A DNA stretch of 64,000 nucleotides from Fictibacillus phosphorivorans (GTDB lineage Bacteria; Bacillota; Bacilli; Bacillales; Fictibacillaceae). The stretch is from contig NZ_CP015378.1 of NCBI RefSeq assembly GCF_001629705.1, positions 3,906,001-3,970,000 on the forward strand. The letters run 5' to 3'. The notes under the pieces were generated by a model. That model was given only the letters and a program-made list of their open reading frames with translations. It searched no databases and was not told the origin of the DNA. Positions 1 through 64,000 of this stretch are shown here, in pieces. The position numbers and the translations under genes were made by a program. Numbering within the stretch: position 1 is the stretch's first letter; every line of letters begins with the position of its first letter.

Positions 1-6
1 TGGAAG

Positions 7-474
7 TTGGATTTTACACAAAAAATTGAGCGTGTATTTCGCACGGTTTCGAATATTCATGTAGCAAATGTAGAAGATATCATGCTACAGCTCTCTCCTA
101 CTTTTCAGGATGTAGAAAAATATTTAGTAAAGCCACAAGATTTGGAATACGGAAGGAATGTACTTTTTAAGAATGAAGGTATTGAAATACTATTAATCTT
201 CTTACCTCACTTTTCAAAAACACTCGTTCATGATCACGGCTTTTCTTCTGGTTGGATTTATGTGGTGGAAGGTTCTGTGTTGAATCTTCTGTATGCGAAG
301 GGAAAAGATGATGTGAAGTATGAGAGAAATGAATATTACCAAAAAGGTGAACTTTTTTCTGTGAAGGGTGATACGACGCACGCCATGTACAACCCTTCGC
401 TCTCCGCCACAGTGACGCTTCACATCTATTCTCCTCCACTTGGGACGGGGCAGGTGTATAAGCCTCATGAATAA
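7..474 (+). CDS. Cysteine dioxygenase-like cupin
   Basis: The family uses a mononuclear Fe(II) centre to oxidise cysteine to cysteine sulfinate. The small cupin fold carries His75 and His77 (HDH) and His125 as likely iron ligands, and ends in a LHIYSPP segment containing Tyr141, typical of cysteine dioxygenases. The position of the thioether-forming Cys of the animal enzyme is Gly82, as in most bacterial members. The length (155 aa) is close to B. subtilis YubC/CdoA. The chosen start is a TTG with GGAAG directly in front of it, too close for a good RBS. The frame is open to base 1, so the true start may lie outside the window. The last 8 bases overlap the next gene, so the two are probably co-translated. 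The fold is fairly certain. The substrate could be another thiol acid. Confidence 0.8.
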   Translation: MDFTQKIERVFRTVSNIHVANVEDIMLQLSPTFQDVEKYLVKPQDLEYGRNVLFKNEGIEILLIFLPHFSKTLVHDHGFSSGWIYVVEGSVLNLLYAKGKDDVKYERNEYYQKGELFSVKGDTTHAMYNPSLSATVTLHIYSPPLGTGQVYKPHE

Positions 475-1903
475 TTACGGTGATCACTATATTAATAGCT
501 TAAAAGACGAGCGTTCTGTATGGCTGAACGGCAAGGTGACAGATGTTACGACAGATCCTCATTTTACTGGGACATTATCTACGATCAGTTCTTTATTCAA
601 TATGATGGATAGCGCTGAGCATCAGGATAAGATTAGCGTAGTGCAGCATGTTAGAAATCAACAGCAACGCGTACACACGTCTTTTTTAGTTCCTCATTCA
701 CAGGATGATCTTCTAAAACGAAGGATCGCTTTTGAAGCTTGGAGCAGAGCGACTTCAGGCGTAATGAGCCGTTTGTCCGATTATGCCCGATCTCGTTTAA
801 CAGGTTGGTACGGAAACCGATTGACATATGACACTTTCGATAAGCATTTTGCTGAAAAAATAAAAACGTATTACGAAAAAGCACGAGATGAAAACCGTTT
901 TCTAACGGTTGTTCAGCGAGATCCGCAGATTAACCGGGGTGTGAGTGGCGAGGTTCTTGCCGAAGATCTTGGCCTTCTTCGTATCACAAGAAAAACCAGC
1001 GAAGGGGTGTATGTGAGTGGAGGCAAGATGATTGCTACAGCCGCTCCGTATTCCAACGATCTTATCGTGTTTCCTGTTGCAAAGTGGGGTGAAAACGAGA
1101 AGGCATTAGCTAGTGCGCTGATTGTTCCGGCGAACAGCAAGGGCTTGCATATGATTTGCAGAGCAGGGTTTAATTCTGAGAATGTGGCGCGTGCTGATTA
1201 TCCGCTTAGTTCTGCTTTTGATGAGATGGACGCGGTTTTGATTTTTGACGATGTTCTAATTCCATGGGAAAGAGTATTATTATATGAAAATCCTAATGCG
1301 GTTTGGCAGTTTAAAAATGATCCTGTCGCAAACGCTCTTGCCTATCATCAAGCGATCGTTCGCCTTCAAGTAAAACTGGAGTTCACAGCCGCGATTGGAT
1401 ACGCTATTGCAGAAAGCATCGGCGCCAATCAGTATTTACACGTACAAGAAAAATTAGGTGAACTCCTTATGCAGAGTGAAACGATAAAAGGGCTTGTCAT
1501 TGCGAGTGAATCGGCGGGGAAGTTTAATGATCAAGGCATTTTTCTGCCTCACTTTTCGTTTATTGAAACAGCAAGAAATCTCGGAACCTCGTATTATCCG
1601 CGCGCGATTGAATTGTTGCAGCTGATCGGAGCAGGAGGATTCATTCAAACGCCATCTGTTATCGCTGATTTCGACGGTCCGATCGGCCATCTGTTGGAAA
1701 AGTACTATAGAGGTAAAAACATTGATGCTGTTGAAAAGACAAAATTGTTTAAATTAGCGTGGGATTTGATAGGCAGTTCGTTGGGCTCGAGACACGAATT
1801 GTACGAGCGCTTCTATGCCGGCGATCCTATCCGAAATAAAGCTGCTCAGTATGCAGGGTATGATAAAGCGGACCTTAGGAAGATACTTAATTTGTATTTG
1901 TGA
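467..1903 (+). CDS. 4-Hydroxyphenylacetate 3-monooxygenase-type oxygenase (HpaB family)
   Basis: HpaB-family enzymes use FADH2 and O2 to ortho-hydroxylate phenols; a separate reductase supplies the flavin. The N-terminus with VWLNGKVTDVTTDP and the full 478-residue length match the family, which includes B. subtilis YoaI. An upstream TTG at 440 is also open, but the ATG at 467 follows GGGGCAGG and puts the conserved YINSLKDERSVWLNG start at the N-terminus. The gene overlaps the dioxygenase gene by 8 bases. No HpaC-like reductase is seen within the window, so flavin must come from elsewhere. The family call is secure. The actual phenolic or other aromatic substrate is unknown, and pairing with a thiol dioxygenase is unusual. 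Confidence 0.85.
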   Translation: MNNYGDHYINSLKDERSVWLNGKVTDVTTDPHFTGTLSTISSLFNMMDSAEHQDKISVVQHVRNQQQRVHTSFLVPHSQDDLLKRRIAFEAWSRATSGVMSRLSDYARSRLTGWYGNRLTYDTFDKHFAEKIKTYYEKARDENRFLTVVQRDPQINRGVSGEVLAEDLGLLRITRKTSEGVYVSGGKMIATAAPYSNDLIVFPVAKWGENEKALASALIVPANSKGLHMICRAGFNSENVARADYPLSSAFDEMDAVLIFDDVLIPWERVLLYENPNAVWQFKNDPVANALAYHQAIVRLQVKLEFTAAIGYAIAESIGANQYLHVQEKLGELLMQSETIKGLVIASESAGKFNDQGIFLPHFSFIETARNLGTSYYPRAIELLQLIGAGGFIQTPSVIADFDGPIGHLLEKYYRGKNIDAVEKTKLFKLAWDLIGSSLGSRHELYERFYAGDPIRNKAAQYAGYDKADLRKILNLYL

Positions 1904-1933
1904 TAGTCTAAACAGCTAACAGAAGTCGTAATA

Positions 1934-2050
1934 TGTCGAAAATCGGATAAATAAATTTATACACGGAATTATTGGGCTTATACCCGGAATTAATGTGCTT
2001 ATCTGCGGATATAAAAAGAATTACCTCGTAATTATTAAAAAGCGATCGTC
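1934..2050 (+). repeat. 21-bp phased array, family E (copy 1)
   Basis: Four units with a core CGGAATTA-like motif have their CG at 1964, 1985, 2006 and 2027, exactly 21 bp apart. A TGTCGAAAATCG head lies at 1934. The array fills the convergent gap between the hpaB-like gene (+) and the HAD gene (-). It is the same family as the array at 58944-59060, with which it shares the head and the tail ATTATTAAA. Confidence 0.85.
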
Positions 2051-2116
2051 TTGTGCGGACATATAGGTAAAGTGTCGTTTCCACAAGTACACTACATCAA
2101 AATATTTAATTATTAT

Positions 2117-2797
2117 TCAGCTCTGATTTTGAATAGTTATGTCTTTCAACAAGAATTCCCTAATTTCTGAAACAGAGTTAATAATTTTTGTAGGTTTAAT
2201 AGCTGTAAGTTCTTCCATTGAACCATACCCATAGGTAACTCCTATTGAATCGATACCTGTGTTATGCGCCCCAATAATATCATGCTTTCTGTCACCGATC
2301 ATGATGAACGATTCCTTTGGTTGATCGTTGTAATGGTAAAGAATGTGCTGGATGATCTCTGTTTTGCTCGTGCGTGTTCCGTCGAGATTGCTGCCAACGA
2401 TCAGGTCAAAATGGTGGTGGACGTTGAAATATTTTAAAATTTCTTCTGCAAATACGGTAGGTTTTGAAGTTGCGACAACTAATGTATGGCCATTGTCTTT
2501 TAGTTCTTGAAGAAGTGTGGGGATATGTTTGTAAAGTGTGTTTTCGAACATGCCTACATCTTTGAAACTTTCACGATAGTACGTGATGGCTGTTCCAACC
2601 TGTGTCTCATCAAAGGAATAGCATTCGTAGAATGATTGCTGAAGCGGCGGTCCGATGAAAGATTCTAAGTCATCCAGATTTTCTTCTGAGATTCCCATTC
2701 TATTAAGGGCATATTGAACAGATTTTGTGATGCCGATTTTAGGATCGGAAAGCGTGCCGTCTAAGTCAAACAATATATATTCATAATTCTTCATCAT
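2117..2797 (-). CDS. HAD-family phosphatase (phosphoglycolate phosphatase-like)
   Basis: Motif I is FDLDGTLSD near residue 10 (nucleophile Asp11, acid Asp13). Motif II is VVATSKP and motif IV is MIGDRKHDIIGA, so this is a class IA HAD hydrolase with the helical cap seen in phosphoglycolate phosphatase and PpaX. The product is 226 aa and has no signal peptide. Three consecutive ATG codons end at 2800, 2797 and 2794; the middle one has the best spacing (8 nt) from AAGGAGC. A longer frame up to 2896 would read through the fabZ terminator and is rejected. The gene is monocistronic on the minus strand behind fabZ. The substrate cannot be told from sequence; dephosphorylation of phosphoglycolate or a related small phosphoester is the family norm. 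Confidence 0.85.
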   Translation of the reverse strand: MMKNYEYILFDLDGTLSDPKIGITKSVQYALNRMGISEENLDDLESFIGPPLQQSFYECYSFDETQVGTAITYYRESFKDVGMFENTLYKHIPTLLQELKDNGHTLVVATSKPTVFAEEILKYFNVHHHFDLIVGSNLDGTRTSKTEIIQHILYHYNDQPKESFIMIGDRKHDIIGAHNTGIDSIGVTYGYGSMEELTAIKPTKIINSVSEIREFLLKDITIQNQS

Positions 2798-2851
2798 CAT
2801 ATATGCTCCTTCGCTGCCATATTTTGAAAGCTCAAAATAAAAATAACATAA

Positions 2852-2907
2852 AAAGAAAGCTTGAAATAGGACATACACCCTAAGGGAATGCTCCATTTCA
2901 AGCTTTT
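2852..2907 (-). terminator. Rho-independent terminator of fabZ
   Basis: On the minus strand the sequence reads AAAGCTTGAAAT ... ATTTCAAGCTTT followed by C and a T run. Twelve-base arms enclose a loop that itself contains a TCCCT/AGGG hairpin. It lies 26 bases past the fabZ stop. Confidence 0.85.
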
Positions 2908-2920
2908 ATGATAATTGTGT

Positions 2921-2933
2921 GGGGTCAGACCCC
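2921..2933. repeat. GGGGTCAGACCCC palindrome, copy 1
   Basis: A 13-bp near-perfect palindrome abuts the fabZ stop codon. The same core occurs as a doubled 26-bp palindrome at 8967-8992 behind spoIID. It is short, GC-rich against AT-rich surroundings, and has no U-run of its own. Confidence 0.75.
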
Positions 2934-3358
2934 TATTTGCCTAGTGCGAAGGTGATCTCGACTTCGCAGGCTACTTGGCCATCCACAGTTGCGATTCCTT
3001 TGCCTTTACCGATCGAACCACGCACACGTGTCATCTCAACTTCAAGGCGAAGTTGATCGCCTGGTACGACTTGCTTTTTGAAGCGGCAGTTATCAATGCC
3101 TGCGAAAAATGCTAGACGTCCGCGGTTTTCTTCTTTCTTCAGCATCGCGACTGCACCTACTTGAGCAAGTGCTTCTACGATCAGTACGCCTGGCATAACC
3201 GGGTACTCTGGGAAGTGGCCGTTGAAGAATTCTTCGTTTGCTGTAACGTTCTTGATTCCAACAGCACGCTCTCCCTCTTCTACTTCTAAGATGCGGTCGA
3301 TCAGCAAGAACGGGTAACGGTGCGGAATGATTTCTTTAATTTCTTCAATCGTTAACAT
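2933..3358 (-). CDS. fabZ: 3-hydroxyacyl-[acyl carrier protein] dehydratase FabZ
   Basis: FabZ dehydrates beta-hydroxyacyl-ACP to trans-2-enoyl-ACP in type II fatty acid synthesis in the cytoplasm. The hot-dog fold signature is clear: NGHFP carries the catalytic His48, and [17 protein letters not shown] carries Glu62. The 141-residue length is that of B. subtilis FabZ (YwpB), whose sequence also begins ML. I use the ATG at 3358, not the in-frame TTG two codons upstream, because the GGTG box is better spaced. The gene is followed by the 13-bp palindrome and a strong terminator. It lies downstream of flhO/flhP as in B. subtilis. Confidence 0.96.
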
Positions 3359-3488
3359 ATACAAACATCACCTTTCACTTATGGCTTCTAATTTATTTTT
3401 ATTATACTTGGTATTGTTACCTGGTACTAATTTTACATCAAAAGAAAACAATGACTACATACAATGCCATTGTTTTTTTATTATATCT

Positions 3489-3776
3489 TTACGCATCTTT
3501 TTCTACAAGGTCGATGATGTGTGTCCATGTTTCTTTTTCAAACACGTTCATCGGCTTACCGTCACCAATTACGCCATAGCCAACCATCGTACCAACAGCA
3601 AAACAGACGATGATTCCACAGACAAGAAGCAGAAGACGCAGCCAGATCGGAAAGCTTCGTTTCGTTCGGCGTTGGTACCACTGTTTCTTCTCTTCTTTAG
3701 AAGACGTTTCTTTCTCTTGGTAACGCTGTGTTTTCGGTTTTTCGTTTTTATTCAACTCTTGCATCTTATTCGTCAT
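3489..3776 (-). CDS. EpuA-like small membrane protein ('RNA polymerase subunit beta' family)
   Basis: The 95-residue protein has a charged, Lys/Glu/Gln-rich N-terminal half, the conserved FPIWLRLLLLVCGIIVCFAV membrane segment (about residues 42-61) and the tail GTMVGYGVIGDGKPMNVF...ETWTHIIDLV. This is the PF11772/EpuA pattern, which databases often label DNA-directed RNA polymerase subunit beta although it is only a single-pass membrane protein. The start ATG follows AGGTAGG by 5 bases. It lies 15 bp downstream of flhP, so it is probably part of that transcript. Its function is not established. Topology suggests a cytoplasmic N-terminus and an extracellular C-terminal stub. Confidence 0.8.
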   Translation of the reverse strand: MTNKMQELNKNEKPKTQRYQEKETSSKEEKKQWYQRRTKRSFPIWLRLLLLVCGIIVCFAVGTMVGYGVIGDGKPMNVFEKETWTHIIDLVEKDA

Positions 3777-3791
3777 ACAAACCTACCTCAT

Positions 3792-4619
3792 TTAGCGAAG
3801 CCCGTTTACTAACCCCATCATTTGGTCAGCAATTGTAAGAGAACGCGCATTAAATTGATAAGAACGCTGTGTTTGAATCATTTCCGTCATCTCCGTGGAG
3901 ATGTTTACATTCGAGGATTCGAGTGCACCTTGCTGAACGAAGTTACCTGCTCCAGCATTTACTTCCTCTATCAGTTGATTCAACGGAATGTCCTGTGGCG
4001 CTTGCAAGTTCTGTCCAACAGCTACCATCAACTGAGGCCGAACCATGTTCACAATCGCAAGCTGTCCTGATTCAACAATCGCTCCATTATTTAACGTTAC
4101 CGAAACTTGACCATTTTGTCCAATGGTAATTTTGCTATGGTCAGCTGGAATCGTAATCGGTCCATCTACACCTATTACTTTATTGCCCTCTGATGTAACA
4201 AGCTCTAACTCATTGGCGTTGTTAGCAGACGGTGACAAATAGAACGCGCCGTCTCGTGTGAACTGCAACGATTCATTTCCATTGTTATCTACAGCGGAAA
4301 CTTGAAAATAATAGCTAGGCTGTGTGAGCGCCACATCAAGAAGCCTGCCTGTCTGCTGGAGCGTGCCAGCTTCTAAACTGAGCGCAGTTGAAGAAACACG
4401 CGCACCGCTTCCAAGCCGAATTCCGTTTGGTGTTAGACGACCCGCTTCAGTCGGATTCAGCGCTTCACTATTAATCTGCTGAAAAAGAATATCCGAAAAT
4501 TGAGCCTCACGTCTTTTATAGCCATTCGTCGTGCTGTTCGCCATGTTATTGGAGATGGTATCGAGCTTGTGCTGCAGCTGCCCCATCGTTACTGCTGCTG
4601 AAATCATAGACTGGTTCAT
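3792..4619 (-). CDS. flhP: Flagellar hook-basal body protein FlhP (FlgG-like)
   Basis: The 275-aa protein has both ends of the flagellar rod/hook family. The N-terminus contains LDTISNNMANSTTNGYKRRE (about residues 19-38), and the C-terminus has SSNVNISTEMTEMIQTQRSY followed by FNARSLTIADQMMGLVNGLR, the coiled-coil-forming terminal helices. B. subtilis FlhP is of similar length and also sits after mbl and flhO. It is expected to be exported by the flagellar type III system and to form part of the distal rod. A GATCCCCC sequence complementary to a good RBS lies just before the ATG. Its partner FlhO is 12 bp upstream. No other flagellar gene is in the window. Confidence 0.92.
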   Translation of the reverse strand: MNQSMISAAVTMGQLQHKLDTISNNMANSTTNGYKRREAQFSDILFQQINSEALNPTEAGRLTPNGIRLGSGARVSSTALSLEAGTLQQTGRLLDVALTQPSYYFQVSAVDNNGNESLQFTRDGAFYLSPSANNANELELVTSEGNKVIGVDGPITIPADHSKITIGQNGQVSVTLNNGAIVESGQLAIVNMVRPQLMVAVGQNLQAPQDIPLNQLIEEVNAGAGNFVQQGALESSNVNISTEMTEMIQTQRSYQFNARSLTIADQMMGLVNGLR

Positions 4620-4631
4620 GTTTTGATCCCC

Positions 4632-5465
4632 CTAACCGATTCGGCCAATTTCGTTCGATGCTTTTTCCATCGTTCGGTCGTAAGCTTGAAGTACTTTTTG
4701 ATTTGCTTCAAACGCCCGATAAGCCGTCAGCATCTCTGTCATCGTCTGTTCCGTGTTCACGTTCGAACGTTCTACAAACCCTTGCTGCACGTTGTACGTG
4801 ATGTTTGGATTCCCAAGAGCACTCGGCGCATTCCCGTTTCCATCAAGTCTGAACAAGCCTGTGCCTTCTTTTACAAGATTATTAGGGTTCGTGATGTACG
4901 CAACGTCAATCTGCCCCGCAACTCTACCGTTATCAAGCACCGTACCGTCTTTGTTCACTGTGAAATTGTCGCTTCTCACCGTGATCGGGTTGCCGTCTGT
5001 TCCGAGCACATAATAGCCTTCAGGCGTTACAAGACTTCCTTCTGCATCAACTGAAAAATGGCCATTTCTCGTAAAGCGTTCTTCACCGTTTACGTTCAAT
5101 CGGAAAAAGAGTCCGCCCGGCTTTCCTGTTTCCGGGTCAAGTGGAACTTGTCCTTGAAGAAGCGCCATATCTGTTTTGATTCCTGTCTCGCGCATGTCTC
5201 CTTGCAGAAAGTTAGGAGTCGTTTCCTGCACGTAAACACCTGTTGATAGTGCAGCAGGTCCAATCGGGTAGTTGTTCGGCAGTTTTTTTCCGTTCATTTC
5301 CGTCTCCCCCATATGCTGAAGCAGCATAGTAGGGAACGTGCGCAGACTCGCATTGTCCGCTTTATATCCAGGCGTATTCGCATTCGCCATGTTGTTCGTT
5401 AAAATTTCTTGTTTGCGCTGCTGTGCCAGCATGCCGGCTGCAGCATTATAGAAGCCTCTTAACAC
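4632..5465 (-). CDS. flhO: Flagellar hook-basal body protein FlhO (FlgG-like)
   Basis: This is a rod-type axial flagellar protein of 277 aa. LRGFYNAAAGMLAQQRKQEI and LTNNMANANTPGYK form the N-terminal family signature, and SNVNTEQTMTEMLTAYRAF with QKVLQAYDRTMEKASNEIGR forms the C-terminal one. The frame is open 30 codons further upstream, but the GTG at 5465 gives the canonical start (VLRGFY) and is preceded by GGAGG with 8-base spacing. It is the first gene of the flhO-flhP unit downstream of mbl, as in B. subtilis. The upstream gap holds a 21-bp array and the mbl terminator. Confidence 0.92.
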   Translation of the reverse strand: MLRGFYNAAAGMLAQQRKQEILTNNMANANTPGYKADNASLRTFPTMLLQHMGETEMNGKKLPNNYPIGPAALSTGVYVQETTPNFLQGDMRETGIKTDMALLQGQVPLDPETGKPGGLFFRLNVNGEERFTRNGHFSVDAEGSLVTPEGYYVLGTDGNPITVRSDNFTVNKDGTVLDNGRVAGQIDVAYITNPNNLVKEGTGLFRLDGNGNAPSALGNPNITYNVQQGFVERSNVNTEQTMTEMLTAYRAFEANQKVLQAYDRTMEKASNEIGRIG

Positions 5466-5652
5466 GGAGTATTCCTCCTGTATTTGTAATCTGGACACAA
5501 AATGTCTCTTCTGTTGTATCGACAGTTTTTTACAATTATTAATAGAATTCTGCAAAAATTGTGAGATTCCTTTTTCATGATGAGGATTTTGTCCTAGAGG
5601 TGGTGAGGAGAAGTAAAGCGGCTTAGAGCAGAGGCTCCCAACCAGCCTTGTT

Positions 5653-5785
5653 TGTCGAAAAGCCTATAAATCCATTTGAAGGACTATAAACTTTTGTGAA
5701 GGACTATAAAAGTTGTTTTAGGGCCTATAAATTTTATTTTCAGGCCTATAAAGTTCAACTTACGGCCTATAAGCTGGTTCTTCTA
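5653..5785 (+). repeat. 21-bp phased array, family D
   Basis: Six CCTATAAA/ACTATAAA units start at 5664, 5684, 5704, 5725, 5746 and 5767 (spacing 20, 20, 21, 21, 21). The TGTCGAAAA head is at 5653. The array lies between the mbl terminator and flhO in an otherwise gene-free 385-bp gap. The remaining part (5466-5650) shows no coding sequence. Confidence 0.85.
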
Positions 5786-5811
5786 ATCATTTTCCCTTTC
5801 ACATCTTCCAC

Positions 5812-5844
5812 ACAAAAAAATGCCACCCCAATACGGGAGGCATT
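5812..5844 (-). terminator. Terminator of mbl
   Basis: The minus strand reads ATGCCTCCC-gtatt-GGGGTGGCAT followed by T7, seven bases after the mbl stop. Confidence 0.85.
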
Positions 5845-5850
5845 CCTTCA

Positions 5851-6846
5851 TTAAAATACTTTTCTTTTTGCGATTTTATCCATATGTTCAAGCATTAAGC
5901 CTGTTCCTTGAGCGACTGCTCTCATCGGCTCTTCTGCGATCAATACAGGTACTTTTAATTCGTCTGCAAACAGCTGATCAATTCCGTGAAGAAGCGCTCC
6001 ACCACCTGTTAGCATGATGCCACGGTCGATGATGTCAGCGGATAATTCAGGCGGCGTTTTTTCTAGAACACTCTTTGCCGCTTGAACGATAACCATTACT
6101 GGCTCCATCAAGGCGCGTTGGATTTCTTTTGAACCTACTGTAATTGTACGCGGAAGTCCTGATACCATGTCACGGCCACGGATCTCGAGCTCTTCGTCGC
6201 GCTCGTAAACGGTAGCGACGTTCAACTTAATGTTTTCAGCAGTACGTTCACCAATCAACAGCTTGTACTCTTTTTTAATATATTGAAGGATTTCAGTATC
6301 GAACTTGTCCCCAGCCATCTTAATAGAAGAGGACGTAACGATATCTCCCATGCTCAAGACCGCAATGTCAGTTGTGCCACCACCGATGTCCACAACCATA
6401 TTGCCGCTCGGCTGGAAGATATCCATCCCCGCCCCAATTGCAGCCACTTTAGGCTCTTCTTCAAGGAAAATATGTTTTGCTCCGCACTTTTGCGCAGCTT
6501 CTCTGATCGCTTTTTGTTCAACGGACGTAATGTTCGTTGGTGTACAGATCAAGATTCTAGGTTTGGCAAACATGCCTTTTACGTTAATCTTATTAATAAA
6601 ATGTTTTAGCATCTGCTCAGTTACTTCAAAGTCAGCGATAACGCCGTCTTTTAACGGACGGATCGCCACGATGTTTCCAGGTGTACGGCCTACCATGCGG
6701 CGGGCTTCTTCTCCTACTGCGAGTGCTTTTCCGGTATTCGTGTCGATCGCAACGACAGATGGCTCATCGAGTACGATCCCTTTTCCTTTTACATAAATCA
6801 GTACATTAGCGGTACCAAGGTCAATTCCAACGTCCCTTGAAAACAT
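5851..6846 (-). CDS. mbl: MreB-like rod-shape protein Mbl
   Basis: This is an actin-like ATPase that forms membrane-bound filaments directing lateral wall synthesis. It has the actin-fold signatures DVGIDLGTANVLIYVKGKG (phosphate 1, residues 5-23), GNMVVDIGGGTTDIAVLS (phosphate 2, near 155-175) and LTGGGALLHGIDQLF (adenosine). At 331 aa, with spoIIID upstream and flhO/flhP downstream, it matches B. subtilis Mbl rather than MreB or MreBH. The ATG start follows GGAGG. SpoIIID is 195 bp upstream, so the two may be partly co-transcribed. There is no sign of damage. Confidence 0.95.
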   Translation of the reverse strand: MFSRDVGIDLGTANVLIYVKGKGIVLDEPSVVAIDTNTGKALAVGEEARRMVGRTPGNIVAIRPLKDGVIADFEVTEQMLKHFINKINVKGMFAKPRILICTPTNITSVEQKAIREAAQKCGAKHIFLEEEPKVAAIGAGMDIFQPSGNMVVDIGGGTTDIAVLSMGDIVTSSSIKMAGDKFDTEILQYIKKEYKLLIGERTAENIKLNVATVYERDEELEIRGRDMVSGLPRTITVGSKEIQRALMEPVMVIVQAAKSVLEKTPPELSADIIDRGIMLTGGGALLHGIDQLFADELKVPVLIAEEPMRAVAQGTGLMLEHMDKIAKRKVF

Positions 6847-7041
6847 GTTATATCCTCCCTGTTAACATCCATACGATATAATGACATTTTTAGTAAAAAA
6901 TCGAAGTTCTATCCAATTTATCATTATATCACAAGTCTGTCGAACAAGGTGAAATATTGTCAAAAATTAATTATTTGGCATTGGAACGAAGCGGCACATA
7001 ATGTATTATCGTTTCATCTAACACCCTTACATGTCATAAAC

Positions 7042-7308
7042 TTACTGAACAACTTCCTCTGTGCCTTTTTTGTACTTTACGCGAGTCGCTTCTCCACCTC
7101 TCAAGTGGCGGATGGACTTATGGTATTCGAGGATCTCTTTTACGTTGTTTGCAAGATCAGGATTAATTTCAGGCAGCCGCTCGGTGAGGTCTTTATGCAC
7201 CGTGCTTTTGGAAACCCCGAATTCTTTTGCGATCATGCGGACTGTTTTTCTTGTCTCCACGATATACCGTCCTATCTTGATGGTTCGCTCTTTGATGTAA
7301 TCGTGCAC
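7042..7308 (-). CDS. spoIIID: Sporulation transcription factor SpoIIID
   Basis: SpoIIID is a mother-cell DNA-binding protein that adjusts the sigma-E regulon and helps switch on sigK. The 88 residues are nearly identical in pattern to B. subtilis SpoIIID: IKERTIKIGRYIVETRKTVR, the helix-turn-helix AKEFGVSKSTVHKDLTERLP (about 28-47), and the basic HLRGGEATRVKYKK tail used for extra DNA contacts. The GTG start follows GGGAGGCGAGTG. A CATACAAG sequence (complement around 7361-7368) resembles a sigma-E -10 box, but I could not match a convincing -35, so it is not listed separately. Confidence 0.96.
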   Translation of the reverse strand: MHDYIKERTIKIGRYIVETRKTVRMIAKEFGVSKSTVHKDLTERLPEINPDLANNVKEILEYHKSIRHLRGGEATRVKYKKGTEEVVQ

Positions 7309-7628
7309 ACCACTCGCCTCCCTAAAATGGATGTGAGAGATGCGATAGAGACTTGTATGAACAAGCTACGTGACAAGTTTCGTTGTCATCTTCGGCTTAT
7401 AAGTATTGCTTCCATTCCCCTTTTTCCACCGCAGCCATAGTACGATTTCTCACCGCTCACCCTCAATTGAATTATTGTAGGTTTTGTAACATCTTATTAA
7501 CCAAGTTTTCGTTATATGCCTAAATCTCAACTGGGACAAGGGGAAATGTCCATATTTGGGAAAAAACCTGCATAAACAGTTGGAAAATTAAGTTATTTAA
7601 GTGAATGTGGATGAAGAAGAAAATTTTC

Positions 7629-7790
7629 ACGGTACGTGTTTTTATATGTATTACGCGTTCGCCGGTAAACGTGCTTTTTTCACCGGTAAAACTTCTGTGA
7701 CCACCTGAAAATCGCTTCGTTACACCGGTGATGCAATCGTGACCACCTGAAAAGAGGAGTTTTTCACCGATAAGTGGTCACATCTGTCTA
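7629..7790 (+). repeat. 21-bp phased array, family B (copy 1)
   Basis: Six CACCGGTAAA/CCACCTGAAAA units have their first C at 7660, 7681, 7702, 7723, 7744 and 7765, exactly 21 bp apart. The two half-motifs (CACCGGT and CACCTGAAA) are mixed. A head, CACGGTACGTGTTTTTATAT, starts at 7629 and is shared with the arrays near 14880 and 44193. It fills the 534-bp gap between spoIIID and spoIIQ. The rest of that gap (7309-7628) has only the spoIIID upstream region and nothing I can name. Confidence 0.9.
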
Positions 7791-7796
7791 AAAAAA

Positions 7797-7837
7797 CAAA
7801 AAAACTGCCTCGGATTGAACCGAGACAGCCTTATTTT
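7797..7837 (-). terminator. Terminator of spoIIQ
   Basis: CTGtCTCGG...CCGAGgCAG arms with an A-run on the plus strand (T-run in the transcript) lie just past the spoIIQ stop. Confidence 0.85.
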
Positions 7838-7842
7838 TGCAA

Positions 7843-8823
7843 TTATTCGCTAGCGCCTGAGTCGTCTGCTGCAGGAGCATTCGTATCTTCGGCTGATTGA
7901 GATGATGATTCTTGCTCACGGTTGGCATCTTTACCATCTTTGCCATCCGTGTCTTTCGTATCTTTTGTATCTTTTGTACCTTTAGAATCTTTTGTGTCCT
8001 TAGAGTCTTTAGACCCTTTGTCTTCAGACTTTGGTGCTGACTTCTTTTCTTCAGCAGGCTTTTTCTCTTCTGCTTTTTTCTGCTCTTCAGCGGCTTTCTT
8101 CTCTTCCGCTTTTTTCATCTCTTTACGAGAGTCATCAACTGCGGTTGCAAGTTGTGCAACAGATTGGTCCCAAGCCATCACTGGGTCGACTGCTTCTCCG
8201 TCTTTACGAACTTCGAAGTGTGCGTGGATCTTCGCATCTGTATCGTATGCGTTCTCACCAGCTTGTCCTAAAACGGCACCTTGCTTCACTTGGTCACCTT
8301 GCTTTACAGATACAGAAGCAAGAGATGAGTAGTGTGTGACAACACCTTTGTCGTGTTTTACTTCAACAACAAACCCTAGTGCAGGATCTTTAGAAACTTT
8401 TACAACGCTTCCGCTTAATGCTGCCGTTACGTCGAATGCTTTGTTATCAGCAGTCGCTAGATCAATACCGCGGTTTTGGTAGTAGATATTGTTATAGAAT
8501 ACAAGAGCTGCTTCTTGTTCTTGAGCTGGAGCTTCTGGGCTAAAGAAATCTTTTACCACTTCAATGGCTTCAGGGTCAGAAACGGGCATTTGAAAAACTT
8601 CTTTTGTAAGGGATACAGGCACTGCTGCTCCATTGTCCTCTAATGCGCTATCTGGAGTATTATTATTCTCCGTATTCTTCGCATCGTTTTGATACCATAG
8701 AACAGAAGTTAGAATGACTGCTGCAAAGCTTAAATATACTGCAGGATAAACCCAACGTTTTTTCATAGCACTCTTACCTTTCATCGGTACTGTTTTTTTG
8801 TTTTGTTTTTCTTCTTCTTTCAT
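7843..8823 (-). CDS. spoIIQ: Stage II sporulation protein Q (degenerate LytM/M23 domain)
   Basis: SpoIIQ is made in the forespore and binds mother-cell SpoIIIAH across the septal space, forming the feeding-tube channel. The protein has a cytoplasmic N-terminus, one membrane segment (about residues 27-43) and a LytM-like domain (about 105-215). The HxH pair is kept (HAHFEVRKDG, His200/His202), but the first zinc ligand of active M23 peptidases is Asn117 (NRGIDLA), so the enzyme is probably inactive, as in B. subtilis. It is longer (326 aa) than B. subtilis SpoIIQ because of a low-complexity tail from about 230, rich in KAEEKK then KDTKD/KDSKD repeats and an acidic Ser-rich end. A sigma-F-like promoter lies at 8843-8872. 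Confidence 0.93.
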   Translation of the reverse strand: MKEEEKQNKKTVPMKGKSAMKKRWVYPAVYLSFAAVILTSVLWYQNDAKNTENNNTPDSALEDNGAAVPVSLTKEVFQMPVSDPEAIEVVKDFFSPEAPAQEQEAALVFYNNIYYQNRGIDLATADNKAFDVTAALSGSVVKVSKDPALGFVVEVKHDKGVVTHYSSLASVSVKQGDQVKQGAVLGQAGENAYDTDAKIHAHFEVRKDGEAVDPVMAWDQSVAQLATAVDDSRKEMKKAEEKKAAEEQKKAEEKKPAEEKKSAPKSEDKGSKDSKDTKDSKGTKDTKDTKDTDGKDGKDANREQESSSQSAEDTNAPAADDSGASE

Positions 8824-8842
8824 TTTTCATCACCTCAGCAAC

Positions 8843-8872
8843 AAGTTTGAACAGAATTCTGAAAATATATAC
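8843..8872 (-). promoter_or_regulatory. Sigma-F-type promoter of spoIIQ
   Basis: On the minus strand GTATA is followed by 15 bases and then GTTCAAACTT. This fits the sigma-F pattern (GYATA, N15, GGHNAHAMTW) except for one base in the -10. It ends about 20 bp before the spoIIQ ATG and matches the spoIIR promoter in layout. Confidence 0.65.
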
Positions 8873-8913
8873 TTTGGCGCAAAACTTTTTTGAAAGTTTC
8901 TTTCGACAATTGA

Positions 8914-8951
8914 AAAAACCGCTCAATGCCTGATGACATCTAGCGGTTTCA
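8914..8951 (-). terminator. Terminator of spoIID
   Basis: The minus strand reads AACCGCT ... AGCGGTT followed by a T-run (AAAAAAC on the plus strand), lying beyond the 26-bp palindrome downstream of spoIID. Confidence 0.75.
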
Positions 8952-8966
8952 ATCAAAACATAAAGA

Positions 8967-8992
8967 GGGGGTCTGACCCGGGTCAGACCCCC
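8967..8992. repeat. GGGGTCAGACCCC palindrome, copy 2 (doubled)
   Basis: This is a perfect 26-bp palindrome in which GGGGGTCTGACCC meets its own complement at CCCGGG. It sits 18 bp past the spoIID stop and before the terminator. It shares its core with 2921-2933, so both copies lie directly behind a minus-strand gene. Confidence 0.85.
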
Positions 8993-9009
8993 TACAATTT
9001 AGACACAAT

Positions 9010-10050
9010 TCACTGAGGCTGGTACGCGAGGCCCTTGTCAGCAATCGGTTTATAATCCGTAATCTTAATCCCTTTGTAATAGTGATTCACGATCTCTTTG
9101 TATGTCTTTCCTTCCTTTGCCATGCCGTTCGCGCCATATTGGCTCAACCCCACTCCATGACCATAGCCGCGTGTTGTGACGGTAACTTGCTTTCCTTTTT
9201 TCTTCATCTCGAAATCTGTCGAACGTAGCTCTAGCTTTTCTCTTACTTCTTTTCCGGTGAACTCTTTATTCCCGATTGCCCATTTTCCAATTCGATTACC
9301 GCTCGTTGTGGCTACAACTTTCCCGATCTGACCGTCCTTCGTTAATGAGACGCCGAGCTTCTGTTCTACGGTGCTGACAGGCAGCTGGATAGTCTCTGTG
9401 TATTTAGGAGACTCTTTTTTATCCCAAGGACTCTCTACACTTCGTAAATACGGATATTCGTTCTTCCAATAATCCTCGGAATTCACGGTGAACCCGTTGC
9501 TAGTGGAAAAGAAACTCGCCTGAATCGGATCTCCTTCATACGTTAAGATCTGTCCTTTTGTCTCAGAGACCGCTTTGATGATCTTCTCTATCTTTTTGTT
9601 GAAGTCATCTCCCCAAAGCGTTTCTAACTCTTCGTTTCCTTTGTACACTTGATGCATCACCGTGTCTGAGACGACTGCCCCTTCTGGCAGACTACCATCT
9701 TTACCGCGGTTTAGTAGAGCTTTTACGATAAACGTTCTTGCGGTCAACGCTTGTGCTTTCAGCGCTTCTAACTCAAAGTCGGCAGGCATTTCAGAGGCTA
9801 CTACTCCCGCTACATACTCTTCCAACGGAATGTTTTGAACCGTATCCATTGATTTTCTGAAAACAGGCACGACGATGTCAGAATGAGGGATTTCTAAAGC
9901 TAGCACTCTCTCAGACGGACGTGCAGCTTTCTCTTCTTTCCACTGGGGAGGAGCTGAGGAAAATGGTAGTACGAGTATCGTCGGGAGAAGGACGATGATA
10001 GCGACAAAAATAGCTAGAATCCAAATCAGCGGCTTAATATTTACATTCAC
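9010..10050 (-). CDS. spoIID: Stage II sporulation protein D
   Basis: SpoIID is a membrane-anchored lytic transglycosylase that thins septal peptidoglycan and drives membrane migration during engulfment, with SpoIIM and SpoIIP. One N-terminal membrane segment (about residues 9-30) precedes the SpoIID domain. PLEEYVAGVVASEMPADFE carries the catalytic Glu87 (Glu88 in B. subtilis). ALKAQALTARTF, SFFSTSNGFT and the C-terminal TRGYGHGVGLSQYGANGMA are all intact. The start is a GTG ten bases after GGAGGG. Normally the gene lies between murA and spoIIQ; here four genes are interposed on the murA side. Confidence 0.95.
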   Translation of the reverse strand: MNVNIKPLIWILAIFVAIIVLLPTILVLPFSSAPPQWKEEKAARPSERVLALEIPHSDIVVPVFRKSMDTVQNIPLEEYVAGVVASEMPADFELEALKAQALTARTFIVKALLNRGKDGSLPEGAVVSDTVMHQVYKGNEELETLWGDDFNKKIEKIIKAVSETKGQILTYEGDPIQASFFSTSNGFTVNSEDYWKNEYPYLRSVESPWDKKESPKYTETIQLPVSTVEQKLGVSLTKDGQIGKVVATTSGNRIGKWAIGNKEFTGKEVREKLELRSTDFEMKKKGKQVTVTTRGYGHGVGLSQYGANGMAKEGKTYKEIVNHYYKGIKITDYKPIADKGLAYQPQ

Positions 10051-10245
10051 GGTTTCAATGCCCTCCTAGATTGTTATCTACCATACAACTTATACAAAAA
10101 GAGGGGCATTTAGAACTCGAAACTAGCATTTTTACAATTGAATGGAGCTCCCTACAATCTTCATTTACAAGTTTTGCTCCACTGACTGATACAGGCCATC
10201 CACTGCATAAAATAGAGAGATGAAATGCTTGAAGGGGTGAACAGC

Positions 10246-10860
10246 ATGGACAGTTTTCAGCCTCCTGTTTTGGTTCGAACGCTCACGTATGCACCTGGCA
10301 ATATTAAGATCTATTACCCGCAGATTGAAGGCAAGATCAATCCTCGTATTCAGCAGCAAGTGAATCGAAGGATCGTTCAGATCAACGAACAGCTCGCGAA
10401 TTATCAGAACCCAGAAGCTCGTCCTGGCATGTATGGAGAGTTTGCTGTTAAAACAAACGAAAAGAGCATATTGAGCATCGGTTTTTTAAATTTTGCTTAT
10501 ACACCCATGGCCGCTCATGGCATGACGTATATCAAATCAGAGACGTGGGATCTATCTACAGGGAAAACGTATCAGTTAAAAGATCTGTTTAAACCCGGAA
10601 GTAACTATGTAGAAGTGATCAACCATCATATTAAAGAACAGCTTAAATCAAGGCAGATCGATACACTCGAACCTTTTAAAAGCATCCGGCCAGATCAAGA
10701 CTTCTATATCGCAGATAAGTCGCTCGTGATCTATTTTCAACTTTATGAAATCACCGCTTATGTATATGGATTTCCCATGTTTCCTATCTCTGTTTTTGAT
10801 TTTCAGGATATCATTGACGAGAACGGACCACTTGGTAAAATGGCGGTGAATGGCTTATAA
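10246..10860 (+). CDS. DUF3298-domain protein (RsiV C-terminal-like)
   Basis: This is a 204-residue soluble protein with no signal peptide or membrane segment. The C-terminal half (about 110-195) has the DUF3298 pattern: the STGKTYQLKDLFKPGSNYVE linker, a FYIADKSLVIYFQLYEITAY core and the FPISVFDF end. The same module forms the lysozyme-binding part of RsiV and occurs in PdaC-like proteins. The N-terminal half resembles the partner DUF4163-like fold (SFLNFAYTP-like core, MAAHGMTYIKSETWDL). ATG at 10246 is preferred over 10225 because AAGGGGTG lies 6 bases in front of it. It is the only plus-strand gene between spoIID and the DUF421 pair. Its role is unknown. Confidence 0.7.
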   Translation: MDSFQPPVLVRTLTYAPGNIKIYYPQIEGKINPRIQQQVNRRIVQINEQLANYQNPEARPGMYGEFAVKTNEKSILSIGFLNFAYTPMAAHGMTYIKSETWDLSTGKTYQLKDLFKPGSNYVEVINHHIKEQLKSRQIDTLEPFKSIRPDQDFYIADKSLVIYFQLYEITAYVYGFPMFPISVFDFQDIIDENGPLGKMAVNGL

Positions 10861-10886
10861 TTCTAACTCAAATGAATACTAAGTCA

Positions 10887-10940
10887 TGAAAAAACTGCAC
10901 CTCCAATCGTTAGTGGTGCCTAAAAATTGAGGTGCAGATC
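10887..10940 (-). terminator. Terminator of the DUF421 pair
   Basis: CTGCACCTC...GAGGTGCAG arms (10895-10907 and 10926-10937) are followed on the minus strand by a T6 run. The arms also stand just behind the plus-strand gene ending at 10860, so the hairpin could work in both directions, more weakly for plus. Confidence 0.75.
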
Positions 10941-11045
10941 ATTTTGAGTATCGCTGTTTTGTTTATTATCCATTTATATATAAAACGAAATAGTTTTTAA
11001 AAAGCTACTAAAAAAACTTCGAATAAATACGTTACGATATAAGCC

Positions 11046-11750
11046 TTATTTTTTTGACACATACAACTTTTTATCTTGATCAACCGTTGCTAAATACACA
11101 GCCTCAATACAATCCACTTGATGTGTCTTCAGGTTTTCTTTTAGCCACATCAAATCTACGTTTGCTGTTTTAAGATTCTCTTCAAAAAGTTTCCCATCAT
11201 TTATTACCACTAACGGGATGTTAACTGGAGAAACTGCGGTTTTCATATCTGACGCTGTAACTGGATCGTGTGTACTGTATTTCATGATGCTCAGCTGACC
11301 GTTCGGCTCCAACATGCAATACCTCACTTCGGATATATCAAAAACTTTTCTAATCCTAAGCTCAGCTAACAAGAGATCAATATTCATAAAGTGTTTTCTT
11401 AAATGTTTCCTAACGATTTTCCCATCATCAATAAGCAACAAGGGTTTGCCGTTAAAAAAATGGGCAAAAGACCTGCTCTTTAAAGAAATCATACTGAGTG
11501 CGGTATGCCAGAAGAAAAGCGTTAATATAGGGGTGATCGTCCTTGTAAAAGTCACATCCCCTTCTAATAAAGGAGATACAGTAAGGGCTCCTAATATCCA
11601 GATCAACGCAAAGTCAAAGGTCGTCATTTGGCTAAAGGACCTTTTCGTTACTAACCTTCCAACCAAGAAGACGATTACCCCTACAAGAATTGTTCGAATA
11701 ACATACCCCATCAATGTAATGTCTTTTAATTCACCAAAAACTTGAGGCAT
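11046..11750 (-). CDS. DUF421 membrane protein (YetF/YdfR type)
   Basis: The 234-residue protein has three predicted membrane helices in the first 90 residues (about 12-30, 40-58, 68-87), followed by a cytoplasmic two-lobed domain with GKPLLLIDDGKIVRKHLRKH and NIPLVVINDGKLFEENLKTA, the paired 'I-DGK' signatures of DUF421. The family is widespread in spore formers, and some members affect germination and stress. The start ATG follows GGAGG with 6-base spacing. It is separated by one base from a second DUF421 gene, as in the B. subtilis ydfR/ydfS pair, so the two probably form a hetero-oligomer. No biochemical role is established. Confidence 0.85.
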   Translation of the reverse strand: MPQVFGELKDITLMGYVIRTILVGVIVFLVGRLVTKRSFSQMTTFDFALIWILGALTVSPLLEGDVTFTRTITPILTLFFWHTALSMISLKSRSFAHFFNGKPLLLIDDGKIVRKHLRKHFMNIDLLLAELRIRKVFDISEVRYCMLEPNGQLSIMKYSTHDPVTASDMKTAVSPVNIPLVVINDGKLFEENLKTANVDLMWLKENLKTHQVDCIEAVYLATVDQDKKLYVSKK

Positions 11751-11751
11751 G

Positions 11752-12462
11752 TTAAACCTCCTGCCGGTTTATGTAAAGTGTTTTCTCAGGAGTTAGAATC
11801 CCAACGAATACATCATTTATCGCTTGAATATTAAGTATTTGTAACTGCTCGTTTAACCAATCATGGTCGAGGTTGTTTTTCTTTAGCACCCGCTGATCTA
11901 CTTTCCCTTCATAGATTAAAAGCTGAGACAGTTCATTTGGAGTCGTTGGTATACCTAAAGAAGATTTAGTTACGGGCTGGTCTTTATTGTCGATGGCAAC
12001 ACTAAAATCACCAGTTGTTTCTGCTACTAGAAACTTCACTTTTTCAAGATTAAAAGCATCTTTCACTCGTAAAATGGAAAATACATTATCAAGGGTTAGC
12101 CTTGTTTTCTTTAAATTTCCCTTTATGATTTTACCGTTTTTTACGATAATCGTAGGTGTTTGCGATACAATCGACGGTAGCTTAAGGTACCCGTAGTAAG
12201 TAAAACACAGCATAAAAATGGTATAAACAATGATTATTGCAAAAGCATCGATCGGTCTTGAATCAGGAACTACGATTCGAGTAGCTGAAATGTGACTGAT
12301 TCCAGCTGCCATGATGAAATTATAAGGAGTTGTAATAGCATTCTGCTTAAAACCCATTGCTTTATCAGATGCGAATAACAAAAAATAGAGCAAGGAAGTT
12401 CTAAAGACTTGTTCAATAACACTTAAATCTTCTGCTTCAAATAAAACATGTTTCAATTCCAT
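11752..12462 (-). CDS. DUF421 membrane protein (YdfS/YdfR type), first gene of pair
   Basis: The 236-residue product has the same build as its neighbour: N-terminal helices (about 21-37, 45-62, 70-91) and two domains marked by SQTPTIIVKNGKIIKGNLKK and SQLLIYEGKVDQRVLKKNNL. The start follows AGGAAG by 7 bases. The two paralogues differ strongly in the membrane part (this one keeps TTPYNFIMAAGISHISATRI), which argues for an old duplication with division of roles rather than a recent copy. The two-gene unit ends at the hairpin near 10895. Confidence 0.82.
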   Translation of the reverse strand: MELKHVLFEAEDLSVIEQVFRTSLLYFLLFASDKAMGFKQNAITTPYNFIMAAGISHISATRIVVPDSRPIDAFAIIIVYTIFMLCFTYYGYLKLPSIVSQTPTIIVKNGKIIKGNLKKTRLTLDNVFSILRVKDAFNLEKVKFLVAETTGDFSVAIDNKDQPVTKSSLGIPTTPNELSQLLIYEGKVDQRVLKKNNLDHDWLNEQLQILNIQAINDVFVGILTPEKTLYINRQEV

Positions 12463-12547
12463 ATTTCATCTTCCTTTATTGGTGACCGATTAAATTTATA
12501 ACTACAGGTTAAACTTCCCAATCTCCCTAATAATTATTTGATAACGA

Positions 12548-12590
12548 TAAAAAACCCCGATTTCCACAATAGGATATCAGGGTTTTTGCA
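12548..12590 (-). terminator. Terminator of the neutral protease gene
   Basis: AACCCtGAT...ATCgGGGTT arms with T6 on the minus strand, 8 bases past the stop. Confidence 0.8.
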
Positions 12591-12598
12591 TGTTAATT

Positions 12599-14287
<1,689 letters not shown>

Positions 14288-14456
14288 TCATGAATTTTAA
14301 AGCCAGTGGATTTATAATAGCACCTTTCGTTTTATTTTCAAACTATTCTTAAAATTTTGATTAATTCGTACTAAAAGTAAAAATTTACAACAAAAAACAG
14401 GTATTAAGAACTGTTTTTTTGTGTTCGTTCGAGTTTAAAGACAAAATTTCACCATT

Positions 14457-14488
14457 AAAAAAAGCTGGCTTCAGAAGCCAGCTTTTAC
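14457..14488 (-). terminator. Terminator of the lmo0937-like gene
   Basis: AAAGCTGGCTtcagAAGCCAGCTTT is a near-perfect hairpin with flanking A/T runs, starting 3 bases past the stop codon of the small membrane protein gene. Confidence 0.85.
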
Positions 14489-14490
14489 AG

Positions 14491-14637
14491 CTATTTCGAT
14501 TTCCGACCTTTAATAAAATTTAAAACAAATACGATCAATGCAATTACGAGTAAAATATGAATGATACCGCCAGCGACTTTAAAAATAACACCTAATAACC
14601 AAAGTACGACTAATATTCCGATAATGGTCCAAAGCAT
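14491..14637 (-). CDS. lmo0937-family small membrane protein
   Basis: This 48-residue gene was found by reading the minus strand directly. It begins MLWTIIGILVVLWLLGVIFK and continues VAGGIIHILLVIALIVFVLN, ending in FIKGRKSK. Two hydrophobic segments are separated by a short VAGG turn, with a basic cytoplasmic tail. This is the pattern of the lmo0937 family of tiny, stress-associated membrane proteins common in Bacilli, which usually lie alone with their own terminator, as here. The RBS (AAGGGAT, 8-10 bases upstream) is modest. Function is unknown; a role in envelope stress is only a guess. Confidence 0.75.
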   Translation of the reverse strand: MLWTIIGILVVLWLLGVIFKVAGGIIHILLVIALIVFVLNFIKGRKSK

Positions 14638-14741
14638 GAGTTCGACATCCCTTCTATAAATAAAAAAGTATAAGTATACGGTTTAGATTTCCCGAATACG
14701 CTTTGAATTAAACGGATGGTGCCTCTAAAATCTTGGATGTC

Positions 14742-14881
14742 GGTGGAAATCCATCATTTTCAGGTGGTTATTTATGAATCTAAGGTGGTAAGAGGATGCG
14801 TACAGGTGGAACGACACACTTTTCAGGTGCTCATTACCTCTTTACCGGTGAACGTGTAACAAATATAAAAACACGTACCGT
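14742..14881 (-). repeat. 21-bp phased array, family B (copy 2)
   Basis: Six GGTGG/GGTGA units (complement of the CACCTG/CACCGG motif) begin at 14742, 14763, 14784, 14804, 14826 and 14847. The head ACACGTACCGT at 14871-14881 is shared with family B copies 1 and 3 in reverse. It lies just beyond the murA terminator. The 314-bp gap (14638-14951) contains only this array and that terminator. Confidence 0.88.
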
Positions 14882-14908
14882 AAAACATAAAACGCTAACT
14901 AAAAACAG

Positions 14909-14940
14909 AAAAACCCTTCCTCAAAACGAGAAAGGGTTTC
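14909..14940 (-). terminator. Terminator of murA
   Basis: AACCCTTTCTC-gttt-GAGgAAGGGTT arms, then T5, on the minus strand. Confidence 0.85.
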
Positions 14941-14951
14941 ATAAGTTAAAA

Positions 14952-16265
14952 TTATGCTAAATTACTTTTTAATGATTGCTCTTCTTTTGCAGGTGTTGTT
15001 TTCACATCTTCGTTTACACGCTCGATGTCAGCACCTAATGCAGCCAATTTCCCAGTGAAATCAACGTATCCGCGGTCGATGTGCTTCAGTTCAGTTACAC
15101 GCGTGTAACCATCAGCGACAAGCCCAGCAAGTACCAAAGCTGCACCTGCGCGAAGGTCAGTTGAAGCAACCTCAGCACCTTGCAGATTTACAGGTCCGTT
15201 GATTACAGAAGAACGGCCTTCGATTTTAATATCACCATTCATGCGGCGGAATTCTTCCACGTGCATGAAACGGTTTTCGAATACAGTTTCCGTGATTACG
15301 CTTGTTCCGTTTGCACGAAGCAATAGCGCCATCATTTGTGACTGAAGATCAGTCGGGAATCCTGGGTGAGGCATTGTTTTGATATCAACAGGTTTTAATT
15401 CACGAGGTCCACGAACACGAAGTCCGTTTCCTTCTTCTTGAATTTGTACACCCATCTCTTCCATTTTTGCGATTAAAGGACGTAGGTGTTCTGCGATAGC
15501 ATTTTCAACTAAAACATCACCTTGTGTAATAGCTGCAGCTACCATATACGTACCCGCTTCGATACGGTCTGGAACTACTGTATGCTCAGCACCAACAAGT
15601 TCTTCTGCTCCGACAATGCGGATCGTACCTGTTCCTGCACCAATTACTGTAGCACCCATCGCGTTCAAGTAGTTAGCTAGACATACGATTTCAGGTTCTT
15701 TTGCAGCGTTTTCGATGATAGTGGTACCTTCAGCAAGTGTTGCAGCCATCATGATGTTCTCAGTAGCTCCTACACTTGGGAAGTCTAAATAAATCTTCGC
15801 ACCTTGCAAGCGGCCATCAATTTTTGCTTCGATAAATCCGTTCCCGATCTTTACAGTGGCACCCATCGCTTCGAATCCTTTAAGATGCTGATCGATCGGA
15901 CGAGATCCAATCGCGCAACCTCCTGGAAGTGCGATACGAGACAATCCAACGCGAGCAAGCAATGGTCCCATTACTAGGAATGATGCTCTCATTTTACGGA
16001 CATACTCAAATGGTGCTTCTGTTTTCAACTCGCTTGTAGCATCAACAGCAATTTCACCGTTTTCAAATGCTACATCAATATTTAAATAACGTAATACTTC
16101 GTTAATCGTAAACACATCAGCTAGACTCGGCACATCTTTAATTGTGCTTTTGCCTTTACTTGCTAAAATGGATGCTGCGATGACAGGAAGTACGGCATTC
16201 TTAGCTCCTTCAACTCGAACAGAGCCTTCTAACCGCCTACCACCACGGACAATGATTTTTTCCAA
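14952..16265 (-). CDS. murA: UDP-N-acetylglucosamine 1-carboxyvinyltransferase MurA
   Basis: MurA transfers enolpyruvate from PEP to UDP-GlcNAc, the first committed step of peptidoglycan synthesis; it is the fosfomycin target. The protein (437 aa) has Lys22-Asn23 in [11 protein letters not shown], the catalytic loop [11 protein letters not shown] with Cys117, and the two repeated inside-out alpha/beta barrels. The C-terminus has a short extra acidic/basic tail ([15 protein letters not shown]). The start is TTG, 7 bases after GGAGGGG. Together with ywmB and ywzB upstream it reproduces the B. subtilis ywzB-ywmB-murAA order, so this is the MurAA type. Confidence 0.96.
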
Positions 16266-16295
16266 CGATATTCCCCTCCGCGTCCAATTTGTATA

Positions 16296-17042
16296 TTAAT
16301 ATTCAGACGTAATTATTGGTGTGCCAATTGTGACAGTTGTTCCGCTGCCCAATCCTTCAGATCGTAATGCAACCTGAAGATTCATTTTATGTTGATGACC
16401 GGTATAAATCGCTTGTTCCCACTGCTCAGTATATGCAGAAAGCGACACAAACGTCTCTTCTTTAAGTTCCTCGACAGGAACACCAGAAAAGGCGCGTACC
16501 AATTCATTTGCTTGCGAATACAAATCAACCACCATTTTATCACCGTATGTACCGGTAACACAAGAGAAAATTTTGGGATTTCCTCCAATTGATTGTTCAA
16601 CACGGCTATCGATCAGGTTCTGGATTTCTTTCCAATTTTGATTTGCATTTACAAGTCCTTCAACCGCATAAATAAAATACGATGCAGATTGTTCTTTTTG
16701 GGGGTATGTAATGACGGTTATTTTCTCTCTAACCCCGATATCATTACGCTCAAATAGTCCGGTCATTTTATAATGCCCGGGTTCATCTTCTGTTACCGCC
16801 CAGTTAAATTCAGGATAATTTCGTTTAAGCTCTTCTGCTTTTTTTACATACCCTAGTCCTTTAGATGTAAAACCTGTTTGACCACGAAAATACATAGTCC
16901 ATTTGTCAGGCGTTGCTCCGCTGTCTTTTAGAACGTCTATTATATGTGTAACTTCGTTTGTTTTTTCATCTGTTTTTGCATATCCAGAAGTAATCATAAC
17001 TAATAGCAAAATCGCTGTAATCGTCATCGTCCATTTTTTCAT
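16296..17042 (-). CDS. ywmB: YwmB family protein
   Basis: The protein (248 aa) has a signal-peptide-like N-terminus (MKKWTMTITAILLLVMITSG, cut near residue 22) and a mature part predicted outside the membrane. The segments DKWTMYFRGQTGFTSKGLGY and VTVITYPQ-like strands match B. subtilis YwmB, whose fold is described as TATA-box-binding-protein-like, though no DNA role is implied. ATG at 17042 is chosen because the upstream ATG at 17054 sits on top of the GAGAGG box. The gene is 30 bp upstream of murA and probably co-transcribed with it. Function unknown; the conserved link to murA suggests an envelope role. Confidence 0.85.
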   Translation of the reverse strand: MKKWTMTITAILLLVMITSGYAKTDEKTNEVTHIIDVLKDSGATPDKWTMYFRGQTGFTSKGLGYVKKAEELKRNYPEFNWAVTEDEPGHYKMTGLFERNDIGVREKITVITYPQKEQSASYFIYAVEGLVNANQNWKEIQNLIDSRVEQSIGGNPKIFSCVTGTYGDKMVVDLYSQANELVRAFSGVPVEELKEETFVSLSAYTEQWEQAIYTGHQHKMNLQVALRSEGLGSGTTVTIGTPIITSEY

Positions 17043-17150
17043 TCCCCAGCACATCCTCTCTATTTCTCATTGTTGCCAATGAAACAGAGGATATCCGTGG
17101 AAGTTGTAGTCATATTCCGACAAATCCATACTCTAATAAAGGCTGTGGAA

Positions 17151-17384
17151 TCATCCAAATAGCTGACTAAGATTCTTGGAATACTGTAGATACTTTAGAA
17201 AAAAATCGCTCGCTATGCTGGCTAAGCTGATCACTAGAAGTATGTATAACACTCTAGCTTGCATGACCTTCCCTTTTTTGATCCATTTATCAAAATGTAT
17301 GGCCTGCAATGCCCACCAAGAAATCACGAGAAACAATAGATGTACGATGATATGTAACAAAGCTTGTTGTCCGATTGGAATCAT
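17151..17384 (-). CDS. ywzB: DUF1146 small membrane protein YwzB
   Basis: This 77-residue protein has two membrane segments (about 9-28 and 45-62) around the motif WWALQAIHFDKWIKKGKVMQARVLYILL, typical of DUF1146 (the quoted stretch spans residues 23-50). B. subtilis YwzB has the same length and lies in the same place, upstream of ywmB. The start ATG follows GGAGG. In B. subtilis it follows atpC directly; here about 19 kb including nuo and glp has been inserted between them, or the genes have moved. Confidence 0.85.
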   Translation of the reverse strand: MIPIGQQALLHIIVHLLFLVISWWALQAIHFDKWIKKGKVMQARVLYILLVISLASIASDFFLKYLQYSKNLSQLFG

Positions 17385-17648
17385 TTAAAAAGTCTGACCT
17401 CCTTATTACATATTTCGACATCTTAAGCATACGTCTTTCTCAATCATTTTGATAGATACTTTTTCCCTAGTAAGGGGTTATGAAAGCCTTTTCTTTTAAT
17501 ATGTTCAAAAATTTGTAACGACTAATAAATGTAAGTCCAGAAAGATAGTCGTTTCACTATGATTAGACGATTTAAAACCGCAGAAGTTACGGTAGTTTTG
17601 ACTCATTTTTTTGGATTTTTTCAGGAAAGTGAGCGTTATTGTAAGAAA

Positions 17649-17745
17649 GTTGTTGATTTTCCGTTTCAGATGCTCGCTTTCCGCGGGGCAGGCGGTGGCT
17701 AGCTCGAATGTTCGCTCTCTAACTGCTATCCACTGATACAAGGCG
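17649..17745. repeat. Partial copy of the ~130-bp dispersed element (R1)
   Basis: The stretch has the left end (GTTGATTTTCCG), the GCTCGCTTTCCGCGGGGCAGG core and the start of GCGGTGG, then diverges. The right end AATCAAC is absent. It abuts the family F array, so the array may have replaced or been joined to the right half. Confidence 0.65.
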
Positions 17746-17759
17746 GGGTATTCATAAGG

Positions 17760-17872
17760 ATAATTCAAGAAGTTCTTCAATTAATTCTAGAAATTCCTGA
17801 ATTAATACGGCGAGTTTTTGATATAATCCAGCGAATTTTAAGCATATATCGGCGAATCTTCAAAAATCGACA
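17760..17872 (-). repeat. 21-bp phased array, family F
   Basis: Five AT-rich units aligned at TAATTC/TAATAC/TAATCC/TATATC begin at 17761, 17782, 17803, 17824 and 17845, exactly 21 bp apart. A TCGACA head (17867-17872, complement of TGTCGA) lies on the nuoN side. The whole array can be read on the plus strand without a stop as heptads such as LIRRVFD and IIQRILS. The 582-bp gap (17385-17966) otherwise holds the partial R1 element and the nuoN terminator. Confidence 0.85.
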
Positions 17873-17906
17873 CTCTTGATTACCGAATACCCCCTTAAGA
17901 AAAACT

Positions 17907-17949
17907 AAAAAGCCCACCAACCTCCTTTTAGAAGAAGGTTGATGGACTA
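17907..17949 (-). terminator. Terminator of the nuo operon
   Basis: TCCATCAACCTTC...GGAGGTTGGTGGG arms followed by a T-run on the minus strand, shortly after the nuoN stop. Confidence 0.85.
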
Positions 17950-17966
17950 TCATTTGAGCTCAACGA

Positions 17967-19499
17967 TCAATGATCATGTGTATGAACTTCGGTTTCGATC
18001 TGCATGAAGAATTCGTTCACATCAAAGTTTCCGTAAAAGAAATCGAGGGCGAGATCTGGCATGACCCCTAAGATAAGAATCGATGCTGTACAGAATGCGA
18101 GTACGGCAGCCATTCCTCCTGGGATTGAAACCTTACTCCCTTCACTATCGCGGAAAAACATGATCGCAATGATATTGAAGTAATACACGTACGACACGAG
18201 CGTGGTTGCCATCATAACAGCGGCAAGCCAATAATGTGCAGGATCCAGTCCGAGCGCGCCCATGAAGATTCCAAACTTCCCGATAAATCCTGCAGTGATC
18301 GGAATACCGGCAAGAGAAAGAACAAAGAACGTCATCGGTACCGCGAGCCATGGAGACCTTCGGAATAACCCACGGAAAATCCCGATATCAGTGGAACCTT
18401 CTTGACTACTTAACAGCTGAATGACCGTAAACGCCCCAATATTCATAAACAAGTATGCTAAAAGATAGAACCAGATGAGTTCGAACACCAATGACGAATT
18501 TGAAACGAACGGCACTAAAATGTAACCCGCTTGTGCGATAGATGAATAAGCAAACATCCTTTTTATGTTCCGTTGCCGAAGCGCCGTAACGTTACCAATG
18601 ATCATGGTTGCCGCTGCTAATACCATCACATACGGCTGAACTTGCAGCAGGATCGGTTCCTTATCGATTCCTGGAGCTGCGATGAAACAAATGATAATTA
18701 CCCGCAGCAAGATCACAAAGCCTGCTGTTTTGGATACGACACTCAAGAAAGCCGTAACCGGAACAGGTGCCCCTTCATAAACATCTGGAGCCCACATGTG
18801 AAGTGGAGCGGCCGCGATCTTAAACGTTAGTCCTGCAAACGTGATGATGAAGGCGAAAACAATCAGAAAGCTGTGCTCTAAAAGTTCAAGGTTCCCCATG
18901 TTCTCTGCAATCTTGAACAGGTTCGTCTCCCCTGTCAGTCCGAAAATGTAACTCATTCCAAAAAGCGTGATAGCGGTCGCAATTCCGCCAGACACGATAT
19001 ACTTAAACGCTGATTCATTGCTTCTTTTATTGCGCCTCTCGAGTCCTGCCATTACATAGGAAGAAAGAGAGAGAAGTTCAAGGCCCACAAACAATGTGAT
19101 CAAGTCAGCGCTCGACGCCATCATCATGGCTCCTAATAAAGCGGCAAGAAGCAGATAATAGAATTCTCCTCGGTTTTCCTCCAGATCTTCTTTTTTATAA
19201 TTAGAAGAAAGAACAATCACTAATAAGGTTCCTAACAAAAGCAGAATCTTGAAAGCTTTCGAGAACGAGTCAAGTCTGTACGTATCATACAGAATGGAAG
19301 TGACTTCAATATCAAGCTGCATAAAGATGGAGATGAGAGCAGCAAGTACACCTGCTCCAGCAAGCCAGGCTAGAGGCTTCCGGCTCGATTCTTTTTTCAT
19401 AAAAAGGTCGATAACAGATAAGAGAGTCGCAACACCTAAGATAATAAATTCAGGAAGCATGACGCTCCAATGAAACGATAATAAAGTATCTAGATCCAT
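17967..19499 (-). CDS. nuoN: NADH-quinone oxidoreductase subunit N
   Basis: NuoN is one of three antiporter-like proton-pumping subunits of complex I. The 510-residue protein has about 14 membrane helices and the conserved charged positions: the LFVGLELLSLSSYVM glutamate (helix 5), KIAAAPLHMWAPDVYEGAP (helix 7-8 lysine and broken helix) and LSLAGIPITAGFIGKF (helix 12 lysine). It starts 3 bp after nuoM, the last gene of the operon, with its own GGGGG-type RBS. A His-rich HTHDH tail is at the C-terminus. Confidence 0.95.
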   Translation of the reverse strand: MDLDTLLSFHWSVMLPEFIILGVATLLSVIDLFMKKESSRKPLAWLAGAGVLAALISIFMQLDIEVTSILYDTYRLDSFSKAFKILLLLGTLLVIVLSSNYKKEDLEENRGEFYYLLLAALLGAMMMASSADLITLFVGLELLSLSSYVMAGLERRNKRSNESAFKYIVSGGIATAITLFGMSYIFGLTGETNLFKIAENMGNLELLEHSFLIVFAFIITFAGLTFKIAAAPLHMWAPDVYEGAPVPVTAFLSVVSKTAGFVILLRVIIICFIAAPGIDKEPILLQVQPYVMVLAAATMIIGNVTALRQRNIKRMFAYSSIAQAGYILVPFVSNSSLVFELIWFYLLAYLFMNIGAFTVIQLLSSQEGSTDIGIFRGLFRRSPWLAVPMTFFVLSLAGIPITAGFIGKFGIFMGALGLDPAHYWLAAVMMATTLVSYVYYFNIIAIMFFRDSEGSKVSIPGGMAAVLAFCTASILILGVMPDLALDFFYGNFDVNEFFMQIETEVHTHDH

Positions 19500-19502
19500 G
19501 AT

Positions 19503-21020
19503 TTAGCCCCCTAACCCTAGCAGAATGCTATCTAATGTTGGACGGAGCATATCACTTAACCATGCAGGATAGATGCCGATGAACAAAATCGCTGCAAGCA
19601 AGATAAACGCCGGAATACGTTCTGTTGATGAAAGATCATATGCGTTCGATAGTTCTTTTTCAGTTCCAAACGTGATCGCCAACACTGCACGCAACACATA
19701 GACTGCTGTTAAAATCAGCCCTAGTGTTCCTACAGCTGCTAACACAGGCATTGTCTCAAACAATCCTAAAAACGCCATGAACTCACTGATAAAACCTGAC
19801 ATTCCCGGAAGCCCTAATGATGCGAGTCCCCCTGCGAGCATAACTCCTGCAAAGATCGGCATTCTTTTAGCGACTCCACCAAAGTCTTTTAACTGAGAGG
19901 AACCTTCACGTTCGTAAAGAACACCTACTAAAAAGAACAACAGAGCTGATATCAATCCATGAGAAACAACTTGGAACACGGCACCCGTCATACCCGCTTC
20001 GTTCAGTGCGGCGAGCCCGATCAGAACGATTCCCATATGCGAAACAGATGAATATGCTAATACCCGTTTCAGATCACGTTGTGTGAGGGCTAAGAACGCT
20101 CCATAAAGGAGGTTGACCACACCGAACAATCCGATGATAAAAGCAAGAGATTTAAACTGATCCGGAAACAGCCCTGCTCCAAAAACGATCAAGCCGTACG
20201 CCCCAATTTTCAAAAGAATTCCTGAGTGAAGCATAACAATCGGCGGTGGCGCCTGAACGTGGACCCTCACCATCCAAGAGTGAAGCGGTGCGACCGGTAG
20301 CTTGACGGCAAATGCAACAAGCAGTGCGATCAGCATCCCCATCTTAAAATTCTTCGTGATGTTCATATCACTCAGTTCAGATTGCGGAAGCGAGAATGTA
20401 TAAGCTAACTGCTCAAAATTCATCGTTCCGGTCTTCATAAACATCGCTACGAACGCGATCAGAAGAATGGCTGAACCGACACCGTTATAGATCAAAAAAC
20501 TGTACGCAGCTTTTTCTCTTTCAAGATAACCCCAGCGTCCGATGAGGAAGAACATCGGAATGAGCGTGATCTCAAAGAAAATAAAGAACAAAAATAAATT
20601 TTGTGCGGCGAATACGCCAATCATGCCCATCTCGAGCAAGAAGAACAAAATGAAATAACTTTTCCAATCCTTTTTGATCGAAAAGGATGCAATGGCAGCA
20701 AGGACACTCACTACCGTTGTTAATAAAATGAGAATCATCGATAAGCCGTTAACGCCGACTTCATAAAAGATCGGATAGCTCACATCACCGTTCGATTGAA
20801 AGACTTCATAAGAAACCCACTGAAACTTCTCAGCTAGTTGGAGACCTTTACTCGACGTGTTAAATGCAGACAACGTTACAAGTGCCGTCCCTAGCGGAAA
20901 TAGCGTACCTAAGATCCCAATCCATTTGATCGATTTCTCATCTTGAGACGGAGTAAAGATTAAAACCAAAACGCCTAACAACGGGGAAAGAATTAAGATC
21001 GATAGAAGCCATGTGTTCAT
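19503..21020 (-). CDS. nuoM: NADH-quinone oxidoreductase subunit M
   Basis: NuoM (505 aa) is an antiporter-like membrane subunit. Key pieces are the helix-5 Glu in FFIFFEITLIPMFFLIGRWG, the helix-7/8 Lys and broken helix in FAVKLPVAPLHSWMVRVHVQ, and SVSHMGIVLIGLAALNEAG. The ATG overlaps the nuoL stop (ATGA), so translation is coupled. No missing key residue was seen. Confidence 0.95.
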   Translation of the reverse strand: MNTWLLSILILSPLLGVLVLIFTPSQDEKSIKWIGILGTLFPLGTALVTLSAFNTSSKGLQLAEKFQWVSYEVFQSNGDVSYPIFYEVGVNGLSMILILLTTVVSVLAAIASFSIKKDWKSYFILFFLLEMGMIGVFAAQNLFLFFIFFEITLIPMFFLIGRWGYLEREKAAYSFLIYNGVGSAILLIAFVAMFMKTGTMNFEQLAYTFSLPQSELSDMNITKNFKMGMLIALLVAFAVKLPVAPLHSWMVRVHVQAPPPIVMLHSGILLKIGAYGLIVFGAGLFPDQFKSLAFIIGLFGVVNLLYGAFLALTQRDLKRVLAYSSVSHMGIVLIGLAALNEAGMTGAVFQVVSHGLISALLFFLVGVLYEREGSSQLKDFGGVAKRMPIFAGVMLAGGLASLGLPGMSGFISEFMAFLGLFETMPVLAAVGTLGLILTAVYVLRAVLAITFGTEKELSNAYDLSSTERIPAFILLAAILFIGIYPAWLSDMLRPTLDSILLGLGG

Positions 21021-22885
21021 GTGAAGTACCCCCCTGTTAATGCGACAATCAGCAATAAAATCACGATGCCAAAGATGGCGAATGTTCCGTAAGATTGAAC
21101 CTGCCCGTTTTGAAGGCGCGATCCTAGCTTACTGAGCCCTTGAACACCACTCACAACAGCTGCCACGAGTCCGTCCACGATATATCTATCAAACAGGACG
21201 CCAAGTTTGCTCAAACTTTTCGTTCCTTTAACGAAAGTTGCGTCATACCCTTCATCAACGTACCACTTGTTGTAGATCACGTTGCTGAGCCCTGGCAAAG
21301 AACGTGTAATCCAATCGCGGGAAAGTGCTCCTTTTTGATAGATTAGATAAGCTAGACCGATTCCTAAAAGAGATGCGGTTGTCGCAACAATTGGAATCCA
21401 GCTTGGGCCGTGATGATCTCCATGCGCTAGTTCAACCGGACCTCCTGCTAAGTAATCCGTTAAAAACGTACCGAACCACGCTGTGTTCAGATAACCAGCT
21501 ACGACTGCCAAAACACCTAAAACAATCATAGGAAGCGTCATGACACTTGGTGATTCAAGTACGCCACCTTGATCACCGCGCGGTTTTCCGGTAAACACAA
21601 GGAAAAATAGACGGAACATATAAAACGCCGTCATAAAGGCTGCAACGACTGCCAGCCAGAACAATCCGTAACGGCCATCTGCATACGTACTGGCTAGTAT
21701 CTCGTCTTTTGAAAAGAAACCGGATAGAAGCGGAACTCCTGATATAGCTAGAGCACCGATTAAAAAGAGAGGCCCTGTCAGCCGGAGCTTTTTCCAAAGT
21801 CCGCCCATCTCATCGATGTTTTGTGTATGTACAGCATGAATTACGCTTCCTGCCGCTAAAAACAATAACGCTTTAAAGAATGCATGCGTTGTTAAGTGAA
21901 AGATCCCTGCCACATAACCGGATGCGCCAAGTGCAAGCATCATGTAACCCAACTGGCTGACCGTTGAGTAAGCTAACACGCGTTTGATGTCTTTTTGCAT
22001 AAGTCCGATCGAAGCGGCAAAGATTGCCGTGACTCCCCCTACTACAGCAACGACCGTTAGTGCCGTTTCTGAAGCTTGGAAGAGCGGATACATCGCAGCG
22101 ACCAAGTAAACACCTGCCGCAACCATCGTTGCCGCATGAATAAGTGCCGATACCGGTGTTGGACCTTCCATCGCGTCCGGAAGCCACGTATGAAGAGGCA
22201 GCTGACCTGATTTTCCGATCGCTCCTACAAAGATACATAGTGCGGTGAGCGTGAGCATGCCAGAAGATATATCACCATTTCGGACAGAAGCAAAAATTTC
22301 GTCATATTCAAAACTACCAACCTGCCAAAATAGCAAGACCATTCCAATAAAAAGACCAACGTCCCCGATTCGGGTCATCACAAATGCCTTTTTCGCAGCG
22401 GCTTTTGCTTCTGGTTTAAAATAGTAGAATCCAATCAATAAGAACGAACCAAGTCCAACAAGCTCCCAAAACATATAGAGCTGTAATAGATTCGGAGATA
22501 GAACGAGTCCGAGCATCGCAAATGAAAACAATCCTAAATACGCAAAGAACACGGGAAATCGTTCATCGCCATGCATGTAACCTTTTGAATAAAGGTGTAC
22601 AAGAAAACTGACGAGTGAAACGATCACAAGCATAAGAGCGTTCAGCGGATTGACTTCATATCCCATCGTGATGGCTCGCTCACCGATCTCAAACCAAGTG
22701 CTTTCAACTTTAATTCCGTCTCCTTGCCACACCGCGATCCAAACCCCGAGAGATAGAATGAGCGATAATCCGGTAAAGAGCACACCGATCCATGCGGTGC
22801 CCTCACTTTTTGATTTTCTAAAAATCAGCAATAAAACGAAGGATAAAAGCGGGAACAACGGTATAAGCCAACTATTCTGCAACAT
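21017..22885 (-). CDS. nuoL: NADH-quinone oxidoreductase subunit L
   Basis: NuoL is the distal antiporter-like subunit and has the long lateral helix. The 622-residue length is usual. LYMFWELVGLGSFLLIGFYY (helix-5 Glu), GKSGQLPLHTWLPDAMEGPT (helix-7/8 region) and STVSQLGYMMLALG are present. The C-terminal quarter contains the amphipathic lateral helix and the last membrane segment (FGIVILLLIVALTGGYF). It begins 18 bp after nuoK and overlaps nuoM by 4 bases. Confidence 0.95.
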   Translation of the reverse strand: MLQNSWLIPLFPLLSFVLLLIFRKSKSEGTAWIGVLFTGLSLILSLGVWIAVWQGDGIKVESTWFEIGERAITMGYEVNPLNALMLVIVSLVSFLVHLYSKGYMHGDERFPVFFAYLGLFSFAMLGLVLSPNLLQLYMFWELVGLGSFLLIGFYYFKPEAKAAAKKAFVMTRIGDVGLFIGMVLLFWQVGSFEYDEIFASVRNGDISSGMLTLTALCIFVGAIGKSGQLPLHTWLPDAMEGPTPVSALIHAATMVAAGVYLVAAMYPLFQASETALTVVAVVGGVTAIFAASIGLMQKDIKRVLAYSTVSQLGYMMLALGASGYVAGIFHLTTHAFFKALLFLAAGSVIHAVHTQNIDEMGGLWKKLRLTGPLFLIGALAISGVPLLSGFFSKDEILASTYADGRYGLFWLAVVAAFMTAFYMFRLFFLVFTGKPRGDQGGVLESPSVMTLPMIVLGVLAVVAGYLNTAWFGTFLTDYLAGGPVELAHGDHHGPSWIPIVATTASLLGIGLAYLIYQKGALSRDWITRSLPGLSNVIYNKWYVDEGYDATFVKGTKSLSKLGVLFDRYIVDGLVAAVVSGVQGLSKLGSRLQNGQVQSYGTFAIFGIVILLLIVALTGGYFT

Positions 22886-22903
22886 AATCGTCCATCTCCT
22901 TCC

Positions 22904-23218
22904 TTATCGCTTCATCGTATCCATCTCATCCACGTTGACCGTCTGTCTGTTTCGGTACAGCGCTATGAGAATCGCAAGTCCAACTGCCGCTTCTGCCGCA
23001 GCAACCGTAATCGTAAACAGCGAAAAAATCTGACCTGTTAATCCAGGATTTATAGAATATTTGGCAAATGCCACGAGATTAATATTTACAGCATTCAGCA
23101 TCAATTCGATCGAAATCAGTACGATGACCGCATTCCGTTTCGTTAATGCGCCAAACAAACCGATGCAGAACAAGATCAAGGCAAGCGTCAAGTAAGCTGC
23201 TAAAGGAACAGAGCTCAT
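22904..23218 (-). CDS. nuoK: NADH-quinone oxidoreductase subunit K
   Basis: The 104-residue protein has three membrane helices. The two conserved membrane glutamates needed for proton transfer are in [20 protein letters not shown] (helix 2) and [13 protein letters not shown] (helix 3). The ATG overlaps the nuoJ stop by 4 bases. Standard length. Confidence 0.95.
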
Positions 23219-23727
23219 TTTTTTGCCTCCTTTTCATCGTCATCCCGCTTTGCCAGAATGATAGAACCGATCAAGGCAACAAGCAGCAAGACAGAAGTTA
23301 ACTCAAACGGAATCACATAATGCGAATACAGTTCGATTCCGATCTTTTTCGTATTATCGATGTGAAGCTCTGCGTTCTGCTGACCAAAATCAAGGTCTTT
23401 GATCTTACCGTACATGATTAAAAAGAAAAGTCCGATCGCAAGCCCGGTTAAGATGACTTTCAACCGTGGTGCACGTTTCTCTTTTTCCTGATGACGTGTG
23501 AGCATGATCCCAAACAACATGATGATCGTGATCGCGCCTGAGTAGATCAGCACCTGCACGACGGCAACGAACTCTGCTGATAGTGTGATGTAGATTCCTG
23601 CAATGGCAATGAACGTAAAGATAAGAGCAACAACCATATGAACGACATTTGATAGGTTAATAAGAAGAACGCCGCCGGCAATGGCTGTTAAGGCGAGAAA
23701 GAAAAATGCGATCATTTCACCGGTCAT
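23215..23727 (-). CDS. nuoJ: NADH-quinone oxidoreductase subunit J
   Basis: This 170-residue membrane subunit with five helices belongs to the E-channel and connects the quinone site to the pumps. [21 protein letters not shown] and the conserved [20 protein letters not shown] segment (with its pi-bulge Tyr-Ser-Gly) identify NuoJ. It overlaps nuoI upstream and nuoK downstream by 4 bases each. Confidence 0.95.
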
Positions 23728-24143
23728 GCTTTGTTCTCCTTTCTAACATTCTCGTCGTTCTCATCGAGCCACTCGAGGTTTTTAAAAAGTTCATCTCGGC
23801 TGTATTCAGCAAGTTCGAACTGATTCGTCATGACGATCGCTTCAGTCGGACAGACCTCTGTACACAGGTCGCATAGTATACAGATTTCAAAGTTGATGTC
23901 GTACGTATCAATGATCTTCCCTTTTTTCGCAGGATCGGGATGCGGTTTACCTGTTAACTGGATGCAGTCGGTCGGGCAGATCTGCGCGCATTGGTTACAG
24001 ACGATGCATTTTTCGGGATAGAACTTTTGGATGCCGCGGAAACGGTCAGGCATCTGGATCGGCACGTCTGGATAGCTTGTGGTGACGTTTTGTTTTGTTA
24101 GGTTTTTGACGGTATAGCTTAAACCTTTTACAAGACCTTTCAT
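23724..24143 (-). CDS. nuoI: NADH-quinone oxidoreductase subunit I (2x[4Fe-4S])
   Basis: NuoI carries clusters N6a and N6b that pass electrons to NuoB. The two ferredoxin motifs are CIVCNQCAQICPTD (about residues 47-60) and CILCDLCTEVCPTE (about 87-100), all eight cysteines intact. At 139 aa it is of the short Bacillus/cyanobacterial type. The N-terminus has the amphipathic helix that lies on the membrane. It is the first gene of the downstream block nuoIJKLMN; 525 bp holding two inverted dispersed repeats separate it from nuoH. Confidence 0.95.
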   Translation of the reverse strand: MKGLVKGLSYTVKNLTKQNVTTSYPDVPIQMPDRFRGIQKFYPEKCIVCNQCAQICPTDCIQLTGKPHPDPAKKGKIIDTYDINFEICILCDLCTEVCPTEAIVMTNQFELAEYSRDELFKNLEWLDENDENVRKENKA

Positions 24144-24231
24144 CCTGAGATCACGCTCCTTATGCGTTGGTCTTTCGATTGTTAGAGCATTGTTTTAGCA
24201 TTGTTTTGTCATTGCCTTGTCGTTTATGAAA

Positions 24232-24361
24232 GTTTGATTTCCGCTCCAGGTTGCTCGCTTTCCGGGGGGCGTGCGGTGAGCCTCTTAGTGCCTTGCACTA
24301 TTAAGAGTCTCACCTGTCCCGCTGATCCCCCAGGAGTCTCGCACCTTGCGCTTCAATCAAC
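24232..24361 (+). repeat. ~130-bp dispersed element R2 (nuoI-nuoH gap)
   Basis: The copy starts GTTTGATTTCCGCTCCAGG, contains GCTCGCTTTCCGGGGGG and GCGGTGAGCC, then TCTCACCTGTCCCGC and AGGAGTCTCGCACC, and ends CAATCAAC. It is related to R4 and R5 in the same orientation. Together with the inverted R3 it makes a head-to-head pair inside the nuo operon. Confidence 0.85.
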
Positions 24362-24503
24362 TAGTCAATGAAGTTATAGACAAAACCTTGATCGTAAGGA
24401 AATCTGCCTCAAACATTTTAAAAATATAGCAATGCACAAAATCGTTCTATAAGGCTTTTTAAAGGCTTGTTGAATTTCAATATATTTTTGTCTTCTTTGA
24501 ACA

Positions 24504-24631
24504 GTTGATTGTAGCGGAAGATGCGAGACTCCTGCGGGACTGGCGGTCAGGTGAGACACTTATACGTGAAACGTACGAATGTGGCTCACCGCCTGCCCCG
24601 CGGAAAGCGAGCATCTGTAACGAAAATCAAC
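24504..24631 (-). repeat. ~130-bp dispersed element R3 (inverted relative to R2)
   Basis: It starts GTTGATTGTAGCGGAAGATGC, contains GACTCCTGCGGGAC, CAGGTGAGAC, GGCTCACCGCCTGCCCCGCGG and GAAAGCGAGCATC, and ends AAAATCAAC. It is the same family as R2 but in the opposite direction, 142 bp away. Transcripts through the nuo operon could fold R2 onto R3. Confidence 0.85.
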
Positions 24632-24668
24632 ACCCCTCGAAAACACCAGAGCATCTACAATACCTTTT

Positions 24669-25667
24669 TTATAAAAACAATTCCTTAACCGCTGCACTGA
24701 CGAAAATGTTTAGCAGTGCGAGCGGAAGTAGGACCTTCCATGCGAAGCCCATCAGTTGATCGGCGCGGAGTCGTGGAAGTGTTCCGCGAATCCAGATCAT
24801 GAAAAATACAACGATGCTGAATTTGACTCCGAACCATAGCATACCTGGAATGAAGTCTAAAAACGGAATTGGGTTCCATCCTCCTAAGAAAAGAACCGTC
24901 GTTAAGGAAGCCATCGCGAACAGATACACATATTCCGTAAGCATGAAGAATGCCCACCGAAACCCTGAGTATTCCACATGATAACCGGCAACGAGCTCTG
25001 ACTCTGCTTCAGGCAAGTCGAACGGTGTACGGTTTAGCTCAGCGATTGAAGAAATCAAGAAAACGAAAAAGCCGATCGGTGTTAAAAAGATGTACGCAAT
25101 GTTTTCTTGTCCTCTTACGATGTCGTTTAAGTTCAGGCTGCCTGCGAAAAGAATCACTCCGATCACAGAGATAACAAGCGGAATTTCGTATGAAATCATC
25201 TGCGCTGCCGCACGCATGCCGCCGAGTAACGAGTACTTATTGTTTGATGCCCATCCACCCATTAAGATGCCGATTGTCGAGATGCCTGAAACGGCTACGT
25301 AATACAGAAGGCCGACGCCAAGGTCTGCGAACTGCATGTTTTCTGAGAACGGAATCGTTGCGAGCACCATGAACGCTGGTGCAAATGCGATGACCGGTGC
25401 CAAAATGAACAATGGACGATCAGCTAGCTTCGGTATGGTGTCTTCTTTTATTAAAAGTTTAAAAACATCCGCAACGGTTTGTAGAAGACCGAATCTTCCC
25501 CCGACCCGGTTTGGTCCTGTACGCATCTGCATGAATCCAAGCACTTTTCGTTCGGCTAGAATCGCGTAAGTTACGAACCCGAGAACCGTGACGAGTAATG
25601 CCGCGCCAAGCGCAAAGAAGATGGCAACATGCGTCCAGCCAGGCTGTGCGTATAAAAGATCCTCCAT
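24669..25667 (-). CDS. nuoH: NADH-quinone oxidoreductase subunit H
   Basis: NuoH (332 aa, eight helices) lines the quinone chamber with NuoB and NuoD. VLGFMQMRTGPNRVGGRFGL, the acidic AELNRTPFDLPEAESELVAG loop and VEYSGFRWAFFMLTEY are the family signatures. The ATG overlaps the nuoD stop (TGATG). It is the last gene before the interrupting repeat pair, which suggests the operon is transcribed through that gap or is re-initiated after it. Confidence 0.95.
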   Translation of the reverse strand: MEDLLYAQPGWTHVAIFFALGAALLVTVLGFVTYAILAERKVLGFMQMRTGPNRVGGRFGLLQTVADVFKLLIKEDTIPKLADRPLFILAPVIAFAPAFMVLATIPFSENMQFADLGVGLLYYVAVSGISTIGILMGGWASNNKYSLLGGMRAAAQMISYEIPLVISVIGVILFAGSLNLNDIVRGQENIAYIFLTPIGFFVFLISSIAELNRTPFDLPEAESELVAGYHVEYSGFRWAFFMLTEYVYLFAMASLTTVLFLGGWNPIPFLDFIPGMLWFGVKFSIVVFFMIWIRGTLPRLRADQLMGFAWKVLLPLALLNIFVSAAVKELFL

Positions 25668-26767
25668 CAGCCATCAACCTCCCCGAGAACGATATCAATC
25701 CCACCTAAGATGGTAATCAAGTTGGAGATGTTTTCACCGACTAAAAGTTTTGGCAGAATCTGAAGGTTGTAAAAAGAAGGTCTGCGAAACTTCAAGCGGT
25801 ACGGTTCTTTTTTTCCTTCTGACGCGATGTAACAGCCGATCTCTCCGCGGGGCGACTCAATGCGGACGAAAGCTTCACCCTTTGGCGGCTTGATAATTCT
25901 TGGCACTTTTGCCATGACCGGGCCTTCTTCTGGAAACTGTTCTACCGCTTGTTCTACAATCTTGAGTGATTCTTCGATCTCTTGCATGCGGCACTGATAG
26001 CGCGCCCATGCATCGCCTGTATGAAAGACTGGTACATCAAAATCAAAACGGTCATAGATTGAATACGGCTCATCTTTTCTAAGATCCCAGTTCGTACCCG
26101 TACATCTTAAATTAGCGCCGCTTAATGAAAAGTTCAGTGCTTCTTCTTTTGTGTAGTAGCCGATTCCTTTCACACGGTTCAAAAAGATCTCATTGCCTGT
26201 CACAAGATCGTGATAGCCAGCAAGCTCTTCTCTCATGTATGGAACAAAATCTCGGACTTTCTCGATCCAGCCATCTGGGGCATCCCATTTCACTCCGCCA
26301 ACACGCATGTAGTTGAACGTAAGACGTGCTCCGCATATCTCGTTCAGCATATTGATGATTGCTTCACGTTCACGAAACGCGTATAGGAATGGACTCATCG
26401 CCCCGATATCTAATAAATATGTACCGAACCAAACAAGATGGCTTGCGATGCGGCCGAGCTCCATCACGATGACACGCAAATATTCCGCGCGTTCTGGTAT
26501 CTCTAAACTCATCATGGTTTCAACCGCATGGCAGATTACATAGTTGTTCGTCATTGCCGCTAAATAATCCATGCGGTCTGTGTATGGAATAATCTGCGTG
26601 TACTGAAGATTTTCCGCTAATTTTTCGGTGCCTCGGTGAAGATAACCGATCACTGGTGTAGCTTCAATGATCGTTTCTCCGTCGATTTTTAGTACGATTC
26701 GAAAAACGCCGTGCGTACTCGGATGCTGAGGTCCAACGTTGAGGAGCATCTCTTCTGTTCTGATCAA
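25667..26767 (-). CDS. nuoD: NADH-quinone oxidoreductase subunit D (49-kDa)
   Basis: NuoD (366 aa) forms the quinone pocket with NuoB. GPQHPSTHGVFRIVLKIDGE contains the loop His that contacts the quinone headgroup. MNYVICHAVE-like and IGAMSPFLYAFREREAI segments and the C-terminal GGIDIVLGEVDG (the hydrogenase-like terminus) are intact. The start is TTG, 8 bases after GGAGGTG. NuoC and NuoD are separate genes, unlike the fused NuoCD of E. coli. Confidence 0.95.
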   Translation of the reverse strand: MIRTEEMLLNVGPQHPSTHGVFRIVLKIDGETIIEATPVIGYLHRGTEKLAENLQYTQIIPYTDRMDYLAAMTNNYVICHAVETMMSLEIPERAEYLRVIVMELGRIASHLVWFGTYLLDIGAMSPFLYAFREREAIINMLNEICGARLTFNYMRVGGVKWDAPDGWIEKVRDFVPYMREELAGYHDLVTGNEIFLNRVKGIGYYTKEEALNFSLSGANLRCTGTNWDLRKDEPYSIYDRFDFDVPVFHTGDAWARYQCRMQEIEESLKIVEQAVEQFPEEGPVMAKVPRIIKPPKGEAFVRIESPRGEIGCYIASEGKKEPYRLKFRRPSFYNLQILPKLLVGENISNLITILGGIDIVLGEVDG

Positions 26768-26772
26768 TGTCT

Positions 26773-28194
26773 CTACACCTCCACGTCATGTGGTTCGTAA
26801 TCTTTTCTAAGCGGATGTCCTACCCAATCGTCTGGCAGCATAATGCGCGTTAAGTTTGGATGACCTTCAAAGTGGATTCCCAAAAGGTCAAACGTTTCAC
26901 GCTCTGGCCAGTTTGCTCCTTCCCATAACGGGGTAATGGAATGGGTAGTGGCGCTATTTCTATCTATTTTTACTTTTAGAGCAACCGATTGGCGATGATT
27001 GTACGAATACAGATGGTTATAGACTTCAAAATGCGTTTCAAAATCGGTGCCGTGCATTTCAGATAAATAATCAAAACGAAGCTGATCGTTATATTTTAAA
27101 AACTCCGCAATTTTGTAATAGGAATCAGGTTTTGCAACTAAGGTAGGGACGTCTTTTGACAGTCTGTTAATATAGGAATCTTCGAGTACATCTTCTCCTA
27201 GATGTTCTTTGATGACTTTTCTGTAGGTATCGAGGATAGGTTGGTTAGGTGATGGCTTTTCTTCTGCGACAGGTTCTGTTGCTGCACCTTTTGCATTCGC
27301 GGCAGCTCGTGCTTTTGCTGCTGCAGCTGCTTTGGCTTTGGCGGCGGCGATTGCTTTTGCCTTTTCGTCATCACCTATTGGACTAGTTGGTGCATCTGAT
27401 CCTGCTTCACGGGAAGCTTTCGCTTTAGCAGCTGCTGCTGCTTTTGCCTTGGCTGCTGCGACGGCCTTTGCTTTTGCCGCTGCTTTCGCTTTTTCATCGT
27501 CTGAAGCGGGTTCGGTGGACGCGTCGCCTCCACTCTCTCTTGCTAGTTTTGCTTTAGCAGCTGCTGCTGCCTTTGCCTTGGCTGCTGCTGCAGCTTTTGC
27601 TTTCGCTGCTGCTAGCGCTTTTTGTTTCGCAAGATCATCTGTTGGCTCATCTGTCTGTGGAGCTTCCGCTGTATTTTCTTTTTCAGCCTGACGCTGTTTT
27701 GCGAGTTCTAGAGCTTTCGCTTTCGCCTCTGCGGCGGCTTTCTTTTTCAGTTCTTCTTTTGTTAATTCTGGCTCGTCTGCTGTCGGCTCGGTTCCTTCTG
27801 CAACTTTTTCCTTTTCAGCTTGTCGCTGCTTCGCGAGCTCGAGGGCTTTTGCCTTTGCTTCTGCAGCCGCCTTTTTCTTCAGCTCTTCTTTTGTTAATTC
27901 TGGTTCAGCTGTTGCCGACTCTGTTCCATCTGCCGCTTTCGCCTTTTCGGCCTGACGTTGTTTCGCAAGTTCGAGCGCTTTTGCCTTCGCTTCTGCGGCT
28001 GCTTTTTTCTTTTGCTCTTCTTTTGTTAACTCTGGTTCGGCTGCGGTCGGTTCTGACACATTTGCCGCTTTCGCTTTTTCAGCCTGTCGCTGCTTCGCGA
28101 GCTCAAGAGCTTTTGCTTTCGCCTCTGCAGCAGCTTTTTTCTTTTGTTCTTCTATCGATAACCCTTCATTGGAATCATTTTGCTTATCGGTCAT
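26773..28194 (-). CDS. nuoC: NADH-quinone oxidoreductase subunit C with long Ala/Lys-rich N-terminal repeats
   Basis: Only the last ~155 residues (about 318-473) are the 30-kDa NuoC domain, ending in [20 protein letters not shown] and the RKDYEP tail. The first ~315 residues are low complexity: four repeats of about 39-42 residues built on [20 protein letters not shown] plus [10 protein letters not shown], then [16 protein letters not shown] stretches separated by acidic linkers. Heptad-like Ala/Lys/Glu helices suggest a long charged helix or a flexible tether. Extended NuoC proteins occur in other Bacillus, but this one is very long. The ATG overlaps the nuoB stop. A 269-codon opposite-strand frame over this stretch is a shadow of the repeats. 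Confidence 0.93.
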
Positions 28195-28706
28195 TCGCTC
28201 ATCACCTTCTTGCCTGTCTTCGCTTCATAACGGATTTTTTCTTGAAGCTTGTTGATGCCATAAATGAGTGCAGCAGGGTTAGGTGGACATCCAGGTATGT
28301 ATACATCCACGGGTACGATTTGATCCACGCCTTTTACGACGGCATACGATTTGATGTAAGGGCCTCCAGCTGTAGCGCATGAACCCATCGCGATGACCCA
28401 CTTCGGTTCTGGCATCTGTTCGTATAATCGTTTTAATACGGGCGCCATTTTTTTCGTCACGGTTCCTGAAACGATCATTACATCAGATTGACGAGGTGAC
28501 GTACGGAATATGCTTCCGAAACGGTCTAAATCATAATGAGACGAACCTGTGCCCATCATTTCAATCGCGCAACAGGCGAGTCCAAAGGTTAACGGCCATA
28601 GTGAATTGCTTCTGGCCCAGGCTTTTACTTGTTCGAGTGTTACCATGAATACGTTGCGGTCTAGTTCGGCGCGTTCCTCAGCCGTAAGTTCCCAATTTAT
28701 GTCCAT
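28191..28706 (-). CDS. nuoB: NADH-quinone oxidoreductase subunit B (N2 cluster)
   Basis: NuoB carries the terminal [4Fe-4S] cluster N2 that reduces the quinone. Its ligands are seen as LACCAIEMM (adjacent cysteines), [10 protein letters not shown] and IPGCPPNP. The protein is 171 aa with start ATG at 28706 after GAAGGTG; an in-frame upstream ATG at 28727 lies inside the nuoA end and lacks an RBS. It overlaps the nuoA stop by 10 bases. Confidence 0.95.
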
Positions 28707-29071
28707 TTCAGCACCTTCTTTTTCCAAGCGTATACAAGACCTAACGTTAAAAGAACAACAAAAATCCCCATTTCGATCAGAGCGAAAACGCCAAGCTCTT
28801 CATAGGCAACAGCCCAGGGGTATAAAAATACGGTTTCAACATCAAAAATAACAAACATGAGCGCAAACAAATAATAGCGGACATTGTACTGAACCCAACT
28901 TTGATGAAAAGGTTCGATTCCGCTTTCGTAGGTGGTGTATTTTTCTGCTGATGGTTTATAAGGGCGCAACAAACGGCCTGCAGTCAATGCGACCACCGGC
29001 AAAAGAACCCCTAAAAATAAAAATACAGCCACAATGAGGTAATTGTTTTGATACAGATGATAAAAATCCAT
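28697..29071 (-). CDS. nuoA: NADH-quinone oxidoreductase subunit A
   Basis: NuoA (124 aa, three helices) is the first gene of the operon. The conserved loop after helix 1 reads [12 protein letters not shown], where E. coli and mitochondrial forms have a Cys in the matching loop, and [20 protein letters not shown] is the signature helix 2 with Asp/Glu. The RBS AGGAGG is strong, and a sigma-A-like promoter lies at 29122-29150. NuoE, NuoF and NuoG do not follow anywhere in the operon. Confidence 0.95.
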
Positions 29072-29121
29072 TCTGACTACCTCCTAATCTTCAGAATTTT
29101 ATAAATTCTGTAACCGCTTTA

Positions 29122-29150
29122 ATTATAGCAAATTCCATATTTTGTGTCGA
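29122..29150 (-). promoter_or_regulatory. Sigma-A-type promoter of the nuo operon
   Basis: The minus strand reads TCGACA, 17 bases, TATAAT. It ends about 50 bp before nuoA. Only the -35 has one mismatch to TTGACA. Confidence 0.65.
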
Positions 29151-29290
29151 TGTGCTTCTTCACATATGGTACTTCTACTATATTAAGGTCTACCCCTTAT
29201 TTTTCTATAGAAATGTTCATAATCCTGTAATTTTTTCGGATGTGACGATACACTGTTAGCAGTATGATAGGTGTAAAGGGGAGATTTGTA

Positions 29291-29488
29291 ATGGATATAT
29301 GGTGGATTGCTTACTTTTTGATCGTCGTGATCTCGATTGCTGGATTAGTCGGTACGATCATGATTTCTAAAACACAGGACGAAAAATACGGAAGTTCAAC
29401 TCGTCAGAACCTCGTGCGCCTTACTCTCATCTATGCAGTGGTGATTCTTGTCTCGATCATCGCACTTGCTCTCTACATTTATCTTTAA
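29291..29488 (+). CDS. Small two-helix membrane protein, unknown function
   Basis: This 65-residue protein is divergent from nuoA. It has an N-terminal helix (WWIAYFLIVVISIAGLVGTI), a short charged loop (KTQDEKYGSSTRQNLVRLTL) and a second helix (IYAVVILVSIIALALYIYL). The ATG at 29291 follows GGGGAG by 7 bases; an open upstream codon at 29264 lacks an RBS. I do not recognise the family. It is 32 bp upstream of the YbgA-like gene, so the two probably share a transcript. Confidence 0.7.
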   Translation: MDIWWIAYFLIVVISIAGLVGTIMISKTQDEKYGSSTRQNLVRLTLIYAVVILVSIIALALYIYL

Positions 29489-29520
29489 TGAAATATCGTT
29501 ATTAAAGGATGTGATCTACT

Positions 29521-29910
29521 TTGAAAAAAGAGACCGAACAATTGTGGGCTAGTGAAAAATATACCGTGATGGCAAAAGGCTACAACTTTTATACAGAGGT
29601 TCAAGTGTTGATGAGAGATGCTCAATCTACTGCTGATTATGAAAAAGTGACGATGTTGATTGCTGAGTTGAAGGAAAAATCTTTTGAGCGCCGTGCTTTA
29701 TGCAATACGTTAGAACATGTTTGGGGTTATTTTAAAAAATCAGCAGAAGAAGTGGATAAAGAGCACTTCTTTTCACTGCTAGACACGTTGAGAGAGAGTG
29801 ATGAAGAGTATTATGATGAAATGCCGTATGAAATTCATCTCTTTTTGAAGTATTTGCTTCAAAAATACCCTTCAGAATACTTATCACGTTCAACATTTAT
29901 TAAGAATTGA
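29521..29910 (+). CDS. YbgA/DUF1722-like protein
   Basis: The 129-residue soluble protein opens with LWASEKYTVMAKGYNFYTEV, which resembles the start of DUF1722 (YbgA), where (F)WA-KY-VMA--Y is conserved. The middle is helical (ALCNTLEHVWGYFKKSAEEV) and the end is KYLLQKYPSEYLSRSTFI. It starts at a TTG preceded by AAGGATGTGATC, nearly the full complement of the 16S 3' end, which supports that start. DUF1722 is often fused to DUF523; it is alone here. A convergent hairpin follows at once. Function is unknown and the family call is moderate. Confidence 0.65.
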   Translation: MKKETEQLWASEKYTVMAKGYNFYTEVQVLMRDAQSTADYEKVTMLIAELKEKSFERRALCNTLEHVWGYFKKSAEEVDKEHFFSLLDTLRESDEEYYDEMPYEIHLFLKYLLQKYPSEYLSRSTFIKN

Positions 29911-29945
29911 GGATGCTCCCGTCGTGTTGTGGGATCATCCTTTTG
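29910..29945 (+). terminator. Terminator of the YbgA-like gene
   Basis: AGGATGcTCCC...GGGATCATCC arms followed by T4, starting at the stop codon. Confidence 0.8.
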
Positions 29946-29964
29946 TTTTGCCTAAAAGAGGTTC

Positions 29965-30129
29965 AGTTTCGGTGAACGAAACTTTTTTATGCATACCTGG
30001 GTGGGTACCTTTGCAAATCAATCAAGAAATTATAGCGTTCAATCCACAAAAATCAGCGTCTAATCCACGAGTTTTACGCATGAATCCAAAAGTTTTGGCT
30101 GTTTATCCTCAAGTCGACAAACCTCGACA
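29965..30129 (-). repeat. 21-bp phased array, family A (copy 1) with leading palindrome
   Basis: AATCCA/TATCC units start at 30020 (degenerate), 30041, 30062, 30083 and 30104, exactly 21 bp apart; the spacer between cores is GAGTTTTGGC-like. TCGACA heads lie at 30113 and 30124 on the glpD side. At the other end is the hairpin AGTTTCG-gtgaa-CGAAACT (29965-29983). The 316-bp gap 29911-30226 holds only this array and two terminators. Confidence 0.9.
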
Positions 30130-30168
30130 CCTGTCAGACACAAATAACCCCTCATATACCCCGTACAT

Positions 30169-30200
30169 AAAAAAACACCCCGCTCAACCAAGCGGGATGC
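30169..30200 (-). terminator. Terminator of glpD
   Basis: GCATCCCGCT-tggttg-AGCGGGGTG arms then T7 on the minus strand. Confidence 0.85.
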
Positions 30201-30226
30201 CTCTCTGCCATAACTCTCAATTTTTA

Positions 30227-31885
30227 TTAGATCGCCTCAACTGACAATCGCAATTGCTCTTCAAAATCTTCCGCATGCTCGCGTTTTTGTACTTCGTTCC
30301 AGCCTAATTTATCAGCCATGCAGTTGATCACACTTTCTTTCCACTCATATACCGTATCGATGTCAAAGTATAGAGCAGAAGTACGGCGGATCAAGAAGTC
30401 AGATGGTGTGGACGTCATCTCATACTCCAATGCGTAAAGTAGGGATGCGTACAAACTTACTGGCAAGTTGTAGCTCTTCGCTTCTTCACCGCGTTCTTTC
30501 ATATAACCGTATACGATATCGATGTTCGTACCATAGCGTTGAACGAGCTCACGAGCTTTCGCGTCATCCAAACCTAATGCTAGGCCTTCTTGTACTTTTG
30601 TACGAAGGAAGTCTGCGAAGTTTTGGCTTCCGCCCATCTTACCGCCGGATAATTCCATATGTTGCGTGCGGCATCCAGGGAATTTCGTGCCTTCTTCTTC
30701 CCCAAGCTGATCGCGAACGATATCAACGACTTTTTCAGCCATCTTACGGTAACCTGTCAGCTTACCACCTGCGATTGTTAACAATCCAGATGGTGAGTGG
30801 AACACTTCATCTTTACGAGAAATTTCTGAAGGTCCCTTTTTTGGTTCGTGAATCAATGGACGTAGTCCTGACCATGACGATTCAACATCGTCGCGCGTGA
30901 TCTTCACGTCTGGGAACATAAAGTGAATCGTATTTAGTACATATTGAAGATCCTCTTCCGTCATACCAGGGTTTGCAAGGTCTCCCTTGTAATCCGTATC
31001 TGTTGTACCCACATACGTCTTACCTGCACGTGGGATCGCGAACACCATACGGCCATCTTCTGTGTCATAGTAAACGGCTTGTTTCAATGGGAACTTAGAG
31101 CCATCAATAACAAGGTGGATCCCTTTTGTATGGTGGATCTCTTTTCCTGTTTTTGAACGGTCTTCTTCACGAAGCTCATCTACCCATGGACCTGTTGCGT
31201 TGACGATCTTTTTCGCATAGATCTCATGAATTTCACCAGTCAGCTGGTCTTCTACTTTTACACCGACCGCTCTTTTTCCTTTATAGATAAAGCTTGTTAC
31301 TTTTGCGTAGTTAACGGCTGATGCTCCGCGTGACACCGCTTCTTTCATGATTTCAAGCGTCAGACGAGCGTCATCTGTTTTGTATTCTACGTAATATCCG
31401 CCACCAAGTAAGTTATCTTTTTTCAAAAGAGGTTCACGGCGTAATGTTTCTTCGGCTGAAAACATCTTTCTGCGTTCTTTACGTTTTACACCTGCTAAGA
31501 AATCGTACACTTTTAGACCGATGGATGTGGAGAATTTTCCGAACGTACCGCCTTTATAAAACGGAAGCAGCATCCACTCTGGCGTTGTTACGTGTGGAGC
31601 GTTCTCGTATACGATCGCACGTTCTTTACCTACCTCAGCAACAAGTTTTACTTCAAACTGTTTTAAATAACGAAGTCCACCGTGAACAAGTTTTGTAGAA
31701 CGGCTGGATGTTCCAGCAGCAAAGTCCTGCATCTCAACAAGACCGACTTTCATACCACGCGTTTGGGCATCTAATAAAATACCTGCTCCAGTTACGCCTC
31801 CTCCAATTACAAGGAGATCAAGCTTTTCCTGTTTCATACCTGTGATGATTTCTTCTCTTTTATATGTTGAAAATGATGCTGTCAT
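30227..31885 (-). CDS. glpD: Aerobic glycerol-3-phosphate dehydrogenase
   Basis: GlpD is a membrane-associated FAD enzyme oxidising glycerol 3-phosphate to dihydroxyacetone phosphate and passing electrons to menaquinone. The 552-residue protein has the Rossmann motif LLVIGGGVTGAGILLDAQTR (about residues 25-44), AGTSSRSTKLVHGGLRYLKQ, and the substrate/FAD segment TIAGGKLTGYRKMAEKVVD near 370. The ATG follows AAGGAGTG. The 238-bp leader upstream contains a strong terminator (32004-32056), the usual target of the antiterminator GlpP, so expression is probably tied to glycerol 3-phosphate. Confidence 0.95.
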   Translation of the reverse strand: MTASFSTYKREEIITGMKQEKLDLLVIGGGVTGAGILLDAQTRGMKVGLVEMQDFAAGTSSRSTKLVHGGLRYLKQFEVKLVAEVGKERAIVYENAPHVTTPEWMLLPFYKGGTFGKFSTSIGLKVYDFLAGVKRKERRKMFSAEETLRREPLLKKDNLLGGGYYVEYKTDDARLTLEIMKEAVSRGASAVNYAKVTSFIYKGKRAVGVKVEDQLTGEIHEIYAKKIVNATGPWVDELREEDRSKTGKEIHHTKGIHLVIDGSKFPLKQAVYYDTEDGRMVFAIPRAGKTYVGTTDTDYKGDLANPGMTEEDLQYVLNTIHFMFPDVKITRDDVESSWSGLRPLIHEPKKGPSEISRKDEVFHSPSGLLTIAGGKLTGYRKMAEKVVDIVRDQLGEEEGTKFPGCRTQHMELSGGKMGGSQNFADFLRTKVQEGLALGLDDAKARELVQRYGTNIDIVYGYMKERGEEAKSYNLPVSLYASLLYALEYEMTSTPSDFLIRRTSALYFDIDTVYEWKESVINCMADKLGWNEVQKREHAEDFEEQLRLSVEAI

Positions 31886-32003
31886 TTTCTCTTCACTCCT
31901 TCTGTACAGAACCGTTGGACATATATAATACGGGTAGTTTTCCCGGAATCAGCGAACCCAACACACATTTTTCAACATTTCCGTGTATTGGCACATATGC
32001 ACG

Positions 32004-32056
32004 CAAAAAAGACCACAAGAACCCCGCATCGTGTGTACGAGGTTTTGTGGTCTCTC
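32004..32056 (-). promoter_or_regulatory. glpD leader terminator (probable GlpP antitermination target)
   Basis: Within the untranslated leader the minus strand reads GGAGATC, then AGACCACAA...TTGTGGTCT followed by T6, a complete terminator 120 bp before the glpD start. GlpP, encoded at 34695-35240, is known in B. subtilis to relieve such a terminator. The GGAGATC sequence just 5' of the stem recurs in the glpF leader. Confidence 0.75.
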
Positions 32057-32123
32057 CTGATCTCCAACCGGTTCAATATCAACTTGTGATTAGTATAACG
32101 CAGTTTTCAAGATTTTGAAAGGG

Positions 32124-33662
<1,539 letters not shown>

Positions 33663-34490
33663 TTAGTTTTCTATTTGATCACCGTGAGGCAATGCTTGTG
33701 TGCCTTTACTTCCTAAGAAGAATGTTATTGCGAAAATCGCTAGTGAAACCACTGTCCAGATCCAGAATAAGGTTGTAACTTTTCCTGTAAAAACAGCTTG
33801 ATAGAACAATGCTCCGAAAACTCCGCCGAGCACTGGCCCTACAACCGGAATCCATGAGTACGTCCAGTTCGATCCGCCTTTGCCTGGAATCGGCAAGATA
33901 AAATGTGCAATTCTTGGACCGAGGTCACGTGCTGGGTTGATCGCATATCCTGTTGGTCCACCAAGTGATAATCCGATGGCTACGATTAGGAATCCGACGA
34001 TTAGTGGATTCAATCCATCTGAAAATTTATTCGCTCCGATTGACAATAATCCTACTAGTAAAACCGCAGTTCCAATAAATTCTGATAAAAGATTCGAAAA
34101 CGTATGCGGAATTGCAGGGTCCGTTGAGAAAACTCCTAATTTTACAGCTGGATCATCCGTTGCTTTCCAGTGCGGCAGGAAGTGGAAGAAGACGACCATT
34201 CCACCTAAGATACCGCCGATCATTTGTGCCAGAATATAAGCTGGTACATCTGCCCAAGCAAATTCACCGATTGAAGCAAGGCCAAGTGTTACGGCTGGGT
34301 TAAGATGTGCACCACTAAAGCTTCCGACTGCATAAACCGCCATCGCAACGGCTAGTCCCCAAGCAAGCGCAACTACAATCCATCCGCCACCTTGAGCTTT
34401 TGATTTATTCAAGGAAACGTTTGCAACAACGCCCCCGCCAAATATAATTAGAATCATTGTTCCTATAAGTTCTGCCATAAATGTTGACAT
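33663..34490 (-). CDS. glpF: Glycerol uptake facilitator GlpF (aquaglyceroporin)
   Basis: This is a six-helix MIP channel passing glycerol by diffusion. Both NPA boxes are present: GAHLNPAVTLGL (about 60-71) and YAINPARDLGPR (about 200-211), with the Arg of the selectivity filter after the second. At 275 aa it is normal. RBS GGAGG precedes ATG by 7 bases. It leads the glpF-glpK unit; the upstream leader has a hairpin-terminator and a cre/promoter, so both CcpA repression and GlpP antitermination are likely. Confidence 0.96.
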   Translation of the reverse strand: MSTFMAELIGTMILIIFGGGVVANVSLNKSKAQGGGWIVVALAWGLAVAMAVYAVGSFSGAHLNPAVTLGLASIGEFAWADVPAYILAQMIGGILGGMVVFFHFLPHWKATDDPAVKLGVFSTDPAIPHTFSNLLSEFIGTAVLLVGLLSIGANKFSDGLNPLIVGFLIVAIGLSLGGPTGYAINPARDLGPRIAHFILPIPGKGGSNWTYSWIPVVGPVLGGVFGALFYQAVFTGKVTTLFWIWTVVSLAIFAITFFLGSKGTQALPHGDQIEN

Positions 34491-34557
34491 GTGTTTTCCT
34501 CCTTTTATGCAATCGCTATCAATTTATAAGTGCAAGTATGTGAACGGATTTCATCAA

Positions 34558-34617
34558 AAAAAGACCCAGCAAAAGATACCTATAGTTTTGCTATAAGTAA
34601 CCCCTGTGGATCTCCAT
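34558..34617 (-). promoter_or_regulatory. glpF leader terminator (probable GlpP antitermination target)
   Basis: On the minus strand GGAGATCC-ACAG starts the 5' arm and pairs with CTGGGTCT before T7. Inside lies an ACTTATAG-caaaa-CTATAGGT hairpin. It sits about 70 bp upstream of glpF, behind the promoter. It shares GGAGATC with the glpD leader. Confidence 0.75.
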
Positions 34618-34647
34618 GTTCTCCGTCACGTTTATGAACTTGTCTCT

Positions 34648-34675
34648 ATTATAACAAGGATGAAAACGTTGTCAA
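34648..34675 (-). promoter_or_regulatory. Sigma-A promoter of glpFK
   Basis: The minus strand reads TTGACA, 16 bases, TATAAT, a near-consensus promoter driving the leader that contains the GlpP-type terminator. Confidence 0.8.
34661..34674. promoter_or_regulatory. Catabolite-responsive element (cre) over the glpFK promoter
   Basis: TGAAAACGTTGTCA matches TGWNANCGNTNWCA at every defined base. It covers the spacer and most of the -35, a position where bound CcpA would block RNA polymerase. Catabolite repression of the regulon is expected from B. subtilis. Confidence 0.8.
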
Positions 34676-34694
34676 ACGTTATTTCACAAGAACA

Positions 34695-35240
34695 TTAAAT
34701 CCACAATTCAGGGTTTGAAGTCGTCACAGCCTCTGCACCGGCCTCCAATGCTTCCATCACATTTACTTTTGTACGAATCAATCCACCAGCAATTACCGGA
34801 ATTCCAGCTTGCTCACTTACTTCTTTTATTATTTCCGGCATGATGCCTGGCAAAACCTCTAAATAGTCTGGCTGAGCACGTTCGATGACTTTATAACTTG
34901 TTTCGAGTGCTAATGAATCTAATAAAAACAAACGCTGAACGGCGATCATGTTCTTCTTTTTTGCACGCATGATGCAGTTAGATCGTGTTGAAATGATTCC
35001 TGCTGGTTTCATCTCCTGTGCTAAAAAATCTACCGCATATTCGTTTGCCTTCAAACCGTTAATCAGATCCAGATGAACCAAAACTTTCTTTTTTCGTTCG
35101 TTTGCCATCGCAATCATGAATTTCAGCTGACTGATATGCGTGTCCAAACATACGATATATGTGTATTTGCTATTCAGCAGCTTTTCAAAATCCTTCATCT
35201 TTCTCGCTGCTGGCAAAACTTTTTGTCCATGGAAGCTCAT
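34695..35240 (-). CDS. glpP: Glycerol uptake operon antiterminator GlpP
   Basis: GlpP binds nascent glp leader RNA when charged with glycerol 3-phosphate and prevents termination. The 181-residue protein is a small TIM-barrel-like fold: MSFHGQKVLPAARKMKDFEK at the start, KKVLVHLDLINGLKANEYAV, PAGIISTRS, EVLPGIMPEIIKEV and the phosphate-binding GIPVIAGGLIRTKVNVMEAL, AVTTSNPELW. ATG at 35240 (AGGAG, spacing 8) is chosen over the upstream GTG. It precedes glpF as in B. subtilis. No terminator is visible between them, but glpF has its own promoter. Confidence 0.95.
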   Translation of the reverse strand: MSFHGQKVLPAARKMKDFEKLLNSKYTYIVCLDTHISQLKFMIAMANERKKKVLVHLDLINGLKANEYAVDFLAQEMKPAGIISTRSNCIMRAKKKNMIAVQRLFLLDSLALETSYKVIERAQPDYLEVLPGIMPEIIKEVSEQAGIPVIAGGLIRTKVNVMEALEAGAEAVTTSNPELWI

Positions 35241-35372
35241 CGTGCCCACTCCTTACCTTCTTATCATTCACAAGTTTTCGTCATTTATTTTTAAAACCAC
35301 GAAAAAACCGCCTTTTTTACACATTAAGTGATAATAACACATACAACTACAGACGGACGAGCATTTAATAGT

Positions 35373-35396
35373 ATATAGCTTGTTTATAAGCTATAT
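35373..35396. promoter_or_regulatory. Palindrome ATATAGCTT-N6-AAGCTATAT
   Basis: Perfect 9-base arms with a 6-base centre lie 39 bp before the start codon of the small gene at 35435, in the divergent gap with glpP. It could be an operator or an RNA hairpin in the 5' leader; it has no U-run, so it is not a terminator. Confidence 0.55.
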
Positions 35397-35434
35397 TTCT
35401 TAGGACACTTCCTTAGCTTGAGGAGGTGAAAAGC

Positions 35435-35614
35435 ATGATTAAAAAGAGAAAGAAACCTGTTATCTCTCCTGTTGGCGAATTTCAAAACCCGTTTGGTGAT
35501 GAAGTGGTTCAAATGGAAGAGGCAGCAGAAACGAACGCGATGACTAGTGAAAATGGCGACCAAGTATGGTTACGTAGGGTCTCATGTGCTCGGCCGATTT
35601 TTGGAAGAAGCTAA
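35435..35614 (+). CDS. Small basic-acidic protein, unknown, possibly frameshifted
   Basis: The ATG follows a strong GAGGAGGTG box by 6 bases. The product starts with MIKKRKKPVISPVGEFQNPF, has an acidic centre (GDEVVQMEEAAETNAM) and ends abruptly in RRVSCARPIFGRS. From about 35553 another frame (+1 relative) reads MATKYGYVGSHVLGRFLEEA then KYKTILVCVCDVAIRK and stops at 35663; that continuation looks more protein-like than the in-frame tail. Either a frameshift has broken one gene of about 75 codons, or two small overlapping genes exist. The reading ends exactly where dispersed element R4 begins, which suggests truncation by the element. I do not recognise the family. Confidence 0.5.
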   Translation: MIKKRKKPVISPVGEFQNPFGDEVVQMEEAAETNAMTSENGDQVWLRRVSCARPIFGRS

Positions 35615-35663
35615 ATACAAAACCATTCTCGTATGCGTATGCGATGTAGCTATCCGAAAGTAG
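35553..35663 (+). pseudogene. Alternative-frame continuation of the 35435 gene
   Basis: A 36-codon frame shifted relative to the upstream ORF. GYVGSHVLGRFLEE has the composition of a folded helix and KTILVCVCDVA of a beta strand. It lacks its own RBS. Its stop overlaps the GTTGATT end of R4. Probably the original C-terminal part of the upstream gene after a frameshift. Confidence 0.4.
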
Positions 35664-35791
35664 TTGATTTCCGCTCCAGGTTACGCGCTTTCCATGGGGC
35701 GAACGGTGAGCCTCCTGCCGCTTTGCGCCATTAGGAGTCTCCACCTGACCGCTCGTCCCATAGGAGTCGGCAACCTTATGCTTCAATCAAC
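35663..35791 (+). repeat. ~130-bp dispersed element R4
   Basis: GTTGATTTCCGCTCCAGGTT at the left end; CGCGCTTTCC, GAACGGTGAGCC, GGAGTCTCCACCTGACCGC and CATAGGAGTCGGCAACC follow; CAATCAAC is at the right end. The ends are inverted (GTTGATT/AATCAAC, AGGTT/AACCT), giving a long imperfect hairpin. Confidence 0.85.
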
Positions 35792-35883
35792 TTGCATAGG
35801 GAGACTTTTAGAAAAGAGCCAAATAAAAGAACGATCCATCCGATGTTCAACCTTCTCAAACTGAACGTGATGTATTGTAATAA

Positions 35884-35926
35884 AACCCCTTTGACGTTGG
35901 TTTTGGACAAGTCGGAGGGGTTTTTG
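35884..35926 (+). terminator. Terminator downstream of R4
   Basis: ACCCCTttGAC...gTCggAGGGGT arms and T5, plus-strand orientation, probably the original terminator of the small gene at 35435. Confidence 0.8.
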
Positions 35927-35950
35927 CGTTCTGAAAAAGAATGAAGGTAC

Positions 35951-36117
35951 AGTTTCGGTTCCCGAAACTTATTAACTTAGATACCGTGCTGGGTATTAGC
36001 TTAATGCAATCCAAAAGTTTAGGCTGTTTATCCAGAAGTTTTGCCTGTTTATCCACGAATTTTAGCCCTCAATCCATAAGTTTTGCTACTTTATCCACGA
36101 GTTTACAATCCTCGACA
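35951..36117 (-). repeat. 21-bp phased array, family A (copy 2) with leading palindrome
   Basis: AATCCA/TATCCA units begin at 36008, 36029, 36050, 36071 and 36092, exactly 21 bp apart, with GAAGTTTTGCC-like spacers. The TCGACA head is at 36112, 20 bp past the last unit on the atpC side. The hairpin AGTTTCG-gttcc-CGAAACT (35951-35969) is at the far end, as in copy 1. Confidence 0.9.
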
Positions 36118-36162
36118 TTGCTCGCACTCCCTTTATTCCTCTCATACCCCTTACAAACACAA

Positions 36163-36205
36163 AAAAAGCCCTGCAACTCCCTATAAAGAGAGCTGAAGGG
36201 CTTTT
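36163..36205 (-). terminator. Terminator of the atp operon
   Basis: AAGCCCTtCAGCTC...GGAGtTGCAGGGCTT arms with T7 on the minus strand, 5 bases past the atpC stop. Confidence 0.88.
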
Positions 36206-36209
36206 TAAA

Positions 36210-36623
<414 letters not shown>

Positions 36624-36639
36624 TTACCCCTTTCAGGCA

Positions 36640-38073
<1,434 letters not shown>

Positions 38074-38084
38074 TTATAAAAAGT

Positions 38085-38936
<852 letters not shown>

Positions 38937-39059
38937 TCATTTTCACCACCTTTATTGGTAGTTTAAAAATCGGTTAACCTCATTTTAAACATAGTAAGCT
39001 GGTTGCAAGGCGCAGCTCATCACTGCAACTGCACCTCTGCTTTTAAAGTCTATATAATC

Positions 39060-41663
<2,604 letters not shown>

Positions 41664-41757
41664 TCAATCATACATAAGGAATGGCGAAGGGTAGTCCCTC
41701 AACGGAAACTTGCTTCGCCATTATAGAAATCGTAATAAACAGTGGTTGTTTTAAGGA

Positions 41758-41997
<240 letters not shown>

Positions 41998-42053
41998 TTA
42001 AAGTTTTTATGAAAATGGGCTTCTATGTATAGAAGCTTGATATTTCCTAAAGA

Positions 42054-42764
<711 letters not shown>

Positions 42765-42770
42765 CTATGT

Positions 42771-43157
42771 TCACCTCTTTTCCTTTGGAGTACGTGTAAC
42801 TTGAGTTAGTGAATCTATTAACATGATAATGTAGACTGACATCAATCCCACTACCACACTTAATAAATGAATATGTTCCGGGTATTTCATCGCGATGAGC
42901 ACCGCTAACCCTGCAAAGAGGAGCCTAGAAAGTGAACCGAGTGTTTTCACTCTTTTCTGCTGAATCACTGCTTGTCCCATGCGGTCAATCTTTGAATACA
43001 TGCTCCAAAGATTGTAGAGGCTAAAAGCAGTTCCTAGAGCTAGTCCTAAAAAGATAGCTTTGTAAGGAGTGACAGCATAACCGACGAAAAAAAGAGAGAG
43101 AAGATATAATGTGTACTTTATGTATTTAAAAAACACCGATTTGTACTCATTCATCAT
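42771..43157 (-). CDS. atpI: ATP synthase protein I
   Basis: This 128-residue protein has four hydrophobic segments (about 11-29, 32-50, 74-88, 95-115). In the family AtpI helps assemble the c-ring or insert Fo. The start ATGATG overlaps the stop of the upstream small gene (ATGA). It is variable in sequence, and this one has the expected YIKYTLYLLSLFFVGYAVTP opening and FSLYNLWSMYSKIDRMGQAV centre. Confidence 0.85.
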   Translation of the reverse strand: MMNEYKSVFFKYIKYTLYLLSLFFVGYAVTPYKAIFLGLALGTAFSLYNLWSMYSKIDRMGQAVIQQKRVKTLGSLSRLLFAGLAVLIAMKYPEHIHLLSVVVGLMSVYIIMLIDSLTQVTRTPKEKR

Positions 43158-43378
43158 TGCCCGTCCCCTGAAAACTTCGATATTAAGCGGATCATCCCGT
43201 AAACACCTGTTCCAAGACCTAGAAACAACCCGATGATAAGGAAGATTGGAAATTCATTGCCGACTTTCTCGTCCAGCCATTTCCCTCCAAAAAGTCCAAC
43301 TAAGATACATCCAACAAGCTGAGAAAGAATGCCAGACATTAAAGCCATCGCTTTATAAGGGCGTTTCCCGTTGCTCAT
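43154..43378 (-). CDS. atpZ: AtpZ/AtpI-type accessory membrane protein
   Basis: First gene of the atp operon: 74 residues with two helices, ALMSGILSQLVGCILVGLFG and FPIFLIIGLFLGLGTGVYGM, joined by GKWLDEKVGNE, the pattern of the AtpZ/AtpQ family, proposed to take part in Mg/Ca transport or Fo assembly. ATG at 43378 follows AAGGAG; an upstream open stretch to 43441 lacks support. It overlaps atpI by 4 bases. Confidence 0.82.
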   Translation of the reverse strand: MSNGKRPYKAMALMSGILSQLVGCILVGLFGGKWLDEKVGNEFPIFLIIGLFLGLGTGVYGMIRLISKFSGDGQ

Positions 43379-43473
43379 ATCGTATGGACTCCTTCCTTCT
43401 GGAAATTTGGTAATAATTTTCTTGAAAACCCTTGTAAACACAAGAATGTAAACCTTACCATATTCCCTTTGTA

Positions 43474-43502
43474 AGAATACAATAGTGCCATTTCTATGTC
43501 AA
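43474..43502 (-). promoter_or_regulatory. Sigma-A promoter of the atp operon
   Basis: The minus strand reads TTGACA, 17 bases, TATTCT, about 95 bp before atpZ. The leader that follows has no obvious hairpin. Confidence 0.7.
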
Positions 43503-43669
43503 CGACTTCCGGGACGGTTTATTAAATAAATTGTGGAAATTTTGTGGCTTGTTTCAATGGTTTATTATTCACTTTGTTTACTACTTTTGCCTGTGGTTTC
43601 CATATTCCTGAATAAATCACCCTATTTGATAAATACTTACATTAAATATATGGAAGGAGCTTGTTCGAC

Positions 43670-44095
43670 ATGAAACAAAAAATAATTATTTTCTTTGCGT
43701 TGACCGGAATTTTGGTAGCTGGCGGCTGCATGAACAATGACAAAAAGCCTACAGAAGAATCTACAGATATGAGAAATAATGTGGAAAACGAGCGTACAAA
43801 ACCATTGAACGTTCAATATAACGACCAGACCCCGTCAGAAGATTTAAATTCATCTGTGACACAAAAAGACTATGCAAAATGGGGCAAGATGGCTCTAGCC
43901 GAAACGAAAAAGAAATATCCGAACAGTGATGTGAGTGATTATCAGTATGATACACGCCGCGTGAGCCCGGATGGCACCATCTCAGATTTTTTTGATTTTA
44001 CGGTGTATGAGAACGGAAAGAAACGTGTCGTCAAAGTCGGTGTGATGCATACGGATGAAAAGCTTGTGGATATGAAGGTTGAAGAGTTGAATTGA
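43670..44095 (+). CDS. Lipoprotein with DUF3889-like domain
   Basis: This 141-residue protein has a lipoprotein signal (MKQKIIIFFALTGILVAGGC, Cys20 as lipid site; VAGGC is a slightly loose lipobox). After an acidic, disordered linker comes a small domain with DYAKWGKMALAETKKKYPNS, then GTISDFFDFTVYENGKKRVV, which resembles the DUF3889 (YqzG/YhdC) layout. ATG at 43670 (GGAAGGAG box) is preferred to the earlier TTG at 43661. It is divergent from the atp operon and has its own terminator. Function unknown. Confidence 0.7.
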   Translation: MKQKIIIFFALTGILVAGGCMNNDKKPTEESTDMRNNVENERTKPLNVQYNDQTPSEDLNSSVTQKDYAKWGKMALAETKKKYPNSDVSDYQYDTRRVSPDGTISDFFDFTVYENGKKRVVKVGVMHTDEKLVDMKVEELN

Positions 44096-44152
44096 TTTTA
44101 GGTTAGTTAGTGGACTAGGAAGAGTTATGAACGTTGATGTATAGGCACGTTA

Positions 44153-44183
44153 AGGCTGACGACGGGAATTTGTCAGCTTTTTT
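44153..44183 (+). terminator. Terminator of the DUF3889-like gene
   Basis: GGCTGAC ... GTCAGC arms followed by T6. Confidence 0.8.
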
Positions 44184-44192
44184 GCTGTTTTT

Positions 44193-44350
44193 ACGGTACG
44201 TGTTTTTATATTTATTACACGTTCACCGCTAAACTTCGAGTTTCCACCTGTAAATGATCGCTGACCACCTGAGATGAGCCTGTTTTCACCTGTAACTTCA
44301 TCTCGACCACCTGAAAACTCGTCCACACCACCGCTAAACACGTTTTTCAA
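44193..44350 (+). repeat. 21-bp phased array, family B (copy 3)
   Basis: Six CACCGCTAAA/CACCTGTAAA/CACCTGAAAA units have CACC at 44224, 44245, 44266, 44287, 44308 and 44329, exactly 21 bp apart. The head ACGGTACGTGTTTTTATA starts at 44193, nine bases beyond the terminator. The last unit ends AAACACGTTTT, the inverse of the head's ACGTGTTT, so the array ends could pair. The minus strand over the array is a 75-codon open frame of heptads (SGGxxxF type). The 320-bp gap 44096-44415 holds nothing else but two terminators. Confidence 0.92.
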
Positions 44351-44351
44351 T

Positions 44352-44404
44352 AAAAAAAACTGACTCATGAGAGGCAATTATCACCTTATCACAAGTCAGT
44401 TTTG
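44352..44404 (-). terminator. Terminator of upp
   Basis: AAAACTGACT...AGTCAGTTTT arms and T7 on the minus strand, 12 bases past the upp stop. Confidence 0.85.
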
Positions 44405-44415
44405 GCTTTTAATGA

Positions 44416-45045
44416 TTATTTTGTTCCGAACAAACGGTCTCCAGCGTCGCCTAGACCTGGAACGATGTAACCATGGTCGTTTAATTTTTCATCAAGTGCT
44501 GCTAAGAAAATATCAACGTCAGGGTGCTCGTCCTGAATCACTTTAACACCTTCTGGAGCTGCCACTAAACACATAAGCTTAATGTTTTTAGCACCGCGTT
44601 TCTTGATCGATTCAATCGCTGCTGCTGCAGATCCACCTGTTGCAAGCATCGGGTCGATCACGATGAAATCACGCTCTTCTACGTCAGAAGGAAGCTTCAC
44701 GTAATATTCAATCGGCGTTAACGTTTCAGGATCACGGTAAAGTCCAACGTGTCCAACTTTTGCTGCTGGAATAAGTTTAAGGATTCCGTCTACCATTCCA
44801 AGTCCTGCACGAAGGATCGGTACTAGCCCTAACTTTTTCCCAGCGATCGTTTTCATAGTTGCTTCGGCAACCGGCGTTTTCACCGTTACCTCTTGCAATG
44901 GAAGATCACGTGTAATTTCAAAAGCCATAAGCCCAGCTACTTCATCAACAAGTTCACGAAATTCTTTCGTACCCGTACGTTCGTCACGGATGTATGTTAA
45001 TTTATGCTGAATTAACGGATGATCAAGGACATATACCTCACTCAT
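44416..45045 (-). CDS. upp: Uracil phosphoribosyltransferase
   Basis: Salvages uracil with PRPP to UMP. The 209-residue protein has [20 protein letters not shown], the PRPP loop [20 protein letters not shown] (about 126-145) and the uracil-binding C-terminus [17 protein letters not shown]. It follows a strong GGAGAGGTG box, and a sigma-A promoter lies at 45102-45130. In B. subtilis upp lies next to glyA; here a five-gene insertion separates them. Confidence 0.97.
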
Positions 45046-45101
45046 GTTTTAAGCACCTCTCCTTATGTAACATTTATTTTCGTTCAAAAAGCATCTCTAG
45101 C

Positions 45102-45130
45102 ATTGTACAGAAAAACGACCTTTACTTCAA
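45102..45130 (-). promoter_or_regulatory. Sigma-A promoter of upp
   Basis: The minus strand reads TTGAAG, 17 bases, TACAAT, about 57 bp before the upp ATG. Confidence 0.65.
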
Positions 45131-45260
45131 GGAAAATCAGCACAGAAACGATAGTTTTCTAACTCCAAATTTTACATATAAACTCCTTTACTACTATTCC
45201 CTGAATTCAGACGTGAAATCCTGAAAAAGTTGGTGCGGGTGCAGTACCCATTTGAAGTTT

Positions 45261-45382
45261 ACTGTCCACTTCGGCATAAATACTGTCGACTTTTCGCATT
45301 TTACTGTCCACTTCCATCATAATACTGTCCACTTTTCACAATTTACTGTCCACTTCCGTCATAATTCTGTCCACTCAGTTTT
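45261..45382 (+). repeat. 21-bp phased array, family C
   Basis: Six ACTGTCCACTT units start at 45261, 45282, 45303, 45324, 45345 and 45366 (the last reads TCTGTCCACT), exactly 21 bp apart; the spacers alternate TTCxxCATAAT- and TTCxCAATTT-like. Read on the plus strand they form the heptads FTVHF/NTVHFS without a stop. The array lies in the 400-bp gap between upp and the sortase gene, downstream of the sortase stop; a GGGTgcagtACCC hairpin precedes it. It is the most regular array of the window. Confidence 0.93.
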
Positions 45383-45445
45383 TCCACACAACAAAAAAAC
45401 ACCCACTCCACACGAATGGATGCTTTCACATAATGTTAATTATCC

Positions 45446-46093
45446 CTACTCTTTCGCTTTCAACTCTGTATAAATAACCAATCTCTCTTCATGTGTGCCT
45501 TCATCACGATTAAAGTTACCCGTGCACGTGATTAAGTTCAGCTTGCTGCCATACGAATAGTCGAATATTTTATCAACAGGCGCATTTTTTCTGTCGTATT
45601 TTTCTTTTCCCGTTACTTCAAAGGTTAATGTTTTTCCCTCTTTATCCTTCACAATCACTTCATCGCCTTTTTCAAGGTCTTCTAGCTTGTAAAACACGGC
45701 CGGACCCGTCTTACTGTCAACATGCCCTGCCATTACAGCATTTCCTGGTGATCCAGGTTTCGCTCCATCACCAAACCAGCCAACGGTATCCATTCCTTTT
45801 GGAACACCCATCTGGCCATTTTCTAACGTACCCACTTTTTCGATTTCGGTATTGATTCCTAACGCTGGAATTTCAATCGTAGAAGGTGTGATCCCTTCTG
45901 TATCTGCCTTTAACTTTAAGCCTTCAGGCGGTGTTAGTTCCGTTGATGAGGAAGCGACTTCTTCCTGTTGCTCTTGTTTTTTCTCAGGTTCCGCAGATTG
46001 TTTAGAGCTCTCACTTTTTACTTGATCCTCTGCATTTGAACAGCCGCTTGCGATCAGCATACTCAGCAAAATACTAGCAAGTAATTTTTTCAT
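45446..46093 (-). CDS. Lipobox-bearing sortase (class F-like), paired with MPKTG substrate
   Basis: The 215-residue protein carries the sortase beta-barrel with the catalytic triad: His124 in AVMAGHVDSKTG, Cys190 in LNLITCTGNF and Arg204 in EERLVIY. Instead of the usual uncleaved signal anchor it has a lipoprotein signal, SMLIASGCSN, with Cys18, followed by an acidic-basic disordered linker (residues 20-60), so it is probably lipid-anchored. The size and TCTGNF motif resemble class F/D-like sortases of bacilli. It lies 92 bp downstream of an MPKTG surface protein and is very likely the enzyme for it. No other sortase is seen in the window. Confidence 0.88.
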   Translation of the reverse strand: MKKLLASILLSMLIASGCSNAEDQVKSESSKQSAEPEKKQEQQEEVASSSTELTPPEGLKLKADTEGITPSTIEIPALGINTEIEKVGTLENGQMGVPKGMDTVGWFGDGAKPGSPGNAVMAGHVDSKTGPAVFYKLEDLEKGDEVIVKDKEGKTLTFEVTGKEKYDRKNAPVDKIFDYSYGSKLNLITCTGNFNRDEGTHEERLVIYTELKAKE

Positions 46094-46185
46094 AAAGAAC
46101 CTTCCTTTCCATCTTCAATAGATAGAAAAGATGGAGGACAGAATTGCCCTCCACTCTTAACCTCTTATCTCTTATCCTTAATCTC

Positions 46186-47550
46186 TTAAGAATTGTTCGT
46201 CGCTTTTCTACGAAGAATCATCGCTGTTGTTGCTGAAGCTAGGATCAAGCCGAACATGCTCCAAAGGATAGCGTCATTTGATGTTTGGCTCATTCCGCCC
46301 ATACCTGTTTTCGGCATATCAGATGGCTTTTGGCCCGCAAACTTATCTGGGAATTGATCAACGATCGCACCAGATAGGGATTGTCCTACTCCGAACATGT
46401 GTGCATAAGCTTCAGAGATGTTCTTGTAAGCAGCTGGATAATCTTTTCCTGTATAGCTGTTAAATGCTGCTAGTAATTGATCGATGTGTACTTTTAATCC
46501 TTCTTCTAGATCAGCCGCTTTTAGGCGTCCTTCAGTTGCCGTATCTAAGAATTTAGCTTGTTCCATACGATACTCATCGAGCTCAGCGATCGCTTGCTTT
46601 TTGCCTTCTTCGTTCTTTTCTGCTGTAGCTGTTACATAGTCAACGAAGTATCCGATATGGCTGCTCCAGATCTCTTTAAATTGCGCTGCACCTTCTGCAC
46701 CATATACAGATTCAACTGCTGCTGTGATGTCATCTGTGTTTTCGCTCAGTTCAGCTGCCGCTGCTTCAAAGTCTTTCGCGCCATCGATTCCTTTTTGCAT
46801 CGTTAATGCCGCCAAGGCTGCATGGGCAGAGAACACACTGTTCAAGTCAGCACGAAGATCAGCTGCAGGTGTATCTACTGATTTATTTTCAAATTTGTCA
46901 GGGAACTGATCTGTGATCGCCCATGAAAGACCTTTACCTGTCATGAACATGTGGTGCATCGCTTCTGAAATGTTGTCATACGCTTTGTCGTAGTCGCCCG
47001 TTCTGTAGCTTTCAAACGCCCAGATCAATTGGTCGATGTGTACTTTTAAACCTTCTTCTAGATCAGCCGCTTTTAATCTACCTTCTGTTGCTTTATCTAG
47101 GAAGTCAGCTTGTGTTGTACGGTATTTATCCAGTTCTGCAAGAGCTTGTTTTCTTCCTTCTTCATTATTTTCAGCTGTTGCTGTTACATAATCTACGAAA
47201 TAGCCGATGTGGCTGCTCCAGATTTCTTTAAATTGATTTCCAGCTTCTTCTCCATAAACAGATCCTACTGCTTTGGATAGTGCCTCTGTATTTTGGTTCA
47301 GCTGTCCTGCCGCTGCTTCAAAATCCTCTTTTCCGTCAATTCCTTTTTGCATCGCTACTACAGCTAGGAATGCATGCTCTGAAAGAAGAGTATCCAATGA
47401 TGCGCGAAGATCGATTGCTGGGTTTGAAACTTCTGCTGACATAGGTCCCTTGCTATGGTTCTCATGACCATGTGCATTTGCCACTGAGAATGTTGGTATT
47501 AGTAGTGAAACACTTAACGGTACGGCTAAAAGTGCTTTTTTCATTTTCAT
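46186..47550 (-). CDS. LPXTG-type surface protein with duplicated four-helix domain
   Basis: The product (454 aa) has a signal peptide (cut near VANA-H, residue 26), a His-rich HGHENH start, two copies of a ~185-residue helical domain (about 45-225 and 233-405), and the wall signal MPKTG (412-416), a membrane segment and RRK. The two domains share AMQKGIDG or TMQKGIDG, FKEIWSSHIGYFVDYVTATA and RLKAADLEEGLKVHIDQL almost unchanged, a recent duplication. The repeated His and Glu positions suggest a metal-binding helical bundle; similar proteins are labelled copper amine oxidase-like, but I see no oxidase signature. The partner sortase is next to it. Confidence 0.8.
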   Translation of the reverse strand: MKMKKALLAVPLSVSLLIPTFSVANAHGHENHSKGPMSAEVSNPAIDLRASLDTLLSEHAFLAVVAMQKGIDGKEDFEAAAGQLNQNTEALSKAVGSVYGEEAGNQFKEIWSSHIGYFVDYVTATAENNEEGRKQALAELDKYRTTQADFLDKATEGRLKAADLEEGLKVHIDQLIWAFESYRTGDYDKAYDNISEAMHHMFMTGKGLSWAITDQFPDKFENKSVDTPAADLRADLNSVFSAHAALAALTMQKGIDGAKDFEAAAAELSENTDDITAAVESVYGAEGAAQFKEIWSSHIGYFVDYVTATAEKNEEGKKQAIAELDEYRMEQAKFLDTATEGRLKAADLEEGLKVHIDQLLAAFNSYTGKDYPAAYKNISEAYAHMFGVGQSLSGAIVDQFPDKFAGQKPSDMPKTGMGGMSQTSNDAILWSMFGLILASATTAMILRRKATNNS

Positions 47551-47648
47551 TTAAATCTCTCCTTTTTAGTTAATTTCAATAAGCTAACGGAGAGAATTTT
47601 ATTTTGGATCACTCTTATACAAAATTTTTTTGGATTTATGTCGAAAAT

Positions 47649-47692
47649 AAAAAAGTATCGGCGGCAACGATATATCCGACCCATACTTTTTC
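47649..47692 (-). terminator. Terminator of the ABC exporter operon
   Basis: AAAAGTATgGGTCGG...CCGCCGATACTTTT arms with T6 on the minus strand. Confidence 0.75.
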
Positions 47693-47708
47693 AAAGATTT
47701 ATATTCTA

Positions 47709-48455
47709 TTATTCAGCTTTTCCACTCCACTTAAAAAACACAGATGACAACACGATCGATACAAGCGCGATACAGCTTAATACGAGAACAGGCGTCCAAT
47801 TCTCCCACAAAGGGGAGGTGTTCCATGTGGCACGGAGCAGTTCGATCACATAGTAAAGAGGTAGAATCTTTGCGATATATTGCAACACATCAGGCATCAT
47901 CTCTAACGGAAATGTAGCTCCTGACAAAAACAGCATAAGGTTAAGAAAAAGTGAGCTGATCGCTGCGGCTGTTCCTACGTTTTTTGCTAAGGATGTTAAA
48001 AAGAGTGCGAACGGAAAGAACGCCAGAATGCTGAGCAATAAAGCGACTAGCGTACTTCCTAAATAAACAGGTGCATGAAGGTCGAACATGAGTGTTCCGA
48101 ACACCACAAGAACGACTGCTGAGAAGCAAAAGATCACCGTACCTTGAATCGTGTGGGCAAAGAGAATCTTCCACGGAGCGAGCGGTGTCGATTGATATCG
48201 GCGAAGAACCCCTGTTTCACGATATCCGGTAAGGACCGTTCCTAGTGTGAAAAAAGCGGTCGTCACGATATTTACCCCAATCCATGAGGGAATGTAGAGA
48301 CTCGCAAAAGAAAACCCTTCAGGAGCTTGGTTCTCAAACATCGAACCGAATAACCAAATCATAAGTACGGGGAACAGAAACGTCCAAAACACCTGGAGCT
48401 TATCTCGAAAAAACATCTTCGTCTCAAGTACTGTTAGTTGCCATAGAGCCGTCAT
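47709..48455 (-). CDS. ABC-2 type transporter permease
   Basis: Six membrane helices, 248 aa: DKLQVFWTFLFPVLMIWLFG opening, the FFTLGTVLTGYRETGVLRRY loop conserved in the family (with R-E-T-G-V-L-R-R), and the VGTAAAISSLFLNLMLFLSGATFPLEMM segment near 160-190 (first part of which is the family signature). It overlaps the ATPase gene by 4 bases. The substrate is unknown; lipids, drugs or peptides are typical for DrrB-like permeases. Confidence 0.88.
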   Translation of the reverse strand: MTALWQLTVLETKMFFRDKLQVFWTFLFPVLMIWLFGSMFENQAPEGFSFASLYIPSWIGVNIVTTAFFTLGTVLTGYRETGVLRRYQSTPLAPWKILFAHTIQGTVIFCFSAVVLVVFGTLMFDLHAPVYLGSTLVALLLSILAFFPFALFLTSLAKNVGTAAAISSLFLNLMLFLSGATFPLEMMPDVLQYIAKILPLYYVIELLRATWNTSPLWENWTPVLVLSCIALVSIVLSSVFFKWSGKAE

Positions 48456-49369
48456 GCAGATTCCCCTCCTTGTAGGTAATGAACAAACAAGTCATCGAGC
48501 GTACCTCGTTCGAATTTGTAATCGGAGATATGATAGTTTTCTTCATGTGCCATTTTAAATAAGTTATATGAACAAGATTGAAGATCCTCAGTATAAAGCT
48601 TGAACGCATCTAGCTCTTCATCATGTTCCACTCTTATAACACCGTTCATCTGATGAACCTGAGCGACAGGAAAATCTGGACTTCGGAAGCTGATGAAGTG
48701 AGAAGAGATGTCTTCTACCAATCGGCTCGGATCATCTAATGCACGCAATTCTCCGTTATAGATCATCGCAACCCTATCACAAAGCTTTTCCGCTTCTTCC
48801 ATGTAATGCGTGGTTACAACAATGGTCGTCCCTCTATCTCGTAGCGAACAAATAATGTTCCACATCTCTCTCCTTGCATGCGGATCGAGTCCCATGCTCG
48901 GCTCGTCTAAAAAAATGATCTCGGGTTCATGTAAAGTAGCTAGCGCTAATGTTAATCGCTGTTTCTGGCCACCAGATAGGTCATCAAAGTATGTATCCAT
49001 CTTCTCCTCTAACCCCAGCAGTTTGAGCATCTCATCATTCGCATTGTTTTTATTGTAGATCGCCGCAAACAACTTTAGTGCTTCTTTTACTTTCATTTTC
49101 TTTTGTATCGAAGTTGCCTGAAACTGAACACCAATGCGATGGTTCAACACCTTCCGATCTTTTTCCGGGTTCATGCCCAAAATAGAGACCTCGCCGCTAT
49201 CTTTTTTGCGAAGACCTTCCATGATCTCGATCGTGGTCGTTTTACCGGCTCCATTTGGTCCGATGATTCCAAATATTTCACCCTTTTTAACAGAAAAAGA
49301 AAGATTATTTACTGCTTTTTTCGTTCCGTAGGATTTCATAAGTGAGCGTACTATGATTACGTCTTCCAC
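48452..49369 (-). CDS. ABC transporter ATP-binding protein
   Basis: The ATPase (305 aa) has Walker A GPNGAGKTTT (about 37-46), signature LSGGQKQRLTLALA, Walker B EIIFLDEPSMGLDP and the H-loop VTTHYMEEAEKL. The last 80 residues form an accessory domain seen in DrrA-like exporters. It starts at GTG after GGAGTG. It is adjacent to its permease and is likely one exporter. Confidence 0.92.
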   Translation of the reverse strand: MEDVIIVRSLMKSYGTKKAVNNLSFSVKKGEIFGIIGPNGAGKTTTIEIMEGLRKKDSGEVSILGMNPEKDRKVLNHRIGVQFQATSIQKKMKVKEALKLFAAIYNKNNANDEMLKLLGLEEKMDTYFDDLSGGQKQRLTLALATLHEPEIIFLDEPSMGLDPHARREMWNIICSLRDRGTTIVVTTHYMEEAEKLCDRVAMIYNGELRALDDPSRLVEDISSHFISFRSPDFPVAQVHQMNGVIRVEHDEELDAFKLYTEDLQSCSYNLFKMAHEENYHISDYKFERGTLDDLFVHYLQGGESA

Positions 49370-49457
49370 GTTATCACTCCTTTACCTTAATTTAACAATA
49401 CGAGAATAACTGTCAATAGTTTCATCTTATTTCTAACGGGACAAAATCATGTTAAAA

Positions 49458-49496
49458 AACAGAAAAACCCCTCTGCTGTGTGCAGAGAGGTCTTCA
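49458..49496 (-). terminator. Terminator of glyA
   Basis: CCTCTCTGC-acaca-GCAGAGGGG then T5 on the minus strand. Confidence 0.85.
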
Positions 49497-49507
49497 TCAA
49501 ATGTATT

Positions 49508-50743
49508 TTATTCGTACAACTTATATTTACCAGCAAGCTTCTCAACGCGTGTCTCAGCATCTTTCAACACTGATTCGTCTTCGATGTTCTTTAACACCGA
49601 CGCCATGATTGAAGCGATCTCGTCCATATCTTCTTCAACAAAACCACGTGACGTTACCGCAGCTGTTCCAATACGAATACCGCTCGTTACGAACGGACTT
49701 TCTTTATCAAACGGAATCGTGTTCTTATTAACTGTGATTCCGATATCATCCAATGCTTTTTCAGCCACTTTTCCTGTTAGCGCAAGTTCACTCACATTGA
49801 TCAGAATCAAGTGATTGTCTGTACCATCAGAAACAAGAGTGATGCCTTCTTTTTTCAAAGACTCTGCTAAGCGTTTCGCGTTCTTCACGATCTGCTCTGC
49901 GTAGCTCTTGAACTCATCTGTTAATACTTCCCCAAAGGATACGGCTTTTGCTGCGATAACGTGCATCAAAGGACCACCTTGGATACCAGGGAAGATCGAT
50001 TTATCAATTTTTTTCGCGAACTCTTCTTTACAAAGAATCATACCGCCACGAGGGCCGCGAAGTGTTTTATGTGTAGTTGTTGTTACAAAATCTGCATAAG
50101 GAACTGGATTCTGGTGTAGGCCTGCTGCAACTAAACCTGCAATGTGGGCCATATCCACCATTAGGTAAGCTTCAACTTCGTCAGCGATCTCGCGGAACTT
50201 TGCAAAATCAATCGCACGCGGATACGCGCTCGCTCCTGCTACGATCAGCTTTGGACGGTGCTCTAGTGCTTTTTGACGAACATCTTCATAATCGATAACA
50301 TTCTTCTCTGCATCTACGCCATATTCCACAAAGTTATATTGAATGCCAGAAAAGTTAACGGCACTTCCGTGTGTTAAGTGACCGCCATGAGAAAGGTTCA
50401 TACCCAATACGGTGTCGCCTTGCTCGAGGATCGTAAAGTATACAGCCATGTTTGCTTGCGCACCTGAGTGAGGTTGAACATTAGCGTGTTCAGCACCGAA
50501 GATTTCCTTCGCGCGGTCTCTCGCTAGGTTTTCAACTACATCCACGTGTTCACATCCGCCATAATAGCGTTTGGATGGGTAGCCTTCTGCATATTTATTC
50601 GTAAGTACTGAGCCTTGCGCTTCCATTACGGCTTGACTTACAAAGTTTTCAGAAGCAATCAATTCGATTTTTGTACGCTGGCGGTGCAATTCATCCATGA
50701 TGGATTGGTAGACTTCTTGATCAGCTGTTTTCAAATGGTTCAA
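49508..50743 (-). CDS. glyA: Serine hydroxymethyltransferase
   Basis: PLP enzyme that interconverts serine and glycine with tetrahydrofolate, the main one-carbon source. The 411-residue protein has [20 protein letters not shown] with the PLP lysine, [17 protein letters not shown] and [17 protein letters not shown]. It starts at a TTG after GGGGGA. It shares synteny with upp and ywlG. No PurR-like box was recognised in the short leader. Confidence 0.97.
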
Positions 50744-50931
50744 TTTCGCTTCCCCCTTACCTTATGTGAAAAATTGATTATGATTGTAACATACCCCTCT
50801 ATCTTACACGTTAAGACTATAAGTTGTAAGAGGAAATGCACAAGTGTGAAAATTCATTTTATTTAAAAGGGATGAACATGGTATGATGATACATAATAGA
50901 GAGAGAGCTATTTATAAGGGGTGTTAACAAC

Positions 50932-51387
50932 ATGATGAAAAAGTGGTTTGGAGCGAGTCTCCTTATTCTTGTACTAGCTTTGGCTGGCTGCAGCGAGGAA
51001 AAAGCAAAGCCTGAGGCAAAGGAAAAAGTAGAAAAAACAGATAACGAAGATCAAAACACAAAGGATGATCTGGCTGGTCAACAAGCTGAGATCATTAAGA
51101 ACATGGAAGAGAAAGCGGTTCAGTTAGACCCAAAAGCACTTGAAGCAGACCCGAAAGCATACGAAGAAAAAATCATTAAAGCCACCGGACAAGTCCTTAC
51201 AGATAACGAAAAAGGAATGGGCGGAAGCTTTGAGTTCCAAGTTGGAGAGACAAAATTTAAAGTGATGAACTTTACGATGGGCAGCGGTCTTAAAGAAGGA
51301 TCTAAGGTCACAGTATTCGGCAATGTTAAGACAGGTAAGGATGCTAAGACTGGCCTTCCGCTGATCAACGCGACATATATTGAATAA
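50932..51387 (+). CDS. Lipoprotein with OB-fold-like (tRNA-anti) domain
   Basis: This 151-residue exported protein has a lipobox (LVLALAGCSEE, Cys20), an acidic-lysine linker, and a C-terminal domain of about 85 residues (DPKAYEEKIIKATGQVLTDN, FQVGETKFKVMNFTMGSGLK, SKVTVFGNVKTGKDAKTGLP, LINATYIE). The strand order suggests an OB fold as in DUF4131/tRNA_anti-like exported proteins. The gene is divergent from glyA and convergent with gntK; a shared terminator lies over the gntK stop. Function unknown. Confidence 0.65.
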   Translation: MMKKWFGASLLILVLALAGCSEEKAKPEAKEKVEKTDNEDQNTKDDLAGQQAEIIKNMEEKAVQLDPKALEADPKAYEEKIIKATGQVLTDNEKGMGGSFEFQVGETKFKVMNFTMGSGLKEGSKVTVFGNVKTGKDAKTGLPLINATYIE

Positions 51388-51389
51388 AA

Positions 51390-51421
51390 AACAAAGAGCG
51401 GGATCATTTCCCGCTCTCTTT
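51390..51421. terminator. Bidirectional terminator at the gntK stop
   Basis: AGAGCGGG-atcatt-TCCCGCTCT has A-runs on one side and T6 on the other and contains the gntK stop codon, so it can end both convergent transcripts. Confidence 0.8.
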
Positions 51422-52942
51422 TTTATGCTTATTTTGAAAATCATGAAGAGCTGTATATTGCGTTTGCATCGTGTCAGATAGAGATTGATATAGATGAAAG
51501 AGCTCTTCGTAGATTGTCTGGTGATCAGGATTTGGCATAATTTCTTCGTACTGCTTCGTCTCAACAGGCGCTTCTTCTAGCGTATTTGTTTCACCGATCG
51601 CGTATCGGCCGAGCAATACAGCTCCTAAGCACGAGCTCTCCGTATGTTCAGGTATGCTCACTTTTGTCTGAAAAACATCTGCCAAGATCTGTTTCCAAAG
51701 TATCGAGTTCGTAAAGCCTCCTGTTGCAAAGATCTTCACTTCTCTCTTTCCTATCTGATTCTTGATCAGTGAATAAACACTCAATAAATTTAGAATCGAT
51801 CCTTCGAGCACCGCACGCACCATATGATTGTGATTATGACGAAGCGTCAGACCGATAAATGATGCTTTTGCTTGCGCATCCCATAATGGAGCTCGTTCTC
51901 CGGTTAGATAAGGAAGGAATATTAAACCTTCTGAACCCGGCTGAATCTGTTCGGCATCTTTAGACAGCTTTTCATATGCCGCACTATTATCCTCTTTTTG
52001 CAAAGTATCATGAATCCATTGAAACGCGATTCCTCCATTGTTAACCGGGCCCCCTGAAACCCAATGATTCTCCGTAAGCGGGTAACAGAACGTGCGACCC
52101 TCTGAATCAAGGATCGGTGTAGCTGATGTGGTTCGTATCGCACCGCTCGTTCCTATCGTTACTGCCACATCTCCAGGTGATATCGCACCAACACCTAGGT
52201 TGGACAACGGGCCATCCGTCGCACCGATTACGACTTTTACAGAGGAATCCAGACCTGATTTCTTCGCTAGAACGTCAGACAGCTCTTCCCAATAATAGGT
52301 GGTTGGCTGAAGGTCTGGGAGATTTTCCGGTGTGACATCTGCGAGTTTTAGCGCTTCTTCATCCCACTTTTTAGTGTGCATGTTCCAAAGACCTGTTGCA
52401 GCAGCCGATGCATGATCCGTCTGCCACTCACCGAACCAGCGATAAATTATGTAATCTTTAATCCCAACAAATTTTGCTGCTCTTTGAAAAATATCAGCAC
52501 GTTCATTTTTTAACCATTGCAATTTAAAAAGTGGTGTCATCGGATGGAGAGGGACACCGGTCCGTTTATAAAGTTCAACCGCAGTTTCACCGTAATCTGA
52601 TTTATAAGCTGCTACATACGGCTCACTTCGGATATCCGCCCATGTGATGCTATTTGTTAGCGGCTTACCTTCTGAATCTACTGCAATCAATGAATGCATA
52701 GCTGTGCTAAAAGAAATAAAACCGATCCTTTCTGCTAGATCTCCACTTTTTTGCACCGTTTCTCTTAACGATTCATTCACTGCTTCATAAATTTCATCCG
52801 GCTTCTGTTCGGCAGCCCCTGGCTCTTCCGACAGCAACGGATAATTTTTCGAATGATGAGCAACAGCCGCTCCATTTTCATCAAAAAGAACAACCTTCGT
52901 ACTCGTTGTCCCGATATCTATTCCGATCGCATAATTTCTCAA
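51404..52942 (-). CDS. gntK: Gluconokinase (FGGY family)
   Basis: Phosphorylates gluconate to 6-phosphogluconate. The 512-residue protein matches B. subtilis GntK: NYAIGIDIGTTSTKVVLFD (phosphate 1), SFSTAMHSLIAVDSEGKPL, ATDGPLSNLGVGAISPGDVA, FLPYLTGERAPLWDAQAKAS and FATGGFTNSILWKQILADVF. The TTG start follows GGAG by 9 bases. In B. subtilis gntK is in gntRKPZ; here neither the regulator GntR nor the permease GntP is next to it, so the gene may be driven from elsewhere or may act on another aldonate. Confidence 0.88.
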   Translation of the reverse strand: MRNYAIGIDIGTTSTKVVLFDENGAAVAHHSKNYPLLSEEPGAAEQKPDEIYEAVNESLRETVQKSGDLAERIGFISFSTAMHSLIAVDSEGKPLTNSITWADIRSEPYVAAYKSDYGETAVELYKRTGVPLHPMTPLFKLQWLKNERADIFQRAAKFVGIKDYIIYRWFGEWQTDHASAAATGLWNMHTKKWDEEALKLADVTPENLPDLQPTTYYWEELSDVLAKKSGLDSSVKVVIGATDGPLSNLGVGAISPGDVAVTIGTSGAIRTTSATPILDSEGRTFCYPLTENHWVSGGPVNNGGIAFQWIHDTLQKEDNSAAYEKLSKDAEQIQPGSEGLIFLPYLTGERAPLWDAQAKASFIGLTLRHNHNHMVRAVLEGSILNLLSVYSLIKNQIGKREVKIFATGGFTNSILWKQILADVFQTKVSIPEHTESSCLGAVLLGRYAIGETNTLEEAPVETKQYEEIMPNPDHQTIYEELFHLYQSLSDTMQTQYTALHDFQNKHKKESGK

Positions 52943-53119
52943 GATCTCTTTCTCCTTTCACATAAAAAAGGAAGCAGCTCTAGTATGCCCTTCCTAAACA
53001 ACACGTCATTCTACATCGCCTTTTTCATCATACTATTCAGACCAGAAAGAATCACTTAATATAGATGTAAATGAATGGTTCCTTTTTTAGGGAAGCCAGA
53101 TTAGAGGAGATGGATAACG

Positions 53120-53587
53120 GTGACTAGTTTTAGAATTCGCCCTGTCGTAATAGAAGATTTAGAACAGTTGAAGGGTTTGATGTATCGTTACATTGTTGAT
53201 TTTTACAAAGGAAAATCTCCTGAGGGATCAGCGCTGGAGGATCATATCAAGCATCTGCTCTCTTCGGTGGAAGCAGGAACCCAGTTTGTTGCTGAGTCAG
53301 AGGATGGAAGATTAGCCGGATTCGCAACCCTTTACTTCTCATTCAGTACGACTCGATTACAGAAGATCGCCATTTTGAACGATCTTTTTGTAGATGCTGA
53401 ATTCCGTGGCGCGGGTTTGGGGGAGAAACTGTTTCTGCATGTTCTTGAATATACAAAAAAGGAAGGATATGCGTATATGACGTGGCAAACGGCGAGTGAT
53501 AACACTTCAGCACAAGCCCTTTATAAGAAGATGGGCGGAAAAAACATCAATTCAGAGTGGATTCATTACGAGATTGAACATAACTAG
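53120..53587 (+). CDS. GNAT-family N-acetyltransferase
   Basis: 155-residue acetyl-CoA-dependent transferase. FRIRPVVIEDLEQLKGLMYR is the start, motif A is LNDLFVDAEFRGAGLGEKLF (acetyl-CoA pyrophosphate loop RGAGLG), and motif B is YAYMTWQTASDNTSAQALYK. The start is GTG 10 bases after GGAG. It is followed by a GCCAAG palindrome (53600-53615) and a family A array. The acceptor is unknown. Confidence 0.85.
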   Translation: MTSFRIRPVVIEDLEQLKGLMYRYIVDFYKGKSPEGSALEDHIKHLLSSVEAGTQFVAESEDGRLAGFATLYFSFSTTRLQKIAILNDLFVDAEFRGAGLGEKLFLHVLEYTKKEGYAYMTWQTASDNTSAQALYKKMGGKNINSEWIHYEIEHN

Positions 53588-53599
53588 AGAGATAGAGAG

Positions 53600-53776
53600 C
53601 TTGGCGAGTGCCAAGAAGCCGCTTAACAGGGGCTTGTTAACCGTAATCCCACACAAAGTGGCGGTGAATCCACGAGTTTTGGCTTGGAATCCACAAGTTT
53701 GAGTGGTTTATCCACGAGTTTTGCCTTTGAATCCAAAAGTTTTGGCAGTTTATCCACGAGTCTACAATCTTCGACA
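53600..53776 (-). repeat. 21-bp phased array, family A (copy 3)
   Basis: AATCCA/TATCCA units start at 53667, 53688, 53709, 53730 and 53751, exactly 21 bp apart, with a weak extra at 53645. The TCGACA head is at 53771, 20 bp after the last unit and on the ywlG side. A CTTGGC-gagt-GCCAAG hairpin (53600-53615) is at the far end, in place of the AGTTTCG hairpin of copies 1 and 2. Confidence 0.92.
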
Positions 53777-53822
53777 CGTTACGACAGCCTCACTTCATCG
53801 CCCCGCACATCACAACACTACA

Positions 53823-53848
53823 GAAAAAAGCCCTCACCAAGAGGGCTT
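53823..53848 (-). terminator. Terminator of the ywlG gene
   Basis: AAGCCCTC-ttggt-GAGGGCTT followed by T5 on the minus strand. Confidence 0.85.
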
Positions 53849-53859
53849 CCCACCACGAA

Positions 53860-54432
53860 TTAAAAACAACGTATGTCTTCTTTACTCGGATACACCGCGC
53901 GTTCGCCGCCAATCAGCTTAGGACGAGTCTTCGCTAATGTCACGTGTGCGGCGCCGACCTTTTTCACTTCACTGCGAACAGGTACGGCCACATGCTTCAA
54001 GTGCATGCCAATAAAGGTGTCACCGATGTCGATGCCTGCGTCGGCTTTTATATATTCAACGATCACGGGTTCATTCATATGGTGGAAGGCGTGAGTGGCC
54101 AACGCACCTCCAGCTGATCGTGCCGGAACGACCCGCACTTCTTCATAGCCTCGTCGTTCAGCTTCTTCGCGCTCGATAACAAGCGCACGGTTCAAGTGTT
54201 CACAGCATTGCACGGCAAGTGCCACACCTGTTTCCTCTTGAAACGCTACGATACCTCGGTAAAGTGCGCCCGCAGTATCCATCGTGCCTGAAGTGCCAAT
54301 TCGTTCACCAATTACTTCGCTCGTGCTTGCGCCTACTACTAATAATTGTGACGGTCTTAATTGTGCATGCTTTTGCAGATCTTGCAAAACATTCAGGACT
54401 TGGTCTTGAATTTGTTGGAGCTCATCGCTCAT
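53860..54432 (-). CDS. ywlG: UPF0340/TIGR01440 family protein YwlG
   Basis: The 190-residue protein is from a conserved family of unknown activity: [20 protein letters not shown] near 30, [20 protein letters not shown] near 70, [20 protein letters not shown] near 100, and [20 protein letters not shown]. It is found next to rpiB and glyA across bacilli. The start ATG follows AAGGGAAG. A structural relation to amidotransferase-like folds has been proposed elsewhere; I cannot confirm it from sequence. Confidence 0.88.
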
Positions 54433-54473
54433 GAGATGGTCTTCCCTTCATTTTATGGGTTTATAGCTTTAGG

Positions 54474-54914
54474 CTATTGGCCTTCATATTGAGAGATTTT
54501 ATCTACACGGCGACCGTGACGTCCGCCTTCATATTCTGTCGTCAGCCATACTTTTGCGATTTCGAGTGCGAGACCCGGCCCGATGACACGTTCACCCATT
54601 GCAAGTACATTGCTGTCATTATGCTGTCTTGTAGCTTTTGCGCTGAATAGATCATGAACAAGCGCACAGCGGATTCCTTTAACTTTGTTCGCTGCAATGC
54701 TCATTCCAATGCCCGTACCGCAGATTAAGATTCCGCGATCAGCTTCACCGTTGGCTACTTTTTCTGCTACAGGAATCGCATAGTCTGGATAATCTACAGA
54801 CGTATCGCATTCACAGCCCACATCTTCGACTTGCATACCCAGCTCTTCGATCATGCTAATGATTTCTTTTCGTAATTCAACTCCGGCGTGATCTGATCCA
54901 ATTGCTACCTTCAT
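54474..54914 (-). CDS. rpiB: Ribose-5-phosphate isomerase B
   Basis: 146 aa. KVAIGSDHAGVELRKEIISM contains the family start (Asp8/His9 region), CGTGIGMSIAANKVKGIRCA contains the catalytic Cys region, and RQHNDSNVLAMGERVIGPGL is the phosphate/ring-opening segment. It isomerises ribose 5-phosphate and ribulose 5-phosphate and sits between ywlG and ywlE. The close rbs operon in the window does not share its transcript. Confidence 0.94.
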   Translation of the reverse strand: MKVAIGSDHAGVELRKEIISMIEELGMQVEDVGCECDTSVDYPDYAIPVAEKVANGEADRGILICGTGIGMSIAANKVKGIRCALVHDLFSAKATRQHNDSNVLAMGERVIGPGLALEIAKVWLTTEYEGGRHGRRVDKISQYEGQ

Positions 54915-55022
54915 GTTGTGTGCACCTGCTCTCTCATACTTTTTTTCATTATATGCTCTCCCAATAGCCAGTTCAATATCACTTCCAGGCTATTTCAGAC
55001 AGCCTTACCTCATTTTGTCCTA

Positions 55023-55631
55023 CTACTTCTTGCTATCGTCTTTTTTCATTAATTTTTCAATAAGGACTTCAATTTCATCTCGAGTTTCTTGATAAAGATG
55101 AAGCGGTCCACCGAACGGATCTGTAATGTCTAGAGAGGGGATCTCACTCTCTAACTTCATCCTTCTCTCAACGAGCGGCCTTACTTCTCTCTCAAACGCC
55201 TGCCTTACTTCTTCATCTGCCGAATCCTTTGACATATATTGAAGCTTCAGCATCTCGATCTCTGTATAGAGCTCATAGATTTCTTCAATCTTTTTCTGCT
55301 CATCGTCGTCCAGAACATACTCTTTTAATGTATACGTCTTATTCACTGCATCTGGCCATCGCCCGACGAGCGCATGTTTATGGCTTTCGGTCATCGTTAA
55401 GATAAGATCTGCCCACTCGATCAAATAATCGGACACACCTTGTGACTGATGACTTTCTTTAATACTTCTTTCCGAAAGAGCTTGTGTCGCATTCGAGCTC
55501 ATCACGGCACCGTTTCCAGCAAATACACCAGCTGATTTAACGTTGAACTTACCTTTTCCTTTTTTACGTAAAATGGCCTCCGCCATCGGACTGCGACACG
55601 TATTGCCTGTACAAATAAATAAAACATTCAT
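55023..55631 (-). CDS. ywlE: Low-molecular-weight phosphatase YwlE (protein arginine phosphatase type)
   Basis: The P-loop VLFICTGNTCRSPMAEAIL holds Cys7 and Arg13, and Thr11 (as in YwlE) in place of the bulkier residue of tyrosine phosphatases, the feature linked to phosphoarginine choice in B. subtilis. The acid loop is ITDPFGGPLHLY. At 202 aa it is about 50 residues longer than B. subtilis YwlE: an inserted or extended helical segment (EIEMLKLQYMSKDSADEEVR and VRPLVERRMKLESEIPSLDI) lies before the DPFGG loop. The insert is the odd part; the catalytic residues are intact. It probably reverses McsB arginine phosphorylation. Confidence 0.85.
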   Translation of the reverse strand: MNVLFICTGNTCRSPMAEAILRKKGKGKFNVKSAGVFAGNGAVMSSNATQALSERSIKESHQSQGVSDYLIEWADLILTMTESHKHALVGRWPDAVNKTYTLKEYVLDDDEQKKIEEIYELYTEIEMLKLQYMSKDSADEEVRQAFEREVRPLVERRMKLESEIPSLDITDPFGGPLHLYQETRDEIEVLIEKLMKKDDSKK

Positions 55632-55756
55632 GGTGAATTCACCTCATATTCTATCTTTCCCTATTTTTCTATAGGTTAACGCTCTTACTAGTAAGTATAT
55701 CATCGGATTAGTGAATAAAAAAATGCCTGTTTTTCGTATTCGAAGTAGTTTTGTAA

Positions 55757-55890
55757 GTTGTTTCTCTCCGTTCCAGGTTGCTTCGCTTTCCGCGGGGCGG
55801 GCGGTGAGCCCCTTGCCGCTTTGCGCCTCTAAGGGTCTCACCTGTCCCACTCGTCCTAGCCGTAGTCTCACACCTTCCACTCCAATCAAC
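55757..55890 (+). repeat. ~130-bp dispersed element R5
   Basis: GTTGTTTCTCTCCGTTCCAG start, TTGCTTCGCTTTCCGCGGGG, GGGCGGTGAGCCCC, GGGTCTCACCTGTCCC, and the end CCAATCAAC. It lies between ywlE and mntP, in the same direction as R2 and R4. Confidence 0.85.
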
Positions 55891-55936
55891 CTCTCAATGG
55901 GAGAAACACTCCAGAGAATAACAGCAATGATAGCAT

Positions 55937-56488
55937 TTAGAACGGAAATAGAATCTTCACCCCAAAAGCAAGCAGAATGCAGCCGCCGAACGCTTCACCA
56001 TAGGAACCGAGCCACTTCTGTACCTTTTTCCCCATGATCAAGCCCGCCCACGTTAAGACCATGCTCATAAGACCAAACATCGTAATCGTAAGCCACGTTT
56101 TTGCTCCATAGATACCTAGTGATAACCCCACTGAAAAACTATCTAACGAAGCGCTTAGCGCAAAGACGAATAGCCCAATTCCGATCGGCTGTACGAACGG
56201 TTCATCATCACTTGAGAACGAAGACCGAATCATCGTTACACCCAGTATGACAAGCAGAATTCCACCGATGATGGCTGCTATACCGCCGAAATGAACAGAG
56301 ATCTGTTTGCCGAGCGTCATTCCTGCAAGTGGCATGAGCATATGAAAGATTCCTATCGTCATTCCTATTTTCATAATTTGTCTTATGCGAAGCGATAACA
56401 TCCCCATACCTAGGCCGATCGAAAAAGCGTCCATACCTAGCGCGACTGACATAAATAATAGTGTCATCCATTCTCCCATGGTTGCCAA
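55937..56488 (-). CDS. mntP: Manganese efflux pump MntP
   Basis: Six-helix exporter of Mn(II) (183 aa). Two conserved half-repeats contain SVALGMDAFSIGLGMGML (about 13-30) and LFVFALSASLDSFSVGLSLG (about 105-124); the two Asp residues are the proposed metal-binding sites. The start is given as TTG at 56488; ATG at 56479 is an alternative (GGAAG box at 3 or 12 bases). In B. subtilis it is ywlD, between ywlE and ywlC. The window has the same order except for an inserted kinase gene. Confidence 0.9.
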   Translation of the reverse strand: MATMGEWMTLLFMSVALGMDAFSIGLGMGMLSLRIRQIMKIGMTIGIFHMLMPLAGMTLGKQISVHFGGIAAIIGGILLVILGVTMIRSSFSSDDEPFVQPIGIGLFVFALSASLDSFSVGLSLGIYGAKTWLTITMFGLMSMVLTWAGLIMGKKVQKWLGSYGEAFGGCILLAFGVKILFPF

Positions 56489-56675
56489 ATACTTCCCACT
56501 CCCTTAACCATCATACTTTCAGACTATGCATGTCTACTTTTAAAAAGACTAAAAACCATACAAGCTGTTGGAAGAATGAAAAAATGGAACTCTTTACCGC
56601 TTTAGAGGAAGGGATAATGTGATTTTTATCGTATATAAAAGGAAGTGAATCTGTATGTAAAGGAGAGGAACAAGC

Positions 56676-58895
56676 ATGGTCCATAACGCATCGGCCATAA
56701 CGGCAAACGGACAAGACATGTGGCGATCATCGCCATTCCCTACTGGCCTATCACGCCAAAAAAGCATGACTTTCCGATGTATGAAGCATAATGAAAACCT
56801 CATTATGACCGAGAGCGAAGGTGAACTGTTTGACTTGTTTGGCCTTAAACGGGAAAACGTCTTGCAAAAGAGAATTGAAGACATCTTCCCTAAAGAAATA
56901 GCAGACTTTAAAAAAGAAATGTACGAAAGAGCGCTGAACGGGGAAAGTCTTACGTACGAATCGGAACTGAACGGTATTCCCTTCTTAGCTGCGATCGGTC
57001 CTATCTATGATAAAGATGGTACCGTTTCTGAAGTGTATGGTTTTTGTGTCGATCTCACAGAGAGAGTGTCTGTTGAAACGCAGCTTGCTGAGAGTGAACA
57101 GCGTTTCCGTTCACTGATGGACCATAACATCGATGCTCTTTTTTCACTAGATCTAGACGGCAAGTTTACAACTGTCAACAAAGCGTGTTCGACGTTGAGC
57201 GGTTATAGCGAGAAAGAGCTTTTGAACATGACGTTCAATCCGTTCATGCTGCCAGACAGAAGAGCTGCCGCGATCGATCAGTTCAAGGACGCTTTAGAAG
57301 GCAATTCTAAAATGTACGAAACCCGGATCAAGCAAAAGAACGGCGAAACACGTCAGATCATGTTCACCCTTACTCCGATCATCGTTCTCAATAAAGTGCT
57401 CGGTGTTTTCGGAATCGCAAAAGACGTAACCGCAAAAAGAGAAGCCGAAAAAGAACTCCGGGAAACAAAGGATCTGCTGGAATCGGTTATCTATCATTCT
57501 AGTGATGCGATCTCAGTCGTCCACCTAACAGACTTCTCTGTAAAAGTGAATCCGGCGTTTGAATTCATATACGGATGGTCCGAAGACGATCTTGCTAATA
57601 TGACTTCACACATTCTACCCGTTGTTCCAGAGGATAAGGTAGCTGAATCCGATCGGCTCATGACGATCGTCAAGCATGGCGGATATGTAAAAGGTGTCGA
57701 GACGATCCGGTTAACGAAGTCTGGCAAACGGTTAAATGTAAGCCTTTCCTTAAGTCCGATCTATGGCGAGAACGGTGAAGTCGTGGCACTATCCGCGATT
57801 TCAAGAGATATCACAGATAAAAAACTAAAAGAAAAAGCATTAAAAGAAAGCGAAGAAAAGTACCGTATCATCGCAGAGAACACGACTGATTTAGTAGGTG
57901 TCGTTGACCTTGAAGGAAACGTCAAATACGTCTCCCCTTCAAACCGTCTTCTTCTCGGCTTTGACCCGTCTCTTTATGATGGAAAAAAGATTCAAGGATT
58001 CTTCCATTCAGATGACCGAGCAAAGGTAAGAATGGCGATGAACGAGATGGTTCAAACTCAAAAGCCTGTGAAGTTTGAAGTTCGATGCAAACATGCACAT
58101 GGCCATTGGGTGACCCTTGAAGCAAACGCGACCCCTATCGCAAACGATTCAGATCAACCTGATTCTTTCGTTGTTGTAGCTCGTGATCTGACTGAACGAA
58201 AAAAGACCGAAGAGATGCTAAGAAAATCTGACAAGCTCTCTGTTCTCGGTCAGCTTGCCGCTGGTGTAGCGCACGAGATCCGTAATCCGCTCACCTCGAT
58301 CCGCGGATTTTTGCAGCTTTTGCAGTCAAGAGCATCAGAGAATGAGGATTATTACGAGATCATGCTCTCAGAGATCGATCGAATCAACAGCATCGTAGGA
58401 GAGTTCATGTTGCTCGCGAAGCCCCAAGCCATGAACTTTGTGCAAACTGACCTGCGCCAACTGTTGCGACACGTGATTTCTATTCTTGATACACAGGCGA
58501 TCCTAACGAATGTTCAGATCTATTTTGAGAGCGAACACGATCTGCCAGAAATATGGTGTGTCGATAATCAGATCAAGCAAGTGTTCGTGAATATGCTCAA
58601 AAACGCGATCGAAGCGATGCCAACAGGCGGTTCTGTACATATTCATCTAAAGAAAGAAGGCGGATATGTGATTGCTTCTTTCATCGATCATGGCTGCGGA
58701 ATATCAGAAGAACGCTTGCCAACATTGGGTGAACCTTTTTATACCACAAAAGAAAAAGGTACCGGCCTCGGCCTCATGATCTGTTACAAAATCGTAGAGA
58801 ACCACCATGGTAAAATCTTGATCAACAGCAAGATTGATGAAGGAACGACCTTCTCCATCCTGCTTCCGATCGATAAAAACAAGCCTGTGTCTTGA
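56676..58895 (+). CDS. PAS-domain sensor histidine kinase (sporulation-kinase-like)
   Basis: The 739-residue protein has no membrane segment or signal peptide. There are four PAS-like domains: about 35-130 (weak), 140-253, 262-380 and 393-505, each ended by a DLTER/DITDK/DVTAK motif. The H box GVAHEIRNPLTSIRGFLQL has His533 in the HEIRNPL form of KinA-E-type kinases, and the ATPase part has NMLKNAIEAM (N), DHGCGISEERLPTLGEPFYT (G1/F) and KGTGLGLMICYK (G2). The size and domain plan fit B. subtilis KinE or KinA; which signal it reads cannot be said. It stands in opposite direction in the middle of ywlD-ywlC, so it was probably inserted. No response regulator is beside it, as expected for a phosphorelay kinase. 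Confidence 0.85.
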   Translation: MVHNASAITANGQDMWRSSPFPTGLSRQKSMTFRCMKHNENLIMTESEGELFDLFGLKRENVLQKRIEDIFPKEIADFKKEMYERALNGESLTYESELNGIPFLAAIGPIYDKDGTVSEVYGFCVDLTERVSVETQLAESEQRFRSLMDHNIDALFSLDLDGKFTTVNKACSTLSGYSEKELLNMTFNPFMLPDRRAAAIDQFKDALEGNSKMYETRIKQKNGETRQIMFTLTPIIVLNKVLGVFGIAKDVTAKREAEKELRETKDLLESVIYHSSDAISVVHLTDFSVKVNPAFEFIYGWSEDDLANMTSHILPVVPEDKVAESDRLMTIVKHGGYVKGVETIRLTKSGKRLNVSLSLSPIYGENGEVVALSAISRDITDKKLKEKALKESEEKYRIIAENTTDLVGVVDLEGNVKYVSPSNRLLLGFDPSLYDGKKIQGFFHSDDRAKVRMAMNEMVQTQKPVKFEVRCKHAHGHWVTLEANATPIANDSDQPDSFVVVARDLTERKKTEEMLRKSDKLSVLGQLAAGVAHEIRNPLTSIRGFLQLLQSRASENEDYYEIMLSEIDRINSIVGEFMLLAKPQAMNFVQTDLRQLLRHVISILDTQAILTNVQIYFESEHDLPEIWCVDNQIKQVFVNMLKNAIEAMPTGGSVHIHLKKEGGYVIASFIDHGCGISEERLPTLGEPFYTTKEKGTGLGLMICYKIVENHHGKILINSKIDEGTTFSILLPIDKNKPVS

Positions 58896-58915
58896 GTAGA
58901 CGCAGGCTTGTTTTT
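58883..58915 (+). terminator. Terminator overlapping the kinase stop codon
   Basis: AACAAGCCTGTGTC-ttgagta-GACGCAGGCTTGTT then T5. The TGA stop lies in the loop, so the last codons are part of the hairpin. Confidence 0.88.
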
Positions 58916-58943
58916 TAGGTGGACGCTTAGTGTAGTGGTTGTT

Positions 58944-59060
58944 TGTCGAAAATCGTTTAAATAATTTTATCCGTGAAATTATAGGCTCTATCCGTGAATA
59001 TATTTTGAATTACCGTGAAATTAAAAGGGATTACCGTGAAATTATTAAACATTACGATTT
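58944..59060 (+). repeat. 21-bp phased array, family E (copy 2)
   Basis: Four CCGTGAAATTA units have CG at 58972, 58993, 59014 and 59035, exactly 21 bp apart. The TGTCGAAAATCGT head at 58944 is mirrored by ACGATTT near 59053, so the array is flanked by short inverted ends. It lies 29 bp past the kinase terminator. Same family as 1934-2050. Confidence 0.9.
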
Positions 59061-59121
59061 CCACTACTAAAATTTTCAATGCATACTAGGTCAAACAGCC
59101 AATTTCAGCCCTCTTTAAAAA

Positions 59122-59166
59122 TAAAAAAGCCCTGACTCAACCAAAAACATTGAAATCAGAGCAACA
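59122..59166 (-). terminator. Terminator of sua5
   Basis: GCTCTGATTTCAA...TTGAgTCAGGGC arms then T6 on the minus strand, just past the stop; some mismatches. Confidence 0.7.
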
Positions 59167-59168
59167 TT

Positions 59169-60224
59169 CTATTCTTTTATGATATTCCCGCCGGCCGATT
59201 TTTCAAGTCTGTTCATAATCGCAACACCCACACCTGTTTTAGGGAAAACCTCTCCGAATATTTGATCAACACCCGCTTCGTTAAACGCTCGCAAAGCTTC
59301 GTATAGATGTTGAGCCACGGATTCAGGGTTAGAACGATCTCCCGCTGGAATCACACAATCCGCTTTATAAACATGTGCTCTTTCCTCTGTCGTTAAAATA
59401 CCGATTCGTTTTCCAGCTTCGCGTTCTTTATCCACAAGTCTCTGTAAAAATTCCACACTTCCATCCACAAGAACGAAGGGCGCGTCAGGTGCATAGTGTG
59501 TATATTTCATCCCTGGCGATTTCGGCGCTTGCTTTTCGTTCTCCAATCCGGGATCAACTACAACTCGCCCTGCTCCCGCTACCTTTTCTAGCTCTTCTAA
59601 TGTGATGCCGCCAGGTCGTAAAATCGTGACAAGTTCACCTGTACATTCCACAACGGTTGATTCTACGCCAACACCTGTTGAACCACCATCCACAATGCCA
59701 GGAATCCTGCCTTTCAGATCTTCATAAACGTGCTGAGCTGAAGTGGGGCTTGGTTTTCCAGAAAGGTTAGCACTTGGTGCAGCAAGTGGCACACCTGATG
59801 CAGCGATAACAGCAAGAGCGATCTCATGGTCTGGCATCCTTACCGCAACTGTGGATAACCCAGCAGTCACTCTTTCACTGACGTTTTCACCTTTGGGCAA
59901 CACAATCGTCAATGGACCTGGCCAAAACGCATTCATTAATTTTTGTGCGGTCTCTGAAACAGAAGAAACAAGACCTTCTAATTGCGAGAGATCTGAGATA
60001 TGAACGATCAGAGGGTTATCACTCGGTCTTCCCTTTGCTTCGAAAATGCGTTTGATCGCATCATCGCTTCTTGCATTTCCCGCCAAGCCATAGACCGTTT
60101 CTGTTGGAATGGCTATTACTTCATTCTTATTTATCCACAGGGAAGCTTGAATAATATGTGGATGATTTTCCAACGTGTTTTCTGTTTTATCCACAGCCCA
60201 GCGTTCCGTTTGGAATGATTTCAT
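59169..60224 (-). CDS. ywlC: L-threonylcarbamoyladenylate synthase (Sua5/YwlC)
   Basis: Makes threonylcarbamoyl-AMP for the t6A37 modification of tRNA. At 351 aa it is the long Sua5 form. The TsaC/YrdC core (about 30-225) has VIAIPTETVYGLAGNARSDD, IFEAKGRPSDNPLIVHISDL, FWPGPLTIVLP and the phosphate-binding PLAAPSANLSGKPSPTSAQHV; the Sua5 domain (about 245-345) follows SPGMKYTHYAPDAP. The start ATG has GAAAGGA upstream. It is the B. subtilis ywlC ortholog, next to ywlB and spoIIR. Confidence 0.94.
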   Translation of the reverse strand: MKSFQTERWAVDKTENTLENHPHIIQASLWINKNEVIAIPTETVYGLAGNARSDDAIKRIFEAKGRPSDNPLIVHISDLSQLEGLVSSVSETAQKLMNAFWPGPLTIVLPKGENVSERVTAGLSTVAVRMPDHEIALAVIAASGVPLAAPSANLSGKPSPTSAQHVYEDLKGRIPGIVDGGSTGVGVESTVVECTGELVTILRPGGITLEELEKVAGAGRVVVDPGLENEKQAPKSPGMKYTHYAPDAPFVLVDGSVEFLQRLVDKEREAGKRIGILTTEERAHVYKADCVIPAGDRSNPESVAQHLYEALRAFNEAGVDQIFGEVFPKTGVGVAIMNRLEKSAGGNIIKE

Positions 60225-60347
60225 GTGATAAATCCTTTCTAGTACTCAGGTCAACCTTATATGGAAAGGTCGATTGCAAAACTTTTATATCCACAGAGTT
60301 ATACACAATTTGTCGTAAATTGTGGACAACTTGTTGACAATCTCTCA

Positions 60348-60785
60348 TTAATCCAGTGCATAAGCTAAAAGTTCTGCTCCTGATGTTGCGTTATTTTTTA
60401 TATGATCTGCGCTCTCTATGTGTGGAGGCACTTTATCTTTCGGAATCGTTTTAAAAGAAAGTTGTTCGAACATATGCACAGCTTTCGTAAGTAAATAAAG
60501 GGTTTCGACTCCTTTATCTTTTGAGTATACCAAAATTTTATCAATGAGTTTAAGAAGAAGCGTCTCTGAAGAATATTTCTGCTTCAGTACGAAAGATCGC
60601 AGCAATCCATCGTTTCCGATTCTCTCTAAACCTACCGTACCGATTGTCTCACCTTGGTCGTTCACCACTACTAAATAATTTTCGATGCTGTCTTTGATTC
60701 CTTCAGACTGAAGTCCAGCTTTTCCGACGAGTTGTAACAGATCTTTGGCTTCATGCTGCATAGCCTGTCTTAAGATTATCGTCAT
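60348..60785 (-). CDS. ywlB: GNAT-like acetyltransferase YwlB
   Basis: The 145-residue protein has a GNAT-like core: TIILRQAMQHEAKDLLQLVG at the start, a YLVVVNDQGETIGTVGLERI strand pair, and LLRSFVLKQKYSSETLLLKL where the acetyl-CoA loop is expected, but the classic RGxGxG/A loop is replaced by KYSSET, so binding is uncertain. ATG at 60785 (7 bases after GGGGAG) is used rather than GTG at 60788. Its place between sua5 and spoIIR is that of B. subtilis ywlB. Confidence 0.72.
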   Translation of the reverse strand: MTIILRQAMQHEAKDLLQLVGKAGLQSEGIKDSIENYLVVVNDQGETIGTVGLERIGNDGLLRSFVLKQKYSSETLLLKLIDKILVYSKDKGVETLYLLTKAVHMFEQLSFKTIPKDKVPPHIESADHIKNNATSGAELLAYALD

Positions 60786-60865
60786 CACATAACTCCCCTA
60801 TTCCTATATAATTTCAGCCTTCAATCGGCTGTTTTTCATCATTTCATCCGAAACTTTTTTTAAAA

Positions 60866-60905
60866 AAAGAAGGCTAACCACATTTGGTTACCTTCTTCAT
60901 TTTTT
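60866..60905 (-). terminator. Terminator of spoIIR
   Basis: AAGAAGGtAACCa...TGGTTAGCCTTCTT arms with a T-run on the minus strand; A/T runs on both sides may allow bidirectional use. Confidence 0.82.
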
Positions 60906-60941
60906 ATAATCTATGAAAATAGGGAGGAAAATATGCACATT

Positions 60942-61616
60942 TTACGAGAATAAGGATCCTACAAAGCTAAACAGGCTATCAAACAGTTCTACCACAAAGA
61001 ATTTCGTCTCAATTTCCTCAGGTTCATCTGCTTGATCTGCTTGATCTGCCCCTACATTAGAAGCCGTATCCACCACATCGCCTTTGCCATCTTTGTTTTC
61101 TTTTACAGCATCGCCATTTTCAAAGTCTAGAAAGCATAATGGAGGAAAAAGTACACACCACCAGTTCTTCCCTTCCCCTTCACCAAGTGTGATCAGAACC
61201 GCTTCATATTGACCAGCAGGATAGATGTAGTCGCCGTACATTTTAGTAGGGAAAGCCACTTTGTTTAACTCTACAGAAAACGTCTTCTCAAGCCCAGCTT
61301 CATCCAACTTATGTTGAACGATCTTCTCAATCGCTGGCAGCTGTTTACGAATAATCTCACGTGCTTCAGAAATGGATGATAACTCACCCACCCAAGTTGT
61401 GATCTGGGCATTCACTTCATCACGGATCTCACGCTTCAACTTTTGATCAGCATCCGTATTGCTGTTTGCTAGAATGCGGAGCCTGATCGACTCATCCGGT
61501 ATTTTAACAGAGGCGTTCATAGTTGCGTTCGCCACCTTAGTTTGTGTTTCAAAAAATAAGAACATCACCGCTAAAGAGATAAGAACTAGAATAAAGAAAT
61601 GATTGCGCTTTTTCAT
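60942..61616 (-). CDS. spoIIR: Stage II sporulation protein R
   Basis: Forespore-made signal that activates the SpoIIGA protease and so pro-sigma-E in the mother cell. The 224-residue protein begins MKKRNHFFILVLISLAVMFL (signal or membrane anchor). The conserved part is PDESIRLRILANSNTDADQK, LKREIRDEVNAQI, PTKMYGDYIYPAGQYEAVLI and GKNWWCVLFPPLCFLD. The C-terminus contains a low-complexity acidic insert (KENKDGKGDVVDTASNVGAD, then DQADEPEE) before KFFVVELFDSLFSFVGSLFS. Start ATG follows GGGGAGG; the 14 upstream codons open to 61658 overlap the promoter. Confidence 0.94.
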   Translation of the reverse strand: MKKRNHFFILVLISLAVMFLFFETQTKVANATMNASVKIPDESIRLRILANSNTDADQKLKREIRDEVNAQITTWVGELSSISEAREIIRKQLPAIEKIVQHKLDEAGLEKTFSVELNKVAFPTKMYGDYIYPAGQYEAVLITLGEGEGKNWWCVLFPPLCFLDFENGDAVKENKDGKGDVVDTASNVGADQADQADEPEEIETKFFVVELFDSLFSFVGSLFS

Positions 61617-61646
61617 TGTTTTTTCCTCCCCCGTCGTATCTAACCA

Positions 61647-61676
61647 CAGTTTGGACACGGTGAGATTTTTTCATAC
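61647..61676 (-). promoter_or_regulatory. Sigma-F-type promoter of spoIIR
   Basis: The minus strand has GTATG, 15 bases and GTCCAAACTG, with the same layout as the spoIIQ promoter (GTATA, 15, GTTCAAACTT) and two mismatches to the sigma-F -10. SpoIIR is sigma-F-dependent in B. subtilis. Confidence 0.6.
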
Positions 61677-61786
61677 TAGTAATCTAGTAAATTTCGTTCT
61701 ATTCGATTCGACAAAAGAAAACCTCCTTACTATGTAATTAATTGAAATAGATGTTAGCTTTTGAATTATTTTTTCGTCTTTGACAA

Positions 61787-61914
61787 GTTGATTGGAGCGG
61801 AAGGTTGCCGACTCCTGCGGGACAAGCGGTCAGGTGAGACACTTAATGGCGCAAAGCGGCAAGTGGCTCACCGCCTGCCCCGCGGAAAGCGAGCAACCTG
61901 GAGCGGAAATCAAC
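61787..61914 (-). repeat. ~130-bp dispersed element R6
   Basis: GTTGATTGGAGCGGAAGGTTGC at the left and GCAACCTGGAGCGGAAATCAAC at the right; between them CGACTCCTGCGGGAC, CAGGTGAGAC, GCAAAGCGGC, TGGCTCACCGCCTGCCCCGC and GGAAAGCGAG. The orientation is that of R3. The best-preserved copy. It sits between spoIIR and rbsR. Confidence 0.88.
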
Positions 61915-61942
61915 CCGCATCATCAGAGAAAAATTTACCAAC

Positions 61943-61971
61943 TTGCATACTGCTTCTATTTCTGTTAACTT
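61943..61971 (+). promoter_or_regulatory. Putative sigma-A promoter of the rbs operon
   Basis: TTGCAT, 17 bases, TAACTT on the plus strand, just ahead of the operator at 61977; the -10 is weak, as often seen in regulated promoters. Confidence 0.5.
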
Positions 61972-61976
61972 AAATG

Positions 61977-61990
61977 TGTAAACGGTTACA
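61977..61990. promoter_or_regulatory. LacI-type operator / cre-like site of rbsR
   Basis: TGTAAACGGTTACA is a nearly perfect palindrome and matches the cre consensus TGWNANCGNTNWCA at every defined base. It lies directly behind the putative -10 and 26 bp before the rbsR start, where RbsR (self) or CcpA could block transcription. Confidence 0.72.
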
Positions 61991-62015
61991 TATATGTTTT
62001 TGAGGAGGCGGAGAT

Positions 62016-63005
62016 TTGGTTACGATTCGTGATGTGGCAAAGAAATCAGGTGTATCGGTCGCGACAGTGTCTCGCGTTTTGAATGCGAATGGATACGTGC
62101 ATGAAGATACGCGCAAAAAAGTGATGGCTGCCGTTGCTGAACTGAAGTACAGCCCAAATGAAGTCGCCCGTTCTCTCTATAAAAAGAAATCAAAACTGGT
62201 CGGCTTGTTGCTGCCAGACATTACTAACCCATTTTTTCCACAGCTAGCTAGAGGTGTAGAAGATGAGATGCAAAAAGGCGGTTATCGAATTCTTTTTGGA
62301 AACAGTGATGAGAATGCTGAAAAAGAGCTCGATTATTTAAACACGTTTATTCAAAACAATGTGGTCGGCATCATCTCGGCTACGAATAATAAAACAAAGA
62401 ACAATTATCAAAATCTATCGATCCCTGTAGTCTTCTTAGACCGAACATCGACTGATTATCCATCGGTCTATGCAGATGGAAAAGAAGGTGGCAGAATAGC
62501 TGCAGAAGAGATCGTGAAAAGGGGCAGCAAGCGAATCACGATTTTGAAAGGTCCCACGCATATCCAACCAGCTCAAGATCGTTTTCAAGGCGCGTTAGAA
62601 GTGTTAAGTCAATCGAACATTGATTTTCATGTGATGTCGACGACTTCTTTTGCCTTTGAAGATGCAGAGAAATGGGCGAAAGAACTTTTTACAACGTATC
62701 CTGATACGGATGGTGTGATAGCGAGCAATGATATTGTGGCTACAGCCGTCTTACATGAAGCCCTACGTCTCGGAAAATCCATTCCGGAAGAACTTCAAAT
62801 CATCGGGTTTGATGATATACCGCAGAGCAGTTTGTTGTTCCCTTCCCTTTCTACCATCCGTCAGCCGGCTTATGAGATGGGAAAAGAAGCGGCACAGCTG
62901 CTTGTAAAAATCATCAATCAAGAAATAATCCATCAACAGCAAGTTCAACTGCCTGTTACATTTATAGATCGAAACACAACAAGAAAGGTTGATGAAAATG
63001 GTTAA
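62016..63005 (+). CDS. rbsR: Ribose operon repressor RbsR (LacI family)
   Basis: LacI-type repressor (329 aa) with the HTH/hinge VTIRDVAKKSGVSVATVSRV, then NANGYVHEDTRKKVMAAVAE and YSPNEVARSLYKKKSKLVGL, and a periplasmic-binding-like domain: LLPDITNPFFPQLARGVEDE, DGVIASNDIVATAVLHEALR, IGFDDIPQSSLLFPSLSTIR. Start TTG follows GGAGGCGGAG. It is the first gene of rbsR-K-D as in B. subtilis; it overlaps the rbsK start by 8 bases. It is expected to bind the operator at 61977-61990. Confidence 0.92.
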   Translation: MVTIRDVAKKSGVSVATVSRVLNANGYVHEDTRKKVMAAVAELKYSPNEVARSLYKKKSKLVGLLLPDITNPFFPQLARGVEDEMQKGGYRILFGNSDENAEKELDYLNTFIQNNVVGIISATNNKTKNNYQNLSIPVVFLDRTSTDYPSVYADGKEGGRIAAEEIVKRGSKRITILKGPTHIQPAQDRFQGALEVLSQSNIDFHVMSTTSFAFEDAEKWAKELFTTYPDTDGVIASNDIVATAVLHEALRLGKSIPEELQIIGFDDIPQSSLLFPSLSTIRQPAYEMGKEAAQLLVKIINQEIIHQQQVQLPVTFIDRNTTRKVDENG

Positions 63006-63876
63006 AATTGTAGTCATCGGAAGTTCTTCGATGGATCTCGTCGTTACATCTGATCAACGTCCAGGAGCAGGAGAAACTGTCTTAGGACGTTCATTTAAAA
63101 CCGTACCCGGAGGAAAAGGAGCGAATCAAGCAGTCGCAGCTGCCCGTCTTGGTGCAGAGGTTTACATGATCGGATGTGTAGGTGACGACCATTATGGAGC
63201 AGCGATTCTAAAGAACTTTAAACAAAACGGTGTTGATGTAACGAATGTGGAACCGGTTACAGATACAGAGAGCGGTACAGCTCATATTATTTTAGCTGAA
63301 GGTGATAACAGCATCGTCGTCGTTAAAGGTGCGAATGATCATGTCACACCTGATTATGTGAAGAAATCAAAATCTCTCATCAAACAAGCGAATATGGTAC
63401 TCATTCAGCAAGAGATTCCCGAAGAAACGGTTGAATATGTAAGTGAGCTTTGCAAGGAGCTTAATGTTCCGTTGTTATTGAATCCAGCACCTGCTCGCCC
63501 ACTCTCTAAGAATGTGATCGAGAACGCTAGTTATATTACACCTAACGAACATGAAGCGGCCGTTCTTTTCGATGGTCTAGCAATTGAGTCAGCCCTAAAA
63601 CAGTATCCGAACAAAGTGTTCATTACAGAAGGAAAAGCAGGCGCTCGCTATTTTAATGGCGAAAAAGAGATCACCGTTCCCTCGTACACAGTAGAAGTAA
63701 CAGATACAACCGGTGCTGGAGATACGTTCAATGCGGCATTAGCCGTTGCTTTAGCCGAAGGAAAAAGCATCACTGAAAGCTTGCAGTTCGCCAATCGAGC
63801 CGCTTCCCTATCCGTTACAAAGTTCGGTGCGCAAGGCGGTATGCCGAACCGATCAGAAGTGGAGGCATCTCTATGA
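62998..63876 (+). CDS. rbsK: Ribokinase
   Basis: PfkB-family kinase forming ribose 5-phosphate (292 aa). The ribose site is [20 protein letters not shown], the anion hole [19 protein letters not shown] has the catalytic Asp, and [11 protein letters not shown] is typical. ATG at 62998 is used; two earlier start codons (62989, 62992) are too near the AAAGG box. It shares the rbsR end (8 bases) and has an ATGA overlap with rbsD. Complete in the window. Confidence 0.95.
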
Positions 63877-64000
63877 AACGACATGGCATCTTAAACAGTC
63901 ATATTTCTAAAGTATTAAGTGACCTTGGCCACACAGACCTTATCGTGATCGCGGATGCTGGTCTTCCGATCCCGAGCGATGTTCCGCGAATTGATCTGGC
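63873..64000 (+). CDS. rbsD: D-ribose pyranase (partial, runs off the window)
   Basis: Only the first 42 residues are visible: [20 protein letters not shown] continuing [20 protein letters not shown]. This is the RbsD start, which includes the catalytic His20 region. RbsD interconverts pyranose and furanose ribose. GGAGG lies 7 bases before the ATG, which overlaps the rbsK stop. The rest of the operon (rbsACB) would be expected next but is outside the window. Confidence 0.92.

Follow-up and report, generated by a model that had tools for sequence, protein, structure and literature searches.

A Fictibacillus bacterium carried many short intergenic arrays in which a signal of about ten letters recurred every 20–21 letters, that is, every two turns of the helix. 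Eleven such arrays lay in a stretch of 64,000 nucleotides from Fictibacillus phosphorivorans (GCF_001629705.1, contig NZ_CP015378.1, positions 3,906,001–3,970,000 of the forward strand), hereafter called the window (Table 1). The spacing was held while the signal differed between arrays, which points to a putative protein coating one side of the DNA. We give about an even chance to the explanation that the arrays are phased operators of a putative architectural protein that binds DNA. In this view they spread in the manner of interspersed elements and were retained at the 3′ ends of genes, where they perhaps act as boundaries between converging transcription.

Table 1. Arrays in the window and the state of the same sites elsewhere.
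Family	Position	Strand	Organisation	Same site in other genomes
F2	1934–2050	+	TGTCGA end at 1934; about 4 units from 1957; core resembling TTATACCCGGAATTA (variant of TTTATCCGTGAAATTA)	F2 also in G009 and G002; site empty in both G003 and G004; no flank anchors found in G014, G006, and G012
F6	5653–5785	+	TGTCGA end at 5653; 6 units; core GGCCTATAAA; spacings of 20 and 21 mixed	
F1	7625–7785	+	Hairpin-like head, TTTCACGGTACGTGTT...ATTACGCGTTC, starting at 7625; six units 7660–7785; core CACCKG(T)AAA	Other dialect (TTTCGCTCAAT) at the same place in G012
F1, reversed	14742–14885	−	Six units 14742–14867; head (reverse complement) ending at 14885	Different motif, TGCACGC, in G012
F7	17760–17872	+	Cores AATTC.AGAAATT and GGCGAGTTTT; TCGACA end 17867–17872	Common to G004 at the same site
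F3	29965–30129	+	Inverted repeats AGTTTCG..CGAAACT (29965–29983) and ATACC..GGTA (29993–30009); units about 30039–30122; TCGACA at 30114 and 30124	F7 array instead of F3 in G014 and G006
F3	35951–36117	+	Inverted repeats 35951–35969 and 35981–35997; five units 36008–36112; TCGACA 36112–36117; beside gene 36210–36617	F7 array, in register, in G006 and G004
F1	44189–44349	+	Head 44189–44222; six units 44224–44349	Other dialect (CGCTCA) in L009, L011, and L052
F4	45261–45386	+	Six units; core ACTGTCCACTT; 42-bp alternation	One unit-length missing in G006
F3	53600–53776	+	Left inverted repeats; five units 53663–53767; TCGACA 53771–53776	Truncated in G006 / L011
F2	58944–59060	+	TGTCGA end 58944–58949; four units 58965–59048; core CCGTGAAATTA	Absent in G003

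All 11 arrays listed by an earlier, sequence-only reading of the window were found in place, with a top lag of 21 or 42 within each. When the array stretches were scored alone (lags 12–54), the best lag was 21 in seven of the 11 and 42 in the other four (7629, 44193, 45261, and 53600), in which the units alternated between two sub-types. The lag-21 score exceeded that of dinucleotide shuffles in every array (p = 0.001–0.002, 1000 shuffles per array). Scoring the whole intergenic regions (lags 12–70) left the outcome unchanged except for array 14742, where the best whole-region window, at 14861, fell mostly in A-rich DNA next to it; scored by itself, the array reached 32, and at least five of its six units were equal in 6 of 21 columns (0.4 expected, p = 0.0005). 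A genome sample of 464 kb, consisting of the window and 20 evenly spaced 20-kb stretches (approximately 11% of 4.23 Mb, with 64.4 kb of intergenic DNA in the sample), gave 25 intergenic peaks at lag 21, 16 at lag 42, and 7 at lag 63, with 4 at lag 20, 3 each at lags 23 and 41, and at most 2 at any other lag from 10 to 70. Ten of the 25 lag-21 peaks were in the window (one being the 14861 peak, and 44193 not among them); the 15 outside it included L064:13881, which looked like chance on reading. The sample genes were called by codon usage, and some were missed or misplaced (for example, near 44193 and in the case of the Y1 gene considered below). The genome-wide excess at 21, 42, and 63 proposed by the sequence-only reading was thus sharp in intergenic DNA of this sample, which excluded, for the sample, the refuting case of no excess at period 21.

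The period, first given as 21, was really 20–21 and not always 21. In Fictibacillus G005, 226 of the 236 spacings in 48 arrays of one superfamily were 20 or 21; in this search, which admitted 18–24 only, spacings of 19, 20, 21, 22, and 23 occurred 7, 104, 122, 2, and 1 times, respectively. At least seven motif families, against the at least six first claimed, had the same period. At least one stop-free frame of about 37–55 codons ran through 7 of the 11 array stretches, as is to be expected with a period divisible by three. A seven-codon protein repeat was disfavoured, since the arrays are intergenic and 58 of the 66 reading frames through the 11 stretches contained stops.

Units within an array had their cores in common but not their spacers, and the same distinction held between species. 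In orthologous arrays compared among seven other genomes, divergence was 0.074 (279/3763) in core columns, which were defined from the window only, and 0.255 (910/3570) in spacer columns. The ratio was 0.29 (0.17–0.39 by bootstrap over 10 arrays), and core divergence was the lower in 10/10 arrays, array 1934 being judged on a single genome pair. Slow-changing cores could also stem from biased gene conversion, whether between units or between copies. Although spacer bases changed faster than the flanks, indels were 3-fold rarer in arrays (19 gaps per 5080 sites) than in flanks (193 per 15643 sites). This result supported the suggested selection on spacing, and drifting periods in sister species were not what the orthologous arrays showed.

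F3 and the four F1 dialects profiled had one common layout, in which an A/T stretch, a GC-rich centre, and a second A/T stretch were followed by a neutral spacer; for these families, the view that the motifs do not resemble one another was not supported. The F1 centres were fixed by the search rule, so that only the F1 flanks are an independent result; the F3 centre was less purely GC, and the layout in F2 and F4–F7 rests on reading. A common layout would explain how unlike motifs can serve one purpose. A/T content followed a 10.5-bp period in the window arrays (z 22), 14 further G000 arrays (z 15), 53 G005 F1 sequences (z 24), and 10 arrays of other genera (z 15), with z 1.4 in 91 array-free intergenic segments. 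None of 500 column permutations keeping the 21-bp period reached the observed A/T value in either set tested. AA/TT steps gave a weak 10.5-bp signal also in array-free intergenic DNA (z 3.2, 1.3-fold), and the signal was 3.4- to 3.9-fold in arrays. The mixture of 20 and 21 spacings and the one-turn A/T periodicity both supported the placing of all units on one helix face, where a cooperative or multi-subunit binder may act.

Regions with a peak at lag 20, 21, 41, or 42 amounted to 11/18 of convergent, 14/114 of tandem, and 2/40 of divergent intergenic regions (p = 3e-6), and to 6/12, 9/95, and 2/33, respectively, without the window; control lags 25, 26, 46, and 47 gave 0/18, 1/114, and 1/40. 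Convergent regions with arrays were few in small samples of G005 (1/7), G008 (1/5), and G017 (1/22), and insertions of any kind are best tolerated in convergent intergenic DNA. Between species, arrays were replaced by another dialect at the same site, and at one convergent slot six genomes had arrays of three unlike kinds, with no array in a further three genomes. Some slots being empty in relatives, no single array is needed everywhere. End modules were common to arrays of different dialects; since the TGTCGA end was absent from 4 of the 11 window arrays (three F1 and one F4), there was no universal end. A query of seven arrays, F4 not among them, with about 10 candidates scored per genome, matched in 17 of the 18 genomes of the genus (own included) and in none of 23 others. 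G017 proved not to be array-free, having fewer arrays, in other dialects and often with a 20-bp period.

In the explanation that we prefer, each array would be a row of four to seven operator-like sites for a putative sequence-specific architectural protein or a few paralogues, and each site would consist of a GC-rich centre of about 5 bp, which comes in dialects, between two A/T-rich flanks. Sites every 20–21 bp would set the proteins on one face of curved DNA, able to form one complex. Whole arrays would have spread as interspersed elements of about 130–180 bp with common end modules, settled at the 3′ ends of genes, chiefly where two genes converge, and then been kept by selection on cores and spacing. 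Their most likely job may be that of a boundary where converging transcription and its supercoils meet, which is the least certain step; if true, the arrays would be insulator-like elements whose letters can change while their geometry stays fixed.

It is possible, though we think it rather unlikely, that the arrays are instead selfish non-autonomous mobile elements, in which a transposase or related enzyme would bind the array as a terminal or subterminal region. The head and TGTCGA modules would then be the ends, the dialects diverged transposase specificities, gene 3′ ends a safe landing, and replichore polarity a sign of insertion into one strand of the fork. The shared end modules and the slot filled by different families or by none fit such elements, as do 11 dispersed copies in G005 that were alike even in their spacers and represent recent dispersal. 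Furthermore, F1 orientation in G005 followed the replichore in two counts (53/67 and 42/53), and still did so in 20 of 26 cases in which the direction of the genes is uninformative, the sites being convergent or divergent. However, cores were conserved after insertion while spacers decayed, unlike dead insertions, and neither a target duplication nor an autonomous parent was recognised at the sites compared, where empty sites were seen in relatives with flanks too diverged for a target-site duplication to be read. The seven-array query (F4 excluded) found no match in 72,556 plasmid or 50,697 phage records, and a plasmid or phage origin was rejected on this result.

A RAYT/HUH transposase was considered as the mobiliser, a role that the replichore strand bias would fit. 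Each of the 18 Fictibacillus genomes searched had a Y1_Tnp match (one in 16 genomes, three in G003, and four in G010), usually a single conserved gene whose open frame spanned about 188–195 amino acids. No array peak was found within about 3 kb of the RAYT-like Y1 gene in 16 Fictibacillus genomes, in a proximity test whose gene caller missed the Y1 frame itself, and this one family was rejected as mobiliser. Y1 presence did not track arrays: G021 had an array without Y1, and G033, with Y1 genes, showed no array peak over 80 kb. A single 10-bp head match lay near the Y1 gene of G013, and the flanks of the G000 Y1 copy carried GGGGTCAGWCCCC palindromes. In G028, which belongs to another genus, a 21-bp array-like peak was located just beside a Y1 transposase gene (L284), an observation that would suit a mobile element of this type.

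In a further view, which we think unlikely, the arrays would form a dialect-coded boundary system. Across several genera, fast-evolving binders would diverge in their recognition of the 5-bp centre while flanks and spacing stay fixed, and the curved nucleoprotein filaments formed between converging genes would be true bacterial insulators. Dialects would be exchanged in place between species, leaving the letters free and the geometry not. Also improbable is wrapping by gyrase or an HU-type protein, in which about 130 bp with A/T alternating once per turn would absorb positive supercoils at convergent ends and the letters would matter little. E. coli BIMEs are said to take up positive supercoils at convergent gene ends, and the 10.5-bp A/T periodicity, array length, and convergent location agree with wrapping, but a general wrapper has no need of specific centres, whereas those of the arrays are conserved from unit to unit and between orthologues.

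A role of the arrays as transcribed, repeated RNA motifs, which is one of two proposals by Subirana and Messeguer (PMC8161180), we hold to be very improbable here. Several array ends have inverted repeats, and 52-nt repeats are reported to be transcribed in B. coagulans (PMC8161180, PMC8625621). However, the arrays read in detail lay beyond terminator-like hairpins, the window had no Rfam match at the gathering cut, by which a known RNA family was rejected, and, by reading, the F1 head could pair with the core of F1, whereas other dialects having the same head allowed no such pairing; constrained 20/21-bp spacing is no obvious RNA demand. Ordinary tandem duplication with drift, to which head-to-tail copies detected in array DNA by TRF would point, is almost certainly wrong, being contradicted by the core and spacer divergence and the indel counts: units were alike in cores and not in spacers, sisters kept the spacing, and unlike families had the same period.

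The explanation by phased operators retains spacing selection and the helix face from the sequence-only interpretation and parts from its unlike motifs and its lack of a known element of the kind. Plasmid iterons and ParR-type centromeres have direct repeats about 20–22 bp apart on one helix face and serve multi-protein assembly. The arrays are likewise direct repeats at similar spacing, but they are chromosomal and dispersed, with many copies and dialects per genome. REP, BIME, and REPIN elements are interspersed, intergenic, mosaic, and placed at gene 3′ ends, as the arrays are; unlike REP or REPIN with RAYT, the array units are direct repeats and not short palindromes, and they do not flank a RAYT-like gene (about 3 kb, 16 Fictibacillus genomes). 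CRISPR and TIGR arrays pair a constant and a variable piece in tandem, a feature that they share with the Fictibacillus arrays, but the Fictibacillus arrays occur many to a genome with cores of about 10 bp.

The nearest known class is that of the tandem repeats described by Subirana and Messeguer in Bacillus and other bacteria, which are of variable sequence and unknown function but constant in size, at 20–21 or 52 nt; those of 20–21 nt form families limited to near relatives, are generally non-coding, and comprise several sequence families per genome, and both a length of two helix turns and polymerisation of a nucleoid protein were already proposed for them (PMC8161180). The sequence-only reading gave no named bacterial element of this kind, yet the class had been published by 2021 (PMC8161180). 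Within the literature searched, it was found only there and, for 52-nt repeats, in PMC8625621; a term search of the main text of PMC8161180 gave no Fictibacillus, intergenic, terminator, convergent, or orthologous. The Fictibacillus arrays share with that class a size of 20–21 with at least four repeats, several differing sequence families within one genome, a short conserved sequence inside the repeats, and restriction to a species or near relatives (17/18 in the genus, 0/23 outside). The array class is not new, and the arrays belong to the constant-size 20–21 nt tandem repeats. Added here are the cross-species constraint on spacing, the common layout, the end modules, the dialect swaps, and the bias to convergent genes and replichore. 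These data narrow the possible functions of constant-size, variable-sequence repeats through the fixed geometry, slow-changing cores, layout, and placement between converging genes.

The eleven arrays of the window carried motifs and positions as the sequence-only reading had described them, and the 21-bp period held: scored by itself, each array gave its highest value among lags 12–54 at 21 or 42, and the lag-21 score exceeded 1000 dinucleotide shuffles in all eleven (p 0.001–0.002); scoring of whole intergenic regions agreed, apart from 14742. The window covers 3,906,001-3,970,000 of the source chromosome, a single contig of 4.23 Mb. The protein encoded at window 46186-47550 is a 98% match to Fictibacillus phosphorivorans DE0352 and F. 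nanhaiensis DSM 23009, which places the genome in Fictibacillus. The excess was also seen in a 464-kb sample of this chromosome: the called intergenic DNA (64.4 kb) contained 25, 16, and 7 high-scoring places at lags 21, 42, and 63, and no other lag between 10 and 70 had more than 4. Scaling from 14–15 peaks in 400 kb outside the window gave, very roughly, an estimated 150 arrays in this genome (G000), and array density in the window was above the genome average. The motifs formed seven families, here named F1–F7, each occurring more than once in G000 (one of the searches behind this scored 40 of 140 candidates). A hairpin-like head, TTTTACGGTACGTGTT...ATTACACGTTC, opens the F1 arrays, and F3 and F7 share an inverted repeat, ATACC..GGTAT, ahead of the first unit. 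The end module TGTCGA/TCGACA lay no more than 60 bp from 16 of 25 G000 arrays (7/11 in the window and 9/14 in the sample, where one of the nine matches falls inside a unit), in just 6 of 91 array-free intergenic segments, and near 5 of 19 arrays of other genomes. A further interspersed repeat, GCTCGCTTTCCGCGGGGC...CCTGGAGCGGAAATCAAC, adjoins some arrays (locus L077:1411-1500 and several loci of comparison genome G005).

Selection on spacing, the central proposal of that reading, passed a direct test on orthologues: between the window and its relatives, arrays showed 19 indels in 5080 sites (14 were of a single base pair) and flanks 193 in 15643. Core and spacer columns were set from the window only, and divergence was then taken among other genomes from same-family alleles only; the array at 17760 was excluded because too few relatives shared it. 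Over the ten remaining arrays, cores differed at 279 of 3763 sites, spacers at 910 of 3570, intermediate columns at 440 of 1889, and flanks at 4801 of 30378, giving a core/spacer ratio of 0.29 (95% range 0.17–0.39). Since spacer divergence was high and array indels were rare, spacer letters change fast while spacer length is nearly fixed. Some of the slow-core signal could be produced by gene conversion, which would not account for the fast-changing spacers. The F1 arrays of G005 (L221–L260) had a mean unit spacing of 20.5 bp versus 21 bp in the window, as if preferred unit geometry differed between species.

A/T content followed a 10.5-bp period in the window arrays (z 22 against dinucleotide shuffles), in 14 further G000 arrays and 10 from other genera (z 15 each), and in 53 G005 F1 sequences, many of them related copies (z 24; z 32 at 10.25 bp); 91 intergenic segments that contain no array did not show it (z 1.4). 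AA/TT steps behaved alike, except that they were weakly periodic in array-free DNA as well (z 3.2). When the 21 columns were shuffled identically in every unit, so that the period was retained, the observed A/T value was reached in 0 of 500 permutations for either of the two sets. When profiled, F3 (60 units) and four F1 dialects, or alternative cores (75, 177, 57, and 15 units), shared one unit plan: about 3 A/T-rich bp, a G+C-richer centre of about 5 bp, about 4 A/T-rich bp, and 7–8 neutral bp. The F1 centres were preset by the search rule and the F1 flanks were free. From these profiles, and from F2 and F4–F7 read by eye, we take the plan to be a property common to unlike motifs. The arrays are probably multi-site arrays for a putative binder, with their helical spacing under selection, a reading that is well supported.

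Among intergenic regions of at least 100 bp in the G000 sample, peaks at lags 20, 21, 41, or 42 fell in 11/18 convergent, 14/114 tandem, and 2/40 divergent regions (p 3e-6), or 6/12, 9/95, and 2/33 without the window; control lags gave 0/18, 1/114, and 1/40. Orthologous windows of seven genomes, which are not independent, gave 31/34, 26/117, and 0/43. In the same order, pooled counts were 1/1, 3/34, and 0/4 in G019 and G022, 0/9, 1/49, and 0/24 in G030, G033, and G037, and 0/11, 3/43, and 0/17 in G028 and G035. The convergent excess was not clear in the small samples of G005 (1/7, 2/20, 0/9), G008 (1/5, 1/18, 0/8), and G017 (1/22, 7/120, 1/33); of the 52 G005 F1 heads for which both flanking genes were called, 22 were at convergent sites. 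The further proposal, that the arrays act as boundaries where transcription converges, is a guess that we find plausible and hold tentatively.

The strongest rival explanation is a selfish element that uses its array for its own propagation. Eleven G005 copies at scattered places were alike in spacers as well as cores and had mostly unrelated flanks, which shows that the spread of whole elements in that lineage was fairly recent. Some array sites were empty in relatives, and neither an autonomous parent element nor a target duplication was recognised at the sites compared. Polarity was counted in G000 and G005 with coordinate 0 as the origin. Most F1 heads were origin-directed (G005, 53/67, p 2e-6; G000, 26/34, p 0.005), the reversed F1 pattern serving as control (5 and 2 places, respectively); the other families gave 9/10 for F4 (p 0.05), 14/18 in G000 (p 0.02) and 9/13 in G005 (p 0.29) for F3, and 6/9 for F2 (p 0.5). 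Site by site (53 of 55 G005 heads, at most one mismatch), the origin-directed sense was found in 20 of 26 heads whose flanking genes converge or diverge and so give no directional cue, and in 4 of 6 at tandem sites with lagging-strand genes. GC skew of G005 pieces was mostly positive in one half and mostly negative in the other. By quarter from the origin outward, F1 numbered 12, 17, 3, and 2 in G000 and 16, 24, 19, and 8 in G005, becoming sparser near the terminus. Selfish spread and a boundary role are compatible, as elements may spread selfishly and be retained where useful.

A RAYT-like Y1 transposase gene of G000 (about 187 aa, locus L267) is flanked by GGGGTCAGWCCCC palindromes, which may be its REP elements; back-to-back GGGTCAGACCC palindromes in the window are identical in sequence to these. 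A Y1 match was present in 18 of 18 Fictibacillus genomes searched, as a single copy in 16. In G028, of another genus, a 21-bp array-like peak (L284:3609) directly adjoins a Y1 transposase gene.

Behind an identical F1 head, G005 carried CGCTC, CRCCC, or CACGC cores and once F3-type cores, and 2 of 53 heads had no array behind them. Cores also differed, in register, at orthologous sites. At 29965, the F3 array was truncated in a fifth genome, G002. The gene adjacent to 44193 also differed at its 3' end; therefore, recombination of a longer piece is likely. The G005 site lies between two terminator-like hairpins and was compared in nine aligned genomes, leaving out G002, G004, and G006, in which other DNA, about 1 kb or longer, occupies the site.

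Core motifs, exchanged sites, and neighbouring features
Feature	Position	Core or state	Alternative
F1		CACCKGTAAA	
F2		TTTATCCGTGAA	
F3		TTTATCCACGAGTTTT	
F4		ACTGTCCACTT	
F5		GACTTAATT	
F6		GGCCTATAAA	
F7		GGCGAGTTTT	
Array site	35951	F3 in window and five genomes	F7 in G006, G004
Array site	29965	F3 in window and four genomes	F7 in G014, G006
Array site	7629	F1 in window and six genomes	CGCTC dialect in G012
Array site	14742	F1 in window and six genomes	TGCACGC motif in G012
Array site	44193	F1 or CGCTC, depending on genome	
G005 site	3,706,853	CGCTC dialect in 2 genomes	CACGC in 1, F6 in 3, no array in 3
RAYT-like gene	G000:C1:3852625-3852954		
Back-to-back palindromes	window 8969-8990		
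132-bp tandem repeat	window 27680-28143	3.5 copies, inside minus-strand open frame 26773-28194	

A joined query of seven arrays (F4 left out) was scored on about 10 candidates in each genome; it hit 17 of 18 Fictibacillus genomes, its own included, and 0 of 23 outside the genus. By reading, other genera have 20- or 21-bp arrays of different sequence; in Metabacillus and Peribacillus the peaks resemble coding repeats, and scans of 80 kb in each of G030, G033, and G037 yielded no peak at lag 21. Loci of Sporosarcina (L018), Bacillus pinisoli (L030), and Salipaludibacillus (L033) have candidate 21-bp arrays with quite different motifs, and TCGACA ends one array in each. The G017 arrays (L348:7734) use other dialects, ATGGCACATAAG, TCGCAAATAAAT, and TTTACGGGTC, mostly at 20 bp, one with a TGTCGA end. 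In the work of Subirana and Messeguer (Int J Mol Sci 2021, PMC8161180), Bacillus tandem repeats are described with a constant size of 20–21 or 52 nt and variable sequence, in several families per species; they are generally non-coding, share a short conserved sequence, and are assigned no function there. Those authors pointed out the two helix turns and proposed either a protein whose polymerisation along DNA requires repeats of one size or, alternatively, small RNAs; a companion paper concerns satellite transcription (PMC8625621). The Fictibacillus arrays are of the same kind as the 20–21-nt Bacillus repeats and belong to the constant-size class already reported in PMC8161180.
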